A stretch of DNA of 64,000 nucleotides. Origin: Fasciola hepatica. Taxonomy: Eukaryota; Platyhelminthes; Trematoda; Plagiorchiida; Fasciolidae. This document shows, in pieces, positions 1 to 64,000 of this stretch. The stretch lies in assembly GCA_948099385.1 (NCBI GenBank), contig CANUEZ040000140.1, positions 62,001-126,000 on the forward strand. Reading direction: 5' to 3'. A model generated the notes under the pieces. It was not told the DNA's origin. It ran no database searches and worked only from the letters and a program-made list of their open reading frames with translations. A program made the position numbers and the translations under genes. How positions within the stretch are numbered: the stretch's first letter is position 1; each line of letters starts with the position of its first letter.

Positions 1-385
1 TTATGAGGCAAATGAAGGGTGACCGGTATGGACTTACATTTCCGACGTTGACTTCTATCACAGATGAGCTGAATTCTCCACTTGGAATGCAAAAGTTCAT
101 GTGAAATCCACTAGAGTCGTGTACTGTGGTACTGAAGAATTAGCTAGTAATTTCAATTAGGATTCTGATATCATTCTGTGCATCAGTTGTCTCACTCCTT
201 ATCTAATTTCGCGTATCCCAGTAATTTTATTGCTCATGCAGTTTTGTCTCTCATTGATTTCGCGGTGCATAAATAATAATGCTAATTCTTACCACGCGTA
301 AGTTAACATGGATGGGTAGGGATAATAGCTTGTTAGATAATTTCCTTTCTTCCTTCAACAGTGCCATACGTATTCCCGTATTAGT

Positions 386-480
386 AACAATAAGATCGAG
401 CTTAGGAAAACCGGGCTGATGAGGTTACTCAGAAGTCTGAGTGACTACGTGGTGAATCGGTACAGTTTGCCTTTACCATA
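386..480 (+). repeat. Dispersed repeat, copy 1 of a diverged pair
   Basis: About 95 bases align by eye with 1,360-1,453. Shared blocks include GATCGAGCT near the start and GTTTGCCTTTA at the end, with the intervening bases mostly matching and few gaps. It is probably a fragment of an old interspersed element of unknown class. No coding motif is visible. Confidence 0.5.
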
Positions 481-1359
481 ACTAGATTATAACCTCTTCA
501 TTTTTGTCAAGTCAAACAGGATTGTGTCATTTTCTATCTCAGCTGATGAATTTTCGGTAAAATTCAAAGATTAGAAAGTCACGTCTCGGTCAGCAAAATA
601 GAAAAATGACCAAGCTATCTTAAATCTACCATGGGCATATGAAATTGTCTCTCAAGGTAGGACAGATAAACAATGGACGACTACACGAAGGCAAAAATTG
701 TAACAGTTACTGAAACTGAATAATTTAAGTTGAAAGATACCAAAGGACCGCGATGCAACTGTGTTGGATCATCACAAAATGGTAGTATAATTCAGCGTAA
801 TCCAGGCAAAAATGCCGAGGGAGCAATAAACTCGAATCAAATTTTCCGGCTTATCCAACATTTTTCAAAGTCACCTGATATATCTCATCACCGTAACGCT
901 CGCTGAACTGCATAATCAAGAAGTCAATCGAAGTTTGTTCAAGAGTTAGGCCAGGAGCACAAAGGATTGGGCACTGAATAACTCCACTTTCTGTGTATTC
1001 CACCAGAGGCAACAAAAGTGATTATCGTCCATCTCTATTTGGCAGTTACATGAAGTCTTTTGAATGAAATTTTAGCGAGCACGAGACGAAATACAGCATA
1101 CAGATTTTTTCTGCAGTCTGTTTGGTGATGTTAACTTGACCATCGATAGTACTATACCCCTTATCAACCTGGATAGGATTAACGTTATTAGGTGAATGGG
1201 AGTATTAAAAATTGGTCATTCAAGTTGCCCATTTGGGGCTTGTCGGACTCCGTGACCACTGGTTCCATCCAACCGGCGAGTATAAGTAGATGGATAACAC
1301 AACGAATCAGGACACATAAGGCTCTTCTATGCACAAACTAGTGACCAAATTGCTAATAT

Positions 1360-1453
1360 TACCAATGTGATCGAGCTAAGAAAAATGAACTAATGCGGTC
1401 ATTCAGAAATATCAAAGATTATGTGGTGCACTGGTACTGTTTGCCTTTAACAT
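1360..1453 (+). repeat. Dispersed repeat, copy 2 of a diverged pair
   Basis: Partner of 386-480, in the same orientation and about 970 bases downstream. The two are clearly diverged, so the duplication is not recent. Confidence 0.5.
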
Positions 1454-3205
1454 ATGCAATCAGAAGGGTCCCAACTAATGAAACTTTATTGGTTATTGCA
1501 ATGTGATCACATTCGTCTAAGTACCTGAAATTCAGGAGTTTATTGTGATTACTCGCAGCTGAATTGAGAACAGGATAAGGATAGGACTCGTGCTAATGAA
1601 TAATTAACAACCAAGCTGATACTACGCAAGGTGCGATTCTACTCGAGGTTTCCATGTGACGCCCTGGAAAATTGACCCGCTTGGCCAGTTCAATCAGGAG
1701 GAGAGTGTCCATGTTGTTTGGTACACCCCGAACAGTAATGCAAACCAAAGTAATCTTTCGCCAGATGTCAAAATCCTACTAATACTATTGTTTTACATAG
1801 CAGTTGAAGAAATCTAAACGAGTTGCACACAGGTGCGATAGTAAATATTTGGGGAGGATCAAACATGAGCAATCAGAATCAACACTATGAAGGAGTCCTC
1901 CTGAAGTGGGCCAGTAAATTTGCTAAGGAGCACCCCCAACGTACTGATCACTTTTTTGGTATTTTTAATAAACGACATAGATGAAAATGCTGCATGTGAC
2001 ACATTAAACGGTGTTACCCGTACATGTAAAATACGATGTGCGCTGTTTTATTAGATTATTCTCCTGGTTGGACAATTGCCTTTTGAACTATAACCACACA
2101 ATAAACACACGTACTTTCATTGTTTGTTGTAACAAACAGGCTTTTATCTGTGAGCAGTTGATAAAGTTGCTCTGAGGAAATCACTTGACAGCATAGGTGC
2201 ACGTTTACCACCAGGTCTCCCATTAACCATCAATTTAAAATTACAAACGAATTCAAAGGTGGAACATGGTTCTATGGTTTGTTACAAGGCAGCAAGAGTG
2301 TCTGGAGTGTGCACGTCAAGGGTCGCAGAACAAAAGATTTTGAAACACAGATCAAAACTTGCGATTACCTTGTGATTATGCGTAACAATATCTGCAAACC
2401 GGGTTGTGAGGTACCCAATAAATTATTGGCTACCGATCGAAGTGATCTGTTACCCCAATCTTCGCCGTCTCTGATTTTAATCGTCAGCTTCGAGAGAACA
2501 GCAGCAGACATAGTCATTAAAAAAGTCTTATAGTAAGCTTAAGAGGAATTGTAATTTCAATTTATCATTCAGGTTAGACGGAACATTTTGCTACACATTA
2601 GGGACATTTACAACCATCCATTCAATTACTAACTTCTAAATCTAAAGCTTTACCATTGCATTCTTAAACGACTGGGCCTCGTGGGAGAACTGCTCCACTT
2701 TAAAATTTTGAAATTCATAATCGTTTGATAATCAGCATAGAATGAAATTCTCAGTGAATAAATAACAAGCAGAACTACAGCCTACTTGTTTTGTTCACAT
2801 TACACGCAGCAGCAACACGGATCTCAAAGGCTCCCCGTAAATAATCCCGTTCGCTAGTGATTAGGTTTAGTTCAAATGACGTTTTATGAACAAAAATGAG
2901 CTGATAATTTTGGGATTTTGTGCCGAATCGCCCAACTTATACACTATCTTTCAACGAATGATCTGCTGGGTGGCTTTCTACCTGAATTACCTCCTCCAGG
3001 CTTTTGGGCATGTCGTCCACCGAGTTAAAGATGAAGTCGCTGTTAATCAAGTTCCCCAATAGATGTCTCATCCTTTGTTCTCCAAATTTCATCGTACACA
3101 AAACTGAGCAAAATCCGTCCTTAAAAACTGGAAAACTCTTGTTCATATCGATGCACTCAGGGAGCAGTTGGAAACATTACAATCTTCTGAAATTCATGGC
3201 TTTAG

Positions 3206-3207
<2 letters not shown>

Positions 3208-3249
<42 letters not shown>

Positions 3250-3258
3250 GTATATATA
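3208..3258. repeat. (TA)n microsatellite
   Basis: A nearly pure TA dinucleotide run with two TG interruptions near its right end. It creates an artefactual Ile-Tyr run in a short open frame. Confidence 0.95.
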
Positions 3259-5189
3259 GACGAACAAAATGCCACAAAGCTTCTGATGAGCTGTATCTTT
3301 ATCTTTATAAATCGATAGTGTGACTAGAAAATGTGGTCGGAAAATCAGAAGGCATTCTTTCCATGAGTGCAATAAGGCTCTTTAGGAGTGCCGCAAAAGC
3401 AAGAGGGAATATGTCATGTCGCGGAGTAGATCATCAGGTTTGATGGATACCTCAAGTTTGTTGATAGTGTATGTGTATTCCAAAACAAAATCTGTCCCAC
3501 AGATGACGTGGTTTGTTTCCTCTGAAGTTCGTCATACATCATGCATCTGTCGTCAAAACTAAAGTAACATCACGTTCGAAATTTATTCTGAATTTATTCC
3601 CAACTCATACTGCAATAAAGGGCAATCAGCTGAGCTTGAATCATGCGGAATAGGTATCTAAGGCTACGTCTCATTTAGTCCGCTGGTGACGTTTTTCTGT
3701 TTATAAATGAAGTCCCTCCAACAATACGGAAAACTCGATTGCCATTGATTGTTCGTTCTGGGTGTTCTTAACAATTCAGTACTAACTAATAATATAACAA
3801 TAAATACCTAATGTGCTCCCATGCTATTTTAACGAATGTTAACGGAAGTTTGTTACTGCAAATTGGTGCGTACCAAAATCAGTCAACTGCCATCCAACCC
3901 GAATCATTAGGTACACTACTACTCCATGATAATTACACGACTATTGCTATGCAGAAGACGAATGACCCTGTAAAATTAAAACTGGATTTTTCACTTGGCT
4001 GTACTTCCTGTCATTGGATATCTGATCACGTGATCATAAGCAAACATTATTTCTATTATTTTTATTGACAGGTACGATCCACGTGACCAAATAGACTGAT
4101 CAGCTGCATTCAAATATAACTGGTTCGTTTTGATTGCACTGCAATATTCAGCTGTGAGGTGAATAAGTGAAAAAAGATGAAATAATGTTGTAATTTCCAA
4201 ATCAACAGGTCTGCTCCGTGGTGAAGGCGGATCGATAGGGAGAAATTACGGCGTGTAATTTGTGATCAGTATAGCAAGGCTGATCTGGCGGGATTCATCT
4301 ACAGATTTCTCCTCAACTGACTGTTCACTAACACCTCCAAGACCTCGATCCAGGAATGTTGTTCGCAAACTCTTATGCAACATCATGAATCACTTGGGCA
4401 ACTTTTCTAGCACAGTATATACGTTAGCGCAACAAAATGCTATGCACGATTTAAATCATGTTCGACATTGATCCTATTTTATGTGAACTTTTTAGATTTG
4501 TTATCCAATATAGAACAAACAGTGGCTAGGTGTGGATACTGTTAAGAAAACTCTAGGTCTTATCAAGAAAATGTGATGCTTCTATGGAAAAGTTATCAAC
4601 GTAGGGGCTTGTCACTGAGGCTTTAGTTTGAGGCGGAATTGTTATACTAACATCGACTGGGACTATGCTGCTTAAAAAGGCTTTTGTGCATTTGCATGAT
4701 TTGCTACCGAGCGGGTTGCACAGAGCAACCTCGGATCGGCCGAAGAATATCCTTTTTTCATGTTCTTCCCAAATCTGGTTATTATTCATTATATTCTTTG
4801 TAATAAATAAATTGCCAGGTTGTTGATTTCCGTAATGAAGCCTGACTGAGAACCGTGGAAAGATACTTTTCAGTGTGTCGATTGGTAAGTCTTTTTAAAT
4901 AAAAGATGCTGGAGGTTTCTGGACAAACCATACTGGGCAGCTGTACACATCGCAGAACGGGTCTCTCTTTGGGAACCCTAACCGGAACCTTTGACTCAAA
5001 AGTCTCACCCACAAGGTAGTACGGGTTACCGCAGCACGGGAACGGGACCGACGAATCCGTGAAGGAATCTCTTCCGGTCAATCAGGTGATACATGATGGT
5101 TGCACGCATTCTGGTTTGTCTTTGCTGGTGCTTTGTGATCGATTGGCTCTTTGGATTCAGTCCTCAGTTCCATACACCCGGTGAAGTAA

Positions 5190-7330
5190 GCGGAACGTCG
5201 ACTGGGCAACTTCCTTTGTTCCGGGGACAGCCTAGTTTAGGCAGGCGATATCTGCTCAATGAAGTGTGATGCCTTTTCCTACGGTCAAGAACACCTCAGG
5301 TACTCCACTCCTACTTCCATCTGGTAGGGAATTTTAGACCGATAAACTTTTTTTCTCTGTGTTAACTCGCTGGAGTATCTTCTCCAAGGGCATAGTGGTC
5401 AGAACCAGATGTTGCCCAGCAACCGGTTCTGAGACTGGACTTCGTCTGGTCTCTACCCACTGACCTGTCAAGCGTGACTGCATCACTTGCTTAAGGAAGC
5501 CATTCAGCATACCCCTTTGATTGAAGGAGGCAATCAAGCCATCACATTACGTCAAGGTACAGTCTCGTCGCAATGGGGTGTCACCTCTCCGTGATGGACC
5601 TTCTGAGTTGAACCTCCCGAATATACCCACCAGAGAAAAGAAAGCTGGTAGATATCAAACCTCCACTAGAAAAAGAGATTTTGCGAGAGGTAAGTTACTT
5701 GAAAAGGTTCAAAGTCACTGGATTCAATGAGCTGTCTCCTTGTTTCAAGGATGGAAACAAAGCTTTAGTTTTGGAGTTAACAAAACTCCCCCGGGTAATC
5801 TGGGATAATGGGGGGATTCCCAGGTAATGGTGAAAATCCGTGATTGTGTCGGTTTACAAGAAAGGTTACAGGTTCTTTTGTGAAAACCACAGAGGAATTA
5901 GCTCGATCGGTATCGAGTTCAAATTGCTCACCGGACTTATTCTCCACTGATTATTCCAGCTCGCGCCAAATGAGTATGCCTGAAAACCAAGCTGGTTTCA
6001 GACGTGGTCGTAGTTGTGTCAACCAAATCTTTACTCTTCGAAAAACTTTAGAGCACAAACATATTCCGTATGCTCTCAGTCGCTATCTTTCTTGGCCTGA
6101 AAGTAGCCTTCGACTCAGTCGATCACACAGTTCTCTGGCCCTGCCTTTAACTGAAGGATGTCCCAGAGAGAAAGGTATTTCTTTTTTCTAATGCTTGTTT
6201 GTCAACAGCTGAAGCTGAGTTCCTGCTTACCGCGATCTTCTACCTAAATTCACCACGGACAGTGGAGTTCGTCAGGGTTGCCCTCTTTAGACCTTCCTAT
6301 TAAACTTTGCAACTGAACTGCTTCTTGAAAATCTCCATCGTCGTATGAGAATAGAGGTAGCTATCTCTGCTCAAGAAGTTGACTTTCTGACTTGGAATAC
6401 GCGGACGATGTTGTTATTCTGGGTGAAGATCCAAATAAGTTTTAAGCTTCCAAGAATAGCCTAAACAAATGTGTAGCAATGTTTGGGATGCGTTTTGCAC
6501 CTTCCAAGTGTGAAAGGCTGCTGCAGGACTCGATCGGGTGTACGGCAAACCTTGTCTTGCTAAAAGGAAGCTTTAGCTGAAGTGGATCAGTTTTGTTATC
6601 TGCGTAGTTAAATCTCACCGGGTGGACAGATATCGGTTGAAGTGTCATCACCTTCACAGAAGGTGCATTTGGCCTTTGCTAACCTCCGTCATCTATGCTT
6701 CCGGCTTGACATCAAACTGTCCGTTAAGGGTCGAGTATACCATGCAGGTTTTAGGTCTTTTCCTGACCATTAGGAGTAGAAGACTGTCGGTGGTTTAGCA
6801 TCGATATTTCGGTAGCATTGCCCGAATAGGATAGGAACTCCGCATCAGCAATGCTGAGGTTAGACGTAGGGTGTAGGGAACCAGATATCAGTTTCTGGAT
6901 CAGGTGCTTCATCCAAACAGATTGAGGCAGGGCATATCTTACGCATGCCTACCGACAGATTTCCTTGGCGTACACTGTTCACCGAGGCGGGTAGTCGTTG
7001 GAATGTAGGTCGAGGTTGTCACCCCTCGACATGATAAATAAGTATGGAAACCCAGACTCGTGTTGGCGTCCACGAGACCCACCTACTAATTGATTGGAGA
7101 TATTAGGTGATAGGGCTAGGCTTTCCAGACATTTGCGTAGTTACAATGGAACTCCTTTTGTAGCAATCGTAATTTCTTCCAACTACTTTGACTTTTTGGA
7201 TTCTTTTCATTCCGCGCTTCTTTCCATTTTCCCTTGACTCGAGAATACTGGAAGGTAGCAATCGAAATCAGAGCACAGAAACGCGACGGTAACAGTCCAA
7301 TAAACTGAAATGAAAAGTGGTGCGGCAATT
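5190..7330 (+). mobile_element. RTE-clade non-LTR retrotransposon (LINE) relic, frameshifted
   Basis: The frames must be stitched together, but the order of motifs is that of an RTE-type endonuclease/reverse transcriptase. A weak endonuclease trace (LGRRY) lies near 5,230. The RT fingers follow at about 5,650-5,830 (LREVSYLKRFK, then FKDGNKAL). Next come AGFRRGRSCVNQIFTLR near 5,990-6,045, VAFDSVDHTVLW near 6,108-6,142, DSGVRQGCPL near 6,256-6,285 and the catalytic YADD at 6,398-6,409. The C-terminal part shows FANLRH, LSVKGRVYHA, SNAEVRRRV, LRMP and PRDPP, ending near 7,330. Many stops and frameshifts show it is dead. The clade call rests on the C-terminal block, which is typical of trematode RTE elements; the 5' limit is uncertain. 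Confidence 0.85.
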
Positions 7331-8766
7331 TTCTATAATAATATGATTTATTTTATATTACTGTAGGCGGGTGGCTGGTTTTAAAGGGGAATCAAAGATT
7401 TGGTAACACAGGCTGTGCTAGTTGTTCGCCAATCCGTATAGAGTCGTCGTTTATAAATTTCATTTGTCTTAAGGAAATAGTATTTAGGCTGTAATAAAGT
7501 TCCATTTTATATTTTTCCTCCCGTCGTTTCGACTAGGATGAATAAATAGGAGAATAGCATGCGCGATTAGGGCGCCGTTTTTATCGGCTAAGAACATGAG
7601 CTGAGAGTTTTGTCCCTTGGATTTGAGAAACAGTGAGTTCCCGTCACAGATTTGAAAAGTGAAGTAAGAAATTTAGTTTTGCACAATGCATCGAGGAACA
7701 ATTCGCTTCGGCTGTACACGTACATATTGCTGTCAACATGATTTTTATCTAGTCAGCGGAATAACCAATGAAACCGAAACATGATTGAAGTGGTTTAAAA
7801 GTTATAGGAGAGGACAAGAATGAACGGGGGTACTAAATGTTAGGTCAACAGGATAGGGCCAAACTGACAAGCCATTCACGCTGTTTGCACAGTTTGGGTT
7901 TATAATTGAGAAAGACTAGGGTTTCAGCATATCTAAGCAATCTCGTATTGGTGGTGTTCTACATAACCCCAAACGATTTACCTGAATTTACTTCATACCC
8001 AATTCAATCTTGTTTCAGTAACATTGGTTATTCTACTGCCTATATAAAAGCTTCATTGACTGCAGTATACACATGTACAGATGCAGTGAAAAGGTATAGG
8101 TTGCGCCTTGCAAATCTACGTTTCTGACTGCTTATTGATTTTGTCGATAGAAGTTGGGCTGGGATAATGGGAGGCAACTATCAGATAGAACAACAATAAT
8201 CCCAGTATTTCTCAACCGATTCAGTTCTCACATGAACCCCTATAGAATATCAGCCTAATCCTCGTTCCGCTGTTTTCAGCTATGAAAATTATAGCCTTAC
8301 TCATACTTTCGGAATTGAGTGCTGGTGACTGCTCACACACTTACTGAGCTCGGATTCACTGGACTGTACTCCTGTGTCTTCTAAGATCGCACACAAGCAA
8401 CCCCAAGGAACAACATTGCTTTCAGCTCACTACAAAATATCACAGTATAGGGCGTTGTGAGTGTGATTCAGCAAGGAATCGGGAATGAATTTAAGGTTTT
8501 TTAGTGTTGTCCTGTTTTTTAAGTCCCATGTTGTGCTCTGGTAAAAAACTTTCTTTTAAATAAATTCGTAATATCTGCATACAGCTGAATGTGACCCTAA
8601 CAAGGCTGAGGGGAATATTTGCCGGAATATAAACATATCCCGGTTCATTCAAATGAAATACTTTAACCGGAAGCTTGCGGTTGCTGCAATTCACGCAAAG
8701 ACTATCTCACCTATGAATGTGTATTTCGAAATGCGAGTTAGGTGAAATAATGAAGGGAATCATTTG

Positions 8767-8768
<2 letters not shown>
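7331..8768. other. No recognised feature
   Basis: AT-rich sequence with short frames only. I saw no transposon motif, splice-bounded exon or RNA gene. Confidence 0.5.
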
Positions 8769-8830
<62 letters not shown>

Positions 8831-8838
8831 ATATATAT
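8769..8838. repeat. (AT)n microsatellite
   Basis: About 70 bases of AT repeats with one TTT interruption near 8,816. Confidence 0.97.
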
Positions 8839-11049
8839 GCTGAGCTTCTGTGCAACAGATTGCAGAGGGATTCACAAAATTACTCTTAACAGAGTTTGTG
8901 AACCACCACGATATTCAGATACGCTAAATGTGTTCAAAATTGTTCTAGGCAAAGCAAGGATGTCGAAATTCGCAGTTCACTATTTCAGCGTATGTTAGTA
9001 GGCAAAATATTGCAAACATCACAAAGTGCAATGCACCCCACGAGTATATCTCGAAAGCTGTGCTTAGCACACACGTTGCAAATGTGTCACATGATACGCA
9101 TAAGAGCGTGGGTGGTTGACACAATCACAGACAACGTGCTCAGCTCAGTTCGGTATCAAAATTCAGTCCATCTGTTATAGAAAGCCTGACAGTCAGAAGG
9201 ATTACGAAGTGGACAGTCTCCTGCTGAAAGCCGAGTGACTGAGTGAGTGAATCAGCATGCACGCTCTCCTGTGAACAGAGAGCACATGGAAATCAAAGAG
9301 ACAAGACTGATAGTGGCCGGGTATCGGTGTGGCGTAATAAAATCTTTCATAGGCAGACCAGGAAATATTGTGGTAGAGCAGTAGATTACGACTGGGAAAA
9401 TATATTGATGGACGAATGGAAAATTGACAGCTCGTTTGGTACAATCCGCCTTAGCCTATGAATTTGAAAAGACAGTCTACGTAATTTTTAACACAATCAA
9501 GAATATGAGAGGATCAGTGTAAATTAGTGCTGGTGGTAACGCTTAAGTACCTGACAGAGTCAGCTCTGGAAAAGGGGACACTGTTGATAGCCGATTACTC
9601 ATTGGGGTAAGAATGGGAAAGGGAGATAGTAAACTGAAAACATTTGGACTTGAGATGTAGTCCAGTATGGAACAATAAATTCTGAATATTGTATAGTTTC
9701 TCGAAAAGAGAGCTAAAGTCCCGTTGGCTGGAGATAGATTGACAGAGCATAACGTCGTCGGCTTAAGTAATAGGTTATGCAGGTGGTAAGGGGTCAGGTC
9801 GCTGATATATGTGATGAAAAAAAGGGAGAGAGAAAGGCATTCAAAAGAAGGCCCGAGTTGTTGTTCAAAGGACTCGATAAACTTTCACTAACTTCAGCAC
9901 ACTGAGTTCTGTTGGAAAATTAGCCTTTCAATCACTGGAGAGTAAGGAACGGGGATAGTAAATAGACTCTAGCTCTTGAACGAGTAGAGAACAAGGAACC
10001 GAATCATGTGAGGAGGAATAGTCAAGGAAAATATATCGAATGAACTTCATGGAACTATTCAAGTTGTTTTAAATGAAATACCAAGCCAAAGCTACTACAT
10101 CCAGAATACACCTTTTGGATTTGTGAGTAAACTGATGGGTTTATTTGAAGCGACAAAAGACGAAAGCACTCGACTTAGGGTAACGCGCTGGGTCAACTTG
10201 AGCGTAGAAGAAGTGACGGCGATGGGGCAAAAACGTTTTGACAAAATCTTGTAATGTTGTTATGGAATTTTTGGGAATACTTGCTACTGTCATGGGATTC
10301 CAGGAGGCAGAAATAGAGCCAGAATCAAAAATTGTTTTATTGGAGGGAACCATAATTCCGGATAGTTGAAAGGCTCCGAATTAGAGAACAACGGAGCCTG
10401 AACTGTCTGAACCCACAACAGAAATTGACTTTGAGATCAGACGAAACTTGAAGACTTCTTATGAGGAAAAAGCTCTATATCTGAGGGAACAGAAGGGAAA
10501 GTAGGATGGCGGGGTATCGCATGAAATATGAATAAATGCGACTTTTAGGATGTCTGCATATATGTTGTAGTTTCTTGACCGGGCCCCTTTTTCTACGAAG
10601 AAGACGAATTTCGTGCCACAGCAGTTAGTTAATGGTAGTACAGAAGAACTAGCGGGCAAATGTCATCTTCAGCCGTCGTATCTCTTGTTCAATCAGGATG
10701 GACTATCATTTCACCGAAGCTTGGTCGTGTAGCTTATAGCCAAGTCCTTTTCACCTTCTCAGAGATTTCAGCAATGGAGAAGATAATCTGTTGTTGGTGA
10801 AATATGCAGTCTCCATAGGACATCACAAATCAAACACCTCACTCATTGTCTTCGTTAATAGGTCTAGCGAGCAAAGAGAGCAGTCGAAAGAAAACCACGA
10901 AGAAACGGTGCAAATGGATCTTCGAAGAAGGCTTATGTTGATGAGAGACAGGTTATTACAGATGATCTTTACTTTGTTTTGTCCCTACGATTGGAAGTTG
11001 TGCTGAAAGTATGTTTAGGGTCTATTGAGAAAGGGAGCATGATCGCTGA
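8839..11049. other. No recognised gene; possible LINE debris at the right end
   Basis: Only short frames without family signatures. The last several hundred bases may be the decayed continuation of the minus-strand CR1 copy that starts at 11,560, but I could not place motifs there. Confidence 0.4.
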
Positions 11050-11560
11050 ATAAAAAAGGAGCTTCGGTTGTTACTGAAAATGTTGGGGATGGTTGATGAT
11101 AATCCTGTCTAGAACAGCACACTTTCTAATTGAAATAAGATAAAAGTCACTTTACCAAAATCAGGTAAGGGATACGTGGGTGGATGATTAAAATCATCAA
11201 CAACAATGTGCAAGCAGTCGGACATCAGTAGAATCAGGACGGGATTTAAAGCATCAAAGAACTGGTCGATTTCTTTCTGGGAGCTAAAGGGAGCTATATA
11301 CAGGTTCCTGATCGCAGTACCTCGAAAAGCAGTGTATTTCGAATGACATTAATTAGCCACGCAGTCAAAAAATTACAAGAGGAAGTAAAAATAACTTCAT
11401 ACTTTCCGGACCATCACCACCACCACCTGCCTTCTTTTCGCACTGTTTTCTATCTTGAAGAAATCACTCGAAGTTCTCAAGTAGAACCAGTTCGTCGTCA
11501 AAACTTCCATTTCACCAAGATACTTAGATGTAGGTTACAAAGGTGTTTCTATTGACCCAC
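11050..11560 (-). mobile_element. CR1-clade LINE relic, endonuclease domain
   Basis: Read on the minus strand with frameshifts, the sequence gives KRRQVVVVMV (the family's RRGGGVAIYV-type strand), then NLYIAPF (the VYRPP-type motif). VVDDFNHPP follows near 11,205-11,180; it corresponds to the conserved GDFNHP motif of apurinic-type endonucleases in CR1 elements. FQLESVLF further on matches the segment after that motif. Stops interrupt it and the reverse transcriptase is not recognisable downstream. It is a dead 5' fragment. Confidence 0.7.
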
Positions 11561-12182
11561 GAGTTCAGGACATTGATTAGGAAAGACATTTGTCGAAAAG
11601 GGACCGAATGATCGCACTGATCGACGCGGTAACTGTCATATTCCTTGGCTTTGTGCGGCTAAGAACAGTCTGTTAATAGACTCACTTGTGCTTCCTAATC
11701 CACCATAGTCTTGACCAGCTTTCATGAAAACGAGGAGTGAATAGTTAGGCGGAAAGTATTGTGTCTCTAATCTGAGTGAACGATTGTTCCGAGTAGCGTA
11801 TTCTGAGTGACATGTTTTGATGTTGAAAATGCCTCAAAGTTACATCGTTATCCAGTCAGGCAAGACCATTTGAACCGCATTTCTTTCGAAGCTGACCGAC
11901 TTGCCTCATCCACTGTTCTGATACAACCGGCAGCTTGTAAAAATTGGTCCTCTCCTTCCTGTTGCCTTCCCCGAAGTCCATGTAATATGACGTTGTGTGA
12001 AATCATCTACGCAAAATTTGTCTCGTAAAGTGAATCCACATTTGGATACTTGCGATCGATCTTCCAGTTTTACTAACTGCGGATCCTCTGCTGGAGGTTT
12101 TGGAAACAGCACTCGTTACTGGGTTATTATTTTACGCCCAACCAAAGGGTTGCTGGATAATACACCTCCAGGAAACTTTAAA
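11561..12182. other. No recognised feature
   Basis: Overlapping short frames on both strands (about 70 codons each) without family motifs. Confidence 0.45.
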
Positions 12183-13285
12183 TTTATAGTCATCCTATAA
12201 TAAAATAATAAAAAGTTAATCAGAGTTGCCCAATTGACACTCACTCGAAAAGTTTTGGGGGTTTTATAGTATCAGCAAAACGTTCCGCCTGTCCGTTTAT
12301 ATGCTATTGTATGGTGGAGATTTATAGTCATCCTATAATAAAATAATAAAAAGTTAATCAGAGTTGCCCAATTGACACTCACTCGAAAAGTTTTGGGGGT
12401 TTTATAGTATCAGCAAAACGTTCCGCCTGTCCGTTTATATGCTATTGTATGGTGGAGATTTATAGTCATCCTATAATAAAATAATAAAAAGTTAATCAGA
12501 GTTGCCCAATTGACACTCACTCGAAAAGTTTTGGGGGTTTTATAGTATCAGCAAAACGTTCCGCCTGTCCGTTTATATGCTATTGTATGGTGGAGATTTA
12601 TAGTCATCCTATAATAAAATAATAAAAGTTAATCAGAGTTGCCCAATTGACACTCACTCGAAAAGTTTTGGGGGTTTTATAGTATCAGCAAAACGTTCCG
12701 CCTGTCCGTTTATATGCTATTGTATGGTGGAGATTTATAGTCATCCTATAATAAAATAATAAAAAGTTAATCAGAGTTGCCCAATTGACACTCACTCGAA
12801 AAGTTTTGGGGGTTTTATAGTATCAGCAAAACGTTCCGCCTGTCCGTTTATATGCTATTGTATGGTGGAGATTTATAGTCATCCTATAATAAAATAATAA
12901 AAAGTTAATCAGAGTTGCCCAATTGACACTCACTCGAAAAGTTTTGGGGGTTTTATAGTATCAGCAAAACGTTCCGCCTGTCCGTTTATATGCTATTGTA
13001 TGGTGGAGATTTATAGTCATCCTATAATAAAATAATAAAAAGTTAATCAGAGTTGCCCAATTGACACTCACTCGAAAAGTTTTGGGGGTTTTATAGTATC
13101 AGCAAAACGTTCCGCCTGTCCGTTTATATGCTATTGTATGGTGGAGATTTATAGTCATCCTATAATAAAATAATAAAAAGTTAATCAGAGTTGCCCAATT
13201 GACACTCACTCGAAAAGTTTTGGGGGTTTTATAGTATCAGCAAAACGTTCCGCCTGTCCGTTTATACGCTATTGTATGGTGGAGT
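12183..13285. repeat. 138-bp tandem repeat, eight copies
   Basis: Copies begin at 12,183, 12,321, 12,459, 12,597, 12,734, 12,872, 13,010 and 13,148. All are 138 bp except the fourth, which is 137 bp because it lacks one A in an A-run. The copies are otherwise almost identical; the visible difference is TACGCT for TATGCT in the last. Each unit has an A/T-rich block (CCTATAATAAAATAAT) and a G-run (TTTTGGGGGTTTT). No open frame or known RNA motif was seen. The near-identity implies recent expansion or ongoing homogenisation. Confidence 0.97.
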
Positions 13286-13869
13286 TTGTGCGTGTAGAGT
13301 ATATTCAGTAAACACAATTTGGAAAGTACTGTGGTTGCCAGTTGAGCAAATAGTGTCTCTTGGATAACCAATCTGCAGAATATTCTTCTTAGGTAAAGAA
13401 TTGTAAACCATCTAGTAGGTCACTGAATAATGTCGACTTCTTGCTTCCTTGATGTTGAATCCACTTGAATTATAAGATAGATGCGGTGAACCTGTCCAGA
13501 AAAATAGATCAGATCACAGTTTTATGATATTAGTGCCAAGGGATATAACTGTAGCTCAACTTGGGGTCGTGATTTGAAAACTGTACCCAATCGAGGCACT
13601 CTCTCACTAATTGTTGGATGTATTATTCCGTACAAAACCAGTAAACATAGCTGCTCATCAATGGTTACATTTTGGCCAGCCCTAAATATACCTCTTGGAA
13701 CTATCTCAAGATATCAGACCTGAGTGATTTCGGGATAACAGTTCGTTCTCCGATAAATGGCAGTCATATGTGCTCACTAATGAAAAGCGTCCTAAGAGCT
13801 CGAGAACTGAGGGGTTCAAGTATTTTTATTGACCACTTGTGCTCCAAAAACGTATCAATTGAATCGATC
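13286..13869. other. No recognised feature
   Basis: Spacer between the 138-bp array and the gypsy relic. No motif seen. Confidence 0.4.
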
Positions 13870-15700
13870 GCGCTGTCAGTAATAATGGTTTTCTTGGTCG
13901 TGTCGACCGCCGTTTTTAGGTAATGAGATAATGTTCACGAACACTTGCTGAAACCGTTTCTCAACGTCACTGGAGGCGATAACCAATTCGTCTTTCATTT
14001 GTACATTTGCCGATACTAATTTGGATAATGCATCGGCGTGCCTCATTTCGGGGGAGGATTTATGGTGAATCTGGAAATTGCACCCCAACAAAATTGTAGA
14101 CTACCCTTGTAGGTGATTAGTGGTATGAATTGGTATATCCATCTGAGGGGTAAAGATAAGCGGAAGTGGTTTGTCGTCGGTTTGGAGGATAAACTTACTT
14201 CCTTGGCCTTTTTGTGAAATTTGTATATTGCAAAGATAATAACCAAAGTCTCCTTCTCTACTTGGCTGTAGTCATATTCAGCATACGATAACCACCTGGA
14301 GTCGTGTGTGATCGCTTTCTGATAACCATCCGCTAACCGGTTTAGGACTACTGCAATGAGAGAGATGAGAATGCTTTCGATTGACTCAAAGCATGCTAAC
14401 AATCGTGTGTCCCTTTCCACTAACTAGAAGGGGCAAGTCGTTTGTCTAAATAACTGGAAATATGTGCATGTGTGATACAAACTGAAAATACAACTGATCA
14501 TGACCAGAATCGATTGAGGTGCATCGAATTCAGTGGGTGTTGATGTATCATGAATGGGTTTCAGTTTTTCCGAATTCGGATACCTGCCTGTAGCATCAAC
14601 AATCAAACCAAAATATATGACCCACTCAGTGAAGAAAGAGTATTTTTCTGAGATGAATGCGGAAACTAAACTGTCTGATGCGATTCAATGACTTGGTCAG
14701 ATGATGGAAGTGCTCACTGATGTTTGTGCTAACGAACACACTGTCATCCGTATAAGCTTCCACTTGAGGCATACTCGACAGCATAGTGTACATAATTTGC
14801 CGAAATATGGCAGGTGCACATTCAACGCCGAACGATAATCTGTTATATCTGTATAGCCATTTGTGTGTATTCATGGTGAATAATTGTCTCGATTCCTTGT
14901 CGAGTTGTACCTGCAGATAAGCAGCCGAAAGTCGATCTTGATAAATATGCTTCCGCCGAATAATTTAGCGAAAATATGCTCCCGAACAAAGAGAGGATAC
15001 TAACTTGTCTCCAATGCATCGTTTATAACTAGTAAAAAGTTTGCGCATATGGGCATTGTACCGTTTGGTTTCTTCAAAACTACCATCGGTGCTGCCCACA
15101 TTGAATATCTCACAGGGTTAATAAAACCAGCTTCTTGCAGGCCGGTTAAAGCTTGCATTATCAAGTTTTCGGAAGCATATACGACAGGTGTCATTGGTTG
15201 GAATTCAGCTTCAGTCTCTTTTTCAAGTGAAATTTTGCTTATGTTTCTGTACATAGTTACAAAACTACCGGAGAAAACTGGGTTATTTTCCATCTGCAAT
15301 TTGCAGTAAGCTCAATCACATACCAATTTTGTCCGACGGAATAAGGGTTTGGCCCTTTTTGAATGCCGAAATGTCATTCACGTTTTTGCGGTTTGGGGGA
15401 TGTCCCATAGTGGTATCGTATGAATCTGTTATATAACAATCACACTACAGGAACAATCATCACCAAAGATTTCCTGGTGTCCTCATGAAAATTACATTAA
15501 CAATTCACTGCGGATGGATGGAGAGCCTGAATCGAATCTGCTAGCAGAGATACAATAACTATGATGCTGGAGAGTTTTCATGTTAGGAAGGTTCGGCCAA
15601 GGCGGATTTTACGGGATGCGTTGTGGTCTTTTGATCAACTACTCCAATGGAAACCACGACAAAAATCTGCACCCAGAGTGAAGCATTGATTCTCTTCAGA
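13870..15700 (-). mobile_element. Ty3/gypsy LTR retrotransposon pol relic
   Basis: Read from high to low coordinates. LGADF at about 15,680 corresponds to the end of the aspartic protease. The RT entry (PVVYASE, then SMWAAPMVVLKKPNGTMPIC) lies at about 15,190-15,040. The RT core (YRYNRLSFGVECAPAIFRQI) lies near 14,850-14,790 and the catalytic YTDD at 14,743-14,754. The connection follows (DATGRYPNSEKLKPI, about 14,595-14,550), then RNase H-type blocks (YSQVEKETLVIIFA near 14,270) and HADALSKL near 14,030. Frames are broken several times. No integrase or LTRs were recognised, so the element is truncated. Its orientation opposes the legumain gene downstream. Confidence 0.88.
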
Positions 15701-16329
15701 ACTGGGGAGCGACTACTTGTCCTTTCGTAAAGACACATCAACTTGATTGTCAATTCCACTGTTTACTGCGTTCTATTAATGATCTAGTTCTTTGCCAGGT
15801 GGCAACCTAATTAAACGACTGTTGTGGGTCATAAGGGTACTCTGCGCAACACAAGCAGAAGAGCAGTGCTGAATTGGTATGCGTTACACCTACCGAAGTG
15901 GAACGTTATGAGAAATGAATAGTTGCTCTGTGGGTGTGTTTGGGTATGGTTGTATCCATTCACCAGTGCATACTTGTGGTGTTTACAGCCCACACTCAAT
16001 AATGAAATAATCTTAGAGACGTCCGAGAGGGGAGGGGGTTGAGTAGTAGATAAGATTGTGTGGAATAATGTTAAATGTTTGACTTCACTTCATTCAAAGA
16101 CTTGCGCATCGGATGATCGAGAGCTGCTTCTTTGTCGAGAAAGCATCTACTTGGTGTATGCACTGAGTGACAGAAATATAGGACCCCCTCATTTTTCCTC
16201 ATATTTCCGCATCTGTATTCTCTAAAGAAACCATATCGTGTCAGAGCTACCCAATACCCTTTATGATACCGAATATGACTTCACAACAAAATAATTGACT
16301 TTGAGTTGATTAAATCAGCAGACACAAAG
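15701..16329. other. No recognised feature
   Basis: It may hold the decayed 5' part of the gypsy copy. No motif could be placed. Confidence 0.35.
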
Positions 16330-16790
16330 AGTGGGTGACAATATTATAAGACCCCCTAATCTGGGCTTCAGTAGTCACCAAACAAAATGGTGTGCAGCTG
16401 TCATTTTATTTGAGGACCTGGGCGTACATTCGTGGCATATACCTACAAGATCTTTGTTCGCCTCTTGGTTAATATTCATCCATTCTCACTCAAGAATGGT
16501 CATCAGCTCTTTCTCCAATCAGTAAACCATGGAAACATTGTACATCTGACCAGCTGGTAGACACCATATTGTCTCAGATGGGTTCAGATAAGGTCTGTAG
16601 ACTGACCACTGCCTGCCCTTGATCCGGTTGAAAAACAGTCAACATGTTATGGCGCATTAGCAGTGGACAGAAGCATCATGGCGAAAAATGGCTTCATCAT
16701 GTGATCTATTGGCCACCAGCGGAAGCTTGATCTGATCCAGCATAAGAATATGTGCAAAGGAATATGGCTGACAATAATCACTAAAATATC
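16330..16790 (-). mobile_element. Tc1/mariner DNA transposon relic (transposase C-terminal part)
   Basis: On the minus strand, IFRHDASVHC (the FQQDNAPVHTA region around the second catalytic Asp) lies near 16,700. It is followed by a decayed spacer, then RPYLNPSETIW near 16,595-16,560 (the YSPDLNPIEHLW block with the third acidic residue). LMTILEZEW (Z = stop) and KDLVGICHECTPR follow near 16,500-16,415, corresponding to the helical end of the transposase. Stops and frameshifts are present and terminal inverted repeats were not found. The assignment rests on the order and spacing of these three blocks. Confidence 0.68.
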
Positions 16791-18031
16791 ATTGAGCTCT
16801 TGCCGTTGTTTAGAAAAGACACAAGTGTGTCCAAGTTTGTCGTTCGAAAATTCGCCACTTATTCGTAATTCGATGCTGCTAACTTTCAGCGAAGCATTGT
16901 TAATCATACTGCGCAGCCCGGTTGTTTACCAGAAGAAATTACTAGCAACGTCAAACCACTCACCACGAAGACAACGTAAATTTGAGTTACTGCGATGGAT
17001 GCCCTTGGGCGAGCGGACGAATTACGAAGAAGAACACTTCCGAAGAGGGCTAGTTATTCTCCGGGCAACATGTGCGTAAAACTGCACTGATGGTCCTCGC
17101 AGATGAAAATATTTATTGTGAAGTACTTTGCTGGTGTCGTTTATCACAAACGTAGCTAACTTGGTCATATCAAAGACAGACCAAGCGATATGAACAAAAT
17201 GGTGCACGGATGAAAACTGACGATCGCGTAAAACGCTCATAGATATTCACACCCAAGATGAGATGGATTCACGTAAATGAACGCACTATTGCCAAACCAC
17301 GCATGCGCGCCATGAACTGTCGTATCGGAAATGTGTGCTAATTTCAGTAAGGGAGGACTTAGCTTGCGAAAATCAGGCGAAGAACCAGCCGCTCCGAATT
17401 TCGCTGTTGTTCTCAGCTTGTTCACAAGTGTGCGCGCAACCAGATGCGCTCTCTCAGCCAATCAACAACTGATTGGATCGCAATTTGTGCCGAAATGCTG
17501 CCAGACGGCCAGATTTCTTTAGCATACTCATCGGGCTAACCAACCCTTCAACAGGAAATAATCTCGTAAGAGCAAAGGTAGGTGGGATAGCGCTACATAT
17601 CGATTTACGTTGTTTGACCCGCGGGAAATATGCTCCATCATGCGCATGAGGCTCGCTTTCGAGATATTTATGACCAGCGTCTCTGCTTGCTTACCGGCTA
17701 AGAACGGGGTTTGTGTTTACTCTAAAAAAATAAATAGATCGCAATTATTATTAACTACCAACACAATACAAATCAGAAAAGTTGCTGTCACTTTGTTGAA
17801 TAGACCAATTCCGTTGTATTATTCACTGTTTGTCACTGCAAACCTGAAAAGTACTAGCGTAACCCAAGAAGGCAGATCAAGATCAATTAATTCAAATATT
17901 CGAGATTTGAGTTTTTGAGTAGACAGTGGACCATATTTGTTCATTACAAACTTCTCATGTTTTTCATATTCAAATTCTCGGATTCCATTGTTTGCAGTTA
18001 TATACTATTTTATCCGTTCGCAAATTTGTAG
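16791..18031. other. No recognised exon; expected site of the missing legumain catalytic-His exon
   Basis: The exon before 18,032 should encode the HGAPG-type histidine loop. I found no D-H-G-like codon run with splice signals here or anywhere upstream. Short frames on both strands carry no motif. Confidence 0.4.
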
Positions 18032-18164
18032 CTTTCTGCAAATCAACTTAACAAAACTTTGGCCTACATGAACAACGCTCGGATGTACAAGAAAATGGTC
18101 ATTTATATCGAGGCTTGTTACTCTGGGTCCATGTTCCGGCGAATTCTTCCTGAGAACATCGACA
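18032..18164 (+). CDS. Legumain exon 1 (of those visible): catalytic Cys exon
   Basis: The acceptor is TTTGTAG and the donor GTGAGT, ending in phase 1. It encodes LSANQLNKTLAYM, then MYKKMVIYIEAC, SGSMF and ILPENID. The nucleophile Cys is present. The next residue is Tyr, where the family normally has Glu. Confidence 0.88.
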
Positions 18165-18397
18165 GTGAGTTTCTTGGTTATTCGGTTTTTCATTGAACTG
18201 ACTGACGCGCCGTCGAATAGACTGGAGGGAACCTCCTTGGATCACCGATACATATTGTAATCATTAGGTATAATCTGTTGTAAAGAGCACTTCATTCCAT
18301 ACGGAGAAAAGTCGATTGGCGATGCAAAGTTCATATGGCTAAACTGTTCTTCTAATTCTCTATGCGTCCTTTTTCACACTCCAAACCAAACTTCTAC

Positions 18398-18519
18398 TTC
18401 TCGCTGTCACCGCTGCCCACGAAAATGAACCAAGCTGGGCCGCATTCTGTGAGGATCCCAAGATTCATACTTGTCTGGGGGACGATTTCTCTTACCATTG
18501 GTTGAAAGATACGGAAAAG
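18398..18519 (+). CDS. Legumain exon 2, with a non-AG acceptor
   Basis: It encodes AVTAAHENEPSWAAFC and TCLGDDFSYHWLKD, aligning with the family blocks TTAAN..ES/PSW and TYLGD.YSV.WMEDSD. Phase and family alignment place the start at 18,398, after a pyrimidine-rich CTTCTAC, so the acceptor dinucleotide is AC. No AG lies close by. The donor GTAAAC is acceptable. Confidence 0.82.
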
Positions 18520-19052
18520 GTAAACGCAATGAAATAGATCAGGGTGTTTTTTCCCTCTGCTGAACCTTTATTTTCTCTCTATACTTATACGACCAGAAGC
18601 AAATGTAACCAGCTAGCTACTCCGTGAAAAAAATTGACGATTCGTTGAAAAACTAAAGAAATAATCAAATTAATCATCGGCTGCAGAACTGCATTGCGGC
18701 TTAGTTGTTCGTTTGCCCGTATGCATCATAATATCCAGATTTTGATTCGGAAACCATCTACATTTAATAGTTATTTGCTATTCAGTAAGGGATTCACATA
18801 CTCCCGAAATGGACGAGAAATGGGGAAGCATGCGACCGGTATCATAAAGGCTAGACAACAGTGATCGAAGGGCTTGTATCTCATAATATTTCTTCTTTGG
18901 TTTAGATTCATCTCAAACACAGGTGAATGCTTTTAGCAGCCCAGAAATATGGTCAAAAAAGGACAAGCCTGAAAGTTGTTCTGTCTAGCTTTGCTGAATT
19001 GTTTAACACACGTACATATTTATCTAAGTTCCGTTCGTCAACATTGTTCTAG

Positions 19053-19148
19053 CATCAGCGAGATCTATCCGAATGGACAGTTGGCATGCAGTTTTAAGCT
19101 GTTAAACAGGACGTGTGGAGCAGTCATGTGATGCGGTACGGTGACTGG
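19053..19148 (+). CDS. Legumain exon 3, with in-frame TAA
   Basis: The acceptor is TTGTTCTAG and the donor GTAAGT; 96 nt, phase 0. It encodes HQRDLSEWTVGMQF, a stop, then AVKQDVWSSHVMRYGDW. The stop at 19,095-19,097 replaces one residue in the otherwise co-linear QF.AVK..T..SHVMQYGD region. There is no frameshift, so a single substitution explains it. Confidence 0.85.
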
Positions 19149-20563
19149 GTAAGTGGCGCATTGCTATTAACAGCCGTTTGCATAATCGGTAATAAACTAT
19201 GCATAATTTGAGGTGGATATTCCAATGCCACCCGTGATGCACTATTCATCGATTTCTAAAAATTCCGTAAACTCTATGTCAAGTCGTGGCGAAGATTGGT
19301 GCCAACGGCCCATGTTTTTCATAGACCTAATTGGATTGCAAATCTGAAATAATTACATTTGTATATTATGATGGTTCTTTTGGCATTATTTCATTTGGTA
19401 TTATTGCAATGAAATGGACTTTGTTTCATAAGTAGGAAGTTGCGTGATTTGCCAAGATCAGTATAAAAGCTATTTATGTAGGTCGGCCACGAGTGCCGTC
19501 AAGAATCTGGGGAACCGTGGTTCAGGGCATACCTCGATGTTTGTACGTTTTTGGTCACAAAGTGATTTACAAATTTATTATTTAAATAAATGGTGCTTAA
19601 TTGATGGCCAACTCGATTTTATTCTGGCCAACATGAGTCATGAAATACTAGGACCCGCGTGGTAGAATGTTTCAAATCAAATTATGCCCATTCGAATTGG
19701 CCAGGATTGCACAATGGACTTGTGACACTAACGACTCTAGCATTTTAACTCTCCATTGCCCGTTTATTGTGTTGGATTTTGGATAAAGCCTTCTACTCCT
19801 GCACAAACTTCCCGAAAACCCGGAACTGTCCACGTTTTCCAATAAAACTGAATGGTGCGATGATGAGCATATAAGCCAGTAGTTAAAACTGTTTGCGAGA
19901 GTCTACTCCAAACGTTCGCCGGCTCCCAATGGTCAACTGGAGTCTGAATCGATCACCAACAGGGATTAGAGTTATTTATGTTGAAATCTTCAGCGAATTA
20001 TTTTTCCGCTATTGAATCTGAAAATTCAGCAAATAATAGTTTAGCTGTTTGTGCGAAGAATTCAATGAAAAAATACTTTCGATTCAGATTTTCGAGTAAT
20101 AAGTATATTGATGTTGTACACAGAATGTTCTTCAAACAAATTAATTTTATAGTTAATGTAAGCACTAGGTTATTACTGCCAATATGTTATTCAGTTTCCT
20201 ACTTCACCGTGACTTACGTCATCTTAGACTTCTAGATCCGCTTTTGATCAGCCACAATAGCTTCACATTAAACGTTCAAATCGTGGAACACAGCCGGGAA
20301 ACTACTATGGCTTTATTAAGCCATGAATTGGTGAATCACACACAGACTTGAAAACACACGCACACCTGAATCCATTTGTGCCACATTCTCAAGCATCTCA
20401 TTGCGTATTTTCTGTGTACTGTTATACTTTCGTGACCAGTGAGAGTATGCAAAGAGAATTCTTCTCCTAGCGTACTTATTCTATCTAGCTTGTTCAAATT
20501 CATCGTGGGATCTAACTGAATCAACACTGTGTTACACGAAATATTGTTATCCCCAACATTCAG

Positions 20564-20641
20564 GATATATCCTCACTCTCCGTTGGAGAGTTTCAGGCCA
20601 ATGTTACACGAGTGGGTGCAACCGCATTTTCTGCAAATAGG
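20564..20641 (+). CDS. Legumain exon 4
   Basis: 78 nt, phase 0, with acceptor ACATTCAG and donor GTAAGT. It encodes DISSLSVGEFQANV, corresponding to the segment after the peptidase domain (human IST-MKVMQFQG region). Confidence 0.85.
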
Positions 20642-21104
20642 GTAAGTAAACAAGTGGACATTTTCAACATTTCACTGCAAATGCAAATATACAAAACACA
20701 GTATGGATTATTCTAGTCTGACAATCAGAACTCGTAAGTTTCCTCAACGCCAATTAAGTTGCAATTTTAAAAACGAAAAATAACATTCCAATCATTCTTG
20801 GTTGTTCCAGTCCTTTTCTTTTCCTTATTCTCAAACATATCTATTGTGAAAGCAATTATACAACAGCGTAATGTAATAGACGTCTTCATGTCCCAGTCGA
20901 TATAGCACTGCCTGATTCTTGCAACCATTTGATTCATTCGTACAGAACCTGATTGGCTGCAATTTCGACTTTATGTGCAAATCTTTATATATGCTTTTGA
21001 TTTACTGTTTGAGCATAAACTCATGCTATTCCATTTTTTCACACTACAAAATACGAATGAACTCAAATCGCATCTTAATCGGAAACAATTCACTGATCTG
21101 AAAG

Positions 21105-21233
21105 TCAATGACACCACGGGATAGATCGGTAGCCATTCGTGCACATTTGGTTCCTCTGATGCACCAATTGAAGAGATCAAAATCGTCGAGTCAAATGGAA
21201 CTGGCACAACGACGCTTACTCCGTGCACTGGAG
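21105..21233 (+). CDS. Legumain exon 5
   Basis: 129 nt, phase 0, with acceptor CTGAAAG and donor GTAAAT. It encodes a linker and basic helix containing VPLMHQLKRS. This matches the position of the activation-peptide segment (VPLTIMKRKL in human). Confidence 0.82.
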
Positions 21234-21761
21234 GTAAATTTGTATTCACCAAATCTCTCTTGACATCGGCAATGTGAAAACTGTTGTGAGAAACAGCAGT
21301 TATTTAGATCCGTGATAATTTTTCAACCGCAATTGTATGTTCAGTGAGTTTAGCTCCCATTGATTTGTTAACTGTGTGAAGATCAGTGTTGTATTGTTGA
21401 TCGTTCGTTAGATCAAAAGAACTTCACCTTGGGCTGCATATACCGTGCTGAATACATGACATTAAGTCATCACATTTAAACAGTGCTCATTATAGAAACT
21501 TGGGAACTGAGATTAGGAACAGTGAACTGATTGACCTGATTAGGTGTATTTTTGACAAATTCACAGTCAAAGTCTCCCTATTTCATTTTGCACAAATGCA
21601 ATCCATTCCAGTTTGGTATTGTCTGAACCTGTTGAGATAGAAGGTGAATATTTACATAATGTCTCAAGCAACACAGCTGAAATCTTTCGTATTTATATTT
21701 GAAGCAAATTAGATTTGTTATCAATTGCTTAACTACCATGGAATGATTGTCTTGATTGCAG

Positions 21762-21916
21762 TTGAGTAAAATGGTGAAGGAAACTGTGGATGAAATTGTG
21801 GAAGAGGTCACAACCACGAGTGCGCCCACGGGAACACCCATTGGTATACACGAACATCTGGATTGCTATCAAACAGTTTATGCTCAGTACAAAAAAAGTG
21901 CTTCACTATACAACAA
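21762..21916 (+). CDS. Legumain exon 6
   Basis: 155 nt, phase 0 to phase 2, with acceptor TTGATTGCAG and donor GTGAGT. It encodes the acidic helix VKETVDEIVEEV, a Thr/Pro-rich loop and the Cys-bearing helix LDCYQTVYAQY of the C-terminal domain. Confidence 0.86.
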
Positions 21917-22393
21917 GTGAGTTGCTAATATATAATTAGATACGTCTTGTCTGTAAACTAACCATCATTTTACCCAGAATACAAGATAGAAATCATTCAC
22001 ATTGATGGTATGGTTTACTTCTTGGGCTGAGAGAACCTTAGCATTTATCAATGACAGAACGAAAAATGTCCCATCATTGAGAACGATTTCCTAACTCAAA
22101 GGAAAGTAAGACGACCATTTTTCAGCATGTCCTGCACATTCATGCGCTGATGAGGAAAATAACAGGCCACATTTAAGGTGATGAAAAGTCACCTACTCTT
22201 GTACTTTACAAAAAAGTCCATCATTTATGACCACTTTGGATCAGTTTTGATGAGTTGTCGCACTGGTGCCGGTTGTAACGTCCAGCTAGTGATTCGACCA
22301 CAGTCTGGTCATGCTTGTACGTCCAAATTTTGTCTCAATAATTAAAAACAAGACAATACTTTATGAATGTTACATAAGTTGATCAGCCTTGGA

Positions 22394-22570
22394 ATGTGAA
22401 CCTTCGAACCACTGAAAGCCAGACTGAATGGACTTGGGATTTAGGTGTTCCATTCACAATCGTCCACTTCGGGTTCGAGTGCCAATTTTCATTTGATAGA
22501 TGTGCACTGCTGATGATTCATAACAGAGATGAAACAACTGTACAGAGCTTCTGTGATTTTCAGTCATTTG
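22394..22570 (+). mobile_element. Solitary tRNA-derived, hammerhead-bearing repeat (SINE-like), same family as the 406-bp array
   Basis: This copy sits in legumain intron 6 in the gene's orientation. It aligns with the tRNA-like/ribozyme half of the array monomer, best with the right-edge unit at 57.27-57.38 kb. Shared blocks are GAAAGCC, AGGTGTTC, ATTCACAATCGT, then GGTTCGAGT at 22,472-22,480 (a B box with one extra base before the final CC), then the ribozyme. The conserved non-ribozyme half of the monomer is not visible, so this is either a truncated copy or the original short form. It shows that the family is dispersed and not confined to the satellite array. Confidence 0.8.
22504..22548 (+). 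ncRNA. Type I hammerhead ribozyme with intact core
   Basis: Stem I strands are GCACTG (22,504-22,509) and CAGAGC (22,543-22,548), pairing at five of six positions. CTGATGA lies at 22,510-22,516 and a 14-nt arm for stem II at 22,517-22,530. GAAAC (22,531-22,535), tetraloop AACT and GT give a 2-bp stem III, followed by A at 22,542, the predicted cleavage base (GUA). Both invariant core strands are present. Stem II is the weak point: only short, bulged pairing is possible. Short stem III is typical of metazoan retroelement hammerheads. Activity is predicted, not shown. Confidence 0.72.
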
Positions 22571-22753
22571 AAAACTCACACTGCAATACGAATTACATTA
22601 CGTAAAACTTCCCTCTCCTAATACTCACACCACTTCTATGAATTATTCTATTCCTGTACTTTTGTTTAAACGGTCATAATGAATAATTCACTCCATTTCC
22701 CGGTGATTTGTATCGGGATAACTGTTCCCACTTAGTGTAATTTATCAGATAAG

Positions 22754-22842
22754 ACCACAACTGAAACATCACAGTGAAGACTTTGTTCAGCTATTCAATA
22801 AATCCGATAGACTGTATTTGGACAGCGAATGGAACGTGCCAA
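22754..22842 (+). CDS. Legumain exon 7
   Basis: 89 nt with donor GTAAGA. The acceptor ATAAG at 22,749-22,753 keeps the frame. The AG four to five bases earlier would produce an immediate stop. It encodes QLKHHSEDFVQLFNKSDRLY. Confidence 0.78.
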
Positions 22843-22911
22843 GTAAGATTGACATGAGAGGTGCAAGCTCAAGGAAGAAAGTATATTTATTCCCCAGAAT
22901 CCTGAGTGCAG

Positions 22912-23048
22912 TGTGTCCTAATTATGTTCGTCTGATGATATTTCAGGTACCGGAAGTTGCAAAAGAACTGGTGAAGTTAGACCACCTATGTGAGCAAGGC
23001 TACGACGCAAATGTGATTGTGCAAGCAATACTTACCACGTGTGGTTGA
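22912..23048 (+). CDS. Legumain terminal exon
   Basis: It starts after AGTGCAG in the phase needed by exon 7 and runs to TGA at 23,046-23,048. It encodes VPEVAKELVKLDHLCEQGYD and ends with TTCG. The two cysteines suit the C-terminal domain disulfides. A stronger-looking acceptor (ATATTTCAG at 22,947) would break the frame. Confidence 0.8.
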
Positions 23049-23134
23049 TCGCCGAATTCCGTTTGATAAACACTCAAAGTTAATCGCTTATACTGACTGT
23101 CCATTCTGAATGATTGACTCACTTACACTCACTG

Positions 23135-23140
23135 AATAAA
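23135..23140 (+). promoter_or_regulatory. AATAAA polyadenylation signal of the legumain gene
   Basis: Perfect hexamer 87 bases after the legumain stop codon. Confidence 0.65.
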
Positions 23141-23190
23141 TGTTATCCGCATCCCATGAAGTAGTTTTAGTTGGATTAACTCCTCAGTGA

Positions 23191-23874
23191 ATGAGTCGCA
23201 TTATATCCATGTCTTGTGTCAATCAGTACTCCAGTTTGTTACTCTATCCAACCGCGTTTATTTGTCCCCTAACCTATGGACACATCGATCCGTGTGATTA
23301 CAAAGTGTCATCCACTGAAGTAAAAAGGGGTAAAAATTGTAACCCCAATTTGGTAGTTGCACGCCGTCATAGTTTTGCACGTAATAATGCCATTTATTCG
23401 AAAATTATGACATATATACTACAACGTTATTTTCCACCAAACGTATCTCGAGGCTCCAACCCTGGTTCATTTTACGCCCCATTTTCAACAAACTCCAGCC
23501 ACCAACAAACTGTCACACAAATGAGAGTTAAACCTTTGCATATCCCTGAGTGTTTTTCTGCTCAAGTTATTAGGATTCCGCCGCCTACGACTCTAAGAAC
23601 TATAAGCTTTGTTTCGGCTCCTCTATTGAAGCAGCCCGAAAGATCCGATGCCACAAGAAACGCTTTTATTTGGCCCCTGTGAATGAATCCTTTAATATCC
23701 AATCGCATACTGGTCAGTCAATTACAATTATGCAATACTGATAGCATATTTTGTGTTTATTTGGGCAGGAAATTCAGATGGAGCGCAATCGATAGTGAGG
23801 TACGATGTCCGGTCTGTAGTTGTGCGCGTTTGATCAATTTATGGAGCCAAAAAATGGCGTATCACACTTTCTAA
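23191..23874 (+). other. Open frame of about 226 codons broken by one TGA, unrecognised
   Basis: The frame runs 163 codons to TGA at 23,680-23,682, then resumes at once in the same frame for 63 more codons. It starts about 50 bases beyond the legumain poly(A) signal. The product is rich in Ser, Pro and Arg, with CPVCSC near its end. No domain, signal peptide or membrane segment is recognisable. It could be a chance frame or a transposon or gene fragment. Confidence 0.25.
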
Positions 23875-24499
23875 CAATAAACGTACTAAGGGAAACCGGT
23901 TGCTCATCGAGGTGCCACCCGATTTCTGCCTCGTTTGCCTAGAATAACGGATCACCTAGAGCAAATCAAATCGAGCGAATTACTTGCCCAGTGCACGTAA
24001 CTAATAAAACTCGAAAGTACGTAGCCAAAATCACAGTATCGATTATGCCGCAATTACAGGAATGGAGAGACAGTGAATAACAACTGGGAAATTGTGATGA
24101 GACTAATAAATTTCAAGCAATGGATATCAATAGTAAGGTTGGGCAATGAAAACACCAAATCATGGTTATACAGATGTGAGAGTGTCCGTACACTAGCTAA
24201 GTTATCATTGAAGGAACTTCATTAGGCTGGTTGATATTACCACACCAGCTATTCATTTCCTATTTAAACTTAGCTTGTGGTGTATGTGTTGTGCACAGTG
24301 GTGCTGGAAAGTCTAGTAAAGGAAAGGATTTTGAAGACCTATCAATGTTCGGGATATCAGAAAGCCCGGTTAATTTTTGTAGTTTAGCGTCGCCTTCTTG
24401 CGAAGGACAATAATCGTGACATGCCGGACTTCCTAAATTACGTATTAGATGGTTCATCCGCGAGCAAATCTGATTTTGTTGACGTGGACTTGTTCGAAG
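23875..24499. other. No recognised feature
   Basis: Short frames only. It may include the decayed 5' part of the CR1 copy that follows. Confidence 0.4.
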
Positions 24500-25710
24500 A
24501 TTCACGCAAAAGTAAGGTATTCTCTTCTAGTTTTATAATTTGTGGAGAAATTCCCTCTCTGTTAAGTCAAATTTCCATCCCCACCGTTAGTGTTTTCAAG
24601 GAACTGCTCCTCATAAATCCCAGAAAACCATCCTGACTAGATAGACTCAGTCCCGTATTGCTCAAGTAGGGGGTGGTTACCCTCACGCTTAGTCTCTCTA
24701 ATAGTCTCAACCGATATCTAAAGAACAGTGAGATTCTAGATTATTGGAGGATGGGACTCATAACTTCCGTTCCCAAAAGGACTACATAATTTCGTCCTAC
24801 TACTTGAAGCTCTGCCTCATTGGGAGATTTTGAAATATTAGCTCTTCGACAACTGACTGATAAGTCTGGTTTCACAGATCCTGATCATTTAGCTTACCGA
24901 CAATCACGCTCCACCATCGATGCCTTCAATATTTTGCCACATACTTTGTCCACACTTGACGGGAAGAGTTAGGTGGTAAGTAAGTGCATCCTAGACAATA
25001 ACGAGGCATTCAACAGCGTCGACAGGAATAAAACTGCTCCCTTTCCTCAGTTTCTTGTATTTCAACTATCATTGATTCAATTTCGACGGATTACTTTACC
25101 AATTGCTAGTAGTAAACCCATTTTATTCTCAATGCCCCAATCCGTTGTTACTACACTCCTAGAGTTCATCAAGGACTTCCAGCTGTTAAAAGAATGTGCC
25201 GGAAAATATTCTCCTTGTCAGACACGCGGAAACCTTTATATTTCGTGAGCCTCATAATTTTGATTTTACTTTTCCTACCCACAAAATGGCATCAATCAAA
25301 TCTCGTATTGGTCTGAGGTTTATAACGTAAACCTTAACCCAATAAATTCTGGTTTCATTACATTTCTCTTATTGAACGGTGGTACGGAACACAATTTTTA
25401 AAATGACTGTATTTATACTTCAACAGAATAAGAACAGCTGAACGTTCTTGAGCTAACTAAGTAATGTAGACTTTTGCCTGACCGTAACTTCAAGTGGTCC
25501 ATTCATGTTACTTTCATTTTGTCTAAATTGCAATCTCAACTTACAACCCATACTCACGAATCTTGTCAAAACTCCTGGATTTACCGGTGTTCAGTTTCAC
25601 TGGCTATACGACTTGCTGATCTTCCATTCTAGTCTGTTTTGTGTGATACTAGTTTGCTGTCAGATCATCTCAATGCATATTTTCTCCCAGTGGCACATAA
25701 AAGGGAACAC
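24500..25710 (+). mobile_element. CR1-clade LINE reverse transcriptase relic
   Basis: Frames must be switched. The order is KELLLINPRKPS..DRLSPVLLK (about 24,598-24,670), then YWRMGLITSVPK near 24,740-24,780 and HLAYRQSRSTIDAFNIL near 24,888-24,940. DNNEAFNSVDR (motif A, Asn replacing the usual Asp) lies near 24,995-25,025, and FKWSIHVTFILSKLQS near 25,490-25,535. The YADD region is not legible. Several stops show it is dead. It differs enough from the copy at 60.84 kb to suggest another CR1 family. Confidence 0.78.
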
Positions 25711-28700
25711 ATAACATGATAAACATTATAAAAAATTTCTTCTAATTTCACAGGTGCATTTTATGCTTAAAAAACCAATTGTTATCCTACATTAATTATA
25801 GTACTTCTGCAGTCTTGTCCACCAAAACTAAACAATAATAATTTATTTGTAATCAATGAACATTTCATTACTTCTAGCTGATACGTTTCAGCCACTTTTC
25901 TGTCAAACAGAACAGCTAATAACAAATTCAAAATGATATATCGTTTGGGTTAAACTTTACTAGCAAAATCGCTATGTTAATCACACTGAAGTGCGCTCCT
26001 GTCTTCGACGAATTCAGTTGTTGGAGCCTCACACTCACAGCAGTGTTATCCGACAAAATGGCATTTCATCGGATAAATACCTGCTTATTTGCATAAAGAA
26101 AGATGACCCAATTACACTTATTTGAATGCAGTGTTCAATATTAATTCCTGTTGAAACCAACAAGCACCATTTTCTAGGAACTTCTTGATTTACAGTAGTA
26201 TGGGGTTTGTCCAATTACTGCACGGCCATTTCGAGATACCGTTCTTACGAGAACATCACCCAAGGCCTACTAAATTTCCTCCTTTCTGAACCACTAATCA
26301 TAACCAGTAACGAAATTCTGTCAGTTTGATTTTGAAAAAACGCTGATGGGAGAAAATAACAAGCAACGTTGACTGCCCTAATCCCGAGGGAAAACGTCCC
26401 TGTACCAGGGACCAGCGATAAGTTGGCATTTTCGATAACCGTATTATTATGAAATAGTTGACCACAGTTCCCCCATCCGAAACTTGACGGCCAAGTGCAC
26501 TTAGTAATTATTGTAAAATTTGGATATTATTCGGAATTTTTGGTGTACATTTCCCTGGTTTCTATTCTGAAGCAGCTCACTGAATTTTCGCTTCATTAAT
26601 TCTTAATCAACCAATGATTAGGTGAGTTGTCACAAATGATACGATGGAAATATTTCACCTTATAGGTAATGATGCAATGTTTCAACAGTGCATAGTGATT
26701 TATCACAGTACCCGGTTAATGCTACTGTCGTCGACCGGGCTACACTTTGTGCTACTGTAGCATCGAATCCCGGTAAGATGTTGGCGATAGGTACACACTC
26801 GGCTCACATGTTCGATTTCATTGCAAGTGTCTAGTTACATGACGTTTTGTTTGTTCATATAACGTGTAAGTGAATCGAGGATTCGTTCGAGAAGTATGTC
26901 AAGGAATAACGAGGCAATTTCGAATTTTACTCAGCGGAAATTTAAAAATGCACTAAAAGTGCAGTACAAATAAACAAACAGGCTTTCAGTTCATTTGCAA
27001 TCATCCCTGTATGTCAACACGAAAATTATATTGAAAATCAGCCAAACAGAATAACTCTGTGCATCCTATCTGGTTCTTTCCTTCCGTAAGCTGCTTAACA
27101 GCTCTGTTAAATCTATCAGGTTCTTATTTCATGTCTATTCTACAACGGCCAATTTCTTCACATTCTCACTGTTATTGCTGAGACCTCATTTATTTGGTTT
27201 TTCATCTAGTTTGTTGCCATGACATACCAGTTATTTTTCGAGACAGATCCCAGACACTGGATTCTCCGGCAAGCCACTCAGATTTCTAGTCAATAATCAT
27301 GGCATTCTGCACGCTGCTGCGCTTTCATCCTTTTTCACACTTGAGTTAGCGACTTTCCTCTAACTTCTTCGGAACTGAAAATACGAATGTTCACTCTTAA
27401 CTATCTGTGATACTGTAGCAGTCGAAGTAGATTTTGCTAACCTATTTGCTAATCTTCAAGATATTGTGAGCTCTTCGGAACAAAGTGGTCTTACCATTAA
27501 CTCCTCAGAGATACGGTTTCAAATAAAAGTCAGTGTCGCAAAAGTTGGCGTCGCTTGCCCCATAAATACAACATGTCACTCAGATAAAGATGACATTTAA
27601 GCCTCAAAACCTGCTCAGTGATAAGGAATAAATATAATATTGTAAAATCTTCTACTAACTGTTCTTCCTTCGTTTTGTCATTGTCACTGACTGCTATACT
27701 GACTACTAATACTAATGCGAGTAGAGGTATTCGAGTGAACGGTGCACACGGAAGACAAGGGTAGTGCGAAATTCGGGGTGTGTCACACCTATAGTGGATA
27801 AGTCTTGAAGCATCTACCATTACGAAATGGGGATGGCGGGTAAAGGTAGACTTACTTTTCCTCTTAGGGTGAAGGAATAAAACAATGTATCGTATATGCT
27901 AGAACAAACTATAATATTCCGACCGGAAGTTAATCCGTTGTTGCTAAAAGTTAATCGTATGTATCTCTACGTGAAGCAAACAAGTTCTTCACGAGCAACA
28001 AAGTACGAATCCTTTATCCTTTTGACCACTTCAAAAATAGGCTAGAAGATATGCGACTGATTACATGAATACCTCAAAATGAAACGAAAATTCTACTTTG
28101 ATAACATGGAAGAATTACCTTGAAAACAAGCTAAGTTCGGGTAAAATAAGCTGGGATTTAAAGAAAGCTATAAACATAGATTCAAGGCAAAGTTGCACGG
28201 GCTATGGAATTCAAAAGATCTGACTGCGTCATTCATGCAGTAAATTGAGGAACTGAGAAAACCTGGTGGAACTTCTCTGGATCAAATTATTTCCAATCTA
28301 ACAGTGAAAGTATCCATGTAGTATTTCTGAGATCCAAATTATTTTTTCTCATTCATGAAACAGTTCTTATCCAAAAGACCGAAGAAAATTCGAAGGGATG
28401 AAGTTACCGAATGATTTCCAATCCATGTGAAGTTCCCTTGTGACCAAAAAAATGTTCCCACTGATGAATCGCGTACATTATTTATCACATATTTAAAAGC
28501 CTACTGTGACTAGCGGATGCGTTCATGGGGTATTTTTCCTTAATTAGGTCACTCCCGATTCGATGGGACAAGATGAACGTGTCAGGAATACGTCATAAGG
28601 CCAGATGAGAATCCACTTCCATGGTATCTAGATCAGTGTGGAAAATATGGAACTGAATGTATGGGGGAACCTCCCAATATACTTCTTTACTGTAACCTTG

Positions 28701-29309
28701 TTTCAAACATTTTATTGCCTGCAACAAGACTTTTTCCTCCGATAAAGTTAAGACGACAAAAGTTAGTGCGAAAATATTCTCTACAACCTGAATGTAGTGT
28801 TCGTGAAAGAATGTACAGCAAGCAACACGTAGTTTGACTACATTGTAGGCTCCAATCTGGGTTCTGAATGCATTTCACTAAGATCGGTACAGATAAGTCA
28901 AGACCAACGTTCAGTAGTGGCGTGGCCTACTAAATAAGTTAAAGCAAACAGGGATAACTTTCACTGGAAGCTCAATGTGCAAATGACCCATAAAAGTTAG
29001 AGCAAGTCCGAACTATAACGTTAAACGCTTTGACTTTCCGTTCGGCCGTTAAACTGTAAAACGCAGAGCATGTAAACAGCGATCAATTCCTTGGACCATC
29101 AGTTAGTTTGACGAAAGACAACCCATTTACTAAAATTATGAGGAAGAATAATTGTTGCTATGATCACGGTATAGCTAAGAACACGATAGTCATTCTAGAG
29201 CATCTGAGATCTGCTGAAAATTAAATACGTAATTTCAAATTACCATATCGTCAGTAGATAAAGGCATACCATGGATTGTTAAGAACCTGAAAGATGCAAG
29301 AAAATATGT
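25711..29309. other. Intergenic stretch, no recognised gene
   Basis: AT-rich sequence with frames under 100 codons. The segment at 28.0-28.4 kb has a faint gag-like look (WDLKKAI) but nothing that supports a call. Confidence 0.45.
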
Positions 29310-30224
29310 ATTGGTTATTGTAAAAAATATGATGAATCACGCATATTCAACCCCAAACTCCAAGCTGAAAAGTGCGGAAGCGGAGAACAGCTAGTTGATC
29401 ATTGTTGGGAATCATGAGGATTGCACATCGAAAAAGCATAAGGGAGAACAGATTTCGGCATAAAAGGTAGTCAAAAGAAACACCTTAACCGCAAGCAAAT
29501 CAAGGATTGAATTTCAACGCATTGTTAAAAATCTACACTACATGATATAGCACCGTTCCGTCACTGGCTTCTTTTGAACGGTAATAACAAGCACAACCGT
29601 CACACCGATTCACTCCTATCATGGATCGCTTCTCTGTAGGGGCCTAAGTACAACCAACGCATTCCCTTATGAACAACCTACACTGCTACGTTACTATTTG
29701 CAATTGAGTAGTAGGAGATTAGATTTGTATGAAATATGATTGATCATGCAGCTTGAACGCTCAACTCACCATTGAAAAGCATGGAAGCAGTGTACAGCTG
29801 TTTCATCCTTGTTGGGAATCATGAGCAATGCACATCGACCGAGCCACAGGGGAATCGATTTATGCATTAACAATTGACAATCGAATACCTTAAAAACGCC
29901 AGCCTATCATGAGCTGGATCTCATCGCATTGTTCAACATCTACACTACATGATGTAGCACCGTTCCGTCACTGGCTTCTTTTGAACGGCAACAACCAACA
30001 CCACCCACACACCAAACCACCCCATCATGGATCCCTTCTATGAAGGGGCCTGAGTACAACCAACGCATTCCCTCATGAACAACCTACACAGCTTCGTTAC
30101 TATTTGCAATTGAGTAGTGGGAGATTGGATTTGTATATAATATGATTGATCATGCAGCTTGAACGCTCAACTCACCATTGAAATGCATGGAAGCGGTGTA
30201 CAGCTGTTTCATCCTTGTTGGGAA

Positions 30225-33200
30225 TCATGAGCAATGCACATCGAATGAGCACTATGTAGAATCGATTTAATGATGAACGACCGTCATAAGAACACCCTAA
30301 GATCAAGCGTGTCAATGGCTAGATATCAACGGTTTGTTCACCATCTACATTGCATGACACAGCAACTATCAGTCACCGGCTTCTTTTGAACGGTAACAAC
30401 CAGCACAACCCACACCCCGATCCACTCCTATCGTCGATCTCTTCTCGGTAGGGGCCTGAGTACAACCAACGCATTCCCTTATGAACAACCTACACAGCTT
30501 CGTTACTATTTGCAATTGAGTAGTGGGATATTAGATTCGCATATAATATGATTGATCATGCAGCTTTAACGCTCAACTCACCATTGAAAAGCATGGAAGC
30601 AGTGTACATCTGTTTTATCCTTGTTGGGAATCGTGGGCAATGCACATAGACCGAGCCACACGGGGACTCGAATTCGGCGTGGGAATTTGTCAATCGAAAC
30701 CTTAACAGCAAGCCTTTCAAGGGCTGGATCTCATCGCAATTTTCAACATCTACAATACATGATATAGCACCGTTCCTTCACCGGCATCTTCTGAAAGTTA
30801 ACAAACAGTACAAACCACACACCGATCCACTAACTTCATGGAACAATTCTCTGTAGGGGCCTAAGTACAACCAACGCATTCTCTTATGAACAACCATCAC
30901 ACGTTCGTTACTATTTGCAATTGAGTAGTGGGAGATTAAAATTTGCATAGAATAAGATTGTTCATGCAGGTTGAATGCTCAACTCACCATTGAAAAGCAT
31001 GGAAACACTGTACAGCTGTTTCATCCTTCTTGGGACTCATGAGCAAGCCTGTCAAGGGATGTATATCAACGGGTTGCGCAAATAATTTACTACATGATAT
31101 ATCACCGTTCCGACACTGGCGTCTTTTGAACGGTAACAACCAGCACAACCCACACACCGATTCACTCCTATCGTCGATCTCTTCTCGGTAGGGGCCTGAG
31201 TACAACCAACGCATTCCCTTATGAACAACCTACACAGCTACGTTACTATTTGCAATTGAGTAGTGGGAGATTGGATTTGTATAAAATATGATTGATCATG
31301 CAGCTTGAACGCTCAACCCAACATTGAAAAGCATGGAAACACTGTACAGCTGTTTCATCCTTGTTGGGAATCATGAGCAATGCACATCGAAAGAGGATTG
31401 CTGATACTCCATTTAAAAATCAAAAATTGTCAATCGAAATCTTTCACTGCAAGCCTCTCAAAGCCTGGATCTCATCGCATTGTTCAACATCTACACTACA
31501 TGATATAGCACCGTTCCGTCACTGGCTTCTTTTGAACGGCAACATCCAGCACAACCAACACAACGATCCACTCCTATCATGGATCACTTCTCTGTAGGGG
31601 CCTAAGTACAACCAACGCATTCCCTTATGAACAACCATCACACAGTGATAACTATTGGCAATTGAGTAGTGGGAGATTAGATTTGTTTATAATATGATTG
31701 ATCATGCAGCTTGAACGCTCAACTCACCATTGAAAAGCATGGAAGCGGTGTACAGCTGTTTCATCCTTGTTGGGAATCATGAGCAATGCACATCGAAAGA
31801 GCACAACGGGGAATCGCTTTGGCCCTAAACGATTGTCAGACGAAAACCCTAACAGCAAGCCCATCAAGGGCTAGATCTCATCGCATTGTTCAACATTTAC
31901 ACTACATGATATAGCACCCTTCCGTCACTGGCTTCTTTTGAACGGTAACAACCAGCACAACCCACACACCGATCCACTCCTATCATGGATCACTTCTCTT
32001 TAGGGGCCTAAGTACAACCAACGCATTCCCTTATGAACAACCTACACAGCTTCGTTACTATTTGCAATTGAGTAGTGGGAGATTAGGTTTGCATATAATA
32101 TGATTGATCATGCAGCTTGAACGCTCAACTCACCATTGAAAAGCATGGAAGCAGTGTACAGCTGTTTCATCCTTGTTGGGAATCATGAGCAATGCAAATC
32201 GAAAGAGCACAACGGGAAATCGATTACGGCAGGAAAGACGGTCATAGGAACACCGCAAATGCAAGCCTATCAAGGGCTGTATCTCAACGGTTTGCTCATC
32301 ATCTACACTACATGATATAGCACCGTTCCGTCACTGGCTTCTTTTGAACGGTAACAACCAGCACAACCAGCACACCGATCCACTCCTATCATGGATCAAT
32401 TCTCTTTAGGGGCCTAAGTACAACCAACGCATTCCCTTATGAACAACCTACACAGCTTCGTTACTATTTGCAATTGAGTAGTGGGAGATTAGATTTGCAT
32501 ATAATATGATTGATCATGCAGCTTGAACGCTCAACTCACCATTGAAAAGCATGGAAGCAGTGTACAGCTGTTTCATCCTTGTTGGGAATCATGAGCAATG
32601 CACATCGAATGAGCACTATGTAGAATCGATTTAATGATGAACGACCGTCATAAGAACACCCTAAGATCAAGCGTGTCAATGGCTAGATATCAACGGTTTG
32701 TTCACCATCTACATTGCATGACACAGCAACTATCAGTCACCGGCTTCTTTTGAACGGTAACAACCAGCACAACCCACACCCCGATCCACTCCTATCGTCG
32801 ATCTCTTCTCGGTAGGGGCCTGAGTACAACCAACGCATTCCCTTATGAACAACCTACACAGCTTCGTTACTATTTGCAATTGAGTAGTGGGATATTAGAT
32901 TCGCATATAATATGATTGATCATGCAGCTTTAACGCTCAACTCACCATTGAAAAGCATGGAAGCAGTGTACATCTGTTTCATCCTTGTTGGGAATCGTGG
33001 GCAATGCACATAGACCGAGCCACACGGGGACTCGAATTCGGCGTGGGAATTTGTCAATCGAAACCTTAACAGCAAGCCTTTCAAGGGCTGGATCTCATCG
33101 CAATTTTCAACATCTACAATACATGATATAGCACCGTTCCTTCACCGGCATCTTCTGAAAGTTAACAAACAGTACAAACCACACACCGATCCACTAACTT

Positions 33201-34324
33201 CATGGAACAATTCTCTGTAGGGGCCTAAGTACAACCAACGCATTCTCTTATGAACAACCATCACACGTTCGTTACTATTTGCAATTGAGTAGTGGGAGAT
33301 TAAAATTTGCATAGAATAAGATTGTTCATGCAGGTTGAATGCTCAACTCACCATTGAAAAGCATGGAAACACTGTACAGCTGTTTCATCCTTCTTGGGAC
33401 TCATGAGCAAGCCTGTCAAGGGATGTATATCAACGGGTTGCGCAAATAATTTACTACATGATATATCACCGTTCCGACACTGGCGTCTTTTGAACGGTAA
33501 CAACCAGCACAACCCACACACCGATTCACTCCTATCGTCGATCTCTTCTCGGTAGGGGCCTGAGTACAACCAACGAATTCCCTTATGAACAACCTACACA
33601 GCTTCGTTACTATTTGCAATTGAGTAGTGGGAGATTGGATTTGTATAAAATATGATTGATCATGCAGCTTGAACGCTCAACCCAACATTGAAAAGCATGG
33701 AAACACTGTACAGCTGTTTCATCCTTGTTGGGAATCATGAGCAATGCACATCGAAAGAGGATTGCTGATACTCCATTTAAAAATCAAAAATTGTCAATCG
33801 AAATCTTTCACTGCAAGACTCTCAAAGTCTGGATCTCATCGCATTGTTCAACATCTACACTACATGATATAGCACCGTTCCGTCACTGGCTTCTTTTGAA
33901 CGGCAACATCCAGCACAACCAACACAACGATCCACTCCTATCATGGATCACTTCTCTGTAGGGGCCTAATTACAACCAACGCATTCCCTTATGAACAACC
34001 ATCACACAGTGATAACTATTGGCAATTGAGTAGTGGGAGATTAGATTTGTTTATAATATGATTGATCATGCAGCTTGAACGCTCAACTCACCATTGAAAA
34101 GCATGGAAGCGGTGTACAGCTGTTTCATCCTTGTTGGGAATCATGAGCAATGCACATCGAAAGAGCACAACGGGGAATCGCTTTGGCCCTAAACGATTGT
34201 CAGACGAAAACCCTAACAGCAAGCCCATCAAGGGCTAGATCTCATCGCATTGTTCAACATCTACACTACATGATATAGCACCGTTCCATCACTGGCTTCT
34301 TTTGAACGGTAACAACCAGCACAA
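30225..34324. repeat. Higher-order repeat, 2,364-bp period, in the left arm
   Basis: The block at about 30,225-31,960 recurs at about 32,590-34,324 with very few changes. It includes the same divergent units (AATGAGCACTATGTAGAATC at both 30.24 and 32.61 kb) and the same deleted monomer. It spans six monomers, one shortened. Confidence 0.9.
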
Positions 34325-37300
34325 CCCACTAAACGATCCACTCCTATCGTCGATCTATTCTCGGTAGGGGCCTAAGTACAACGAACGCATTCCGTTTTGA
34401 ACAACCTACACAGCTTCGTTTCTATTTGCAATTGAGTAGGAGGAGATTGGATTTGTTTATAATATAATTGATCATGCAGCTTGAACGCTCAACTCACCAT
34501 TGAAAAGCATGGAAGCAGTGTACAGCTGTTTCATCCTTGTTGGGAACCATGGGGAATGCACATCGAAATAGGACTGCTGACACTCGATCATACAATCAAC
34601 CAATATCAATCGAATACTTTCACTGCAAGCCTATCAAAGGCTGGATCTCATCGCATTGTTCAACATCTACACTACATGATATAGCACCGTTCCGTCACTG
34701 GCTTCCTTTGAACGGTAACAACCAGCACAACCCACACACCGATCCACTCCTATCATGAATCACTTCTCTTTAGGGGCCTAAGTACAACCAACGTATTCCC
34801 TTATGAACAACCTACACAGCTTCGTTACTATTTGCAATTGAGTAGTGGGAGATTAGGTTTGCATATAATATGATTGATCATGCAGCTTGAACGCTCAACT
34901 CACCATTGAAAAGCATGGAAGCAGTGTACAGCTGTTTCATCCTTGTTGAGAATCATGAGCAATGCACATCGACCGAGCCACATGGGAATCGATTTATGCA
35001 TTAACAATTGACAATCGAATACCTTAAAAACGCCAGCCTATCATGAGCTGGATCTCATCCCATTGTTCAACATCTACACTACATGATATAGCACCGTTCC
35101 GTCACTGGCTTCTTTTGAACGGTAACAACCAGCACCACCCACACAACGAACAGCCCCATCATGGATCCCTTCTATGAAGGGGCCTGAGTACAACCAACGC
35201 ATTCCCTCATGAACAACCTACACAGCTTCGTTACTATTTGCAATTGAGTAGTGGGAGATTAGATTTGTATATAATATGATTGATCATGCAGCTTGTACTC
35301 TAAAGTCACCATTGAAAAGCATGGAAGCGGTGTACAGCTGTTTCATCCTTGTTGGGAATCATGAGCAATGCACATCGAATGAGCACTATGTAGAATCGAT
35401 TAAATGATGAACGACCGTCATAAGAACACCCTAAGATCAAGCGTGTCAATGGCTAGATATCAACGGTTTGTTCACCATCTACATTGCATGACACAGCAAC
35501 TATCAGTCACCGGCTTCTTTTGAACGGTAACAACCAGCACAACCCACACATCGATCCACTCCTATCATGGATCATTTCTCTGAAGGGCCCTAAGTACAAC
35601 CAACGCATTCCCTTATGAACAACCTACACAGCTTGGTTACTATTTGCAATTGAGTAGTGGGAGATTAGATTTGTATATAATATGATTGATCATGCTGCTT
35701 GAACGCTCAACTCACGATTGAAATGCATGGAAGCAGTGTACAGCTGTTTCATTCTTGTTGGGAATCGTGAGCAATGCACATTGACCGAGCCAAACGGGAA
35801 CTCGATTTCGGCATTAGACTTTGTCAATCGAAAACCTATTTGCAAGCCTTTCAATGGCTGGATCTCATCGCATTTTTCAACATCTACAACACATTATATT
35901 TATTGCTTTATTCACTGGCATCTATTGAACGGTAACAACCAGCACAACCCACACACCGATCTACTCATATCATGGATCACTTCTGTGTAGGGCCCTAAGA
36001 TAAACCAACGCATTCCTTTATGAACAACCTACACAGCTTCGTTACTATTTGAAATTGAGTAGTGCGAGATTAAATTTGTTTTCAATATGATTGATCATGC
36101 AGCTTGAACGCTCAACTCACCATTGAAAAGCATGGAAGCAGTGTACAGCTTTTTCATTCATGTTGAGAATGAAGTGCATTAAAAATCCAAAGAGCCCAAC
36201 TAGGATTGGATTTCGGGGTGAAAGATTGTCAAACGATCACTTCAACGGGAGCATATCCAGGGCAGGAACTCATCGCAATTTGCAACATCTACACTACATG
36301 TTATAGCATCGTTCCGTCACTGGCTTCTTCTGAACAATAACAACCAGCACAACCAACACACCGATCCACTCCTATCATGGATCACTTCTCTGTAGGGGCC
36401 TCAGTACAACGAACGCACTGCCTTATGAACAACCTACAGAGCTTCGTTACTATTTTCAAATTGAGTTGTACGAGATTGGATTTGTATATAATATGATTGA
36501 TCATGCAGCTTGAACGCTCAACTCACTATTGAAAAGCATGGAAACACTGTACAGCTGTTTCATCCTTGTAGCAACTCATGAGCAGTGCACATCCACCGAG
36601 CCTCCACGGGGACTCGAACGAAGGGTGAACGATTGTGAATCGAACACCACAACTACAAGGCTATCCGGGTTGGCTCGCAACCGTTTGTTCAACATCTACA
36701 CTACATGAAATAGCAACCTTCCGTCACTGGCTTTTGAAAGGATTTACAAGCCGATTCTCACACACCGATCGACTCCTATCATGGATGACTCCTCTGTAGG
36801 GGCCTCAGTACAACGAACGCATTCCCTCATGAACAACCTACACAGCTTTGTTACTGTTTGCAAATTGATTTGTACGGGATTAGTTTTGTATATAATATGA
36901 TTGATCATGCAGCTTGAACGCTCAACTCACCATTGGAAAGCATGGAAACACTGTACAGCTGTTTCATCCTTGTTGGGAATCATGAGCAATGCACATCCAC
37001 CGAGCCCCCACGGGGACTTGAACGAAGGGTGAACGATTGTGAATCGAACACCTCAACCACAATGCTATCCGGGTTGGCTCTCAACCGTTTGTTCAACATC
37101 TAATCTACATGTATATTAACCTTCCGTCACTGGCTTTGGAAAGATTTTAAAAACCGATTCTCACACACCGATCGACTCCTATCATGGATGAATCCTCTGT
37201 AGGGGCCTAAGTACAACCAACGCATTCCGTTATGAACAACCTACTCACCTTGGTCACTGTTTGCAAATTGAGTTGTAGGAGATTAGATTTGTATATAATA

Positions 37301-37415
37301 TGATTGATCATGCAGCTTGAACATTCAACTCACCATTGAAAAGCATGGAAGCAGTGTACAGCTGTTTCATCCTTGTTGGGAATCATGAGCAATGCACATC
37401 CACCGAGACCCACGG

Positions 37416-37469
37416 GGACTCGAACGAAGGGTGAACGATTGTGAATCGAACACCTCAACCACAATGCTA
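37416..37469 (-). promoter_or_regulatory. tRNA-like internal promoter (A and B boxes) in an array monomer
   Basis: On the minus strand, the A box TAGCATTGTGG (37,459-37,469) differs from the usual TRGCNNAGYGG at one base. The B box CGTTCGAGTCC (37,416-37,426) differs from GGTTCGANTCC at one base. They are 32 bases apart, within the range of tRNA genes. The ribozyme follows about 30 bases downstream. Neighbouring monomers at 36.6, 37.0, 37.8 and 38.2 kb carry the same B-box block. Confidence 0.6.
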
Positions 37470-38940
37470 TCCGGGTTGGCTCTCAACCGTTTGTTCAACA
37501 TCTACACTACATGAAATAGCCACCTTCCTTCACTGGCTTTTGAAAGGATTTACAACCCGATTCTCACACACCGATCCACTCCTATCATGGATGAATTCTC
37601 TGTAGGGGCCTCAGTACAACGAACGCATTCCGTTATGAAAAATCTACAGAGCTTCGTCACTGTTTGCAAATTGAGTTGTAGGAGATTAGATTTGTATATA
37701 ATATGATTGATCATGCAGCTTGAACGCTCAACTCACCATTGAAAAGCATGGAAACACTGTACAGCTGTTTCATCCTTGTTGGGAATCATGAGCAGTGCAC
37801 ATCCACCGAGCCCCCACGGGGACTCGAACGAAGGGTGAACGATTGTGAATCGAACACCTCAACCACAATGCTATCCGGGTTGCCTCTCAACCGTTTGTTC
37901 AATATCTACACTACAGCATAAAGCACCCTTCCGTCACTGGCTTTTTTGAACGGTAACAACCCGATTCTCACACACCGATCCACTAGTATGATGTATGAAT
38001 CCTCTGTAGGGGCCTAAGTACAACCAACGCATTCCGTTATGAACAATATACAGAGCCTAATTACTGATTGCAAATTGAGTTGTACCAGATTAGATTTGTA
38101 TATAATATGATTGATCATGCAGCTCGAACGCTCAACTCACCATTGAAAAGCATGGAAACACTGTACAGCTGTTTCATCCTTGTTGGGAATCATGAGCAAT
38201 GCACATCCACCGAGCCCCCACGGGGACTCGAACGAAGGGTGAACGATTGTGAATCGAACACCTCAACCACAAGTCTATCCGGGTTGGCTCTCAGCGTTTG
38301 TTCAACATCTACACTACATGATATTGCACCCTTCCGTCACTGGCTTCTTTTGTGCGGTAAATCCGACTTCCCGCACAGCGATCGACTCATATTTTCGGTC
38401 GGTTCTCTGTAGGGGCCTAAGTACAACCAACGCATTCCGTTATGAACAACCTACACAGCTTCGTTACTATTTGCAGTTGAGTAGTGGGAGATTAGATTTG
38501 TATATAATATGAAGGATCACGCAGCTTGAACGCTCAGCTCACCATTGAAATGATGTTATCACTGTCCATCTGATTCATCCCTTTTTGGAATCATCAGCAT
38601 TGCACATCCATCGAATACATACGGGTAGACGGAACCGTGGTGAACGATTGCCAAAGGAAAGTATTCATCGTAAGATTATCTGGGTGAGCTCGAAATGCTC
38701 TGTACAAAATAAAAATCCATGATATAGCACCCTTCCGACACTGGCTTCTTTTGAACGGTAACAAACATATTCCCGCACATCGATCGTCTCACATGATCGA
38801 TGGCTTCTCTCTAGGGGCCTATGTGCACCCAACGCATTCCCCCACGAACAACCTACACTGTTTGCATACTATTTTCTATTGAGTACTTGCAGCTTAGACT
38901 TAAATTTGAACGCTCAACTCACCATTGAATAGCATGGACA

Positions 38941-38984
38941 CACTGTACAGCTGATTCATCCTCTTTGGGAATCATCAGAAATGC
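38941..38984 (-). ncRNA. Hammerhead motif next to the junction, left side
   Basis: The minus strand shows CTGATGA (38,972-38,978), stem II with TCCC/AGAGGA-type pairing, then GAATC in place of GAAAC, and CTGTA at the cleavage side. The first core strand is intact. The base after GAA is T, which breaks the usual A15.1-U16.1 pair. Confidence 0.6.
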
Positions 38985-39089
38985 ACACCCTTCGAGCCCA
39001 CATGGTGCCTGGGACACGTCGCGAACGATTGTATTTCGAAAATCCTAATCAGAATAATATCCGGGATGGCTCGCAACGCTTTGTTCAAC

Positions 39090-39180
39090 ATCTACACGAC
39101 ATGTTATAGCACCTTCTCTTCACGGTTTCCATTCCCTGTGGGTGCTCGATGGATTTGCAATTCTGAGATTTCAATGGTGA
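39090..39180. other. Head-to-head junction of the two array arms
   Basis: Up to about 39,115 the monomer reads in left-arm orientation (TCTACACGACATGTTATAGC). From about 39,125 it reads as the reverse complement (CCCTGTGGGTGCTCGATGGA, then TTTCAATGGTGAGTTGAGCG). The switch occurs inside monomers, with no unique spacer, so the array is a very large imperfect inverted repeat. Confidence 0.92.
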
Positions 39181-39515
39181 GTTGAGCGTTCAAGCTACAT
39201 GATGAATCATTTTATACAAATCTAATCTCGTACTACTCAATTGCAAATAGTAATCAAGCTGTGTAGGTTGTTCATAAGGGAATGCGTTCCTTGTACTCAT
39301 GAACTACAGAGAAACCATCGAACATGGGAGTCGATCGGTGTGCGCAAAACGTGATGATACCGTTCAAAAGAAGCCAGTGACGGAACGGTGCTATATCATT
39401 TAGTGTATGTGTTCAACAAATCGTTGAGATCCATTCAGGATAGCATTCTTATTATAATTATCTATTGACAATCGTTCACCACGGTATCCCGTTCCCGTGA
39501 GGGCTCGGTGGATGT

Positions 39516-39559
39516 GCATTGCTGATGATTCCAAAGAGGATGAATCACCTGTAGAGTGC
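39516..39559 (+). ncRNA. Hammerhead motif next to the junction, right side
   Basis: GCATTG, then CTGATGA (39,522-39,528), a TTCC/GGAT-type stem II, GAATC, and GTA at 39,551-39,553. It has the same CTGATGA + GAATC combination as its mirror-image neighbours, and so does the next unit (CTGATGA at 39,923-39,929). Confidence 0.6.
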
Positions 39560-40399
39560 TTCCATGCATTCCAATGGTGAGTTGAGCGATCAAGCTGCAT
39601 GATCAATTATTTTATACAAATCTTATCTCCTACTACTCATATGCAAATATTAAGCAAGCTGTGTATGTTGTTCATCAGGGAATGCGATCGTTGTAATTAG
39701 ACACGTACAGGGATGCAATCGATCATGGGAGTCGATCGCTGTGCGGGAAGTGGGTTGTTACCGTTCAAAAGAAGCCAGTGACGAAAGAGTGCTATATCAT
39801 TTAGTGTAGATGTTGAACAAAGCGTTGAGATCCAGGCCAGATAGACTTCTGATGGAGGTCATCGTTTGACAACTGTTCTCCCCGGGTTCCAGTACCCGTG
39901 TGGTCTCGATCGATGTGCATTGCTGATGATTCCCGATAGAGATGAATCAGTTGTGCATTACTTTCATGCTTTTCAATGGTGAGTTCAGCGTTCAAGCTGC
40001 ATGATCAATCATATTATATACAAATCTAATCTCCTACAACTCAATTGCAAATATTAAGCTATCTGCGTATGTTGTTCTTAGGGGAATTAGTTCGTTGTAC
40101 TTAGGCCCCTACAGAGAAGCCTTCGATCATGGGAGTCGATCGCTTTGCGGGAAGTGGGTTGTTACCGTTCAAAAGAAGTCTGTGACGGAACGGTGCTATA
40201 TTTTGTAGTGGAGACGTTGAACAATGATTTGCGATCCATCCCGGATATCCCCCTGATTAGGATATTTGAAAGACAAAGGTCCACGATCTGTACCATTGCC
40301 CGTGTGGGCTCGATGGAGTAGAATTGGTGTTGATTCCCACCAGCGATTTTAAAGCTGCACACTGCGTCCATGCTTTTCAATGGTGAGTTGAGCGTTCAA

Positions 40400-43300
40400 G
40401 CTGCATGATCAATCATATTATATACAAATCTAATCTCCCACTACTCAATTGCAAATAGTAACGAAGCTGTGTAGGTTGTTCATAAGGGAATGCGTTGGTT
40501 GTACTTAGGCCCATACAGGGAAGTGATCCATGATAGGAGTGGATCGGTGTGTGGGTTGTGCTGGTTGTTACCATTCAAAAGAAAACAGTGACGGAACGGT
40601 GCTATATCATGTAGTGTAGATGTTGAACAAACCGTTGAGATCCATCACTGGATATGCATGTGTTTGAGAATTTCAATTGACAATCGTTCATGCGGAAATG
40701 GAGTCCCCGTGGGGCTCGGTCGATGTGCATTGATCATGATTCCCAACAAGCATGAAACAGCTGTACACTGCTTCCATGCTTGTCAATGGTGAGTTGAGCG
40801 TTCAAGCAGCATGATCAATCATATTATATACAAATCTAATCTCCCACTACTCAATTGCAAATAGTAACGAAGCTGTGTAGGTTGTTCATAAGGGAATGCG
40901 TTGGTTGTACTTAGGCCCCTACAGAGAAGTGATCCATGATAGGAGTGGATCGGTGTGTGGGATGTGCTGGTTGTTCCCGTTCAAAAGAAGCCAGTGACGG
41001 AACGGTGCTATATCATGTAGTGTAGATGTTGAACAAACCGTTGAGATCCATCCCTGGATATGCTTGCGAATAACGTGTTCGATTGACAATCGTTCATGCG
41101 GAAATGGAGTCCCAGTGGGGCTCGGTCGATGTGCATTGATCATGATTCCCAACAAGGATGAAACAGCTGTACACTGCTTCCATGCTTTTCAATGGTGAGT
41201 TGAGCGTTCAAGCTGCGTGATCAATCATATTATATAGAAATCTAATCTCCCACTACTCAATTGCAAATAGTAACGAAGCTGTGTAGGTTGTTCATAAGGG
41301 AATGCGTTGGTTGTACTTAGGCCCATACAGGGAAGTGATCCATGGTAGGAGTGGATCGGTGTGTGGGTTGTGCTGGTTGTTACCGTTCAAAAGAAGCCAG
41401 TGCACGTAAGGTGATATATCACGTACTGTAAGTGTTGAACAATCCGTTTAGATCCATCACTGGATAAGCTTGTGTTTGAGGATTTCATTTGACAACCGTT
41501 CATGCGGAAATGGGATCCCCGTGTGGCTCAGTCGATGTGCATTTCTCATGATTCCCAACAAGGATGAAACAGCTGTACACTGCTTCCATGCTTTTCAATG
41601 GTGAGTTGAGCGTTCAAGCTGCATGATCAATCATATTATATACAAATCTAATCTCCCACTACTCAATTGCAAATAGTAACGAAGCTGTGTAGGTTGTTCA
41701 TAAGGGAATGCGTTGGTTGTACTTAGGCCCCTACAGAGAAGTGATCCATGATAGGAGTGGATCGGTGTGTGGGATGTGCTGGTTGTTAGCGTTCAAAAGA
41801 AGCCAGTGACGGAACGGTGCTATATGATGTAGTGTAGATGTTGAACAAACCGTTGAGATCCATCACTGGATATGCTTGTGTTTGAGGATTCCAATTGACA
41901 ATCGTTCATGCGGAAATGGAGTCCCCGTTGTGCTGTTTCGATATGCATTGATCATGATTCCCAACAAGGATGAAACAGCTGTACACTGCTTCCATGCTTT
42001 ACAATGGTGAGTTGAGCGTTCAAGCTGCATGATCAATCATATTATATACAAATCTAATCTCCCACTACTCAATTACAAATAGTAACGAAGCTGTGTAGGT
42101 TGTTCATAAGGGAATGCGTTGGTTGTACTTAGGCCCCTACAGAGAAGTGTTCCATGATAGGATTGGATCAATGTGTTGGGTTTGCTTTTTGTAAGCGTTC
42201 ACTTGAATCCAGTGACGGAACGGTGCTACGTCATGTAGTGTAGATTTTGAACAAACCGTTGAGATCCATCACTGGATATGCTTGCGTTTGAGGATTCCAA
42301 TTGACAATCGTTCATGCGGAAATGGAGTCCCCGTTGTGCTCCTTCGATGTGCATTGATCATGATTCCCAACAAGGATGAAACAGCTGTACACTGCTTCCA
42401 TGCTTTTCAATGGTGAGTTGAGCGTTCAAGCTGCATGATCAATCATATTATATACAAATCTAATCTCCCACTACTCAATTACAAATAGTAACGAAGCTGT
42501 GTAGGTTGTTCATAAGGGAATGCGTTGGTTGTACTTAGGCCCATACAGGGAAGTGATCCATGATAGGAGTGGATCGGTGTGTGGGTTGTGCTGGTTGTTA
42601 CCATTCAAAAGAAAACAGTGACGGAACGGTGCTATATGATGTAGTGTAGATGTTGAACAAACCGTTGAGATCCATCACTGGATATGCATGTGTTTGAGAA
42701 TTTCAATTGACAATCGTTCATGCGGAAATGGAGTCCCCGTGGGGCTCGGTCGATGTGCATTGATCATGATTCCCAACAAGGATGAAACAGCTGTACACTG
42801 CTTCCATGCTTGTCAATGGTAAGTTGAGCGTTCAAGCAGCATGATCAATCATATTATATACAAATCTAATCTCCCACTACTCAATTGCAAATAGTAACGA
42901 AGCTGTGTAGGTTGTTCATAAGGGAATGCGTTGGTTGTACTTAGGCCCCTACAGAGAAGTGATCCATGATAGGAGTGGATCGGTGTGTGGGATGTGCTGG
43001 TTGTTAGCGTTCAAAAGAAGCCAGTGATGGAACGGTGCTATATCATGTAGTGTAGATGTTGAACAAACCGTTGAGATCCATCCCTGGATATGCTTGCGAA
43101 TAACGTGTTCGATTGACAATCGTTCATGCGGAAATGGAGTCCCAGTGGGGCTCGGTCGATGTGCATTGCTCATGATTCCCAACAAGGATGAAACAGCTGT
43201 ACACTGCTTCCATGCTTTTCAATGGTGAGTTGAGCGTTCAAGCTGCATGATCAATCATATTATATAGAAATCTAATCTCCCACTACTCAATTGCAAATAG

Positions 43301-44500
43301 TAACGAAGCTGTGTAGGTTGTTCATAAGGGAATGCGTTGGTTTTACTTAGGCCCATACAGGGAAGTGATCCATGATAGGAGTGGATCGGTGTGTGGGTTG
43401 TGCTGGTTGTTACCATTCAAAAGAAAACAGTGACGGAACGGTGCCATATGATGTAGTGTAGATGTTGAACAAACCGTTGAGATCCATCACTGGATATGCT
43501 TGTGTTTGAGGATTTCAATTGACAATCGTTCATGCGGAAATGGAGTCCCCGTTGTGCTGTTTCGATATGCATTGATCATGATTCCCAACAAGGATGAAAC
43601 AGCTGTACACTGCTTCCATGCTTTACAATGGTGAGTTGAGCGTTCAAGCTGCATGATCAATCATATTATATACAAATCTAATCTCCCACTACTCAATTGC
43701 AAATAGTAACGAAGCTGTGTAGGTTGTTCATAAGGGAATGCGTTGGTTGTACTTAGGCCCCTACAGAGAAGTGATCCATGATAGGATTGGATCAATGTGT
43801 TGGGTTTGCTTTTTGTAAGCGTTCACTTGGATCCAGTGACGGAACGGTGCTACATCATGTAGTGTAGATTTTGAACAAACCGTTGAGATCCATCACTGGA
43901 TATGCTTGCGTTTGAGGATTCCAATTGACAATAGTTCATGCGGAAATGGAGTCCCCGTTGTGCTCCTTCGATGTGCATTGCTCATGATTCCCAACAAGGA
44001 TGAAACAGCTGTACACTGCTTCCATGCTTTTCAATGGTGAGTTGAGCGTTCAAGCTGCGTGATCAATCATATTATATACAAATCTAATCTCCCACTACTC
44101 AATTGCAAATAGTAACCAAGCTGTGTAGGTTGTTCATAAGGGAATGCGTTGGTTGTACTTAGGCCCGTACAGAGAAGTGATCCATGATAGGAGTGGATCG
44201 GTGTGTGGGATGTGCTGGTTGTTAGCGTTCAAAAGCAGCCAGTGACGGAACGGTGCTATATCATGTAGTGTAGATGTTGAACAAACCGTTGAGATCCATC
44301 CCTGGATATGCTTGCGAATCGCGTGTTCGATTGACAATCGTTCATGCGGAAATGGAGTCCCAGTGGGGCTCGGTCGATGTGCATTGCTCATGATTCCCAA
44401 CAAGGATGAAACAGCTGTACACTGCTTCCATGCTTTTCAATGGTGAGTTGAGCGTTCAAGCTGCGTGATCAATCATATTATATAGAAATCTAATCTCCCA
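40400..44500. repeat. Higher-order repeat, about 2,030-bp (five-monomer) period, in the right arm
   Basis: Units near 40.49-41.3 kb recur near 42.52-43.3 kb, 2,030 bp apart, with matching private variants such as ACCATTCAAAAGAAAACAG. A related unit recurs three monomers later at 44.1-44.4 kb. Confidence 0.8.
44381..44425 (+). ncRNA. Representative hammerhead motif of the homogenised units
   Basis: GCATTG (stem I), CTCATGA (44,387-44,393), a 14-nt stem-loop II closed by ATTCC/GGAT, GAAAC, AGCT, GTA (44,417-44,419), then CACTGC (stem I, five of six pairs). The motif is complete except for C in place of the invariant G5 in CTGATGA. Other units have ATCATGA at this place. Stem III is the palindrome ACAGCTGT. 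Confidence 0.7.
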
Positions 44501-47500
44501 CTACTCAATTGCAAATAGTAACGAAGCTGTGTAGGTTGTTCATAAGGGAATGCGTTGGTTGTACTTAGGCGCCTACAGAGGAGTGATCCATGATAGGAGT
44601 GGATCAATGTGTGGGGTTTGCTGGTTGTTACCGTTCAATTGAAGCCAGTGCACGTAAGTTGATATATCACGTACTGTAAATGTTGAACAAGCCGTTGAGA
44701 TCCATCACTGGATAAGCTTGTGTTTGAGGATTTCATTTGACAACCGTTCATGCGGAAATGGGATCCCCGTGTGGCTCAGTCGATGTGCATTTCTCATGAT
44801 TCCCAACAAGGATGAAACAGCTGTACACTGCCTCCATGCTTGTCAATGGTAAGCTGAGCGTTCAAGCTGCGTGATCAATCATATTATATACAAATCTAAT
44901 CTCCCACTACTCAATTGCAAATAGTAACGAAGCTGTGTAGGTTGTTCATAAGGGAATGCGTTGGTTGTACTTAGGCCCCTACAGAGAAGTTATCCATGAT
45001 AGGAGTGGATCGGTGTGTGGGATGTGCTGGTTGTTAGCGTTCAAAAGAAGCCAGTGACGGAACGGTGCTATATGATGTAGTGTAGATGTTGAACAAACCG
45101 TTGAGATCCATCACTGGATATGCTTGTGTTTGAGGATTTCAATTGACAATCGTTCATGCGGAAATGGAGTCCCCGTTCTGCTCTTTCGATGTGCATTGAT
45201 CATGATTCCCAACAAGGATGAAACAGCTGTACACTGCTTCCATGCTTTACAATGGTGAGTTGAGCGTTCAAGCTGCATGATCAATCATATTATATACAAA
45301 TCTAATCTCCCACTACTCAATTGCAAATAGTATCGAAGCTGTGTAGGTTGTTCATAAGGGAATGCGTTGGTTGTACTTAGGCCCATACAGGGAAGTGATC
45401 CATGATAGGAGTGGATCGGTGTGTGGGTTGTGCTGGTTGTTACCGTTCAAAAGAAGCCTGTTACTGAAAGGTGATATATGAGGTACTGTATACGTTGAAC
45501 AAACCGTTGAGATCCATCCCTGGATAAGCTTGCTGTTAACGTGTTCAATTGACAATCGTTCATGAGGAAATCGAGTGCCCGTGGGGCTCTTTAGATGTGC
45601 ATTGCTCATGATTCCCAACAAGGATGAAACAGCTGTACACTGCTTCCATGCTTGTCAATGGTAAGCTGAGCGTTCAAGCTGCGTGATCAATCATATTATA
45701 TACAAATCTAATCTCCCACTACTCAATTGCAAATAGTAACGAAGCTGTGTAGGTTGTTCATAAGGGAATGCGTTGGTTGTACTTAGGCCCATACAGAGAA
45801 GTTATCCATGATAGGAGTGGATCGGTATGTGGGATGTGCTGGTTGTTAGCGTTCAAAAGAAGCCAGTGACGGAACGGTGCTGTATGATGTAGTGTAAATG
45901 TTGAACAAACCGTTGAGATCCATCACTGGATATGCTTGCGTTTGAGGATTTCAATTGACAATCGTTCATGCGGAAATGGAGTCCCCGTGGTGCTACTTCG
46001 ATGTGCATTGATCATGATTCCCAACAAGGATGAAACAGCTGTACACTGCTTCCATGCTTTTCAATGGTGAGTTGAGCGTTCAAGCTGCATGATCAATCAT
46101 ATTATATACAAATCTAATCTCCCACTACTCAATTACAAATAGTAACGAAGCTGTGTAGGTTGTTCATAAGGGAATGCGTTGGTTGTACTTAGGCCCGTAC
46201 AGAGAATTGATCCATGATAGGAGTGCATCGGTGTGTGGGTTGTGCTGGTTGTTACCATTCAAAAGAAAACAGTGACGGAACGGTGCTATATGATGTAGTG
46301 TAGATGTTGAACAATCCGTTGAGATCCATGACTGGATATGCTTGTGTTTGAGGATTTCAATTGACAATCGTTCATGCGGAAATGGAGTCCCCGTTGTGCT
46401 CTTTCGATGTGCATTGCTCATGATTCCCAACAAGAATGAAACAGCTGTACACTGCTTCCATGCTTTTCAATGGTGAGTTGAGCGTTCAAGCTGCATGATC
46501 AATCATATTATATACAAATCTAATCTCCCACTACTCAGTTGCAAATGGTAACCAAGCTGTGTAGGTTGTTCATAAGGGAATGCGTTGGTTGTACTTAGGC
46601 CCATACAGGGAAGTGATCCATGATAGGAGTGGATCGGTGTGTGGGTTGTGCTGGTTGTTACCGTTCAAAAGAAAATACTGATGGAACGGTGCTATATCAT
46701 GTAGTTTAGATGATAAAAAATGCGATGAGATCCAGCCCTCGATAGGCTGGCGTTTGAGGTGTTCGATTGACAATCGTGTAGGCGGAAAGCGAGTCTCCGT
46801 AGTGCTCTCTCGATGTGCATTGCTCATGATTCCCAACAAGGATGAAACAGCTGTACACTGCTTCCATGCTTTTCAATGGTGAGTTGAGCGTTCAAGCTGC
46901 ATGATCAATCATATTATATACAAATCTAATCTCCCACTACTCAGTTGCAAATGGTAACCAAGCTGTGTAGGTTGTTCATAAGGGAATGCGTTGGTTGTAC
47001 TTAGGCCCATACAGGGAAGTGATCCATGATAGGAGTGGATCGGTGTGTGGGTTGTGCTGGTTGTTACCGTTCAAAAGAAGCCAGTGATGGAACGGTGCTA
47101 TATCATGTAGTTTAGATGATAAATAATGCGATGAGATCCAGCCCTTGATAGGCTGGCGTTTGAGGTGTTCGATTGACAATCGTGTAGGCGGAAAGCGAGT
47201 CTCCGTAGTGCTCTCTCGATGTGCATTGATCATGATTCCCAACAAGGATGAAACAGCTGTACACTGCTTCAATGCTTTTCAATGGTGAGTTGAGCGTTCA
47301 AGCTGCATGATCAATCATATTATATACAAATCTAATCTCCCACTACTCAATTGCAAATAGTAACGAAGCTGTGTAGGTTGTTCATAAGGGAATGCGTTGG
47401 TTGTACTTAGGCCCCTACAGAGAAGTCATCCTTCATTGGAGTCGATCGGTGTGTGGGTTGTGCTGGTTGTTACCGTTCAAAAGAAGCCAGTGATGGAACG

Positions 47501-50500
47501 GTGCTATATCATGTAGTGTACATGTTGAACAATGCGATGAAAGGTAGCCCTTGATAGGGTTTCTTTTGAGGTGTTCGTATGAATGTCGTTCATGCCGAAA
47601 TGGAGTCCCCGCAGTAATATTTTGATAAGCATTGCTCATGATTCCCAACAAGGATGAAACAGCTGTACACCGCTTCCGTGCTTTTCAATGGTGAGTTGAG
47701 CGTTCAAGCTGCATGATCAATCATATTATATACAAATCTAATCTCCCACTACTCAGTTGCAAATAGTAACGAAGCTGTGTAGGTTGTTCATAAGGGAAAG
47801 CGTTGGTTGTAATTAGGCCCATACACGGAAGTGATCCATGATAGGAGTGGATCGGTGTGTGGGTTGTGCTGGTTGTTACCGTTCAAAAGAAGCCAGTGAT
47901 GGAACGGTGCTATATCATGTAGTGTACATGTTGAACAATACGATGAAAGGCAGCTCTTGATAGGCTGGCGTTTGAGGTGTTCGTATGAAGTTGTTACATA
48001 CCGAAATGGAGTCCCCGCAGTAATCTTTTGATAAGCATTGCTCATGATTCCCAACAAGGATGGAACAGCTGTACACTGCTTCCGTGCTTTTCAATGGTGA
48101 GTTGAGCGTTCAAGCTGCATGATCAATCATATTATATACAAATCTAATCTCCCACTACTCGATTGCAAATAGTAACCAAGCTGTATTAGGTTATTCATAA
48201 GGGAATGCGTTTCTTGTAATTAGCCCCTACAGAGAAGTGATCCATCATAGGAGTGGATCGGTGTGTGGGTTGTGCTGGTTGTTACTGTTCAAAAGAAAAT
48301 ACTGATGAAACGGTGCTATATCATGTAGTTCAGATGATAAAAAATGCGATGAGATCCAGCCCTCGATAGGCTGGCGTTTGAGGTGTTCGATTGACAATCG
48401 TGTAGGCGGAAAGCGAGTCTCCGTAGTGCTCTCTCGATGTGCATTGCTCATGATTCCCAACAAGGATGAAACAGCTGTACACTGCTTCAATGCTTTTCAA
48501 TGGTGAGTTGAGCGTTCAAGCTGCATGATCAATCATATTATATACAAATCCAATCTCCCACTACTCAATTGCAAATAGTAATGAAGCTGTGTAGGTTGTT
48601 CATAAGGGAATGCGTTGGTTGTACTTAGGCCCATACAGAGAAGTGCTCCATGAGAGGAGTGGATCGGTATGTGTGTTGTGCTGGTTGTTACCGTTCAAAA
48701 GAAGCCAGTGACGGAACGGTGCTATATCATGTAGTGTAGATGTTGAAAAATGCGATGAAAGGCAGCCCTTGATAGGCTGGCGTTTGAGGTGTTCGTATGA
48801 AGGTCGTTCATACCGGAATGGAGTCCCCGCAGTAATCTTTTGATAAGCATTGCTCATGATTCCCAACAAGGATGAAACAGCTGTACACTGCTTCCATGCT
48901 TTTCAATGGTGAGTTGAGCGTTCAAGCTGCGTGATCAATCATATTATATACAAATCTAATCTCCCACTACTCAATTGCAAATAGTAACCAAGCTGTGTAG
49001 GTTGTTCATAAGGGAATGCGTTGGTTGTACTTAGGCCCATACAGGGAAGTGATCCATGATAGGAGTGGATCGGTGTGTGGGTTGTGCTGGTTGTTACCGT
49101 TCAAAAGAAAATACTGATGGAACGGTGCTATATCATGTAGTTCAGATGATAAAAATTGCGATGAGATCCAGCCCTCGATAGGCTGGCGTTTGAGGTGTTC
49201 GATTGACAATCGTGTAGGCGGAAAGCGAGTCTCCGTAGTGCTCTCTCGATGTGCATTGCTCATGATTCCCAACAAGGATGAAACAGCTGTACACTGCTTC
49301 CATGCTTTTCAATGGTGAGTTGAGCGTTCAAGCTGCATGATCAATCATATTATATACAAATCTAATCTCCCACTACTCAATTGCAAATAGTAACGAAGCT
49401 GTATTAGGTTATTCATAAGGGAATGCGTTGGTTGTACTTAGGCCCATACAGGGAAGTGATCCATGATAGGAGTGGATCGGTGTGTGGGTTGTGCTGGTTG
49501 TTACCGTTCAAAAGAAGCCAGTGATGGAACGGTGCTATATCATGTAGTGTACATGTTGAACAATACGTTGAAAGGCAGCCCTTGATAGGCTGGCGTTTGA
49601 GGTGTTCGATTGACAATCGTGTAGGCGGAAAGCGAGTCTCCGAAGTGCTCTCTCGATGTGCATTGCTCATGATTCCCAACAAGGATGAAACAGCTGTACA
49701 CTGCTTCCATGCTTTTCAATGGTGAGTTGAGCGTTCAAGCTGCATGATCAATCATATTATATACAAATCCAATCTCCCACTACTCAGTTGCAAATGGTAA
49801 CCAAGCTGTGTAGGTTGTTCATAAGGGAATGCGTTGGTTGTACTTAGGCCCATACAGGGAAGTGATCCATGGTAGGAGTGGATCGGTGTGTGGGTTGTGC
49901 TGGTTGTTCCCGTTCAAAAGAAGCCAGTGACGGAACGGTGCTATATCATGTAGTGTAGATGTTGAAAAATGCGATGACAACCAGCACGTGATAGGCTTGC
50001 GGTTCTGGTGTTTGATTGACTATCGTGTATGCGAAAAGCGATTCTCCGTAGTGCTCTCTCGATGTGCATTGCTCATGATTCCCAACAAGGATGAAACAGC
50101 TGTACACTGTTTCCATGCTTTTCAATGGTGAGTTGAGCGTTCAAGCAGCATGATCAATCATATTATATACAAATCTAATCTCCCACTACTCAGTTGCAAA
50201 TAGTAATGAAGCTGTGTAGGTTGTTCATAAGGGAATGCGTTGGTTGTACTTAGGCCCATACAGGGAAGTGATCCATGATAGGAGTGGATCGGTGTGTGGG
50301 TTGTGCTGGTTGTTACCGTTCAAAAGAAGCCAGTGACGGAACGTTCCTATATAATGTAGTGTAGATGTTGAACAATGCGATGAAAGGCAGCCCTTGATAG
50401 TGTTTCTTTTGAGGTGTTCGTATGAAGGTCGTTCATGCCGAAATGGAGTCCCGCAGTTATCATTTGATAAGCATTGCTCATGATTCCCAACAAGGATGAA

Positions 50501-53399
50501 ACAGCTGTACACTGCTTCCATGCTTTTCAATGGTGAGTTGAGCGTTCAAGCTGCATGATCAATCATATTATATACAAATCTAATCTCCCACTTCTCAATT
50601 GCAAATAGTATCGAAGCTCTATTAGCGTGTTCATAAGGGAATGCATTGGTTGTACTTAGGCCCATACAGGGAAGTGATCCATGATAGGAGTGGATCGGTT
50701 TGTGGGTTGTGCTGGTTGCTACCGTTCAAAAGAAGCCAGTGACGGAACGGTGCTATATGATGTAGTGTAGATGTTGAAAAATGCGATGAAAGGCAGCCCT
50801 TGATAGGCTGGCGTTTGAGGTGTTCGATTGACAATCGTGTAGGCGGAAAGCGAGTCTCCGTAGTGCTCTCTCGATGTGCATTGCTCATGATTCCCAACAA
50901 GGATGAAACAGCTGTACACTGCTTCCATGCTTGTCAATGGTAAGCTGAGCGTTCAAGCTGCGTGATCAATCATATTATATACAAATCTAATCTCCCACTA
51001 CTCAATTGCAAATAGTAATGAAGCTGTGTAGGTTGTTCATAAGGGAATGCGTTGGTTGTAATTAGGCCCATACAGGGAAGTGATCCATGATAGGAGTGGA
51101 TCGGTGTGTGGGTTGTGCTGGTTGTTACCGTTCAAAAGAAGCCAGTGATGGAACGGTGCTATATCATGTAGTGTACATGTTGAACAATACGTTGAAAGGC
51201 AGCCCTTGATAGGCTGGCGTTTGAGGTGTTCGTATGAAGGTCGTTCATACCGAAATGGAGTCCCCGCAGTAATATTTTGATAAGCATTGCTCATGATTCC
51301 CAACAAGGATGAAACAGCTGTACACTGCTTCCATGCTTTTCAATGGTGAGTTGAGCGTTCAAGCTGCATGATCAATCATATTATATACAAATCTAATCTC
51401 CCACTACTCAATTGCAAATAGTAACGAAGCTGTATTAGGTTATTCATAAGGGAATGCGTTGGTTGTACTTAGGCCCATACAGGGAAGTGATCCATGATAG
51501 GAGTGGATCGGTGTGTGGGTTGTGCTGGTTGTTACCGTTCAAAAGAAGCCAGTGATGGAACGGTGCTATATCATGTAGTTTAGATGATAAATAATGCGAT
51601 GAGATCCAGCCCTTGATAGGCTGGCGTTTGAGGTGTTCGATTGACAATCGTGTAGGCGGAAAGCGAGTCTCCGTAGTGCTCTCTCGATGTGCATTGCTCA
51701 TGATTCCCAACAAGGATGAAACAGCTGTACACTGCTTCAATGCTTTTCAATGGTGAGTTGAGCGTTCAAGCTGCAAGATCAATCATATTATATACAAATC
51801 TAATCTCCCACTACTCAGTTGCAAATAGTAATGAAGCTGTGTAGGTTGTTCATAAGGGAATGCGTTGGTTGTACTTAGGCCCATACAGGGAAGTGATCCA
51901 TGATAGGAGTGGATCGGTGTGTGGGTTGTGCTGGTTGTTACCGTTCAAAAGAAGCCAGTGACGGAACGGTGCTATATCATGTAGTGTAGATGTTGAAAAA
52001 TGCGATGACAACCAGCACGTGATAGGCTTGCGGTTCTGGTGTTTGATTGACTATCGTGTATGCGAAAAGCGATTCTCCGTAGTGCTCTCTCGATGTGCAT
52101 TGCTCATGATTCCCAACAAGGATGAAACAGCTGTACACTGCTTCCATGCTTTTCAATGGTGAGTTGAGCGTTCAAGCTGCATGATCAATCATATTATATA
52201 CAAATCTAATCTCCCACTACTCAATTGCAAATAGTAACGAAGCTGTATTAGGTTATTCATAAGGGAATGCGTTGGTTGTAATTAGGCCCATACAGGGAAG
52301 TGATCCATGATAGGAGTGGATCGGTGTGTGGGTTGTGCTGGTTGTTACCGTTCAAAAGAAGCCAGTGACGGAACGTTCGTATATAATGTAGTGTACATGT
52401 TGAACAATGCGATGAAAGGCAGCCCTTGATAGGGTTTCTTTTGAGGTGTTCGTATGAAGGTCGTTCATGCCGAAATGGAGTCCCGCAGTTATCATTTGAT
52501 AAGCATTGCTCATGATTCCCAACAAGGATGAAACAGCTGTACACTGCTTCCATGCTTTTCAATGGTGAGTTGAGCGTTCAAGCTGCATGATCAATCATAT
52601 TATATACAAATCTAATCTCCCACTTCTCAATTGCAAATAGTATCGAAGCTCTATTAGCTTGTTCATAAGGGAATGCGTTGGTTGTACTTAGGCCCATACA
52701 GGGAAGTGATCCATGATAGGAGTGGATCGGTTTGTGGGTTGTGCTGGTTGCTACCGTTCAAAAGAAGCCAGTGACGGAACGGTGCTATATCATGTAGTGT
52801 AGATGTTGAAAAATGCGATGAGATCCAGCCCTCGATCGGCTGGCGTTTGAGGTGTTCGATTGACAATCGTGTAGGCGGAAAGCGAGTCTCCGTAGTGCTC
52901 TCTCGATGTGCATTGCTCATGATTCCCAACAAGGATGAAACAGCTGTACACTGCTTCCATGCTTTTCAATGGTGAGTTGAGCGTTCAAGCTGCATGATCA
53001 ATCATATTATATACAAATCTAATCTCCCACTACTCAATTGCAAATAGTAACCAAGCTGTATTAGGTTATTCATAAGGGAAGGCTTTTTTTGTAATTAGCC
53101 CCTACAGAGAAGTGATCCATGATAGGAGTGGATCGGTGTGTGGGTTGTGCTGGTTGTTACCGTTCAAAAGAAAATACTGATGGAACGGTGCTATATCATG
53201 TAGTTTAGATGATAAAAAATGCGATGAGATCCAGCCCTTGATAGGCTGGCGTTTGAGGTGTTCGATTGACAATCGTGTAGGCGGAAAGCGAGTCTCCGTA
53301 GTGCTCTCTCGATGTGCATTGCTCATGATTCCCAACAAGGATGAAACAGCTGTACACTGCTTCAATGCTTTTCAATGGTGAGTTGAGCGTTCAAGCTGC

Positions 53400-56300
53400 A
53401 TGATCAATCATTTTATATACAAATCTAATCTCCCACTACTCAATTGCAAATAGTAACGAAGCTGTGTAGGTTGTTCATAAGGGAATGCGTTGATTGTACT
53501 CAGGCCCCTTCATAGAAGAGATCCATGATAGGAGTGGATCGGTGTGTGGGTTGTGCTGGTTGTTCCCGTTCAAAAGAAGCCAGTGACGGAACGGTGCTAT
53601 ATCATGTAGTGTAGATGTTGAAAAATGCAATGACAACCAGTACGTGATAGGCTTGCGGTTATGGTGTTTGATTGACAATCGTGTAGGCGGAAATCGAGTC
53701 TCCGTAGTGCTCTCTCGATGTGCATTGCTCATGATTCCCAACAAGGATAAAACAGCTGTACACCGCTTCCATGCTTTTCAATGGTGAGTTGAGCGTTCAA
53801 GCTGCATGATCAATCATATTATATACAAATCTAATCTCCCACTACTCAGTTGCAAATAGTAATGAAGCTGTGTAGGTTGTTCATAAGGGAATGCGTTGGT
53901 TGTACTTAGGCCCATACAGGGAAGTGATCCATGATAGGAGTGGATCGGTGTGTGGGTTGTGCTGGTTGTTACCGTTCAAAAGAAGCCAGTGATGAAACGG
54001 TGCTATATCATGTAGTGTACATGTTGAACAATGCCATGAAATGCAGCCCTTGATAGGGTTTCTTTTGAGGTGTTCGTAAGAACGTCGTTCATGCCGAAAT
54101 TAAGTCCCGCATTAATCATTTGATACGCAATGCTCATGATTCCCAACAAGGATGAAACAGCTGTACACTGCTTCCATGCGTTTCATTGGTGAGTTGAGCG
54201 TTCAAGCTGCATGATCAATCATATTATATACAAATCTAATCTCCCACTACTCAGTTGCAAATGGTAACCAAGCTGTGTAGGTTGTTCATAAGGGAATGCG
54301 TTGGTTGTACTTAGGCCCGTACAGAGAAGTCATCCTTCATAGGAGTGGATCGGTGTGTGGGTTGTGCTGGTTGTTACTGTTCAAAAGAAAATACTGATGG
54401 AACGGTGCTATATGATGTAGTGTAGATGTTGAAAAATGCGATGAGATCCAGCCTTTGATAAGCTGGCGTTTATGGTGTTCGATGGACTTTCCTTCACCCT
54501 GAAATCGAGTCCTATTGGGGCTCTTTCGATGTTCAAGTCCCTTCAATCTCAACAAGGATGAAACAGCTGTACACTGCTTCCATGCTTTTCAATGGTGAGT
54601 TGAGCGTTCAAGCTGCATGATCAATCATATTATATACAAATCTAATCTCCCACTTCTCAATTGCAAATAGTAACCAAGCTGTGTAGGTTGTTCATAAGGG
54701 AATGCGTTGCTTTTACCTAGGCCAATTCATAGAAATGGTTCATTATAGGAGTAGATCATTGTGTGGGTTGTGCTGGTTGTTACCGTTCAAAAGAAGCCAG
54801 TGATGGAACGGTGCTAAATCATGTAGTGTAGATGTTGAAAAATGCAATGAGATCCAGCCCTCGATAGGCTGGCGTTTGAGGTGTTCGATTGACAATCGTG
54901 TAGGCGGAAAGCGAGTCTCCGTAGTGCTCTCTCGATGTGCATTGCTCATGATTCCCAACAAGGATAAAACAGCTGTACACCGCTTCCATGCTTTTCAATG
55001 GTGAGTTGAGCGTTCAAGCTGCATGATCAATCATTTTATATACAAATCTAATCTCCCACTACTCAATTGCAAATAGTAACGAAGCTGTGTAGGTTGTTCA
55101 TAAGGGAATGCGTTGATTGTACTCAGGCCCCTTCATAGAAGAGATCCATGATAGGAGTGGATCGGTGTGTGGGTTGTGCTGGTTGTTCCCGTTCAAAAGA
55201 AGCCAGTGACGGAACGGTGCTATATCATGTAGTGTAGATGTTGAAAAATGCAATGACAACCAGTACGTGATAGGCTTGCGGTTATGGTGTTTGATTGACA
55301 ATCGTGTAGGCGGAAATCGAGTCTCCGTAGTGCTCTCTCGATGTGCATTGCTCATGATTCCCAACAAGGATAAAACAGCTGTACACCGCTTCCATGCTTT
55401 TCAATGGTGAGTTGAGCGTTCAAGCTGCATGATCAATCATTTTATATACAAATCTAATCTCCCACTACTCAGTTGCAAATAGTAATGAAGCTGTGTAGGT
55501 TGTTCATAAGGGAATGCGTTGGTTGTACTTAGGCCCATACAGGGAAGTGATCCATGATAGGAGTGGATCGGTGTGTGGGTTGTGCTGGTTGTTACCGTTC
55601 AAAAGAAGCCAGTGATGAAACGGTGCTATATCATGTAGTGTACATGTTGAACAATGCCATGAAATGCAGCCCTTGATAGGGTTTCTTTTGAGGTGTTCGT
55701 AAGAACGTCGTTCATGCCGAAATGAAGTCCCGCATTAATCATTTGATACGCAATGCTCATGATTCCCAACAAGGATGAAACAGCTGTACACTGCTTCCAT
55801 GCGTTTCATTGGTGAGTTGAGCGTTCAAGCTGCATGATCAATCATATTATATACAAATCTAATCTCCCACTACTCAGTTGCAAATGGTAACCAAGCTGTG
55901 TAGGTTGTTCATAAGGGAATGCGTTGGTTGTACTTAGGCCCGTACAGAGAAGTCATCCTTCATTGGAGTCGATCGGTGTGTGGGTTGTGCTGGTTGTTAC
56001 TGTTCAAAAGAAAATACTGATGGAACGGTGCTATATGATGTAGTGTAGATGTTGAAAAATGCGATGAGATCCAGCCTTTGATAAGCTGGCGTTTATGGTG
56101 TTCGATGGACTTTCCTTCACCCTGAAATCGAGTCCTATTGGGGCTCTTTCGATGTTCAAGTCCCTTCAATCTCAACAAGGATGAAACAGCTGTACACTGC
56201 TTCCATGCTTTTCAATGGTGAGTTGAGCGTTCAAGCTGCATGATCAATCATATTATATACAAATCTAATCTCCCACTTCTCAATTGCAAATAGTAACCAA

Positions 56301-56650
56301 GCTGTGTAGGTTGTTCATAAGGGAATGCGTTGCTTTTACCTAGGCCAATTCATAGAAATGGTTCATTATAGGAGTAGATCATTGTGTGGGTTGTGCTGGT
56401 TGTTACCGTTCAAAAGAAGCCAGTGATGGAACGGTGCTAAATCATGTAGTGTAGATGTTGAAAAATGCAATGAGATCCAGCCCTCGATAGGCTGGCGTTT
56501 GAGGTGTTCGATTGACAATCGTGTAGGCGGAAAGCGAGTCTCCGTAGTGCTCTCTCGATGTGCATTGCTCATGATTCCCAACAAGGATAAAACAGCTGTA
56601 CACCGCTTCCATGCTTTTCAATGGTGAGTTGAGCGTTCAAGCTGCATGAT
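53400..56650. repeat. Higher-order repeat, 1,623-bp (four-monomer) period, two copies
   Basis: The private marker ATCATTTTATATAC occurs at about 53,407, 55,030 and 56,653, each 1,623 bp apart. The four monomers in between match one by one, including the odd unit with TTCAATCTCAACAAGGATG. The near-identity marks this as among the youngest changes in the array. Confidence 0.92.
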
Positions 56651-57340
56651 CAATCATTTTATATACAAATCTAATCTCCCACTACTCAATTGCAAATAGT
56701 AACGAAGCTGTGTAGGTTGTTCATAAGGGAATGCGTTGGTTGTACTTAGGCCCATACAGGGAAGTGATCCATGATAGGAGTGGATCGGTATGTGGGTTGT
56801 GCTGGTTGTTACCGTTCAAAAGAAGCCAGTGACGGAACGGTGCTATATCATGTAGTGTAGATGTTGAAAAATGCGATGAAAGGCAGCCCTTGATAGGCTG
56901 GCGTTTGAGGTGTTCGATTGACAATCGTGTAGGCGGAAAGCGAGTCTCCGTAGTGCTCTCTCGATGTGCATTGCTCATGATTCCCAACAAGGATGAAACA
57001 GCTGTACACTGCTTCCATGCTTTTCAATGGTGAGTTGAGCGTTCAAGCTGCATGATCAATCATATTATATACAAATCTTATCTCGTACAACTCAATTTGC
57101 AAATAGTAACGAAGCTGTGTAGGTTGTTCATAAGGGAATGCGTTGGTTGTACTTAGGCCCCTACGGAGAAGTCATCCTTCATAAGAGTCGATCGGTTTGT
57201 GAGAATCGGGTTGTTACCGTTCAAAAGAAGCCAGTGACGGAACGGTGCTATATCATGTAGTGTAGATGTTGAACAAATGGTTGAGAGCCAACCCGGATTG
57301 CCTTGTGTTTGACGTGTTCGATTCACAATCGTTCACCCTT

Positions 57341-57351
57341 CGTTCGAGTCC
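57341..57351 (+). promoter_or_regulatory. B-box-like motif in the last array monomer
   Basis: CGTTCGAGTCC is the same as in the left-arm units at 36.6-38.3 kb. It is absent from most right-arm units, where the block has drifted to forms such as AAATGGAGTCC or AAAGCGAGTCT. Confidence 0.5.
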
Positions 57352-57384
57352 CCGTGGGGGCTCGGTGGATGTACACTTCTGATT

Positions 57385-58008
57385 TTCCTCATCAATGGCC
57401 ACTATTTGACCATCGAAATGAAACTCTTAAACATTAGTGATTCCCAACTAAATAAGTTCGTTTTGGTCAACATTTTACATGCCATCGTCTTAGATATCGC
57501 ATATCACCATCTTTCCTACCGCGTTTCGTGAACAAATCTGTACGGCTTGAAGTTTTGACCCCATTTGAATATCGGTGGCCAATTTTTCCGCACGTTTTCA
57601 CAGATTCCGATATTGGTCATCCATAAGAGCTGCTACGCACAAACGGGATTTCGTCGGAGATCCTCATGACAAATGTTGCACGACGACATTCTCTTTATCC
57701 TTTGTTTTGCAAACCCTGATATCAGACTTTTCAGAGTACTTAAAACACAACTTGCCTGAGTGGAATAAAACTGAATGAGTTGACTGGATGAAAGCAGTTC
57801 TGCTTGAGTGAACACAAAAGCATTGCTTGTTTTGATAACCGATTGCACTGATAATGCTGTGTCACCGTTCCAAGCCAATCGTCGATGTTGGCTACAGAAT
57901 GAAGCTTTTGACCTATCACAGTAAGCTTCTAAATTTCATATCTTGAGCATCGAACGCTCGCAGTACCATCATTTTTCGAAATGAAACGTACTGATATGTA
58001 TTAGCCAA
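57385..58008. other. Unique sequence at the right edge of the array, no recognised gene
   Basis: Short frames on both strands without family motifs. It may contain the decayed 3' end of the Penelope-like copy. Confidence 0.4.
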
Positions 58009-58030
58009 TATATGTATACATATATGTATA
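58009..58030. repeat. Short TATATG/TACATA tract
   Basis: Alternating purine-pyrimidine run of about 22 bases, partly palindromic. Confidence 0.6.
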
Positions 58031-58249
58031 TTTCTCATCCAGCTTTTCATTTATTGGCCAATCTCTTACATTTTCGTGTAACCATATCCTCTCTTATTAC
58101 ACTGAGTAGACAGGGATTTATTTTGATTCAGGTGTTCACACGAACAACTGAACTTCGCTGCCATGCTCCCGTAGGAATGAAGTGCAGTTTATTCGCACTC
58201 CATTTCTTGAGTCAATTAGCTTTCCTGCGCATTAGGAGCCTGCGAATTT

Positions 58250-58980
58250 GGTCCACTTTAATTTGTCTTAATGATCGTTGGAAAAAGCAAGACCTCCGAA
58301 AATTCCCTTGCGTGTCTCGTAGTTGCTTTGTCCAGAACATGAACCTCATCTATATTGAACGCGTGCCCTACGTGATCCTCGTGAACGGGCATTAGGGAGA
58401 ACTGAGCATGTCTTCTTGTAGCTAGTTCCGTTTCACCCATTCGTGTTGCAGCCTTTCTCCCAATTTGATCGACGTACCATTTGTTACGTTCCTTGCAGTC
58501 CACATTCCTTTTTTCTTTGATCTCGAATTGCCCTTTCGGTCTTGATGCTTTTTCCTCGGCATTTTTATCAGCTTGTGTGCAAATGTGGCACTTTGCAACT
58601 AGAGGTGTCTTGCACTTGTTTTCTGATGTATGCCAATGCCACCCTTCTGTTAGATTGTGTTCCCTGGCCGGTTTCAGTTTTGGTTTCGAATGAGGTTCTC
58701 CGCTTGGATATTACTGAGTATCCGTTCCGTTGAAACAGCATGAAGATTTAGTTCTGTTCGTTCTGTTCTACTGGTTTTGTGTTGCTGCTGTGTTTTACCT
58801 CTGTTAAACAGGGTCATTATGCAAGAGCTCTTGTGGTTGATTGGATGATCACTGCACAAACTCAATATTTGTTCCGTATGTTTTGTTCTCGGTAATAAGT
58901 TATCTTCAGTTGGCCGTGGGTTGTTCATCTTATCAGCACATTCAGACTCATCCATTCTGTAAACCATCAACTTTTCCTCG
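58250..58980 (-). mobile_element. Penelope-like element relic (RT end plus GIY-YIG endonuclease)
   Basis: Read from high to low coordinates: LMVYRMDE, then HTEQILSLCSDHPINHK near 58,885-58,835. The second matches the HTDRFLDFxSxHPxxHK block at the end of Penelope RTs. ERILSNIQAE follows near 58,710. The GIY-YIG-like strand WYVDQIGRKAATRM lies near 58,480-58,440. FSLMPVHEDHVGHAFN and KATTRHAREF lie near 58,410-58,295. The Y-V-x-Q-I-G-R block replaces the usual YIGQTGR. Frame changes show it is dead. Trematode genomes are known to hold such elements, and these elements elsewhere carry hammerheads in their terminal repeats. Confidence 0.8.
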
Positions 58981-60839
58981 AAGCAGTCTAGTTTTTCCTA
59001 AACGCATCAATTTTGGATTATCGAATATTTTATTATCATTGAAGTGCACGTGTTGGCGCTGGAGAAGAAAGATTTAATCCTAAAGAACAGATATAAATTA
59101 TCTGTGCGACAAGTTGGTGCCATAATGTGGGTTCTCAACCATCCCAATCGCTACAGCTAAGCTTGCCGAAAATTGATAACGAAACAAGGGCAAAGGCCTA
59201 AGCGCACGCTGATAAATTCACCATAACTGATGTATACACGATTGTCACCCAAAACGCCAAATTTACCTATCAGAATTCCATGAGAACGATAGACAGAAGC
59301 TAGAACTAACACCAACATTCCAGGGTATTGTAAATAAGGCTATTCGTGTGCACACATCGATTCACGTGATGAGATTTATGGCAAACTTCTCACGGATTAT
59401 CAGTTTGACTGATTATTACACTGATTACAACGACTACTCGCTCTCTGATAATCTGCGGTAAAACTGGTGTGTAAATGTCTCACATTTTCAACTCGCAAAT
59501 CTAGTGATCAACAGATATTTTTAAAGCTAAAAACGTTTAACTGTAATGATTCGTTGGTAATGTCCTGTTGTCAGTATTTCTTTCCATGGTAAACTCGTCA
59601 TTGAGAGTTATTTCTACCGCATGTAGAAAGGGGCGCAGACAGGTTATCCAAATAGAATATGTAAACTTAAATGTTTTTCACGTTTGTTTTACTTCAACAC
59701 TGGTCACTACCAAGCAATGAGAACACTGCGTTTCACACCTCAATTACAAAGTATGACACTTATCTACCGAGACATTTAGATGTTTCGCGGCTTGGATTTA
59801 TGGGAAGCGTTTTACGCAGTGCATCCCGATGAATTAGAATTTCGATAACAAACTCAAGTGGTCAAAGTTTTGGCAAAACCACCATCCAAAAAAGTGATTA
59901 CGGTTGTCACTCGTTCAATCAAATCCGTCCAACAAATTCCTCCCGAGGCTTCAAGGCAATGGTCTCACTAGGGTACAGAACAATATTTCTAAAAATGGGT
60001 GGGGTACCAGTAAAAGAGCTTGTCGAAATATGTACTGGCAAGATAACTTTTGATTCTAGATCACTGAGTTCTAGAAAAATTGATGGCATTATTAAAGTGA
60101 TTTAAATACTGGAAACGAGGCGTTTCAATGCTTGTACCATTTCCACAAATAACTGTCCGAGTATTCATTTGACCTCTTTATTCCAGTCAACGAATGAAAG
60201 CAGTAAATTTCATTTCATGCAATGAAAAATCAACTTCAGCTAACTGAAGTTGACTGGTGACTGAAAAATTTGTTTCATAAATGATTCAAAACATGGGCGT
60301 TTTTACGCTCATCTCATGTGCAAATAGCCCAGAACGAAATGTGCATCCACTGTGAGTGTGGATTTATAATAATGGATGGTTTTTGCAAGATTAAACCATA
60401 AGCGTGGTAGCGATATACGCTGTGTAAATGAATGACATACGGCCCATCAGATACTACGCAAGTCACTCTTCAACTCGGGCTTTCTTTGAAAGGCGCACCT
60501 ATAATGTCCCTGATGACCCCTTTATTCCCGGTGAACATATTCACTGACGAACCACTCGATTAGACCATGGGACATCTAGATGATCTTTTCGTGATTAAAA
60601 ATGGCACCTTTGGATGTATTTTATTCCGATTCAGGTGTCGTTCACCGTTTTCTCCAGCAAACAATGCAACACAACTTTTCTCACTGAAGTTCAGAAAATG
60701 TGAATATCTAACTACTGTTACCGCTCCCAGTAGCGATATTAGATATTCGAAGTTCCCGGGGTGCACTCAGTCCTGAAAGACTCACCTACTCGGTGACTGA
60801 CGTAATAGATGATGTACAGCGAGCATCGTATCGGTCGTA
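58981..60839. other. Intergenic stretch, no recognised gene
   Basis: No motif could be placed. The first part may hold the decayed RT core of the Penelope-like copy. Confidence 0.4.
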
Positions 60840-62350
60840 CTTTAACGTGCTTCCCTGAAATTGCGTTTGGAATAGTAAGGAAGAGAGAGCGAGAATACAC
60901 GACTTGATGACAATTTGTCGCGACAATTCCTAAACTCCCGAAATAGCAAATACAGATGGCATGGAATCAAGCTTCTCTGCGATAAGACGGAGAACTCCCC
61001 AAAGGTGAGTGAAGACGTAAACCGTCTCAATGTCCAATTTCAAGTGGTATCAACCATAGAAGTTCTCAAGTTACTCAAATCAACACAGGTAACCAGGTCA
61101 ACTGGTTCAGATGGTCTTCCAACGAAGCTGCTCACATATGGAGCTGATTCTCTATGTGGTCTGATGACTTCTGTCATTAAGAGTTCACTGGAATCACATC
61201 CCATTCCCGATGTTTGGCGTCATTCTGCAATTATTCCCATACCAAAGAAATCCCAGAGCCGGAAGGAACCCAAAATGTATCAACCAACAGCTCCATCTTC
61301 GTCAGCTTTGAAACTTGCAAAACAAGTTGTTCTGCGTCATCTTCAATCCACTGTGAGAAGTCCAGCCGATGAGTTAAAATTTGCGTGCAAATTCAAGCGC
61401 TCAGCATTTGGTGCATTAGTTTCCTTTGTACACCATATAGCCAAATCCCTCAATGATTCCAGCTAGTCAGTTAGATGTGCTTTCCTAGACTACACGTGGA
61501 CCTTTGACAGTGTATCACACTCGCTTCTTATCAAAACACTAGAATCACTTGGCTGCTCCGCATACGTACTAAGATGGTTGAAGGACTTTTTCGCTGGGAG
61601 AATACAAAGCACCAAAGTAGGCAGAAATGTCTCCCGGTGTACTTCAAGGCGATGTTCTTATTCCATATTTGTTTCCAACATTCAGTAGTGATTTACCTGT
61701 CTTCCACCCAGTCCGCATCTTTAAATTTGCTGATGACGTTAGCTTGGCTAGGTCTGTCTCAAATAAATCATACTTCGACAAATTCATAGGAAAGCTTTCA
61801 CATATTAAAAGCTTTCCTATTCAATCTGGTCTTCTGTTAAACAAAATTAAGTGTCAAGGGTGATTTTCTTCCATCACGGGTTCTCGATTTATTGAAGACA
61901 CTTTTACCATTAATTCTATTCCCCTCGCATGTACGAACCACGTTAAATTTCTTGGTGTTACGCTGGAGCATAATCTGCATCGGTCTTTGCATGTTGAAAT
62001 AACAGTAGGAAAACTGCGCCGCTTGTATTATCGAACAAGAAAAATACGGCAATTTAGTGCCCGCAGTCTGTTATTTCCCTTGTCGTACGACAATGTATAT
62101 TGCTTATCATTCCTTATTGTTCCCTTGTCATTTTCCCAGGATTACTAACAAAGTACTTCGTCAATCTTCGCAGACGCTTGATCATCATTAGTCTTGTTTC
62201 TGGTATAGCCTTAATTCTTGGAGCTATGCATTAGCCACATAGCAGCATCCTTTGCTTTTGGACAGAAAATCCTCTATGATACTTCGCACCCATTGTATTT
62301 TGAATTTACTCCTTGTCAGTGTCCTACGCTAACACTGGAACGACGAGAGA
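60840..62350 (+). mobile_element. CR1-clade LINE reverse transcriptase relic
   Basis: The longest intact part (60,915-61,466) includes VEVLKLLKSTQ-like TIEVLKLLKSTQV, TGSDGLPTKLL and WRHSAIIPIPKK, the RT entry region. Motif A follows in another frame as FLDYTWTFDSVSHSLL (about 61,480-61,530). SPGVLQGDVL lies near 61,628 (family: SGVPQGSVL) and the catalytic FADD at 61,727-61,738. Downstream are FLGVTLEHNL, KLRRLYYRTRKIR and a tail (KILYDTSHPL) to about 62,330. The last block is typical of the C-terminal end of CR1 elements. One stop and several frameshifts separate the pieces. It is better preserved than the copy at 24.5 kb. Confidence 0.88.
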
Positions 62351-63021
62351 AAAGAACACTGACACGACTCCGGAATTGAGAGACCCAAAAAACCGATCCA
62401 ACTGCATCCAAAATCCAATAATGTGGCCCTTTCAAAGATACGAAAGTCAATTGGGGCAAAATGGAGTGCAAGTGTGAAACACCAATTTGGACCCACCGCA
62501 TAATTGCTAAAAAAATCTTTCGGCACTTTTCATTAATTTATGTTACCTACTAGTATTCAAACAATGAAATAATTCGAAAACTTAATAGTTCTTTACTCAG
62601 AATAATAAACTAGTATCATGAAATATCAAGAGATCGCGTGCATGGGGTTACACGTGATGTTGCTGCATCTATAGAACAGTCTTGGAAGTGGTGAGAACGT
62701 TATCCGTTGTGAGATTGCCGAATTTGTACTACAAACGGTCCATCAATCCTAAAATAATGTTTTTACCGGGAGATCAACCACAAATTCGCTCCTTACGAAA
62801 TGCTTCCAGATATGGCTGCATGGTGTAAACATAACTTTGTATCTACAAGCACCCACAATACGACTACATATTTACCTGGCCTATTTGGCAGGTGTGTTAT
62901 TAGTTTGCTCCTGTGATTTGCCGAATATGTGATGCTTGCTAGATCAAATCTGTCACGGTTTATTACTCACTGAAACAGATGAGATCCACTTTGCATTCTG
63001 TAGGGAAAAACCAATCAGATT

Positions 63022-63024
<3 letters not shown>
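62351..63024. other. No recognised feature
   Basis: Sequence between the LINE relic and the (TA)n tract; short frames only. Confidence 0.4.

Positions 63025-63091
<67 letters not shown>
63025..63091. repeat. (TA)n microsatellite, about 33 repeats
   Basis: Uninterrupted TA dinucleotide run. Confidence 0.97.
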
Positions 63092-63092
<1 letters not shown>

Positions 63093-64000
63093 TCAGCGCA
63101 CTTTATAATCCAGAGGAAGCCTCAAGATCGTTCATCGGTAACGAGAGTCTTATACATTTTCCTGTGAAATTTTACAGTTATCTGTAACACTGGCAATTCC
63201 CTTGGATCTATGCTATATGCGTCTTTGATTAATCATCTTGTCCACCTAAACTTCGTCACTATTCAACTCGGAATTTTTTAGAAAGACGATCCTAAAATAA
63301 TGCCGCTGCCATCAATGTTTACGCCTGGTATTCCCATGTTGGCTTTATTTTCAACCGCGTCTTGTGGTGATCACTTTTCCTCCGGTTTCTCGATATTGAC
63401 CCTCCAGATATCCAGTCGGTGCGCCCTCGCATCCATTTCTACACGTCACGACTCCTTTTTCGATCTTTCTTTCATACTAATCAACTGTACACCAAATTCC
63501 GTAGATCGATATGGTCCATTCTCGTCTACCGGATTCGTTGCAGTCAATTTTCGGCACCCCATAATGCACATTGTGTATTATTCTAGCCTCACCTTCATGT
63601 TTCATGCTTTGACATCCGCCACCCGTTGCTTCATCGTTTCTTGTATACACTGCACCTTTAGCATCCTTTAAAATCGCTTTTACCAGAATTCGCACGCTTG
63701 GCTAGATATGCACAAAGTCTTTTCCTGACTTCGGAACAGATTTAAAACTGCCGTGCTAGCCATCTCTACTTCAGTTCACTCAAACACTGCCCAGCCTCAT
63801 TGTACTATCACTGCAATTGAGTGAATCTGACATTTCAAATTTGTGTAAACCTTGCACTGATGTGTATTGCATCATCATCACTATCAGCATCGAGTTATCC
63901 TAACCGTTAGTTCTATCTTAGCTTGTAAATTTCGGTTTCACCATGGATGAATAACTCGACTAAACAAATCGACGACAATTAGTTACTTGTTTACAAGTTA
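63092..64000. other. No recognised gene
   Basis: A 123-codon frame (63,300-63,671, +) and an opposing 72-codon frame (63,477-63,695, -) overlap here. The minus-strand frame reads smoothly beyond its limits in places, which hints at transposon debris, but I cannot name it. Confidence 0.35.

Follow-up and report, generated by a model that had tools for sequence, protein, structure and literature searches.

The Sm-alpha and Sj-alpha elements and the W-elements of schistosomes have a tRNA-like head, a type I hammerhead and satellite-like copies, as described in the available sections of two papers (PMC2770079, PMC8490949); tRNA-Gln-TTG pseudogenes have also been linked to Sm-alpha in the available text of PMC2770079. 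Animal non-LTR retrozymes are presented in the accessible part of PMC7229834 as tandem units of 150-450 bp with a type I hammerhead. The mover of these retrozymes is an open question, and the same text names Penelope-like elements (PLEs) as strong candidates, no more. The hallmarks of PLEs, as given in parts of PMC3846280 and PMC11167929, include copies arranged head to head, an optional 31-bp tail on one inverted copy, target duplications of 8-10 bp and a hammerhead near the start of reverse transcription. For example, figures of +26 and +111-118 from these sources place the start of reverse transcription in the anole PLE, by calculation, 85-92 nt below the cut site.

The window analyzed here, a 64,000-nucleotide stretch of Fasciola hepatica DNA, holds a 406-bp repeat in two arms of opposite orientation, head to head, at about 29310-57395. 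We consider it likely that the repeat belongs to a tRNA-derived, Sm-alpha-like hammerhead retrozyme inserted by two-ended TPRT of the PLE type, and that the window array is an old, ribozyme-less member enlarged at the DNA level. The left arm (29310..39129) has 25 units of about 406 bp with the ribozyme strand on the minus strand, and its outer end lies at unit position 68; depending on the analysis, this end maps to 29310 or 29318. The right arm (39130..57395, plus strand) has 45 units, and its outer end breaks inside the ribozyme core at unit position 384, a non-canonical end unlike those favored by the genome family. Tandem Repeats Finder (TRF) reported repeat rows between 29376 and 38885 and one row at 39169-57335. 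A 57-nt core probe gave 71 matches, of which 25 minus and 44 plus matches belong to the array and one, at 22499, is a solo copy; a 21-nt match at 16584 was dropped from the unit count. The 45th plus unit, recognized in part by eye, lies at the junction and has no ribozyme core. The sequence-only reading had counted about 24 and 45 monomers; its two opposite arms and total of about 70 stand, with the left arm corrected to 25. No target duplication was found around the array or the solo copy, and two exact stretches of the monomer, 27 and 20 bases long, had no matches in prokaryote and viral collections. An open reading frame at 60879-61466, near the array, looks LINE-like to the eye and has no Pfam match.

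The motif order CTNATGA, stem-loop, GAAA and GTA is present in the array. The earlier description of CT(G/C)ATGA with GAAA or GAAT was right about this order, but its wording concealed that none of the 69 cores has both the CUGANGA and GAAA motifs intact. G5 is changed to C in 64 of them and the other five carry other core changes, so that monomers first taken for hammerheads would be non-working; by known rules the array is, judged from its sequence, ribozyme-dead, and a working ribozyme within it can be rejected. It follows that circular 406-nt RNA is not expected from the window array. Stems are fully paired in few window cores for stem I (6/70) and stem II (4/70) and in most for stem III (64/70), and neither solo nor array cores fold better than shuffles. 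The four cores of the junction units (38560..39970), at 38608 and 38989 on the minus strand and 39511 and 39912 on the plus strand, keep CTGATGA and have A15.1 changed to T. The proposed covariance-model check came out against the note: Rfam found no hammerhead at the gathering threshold in monomers, junction units or solo copy, and the one sub-threshold hammerhead match in the window, the best under lax settings, scored 19 bits (E 2.8; cut-off 52). Despite this, the motifs and the relatives described below show hammerhead ancestry. At 38 places, all within the array, the core has 4-5 mismatches in 26 to the S. mansoni core printed in the portion of PMC7118274 available to us, while 100 shuffled windows gave no place with five or fewer; since the units were copied from one another, the 38 places count as one event. 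Further likenesses are to HHR_Amex2, which likewise has a U-U at the stem II base and a tetraloop on a 2-bp stem III, and to animal retrozymes in GC content (45-48% here against <50%), both as given in the accessible part of PMC7229834. Broken-core copies are reported for the schistosome elements as well, in the available text of PMC8490949. Selection on the array core was rejected: nucleotide diversity is 0.06-0.07 in the core, 0.03-0.08 in the body (positions 1-98) and 0.23-0.30 in the tRNA block, so the core is not singled out.

The tRNA-like block noted ahead of the hammerhead motifs is present in the array units. ARAGORN made four calls on the 64 kb at 85% of threshold, two of them at the homologous place of the unit, including the block of the junction unit (39819..39907, plus strand); at 95-100% of threshold it found no tRNA in the window. 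The B box has at most one mismatch in 4 of 64 window units and two in a further 6, and inner-left units (36600..38300, minus strand) lie 1-2 mismatches from its consensus. A young unit from elsewhere in the genome carries GGTTCGAGTCC, and by eye its stem I reads CACTG/CAGTG; the family has the tRNA-like head with B box of an Sm-alpha-like SINE. The tRNA head sets the family apart from animal non-LTR retrozymes, and the 400-406 bp unit and frequent head-to-head insertions set it apart from the Sm-alpha, Sj-alpha and W-elements. The 5'-truncated solo copy (22407..22627, plus strand) ends at unit position 88 and consists of a tRNA-like block at 22411-22494 and a hammerhead core at 22505-22547, in which all core letters are intact but stem II forms only two of four pairs.

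Segment 30128..31965 is repeated 2364 bp further on at 99.35% identity, a signature of unequal exchange, and segment 53213..55132 is repeated 1623 bp further on at 99.3%. In a tree of 64 units (units 31388, 33752 and 38989 were left out of trees), there are 4 arm changes against a shuffled mean of 17.8, and subfamilies are mostly arm-specific. Identity reaches 1.00 within arms and at best 0.92 between them. These differences, together with the unequal arms, speak against an assembly artefact in which fold-back reads created the inverted arms. One genome locus, L053, does have flanks that form an inverted repeat with 287 shared 14-mers, yet among 23 loci with compared flanks inverted words occur only there and in the AT-repeat locus L049, and we regard an artefact as highly improbable. 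The segments duplicated at about 99.3% identity within each arm, and the mostly arm-specific subfamilies, show growth at the DNA level and would suit an ordinary satellite in which a chromosomal inversion broke one tandem array and flipped part of it, so that the two-arm form would owe nothing to retrotransposition. A large one-orientation array at C67 21.09-21.44 Mb would suit it too.

A core with both motifs intact occurs at 13,233 places in the 1.5-Gb host genome, and the reversed pattern at none; the genome family thus has the CUGANGA and GAAA that the window array lacks, in tandem units with a predicted type I hammerhead as in animal retrozymes. The first listed places were grouped by eye into about 53 loci and 34 were read: 28 in listed order (17 head to head), plus L051-L056, selected for their head-to-head appearance among the listed places. 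In all, 23 of the 34 are head-to-head insertions, always minus then plus; 22 orientation changes are minus-plus and none plus-minus, to which L052 is added from a separate reading. This locus was split by a missing alignment and first counted as single (ends 97/68). The insertions range from two partial copies to 19 nearly identical 400-bp units, and most are shorter than two units. For instance, L051 has seventeen whole units that differ from one of them at 0-2 of 400 positions, with arms alike, and L033 has 5 identical units with 4 common differences from L051. These loci support the two-arm form with outward-pointing ribozyme strands as real. That so many short insertions share one polarity, and that many have target duplications and two favored outer ends, makes simple inversion unlikely as the general cause of the head-to-head form, and the inversion satellite an unlikely account overall.

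In the 23 head-to-head loci, 39 of 46 outer ends fall at one of two distances below the site of ribozyme cleavage, about 65 nt or about 96 nt (19 long, 20 short, 7 other), whereas 5' ends fall anywhere along the unit. A long end (85-103) is paired with a short one (55-72) in 15 loci against 8.4 expected, a value reached in 15 of 20000 permutations, and no long/long pair occurs among the 23. The rule is not fitted by the remaining 8; L035, L037, L059 and L063, which have odd ends, were kept. Target duplications of 8-13 bp were seen in 17 of 31 usable loci, compared with 2.25% of 2000 mismatched flank pairs sharing at least 8 bp, and a clear duplication is absent in 14. The duplication of L038 sits in an AAT-rich stretch, and L049, L053 and L060 (AT repeats or inverted flanks) were excluded from this count only. 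Any target-primed process could give rise to variable 5' truncation and to target duplications. One such process would be the mobilization of a SINE by an ordinary LINE, with twin priming behind the head-to-head form, and the LINE-like frame near the array could be taken as a further hint. Such a LINE-moved origin nevertheless seems quite improbable: in L041 the two arms were copied from one and the same RNA region (unit positions 349-61 and 236-95), the two ends lie at favored sites about 31 nt apart, no A-tail is apparent by eye at the printed ends, and a PLE of the same genome has the same layout. The insertions share with PLEs, as described in parts of PMC3846280 and PMC11167929, the head-to-head arms, an optional 30-40 nt tail on one end (31 bp there, about 31 nt here) and the short duplications; overlap at the arm junctions may be a further likeness, to the microhomology described at a PLE junction. 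The arrangement, which the sequence-only reading did not know from other hammerhead satellites, has thus been described for PLEs (available text of PMC3846280). Head-to-head insertions with two end sites are not described for animal retrozymes in the accessible part of PMC7229834. Our literature searches found nothing joining hammerhead ribozyme, satellite DNA and head-to-head, and only a mitochondrial paper on a 406-bp tandem repeat in trematodes; a small hammerhead element sharing the head-to-head PLE form seems to be new.

Of 302 PLE candidates in the genome, 150 were scored and 90 gave GIY-YIG matches; 11 of these matches lie within open frames 798-869 aa long. One of the frames, with 828 aa on C72, also matches the reverse transcriptase model PF00078 at 43.3 bits (cut-off 29.6); for the L065 PLE frame, Pfam gave no match in the first 134 or last 102 aa and no solved structure was found for the RT piece. 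Ten close opposite PLE pairs, counted by eye, are all minus then plus. Both PLE loci with ends read have the same layout: measured from one common motif, which corresponds to no more than the 3' half of a hammerhead, their ends lie at +122 and +56, and their flanks share 12 and 15 bp. The ends on C41 were read at positions that C72 predicted. A strict hammerhead descriptor found nothing in the PLE start region, and alignment of this region with the retrozyme unit scored 25 and 26, below shuffled maxima of 38 and 39; no sequence homology with the one PLE family read was found. Because of this, and because the PLE ends lie 66 nt apart (56/122) rather than about 31 (65/96), the partner PLE is not identified. 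Unlike PLEs, the retrozyme unit carries no ORF with RT and GIY-YIG; with no room for one in 400 bp, it can only be a non-autonomous partner.

Under the preferred retrozyme reading, the tRNA-like promoter would drive transcription, and the RNA of intact copies would cleave itself at unit position 0. A Penelope-like RT/GIY-YIG endonuclease, suggested by the published PLE hallmarks and the same layout in a PLE of this genome, would then reverse transcribe from both broken target ends, usually once per site. The two cDNAs would meet within the insertion, producing the observed minus-then-plus arms. In about half of the copies the 8-13 bp duplication at the borders shows the insertion to be one event; most have their 3' ends at the two favored distances from the cleavage site, near 65 or 96 nt, and 5' ends can fall anywhere. 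A circular or multimeric RNA may have served as template for the long arms of near-identical 400-bp units. Given more than 13,000 intact-core places, and many insertions keeping their ends, meeting point and target duplication, the mover can be tested by counting, and the finding bears on the wider question of what moves animal hammerhead retrozymes. A more tentative extension, possible though on balance doubtful, is that a single step creates hammerhead satellites with head-to-head arms: a PLE enzyme opens the target and, starting at both broken ends, reverse transcribes an RNA circle produced by the hammerhead in rolling-circle fashion, which gives two multi-unit arms. Loss of the ribozyme through the change of G5 to C would then free the array from the RNA cycle and let it expand as an ordinary satellite. 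This would also explain the origin of two-armed satellites and their fate after ribozyme loss. In the preferred reading, the window array is probably an old retrozyme insertion, with position 68 as its left end; G5 and the B box were lost from its amplified units, and segmental DNA duplication later enlarged it. At its right edge, the truncated unit (57270..57395, plus strand) has a B box that is intact by eye and retains G5, with TTCTGA at the break.

The repeated element of the array is a hammerhead-derived, tRNA-headed retrozyme, a known kind of element; what seems new about it is its head-to-head insertion of the type seen with Penelope-like elements (PLEs). A 57-nt core probe run on the window places the copies of the 406-bp repeat in two arms, with 25 on the minus strand (29429 to 38989) and 44 on the plus strand (39511 to 56963) in separate blocks, and finds a solo copy at 22499. 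At the junction lies one further plus unit without a ribozyme core, recognized partly by eye. The two-arm repeat of the sequence-only reading is thereby borne out, as is its total of about 70 monomers; its split of 24 and 45 is replaced by a recount of 25 and 45 units.

Judged from sequence, the hammerhead ancestry of the array is clear, because both its likeness to an S. mansoni core and a descriptor match in the solo copy exceed what is found in shuffles. Compared with the 26-nt S. mansoni core at up to five mismatches, the window has 38 matching places, every one inside the array; 100 shuffles give none at this level, one place at six mismatches and five at seven. The hammerhead descriptor matches the window once, at the solo copy, with 4/5 pairs in stem I; in 100 shuffles it matches 16 places, none of them with 4/5 stem I pairing. 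The covariance-model check that had been proposed gave nothing: Rfam at threshold returned no match in the window and no hammerhead in the solo copy, the best hammerhead score in the window being 19 bits against a cut-off of 52. Folding of the window cores was no better than that of shuffles. Seventy cores were aligned, 69 from the array plus the solo copy, with a 21-nt match at 16584 excluded. All core letters are present only in the solo copy, where stem II pairs at 2/4. In 64 of the 69 array cores, position G5 of CUGAUGA is a C. G5 itself is essential for the hammerhead. Among the five remaining array cores, four in junction units carry A15.1 to T (two with one more change), and the fifth, at 40316, has six core changes. 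Changes in CUGANGA or GAAA can leave hammerheads slow or inactive, and a CUGANAA candidate showed no cleavage, according to PMC8490949. Given the G5-to-C change, the other changes in the rest and these reported effects, the ribozyme of this hammerhead-derived array is very probably dead. The claim of hammerhead-bearing monomers therefore stands for ancestry, through the S. mansoni likeness, and fails for an intact core (0/69 array cores).

As to the tRNA-like block, ARAGORN at full threshold found no tRNA in the whole window. At an 85% threshold it reports four places in the 64 kb, two of which lie immediately upstream of a hammerhead core, in the solo copy (22411-22494) and in a junction unit (39819-39907), in agreement with the proposed block ahead of the hammerhead; at 80% it reports 42. 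A B box with at most one mismatch is found in 4/64 tested units, all inner-left, and one at two mismatches in 6/64, and the right-edge unit of the array appears to have an intact B box. In a control, 4/2000 random 125-bp flank pieces reach a B box with one mismatch. No other part of the monomer varies as much as this block, which has 6.2 changes per site versus 1.4-2.6 elsewhere on the body tree and 4.0 versus 1.5-2.7 on the whole-unit tree. It is several times more variable than the rest in both arms (29310-57395). Two 334-bp units (31054-31388 and 33418-33752), near-copies of one another, are missing most of it.

The head-to-head form extends well beyond the window. In a sample of 34 insertion loci of the element read in the host genome (L031-L064), 23 are head to head, minus then plus in every case. 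Orientation changes number 22 minus-to-plus and 0 plus-to-minus, and L052 adds one more minus-then-plus from a separate reading. Measured from the predicted cut site, the 46 outer ends comprise 20 short (unit position 55-72), 19 long (85-103) and 7 elsewhere. The 23 head-to-head loci pair long with short in 15, short with short in 2 and long with long in 0, with an odd end in 6; permutation of the ends gives a mean of 8.4 mixed pairs and reaches 15 in 15/20000. Single-orientation insertions (n=11, L052 excluded) have seven long ends, three short and one odd. Arm junctions are spread over many unit positions, and of 22, 13 overlap by 1-5 nt, 1 abuts and 8 hold 1-35 extra nt. A target duplication of at least 8 bp is present at 17/31 usable loci, including 12/20 usable head-to-head loci. 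At locus L051, 19 cores are spread over two arms, the units are almost the same throughout, and the flanks have 12 bases in common. Locus L053 is an exception: one flank repeats the other in inverted orientation, with 287 14-mers in common, reflecting either a palindromic target or an assembly fold-back.

These features match published signs of PLE insertion, with an end spacing of about 31 nt in the retrozyme. In PMC11167929, the protein of an anole PLE is shown to cleave both strands and to extend each of them, with initiation at a pair of neighbouring internal sites that bound the tail. Hammerhead mutants still insert in vitro there; a dead ribozyme therefore need not block insertion. Scoring 150/302 candidates in this genome gave 90 GIY-YIG matches, 11 of them in open frames of 798-869 aa, which may include flank (the 869-aa frame, L066, is a 5'-truncated copy). 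By eye, ten close opposite GIY-YIG pairs are all minus then plus; such frames occur on contigs C72, C107, C41, C47, C182 and others. The C72 element is, by domain content, a PLE, because its 828-aa frame also holds a reverse transcriptase domain. At the two head-to-head PLE loci read (C72, C41), the left end lies at +122 and the right end at +56 from a motif that resembles the hammerhead 3' half, and the flanks have 12 and 15 bp in common, respectively. Since these ends mirror the retrozyme's long/short, flank-duplicated arrangement, the autonomous PLE shares its layout of head-to-head arms, one long and one short end, and target duplication, but differs in end positions and sequence. Such a PLE may be the retrozyme's partner.

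Across the 1.5-Gb genome (656 contigs; the window is C140:62001-126000), cores that keep both motifs are present at 4423+8810 places, and the reversed control pattern at 0. The G5-to-C form occurs 635+480 times, and among the matches listed all but eight fall in C67 21.09-21.44 Mb, where they share a strand and are often spaced 401 bp apart. This region (L069), extending at least this far, is a very large array of the same element in a single orientation. A 2.4-kb stretch read from this array contains seven cores, six with G5 to C and one intact, and the B box is kept there, with five intact copies. G5 to C thus accompanies large satellites in at least two places, the window array and C67, a correlation across two arrays.

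Much of the growth of the window array took place at the DNA level, later than the split into arms, because 1.8-1.9 kb stretches are repeated within an arm at about 99.3%, units cluster by arm (4 arm changes on a tree of 64 units versus a shuffled-label mean of 17.8 and least of 11), and the best unit identity across arms is 0.92. The window contains 67 stretches that span a whole unit, and their mean identity to a young unit from the genome is 82%. The left array end, at unit position 68, is of the short type, the right end breaks inside the core, and no target duplication is left around the array. The window array would then be an old head-to-head insertion, afterwards enlarged and trimmed. 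Elsewhere in the window are a reverse-transcriptase RNase H fragment (14043-14423, minus strand; PF17917, 27.3 bits) and a 138-bp tandem repeat of eight copies, 99% alike, at 12182-13284.
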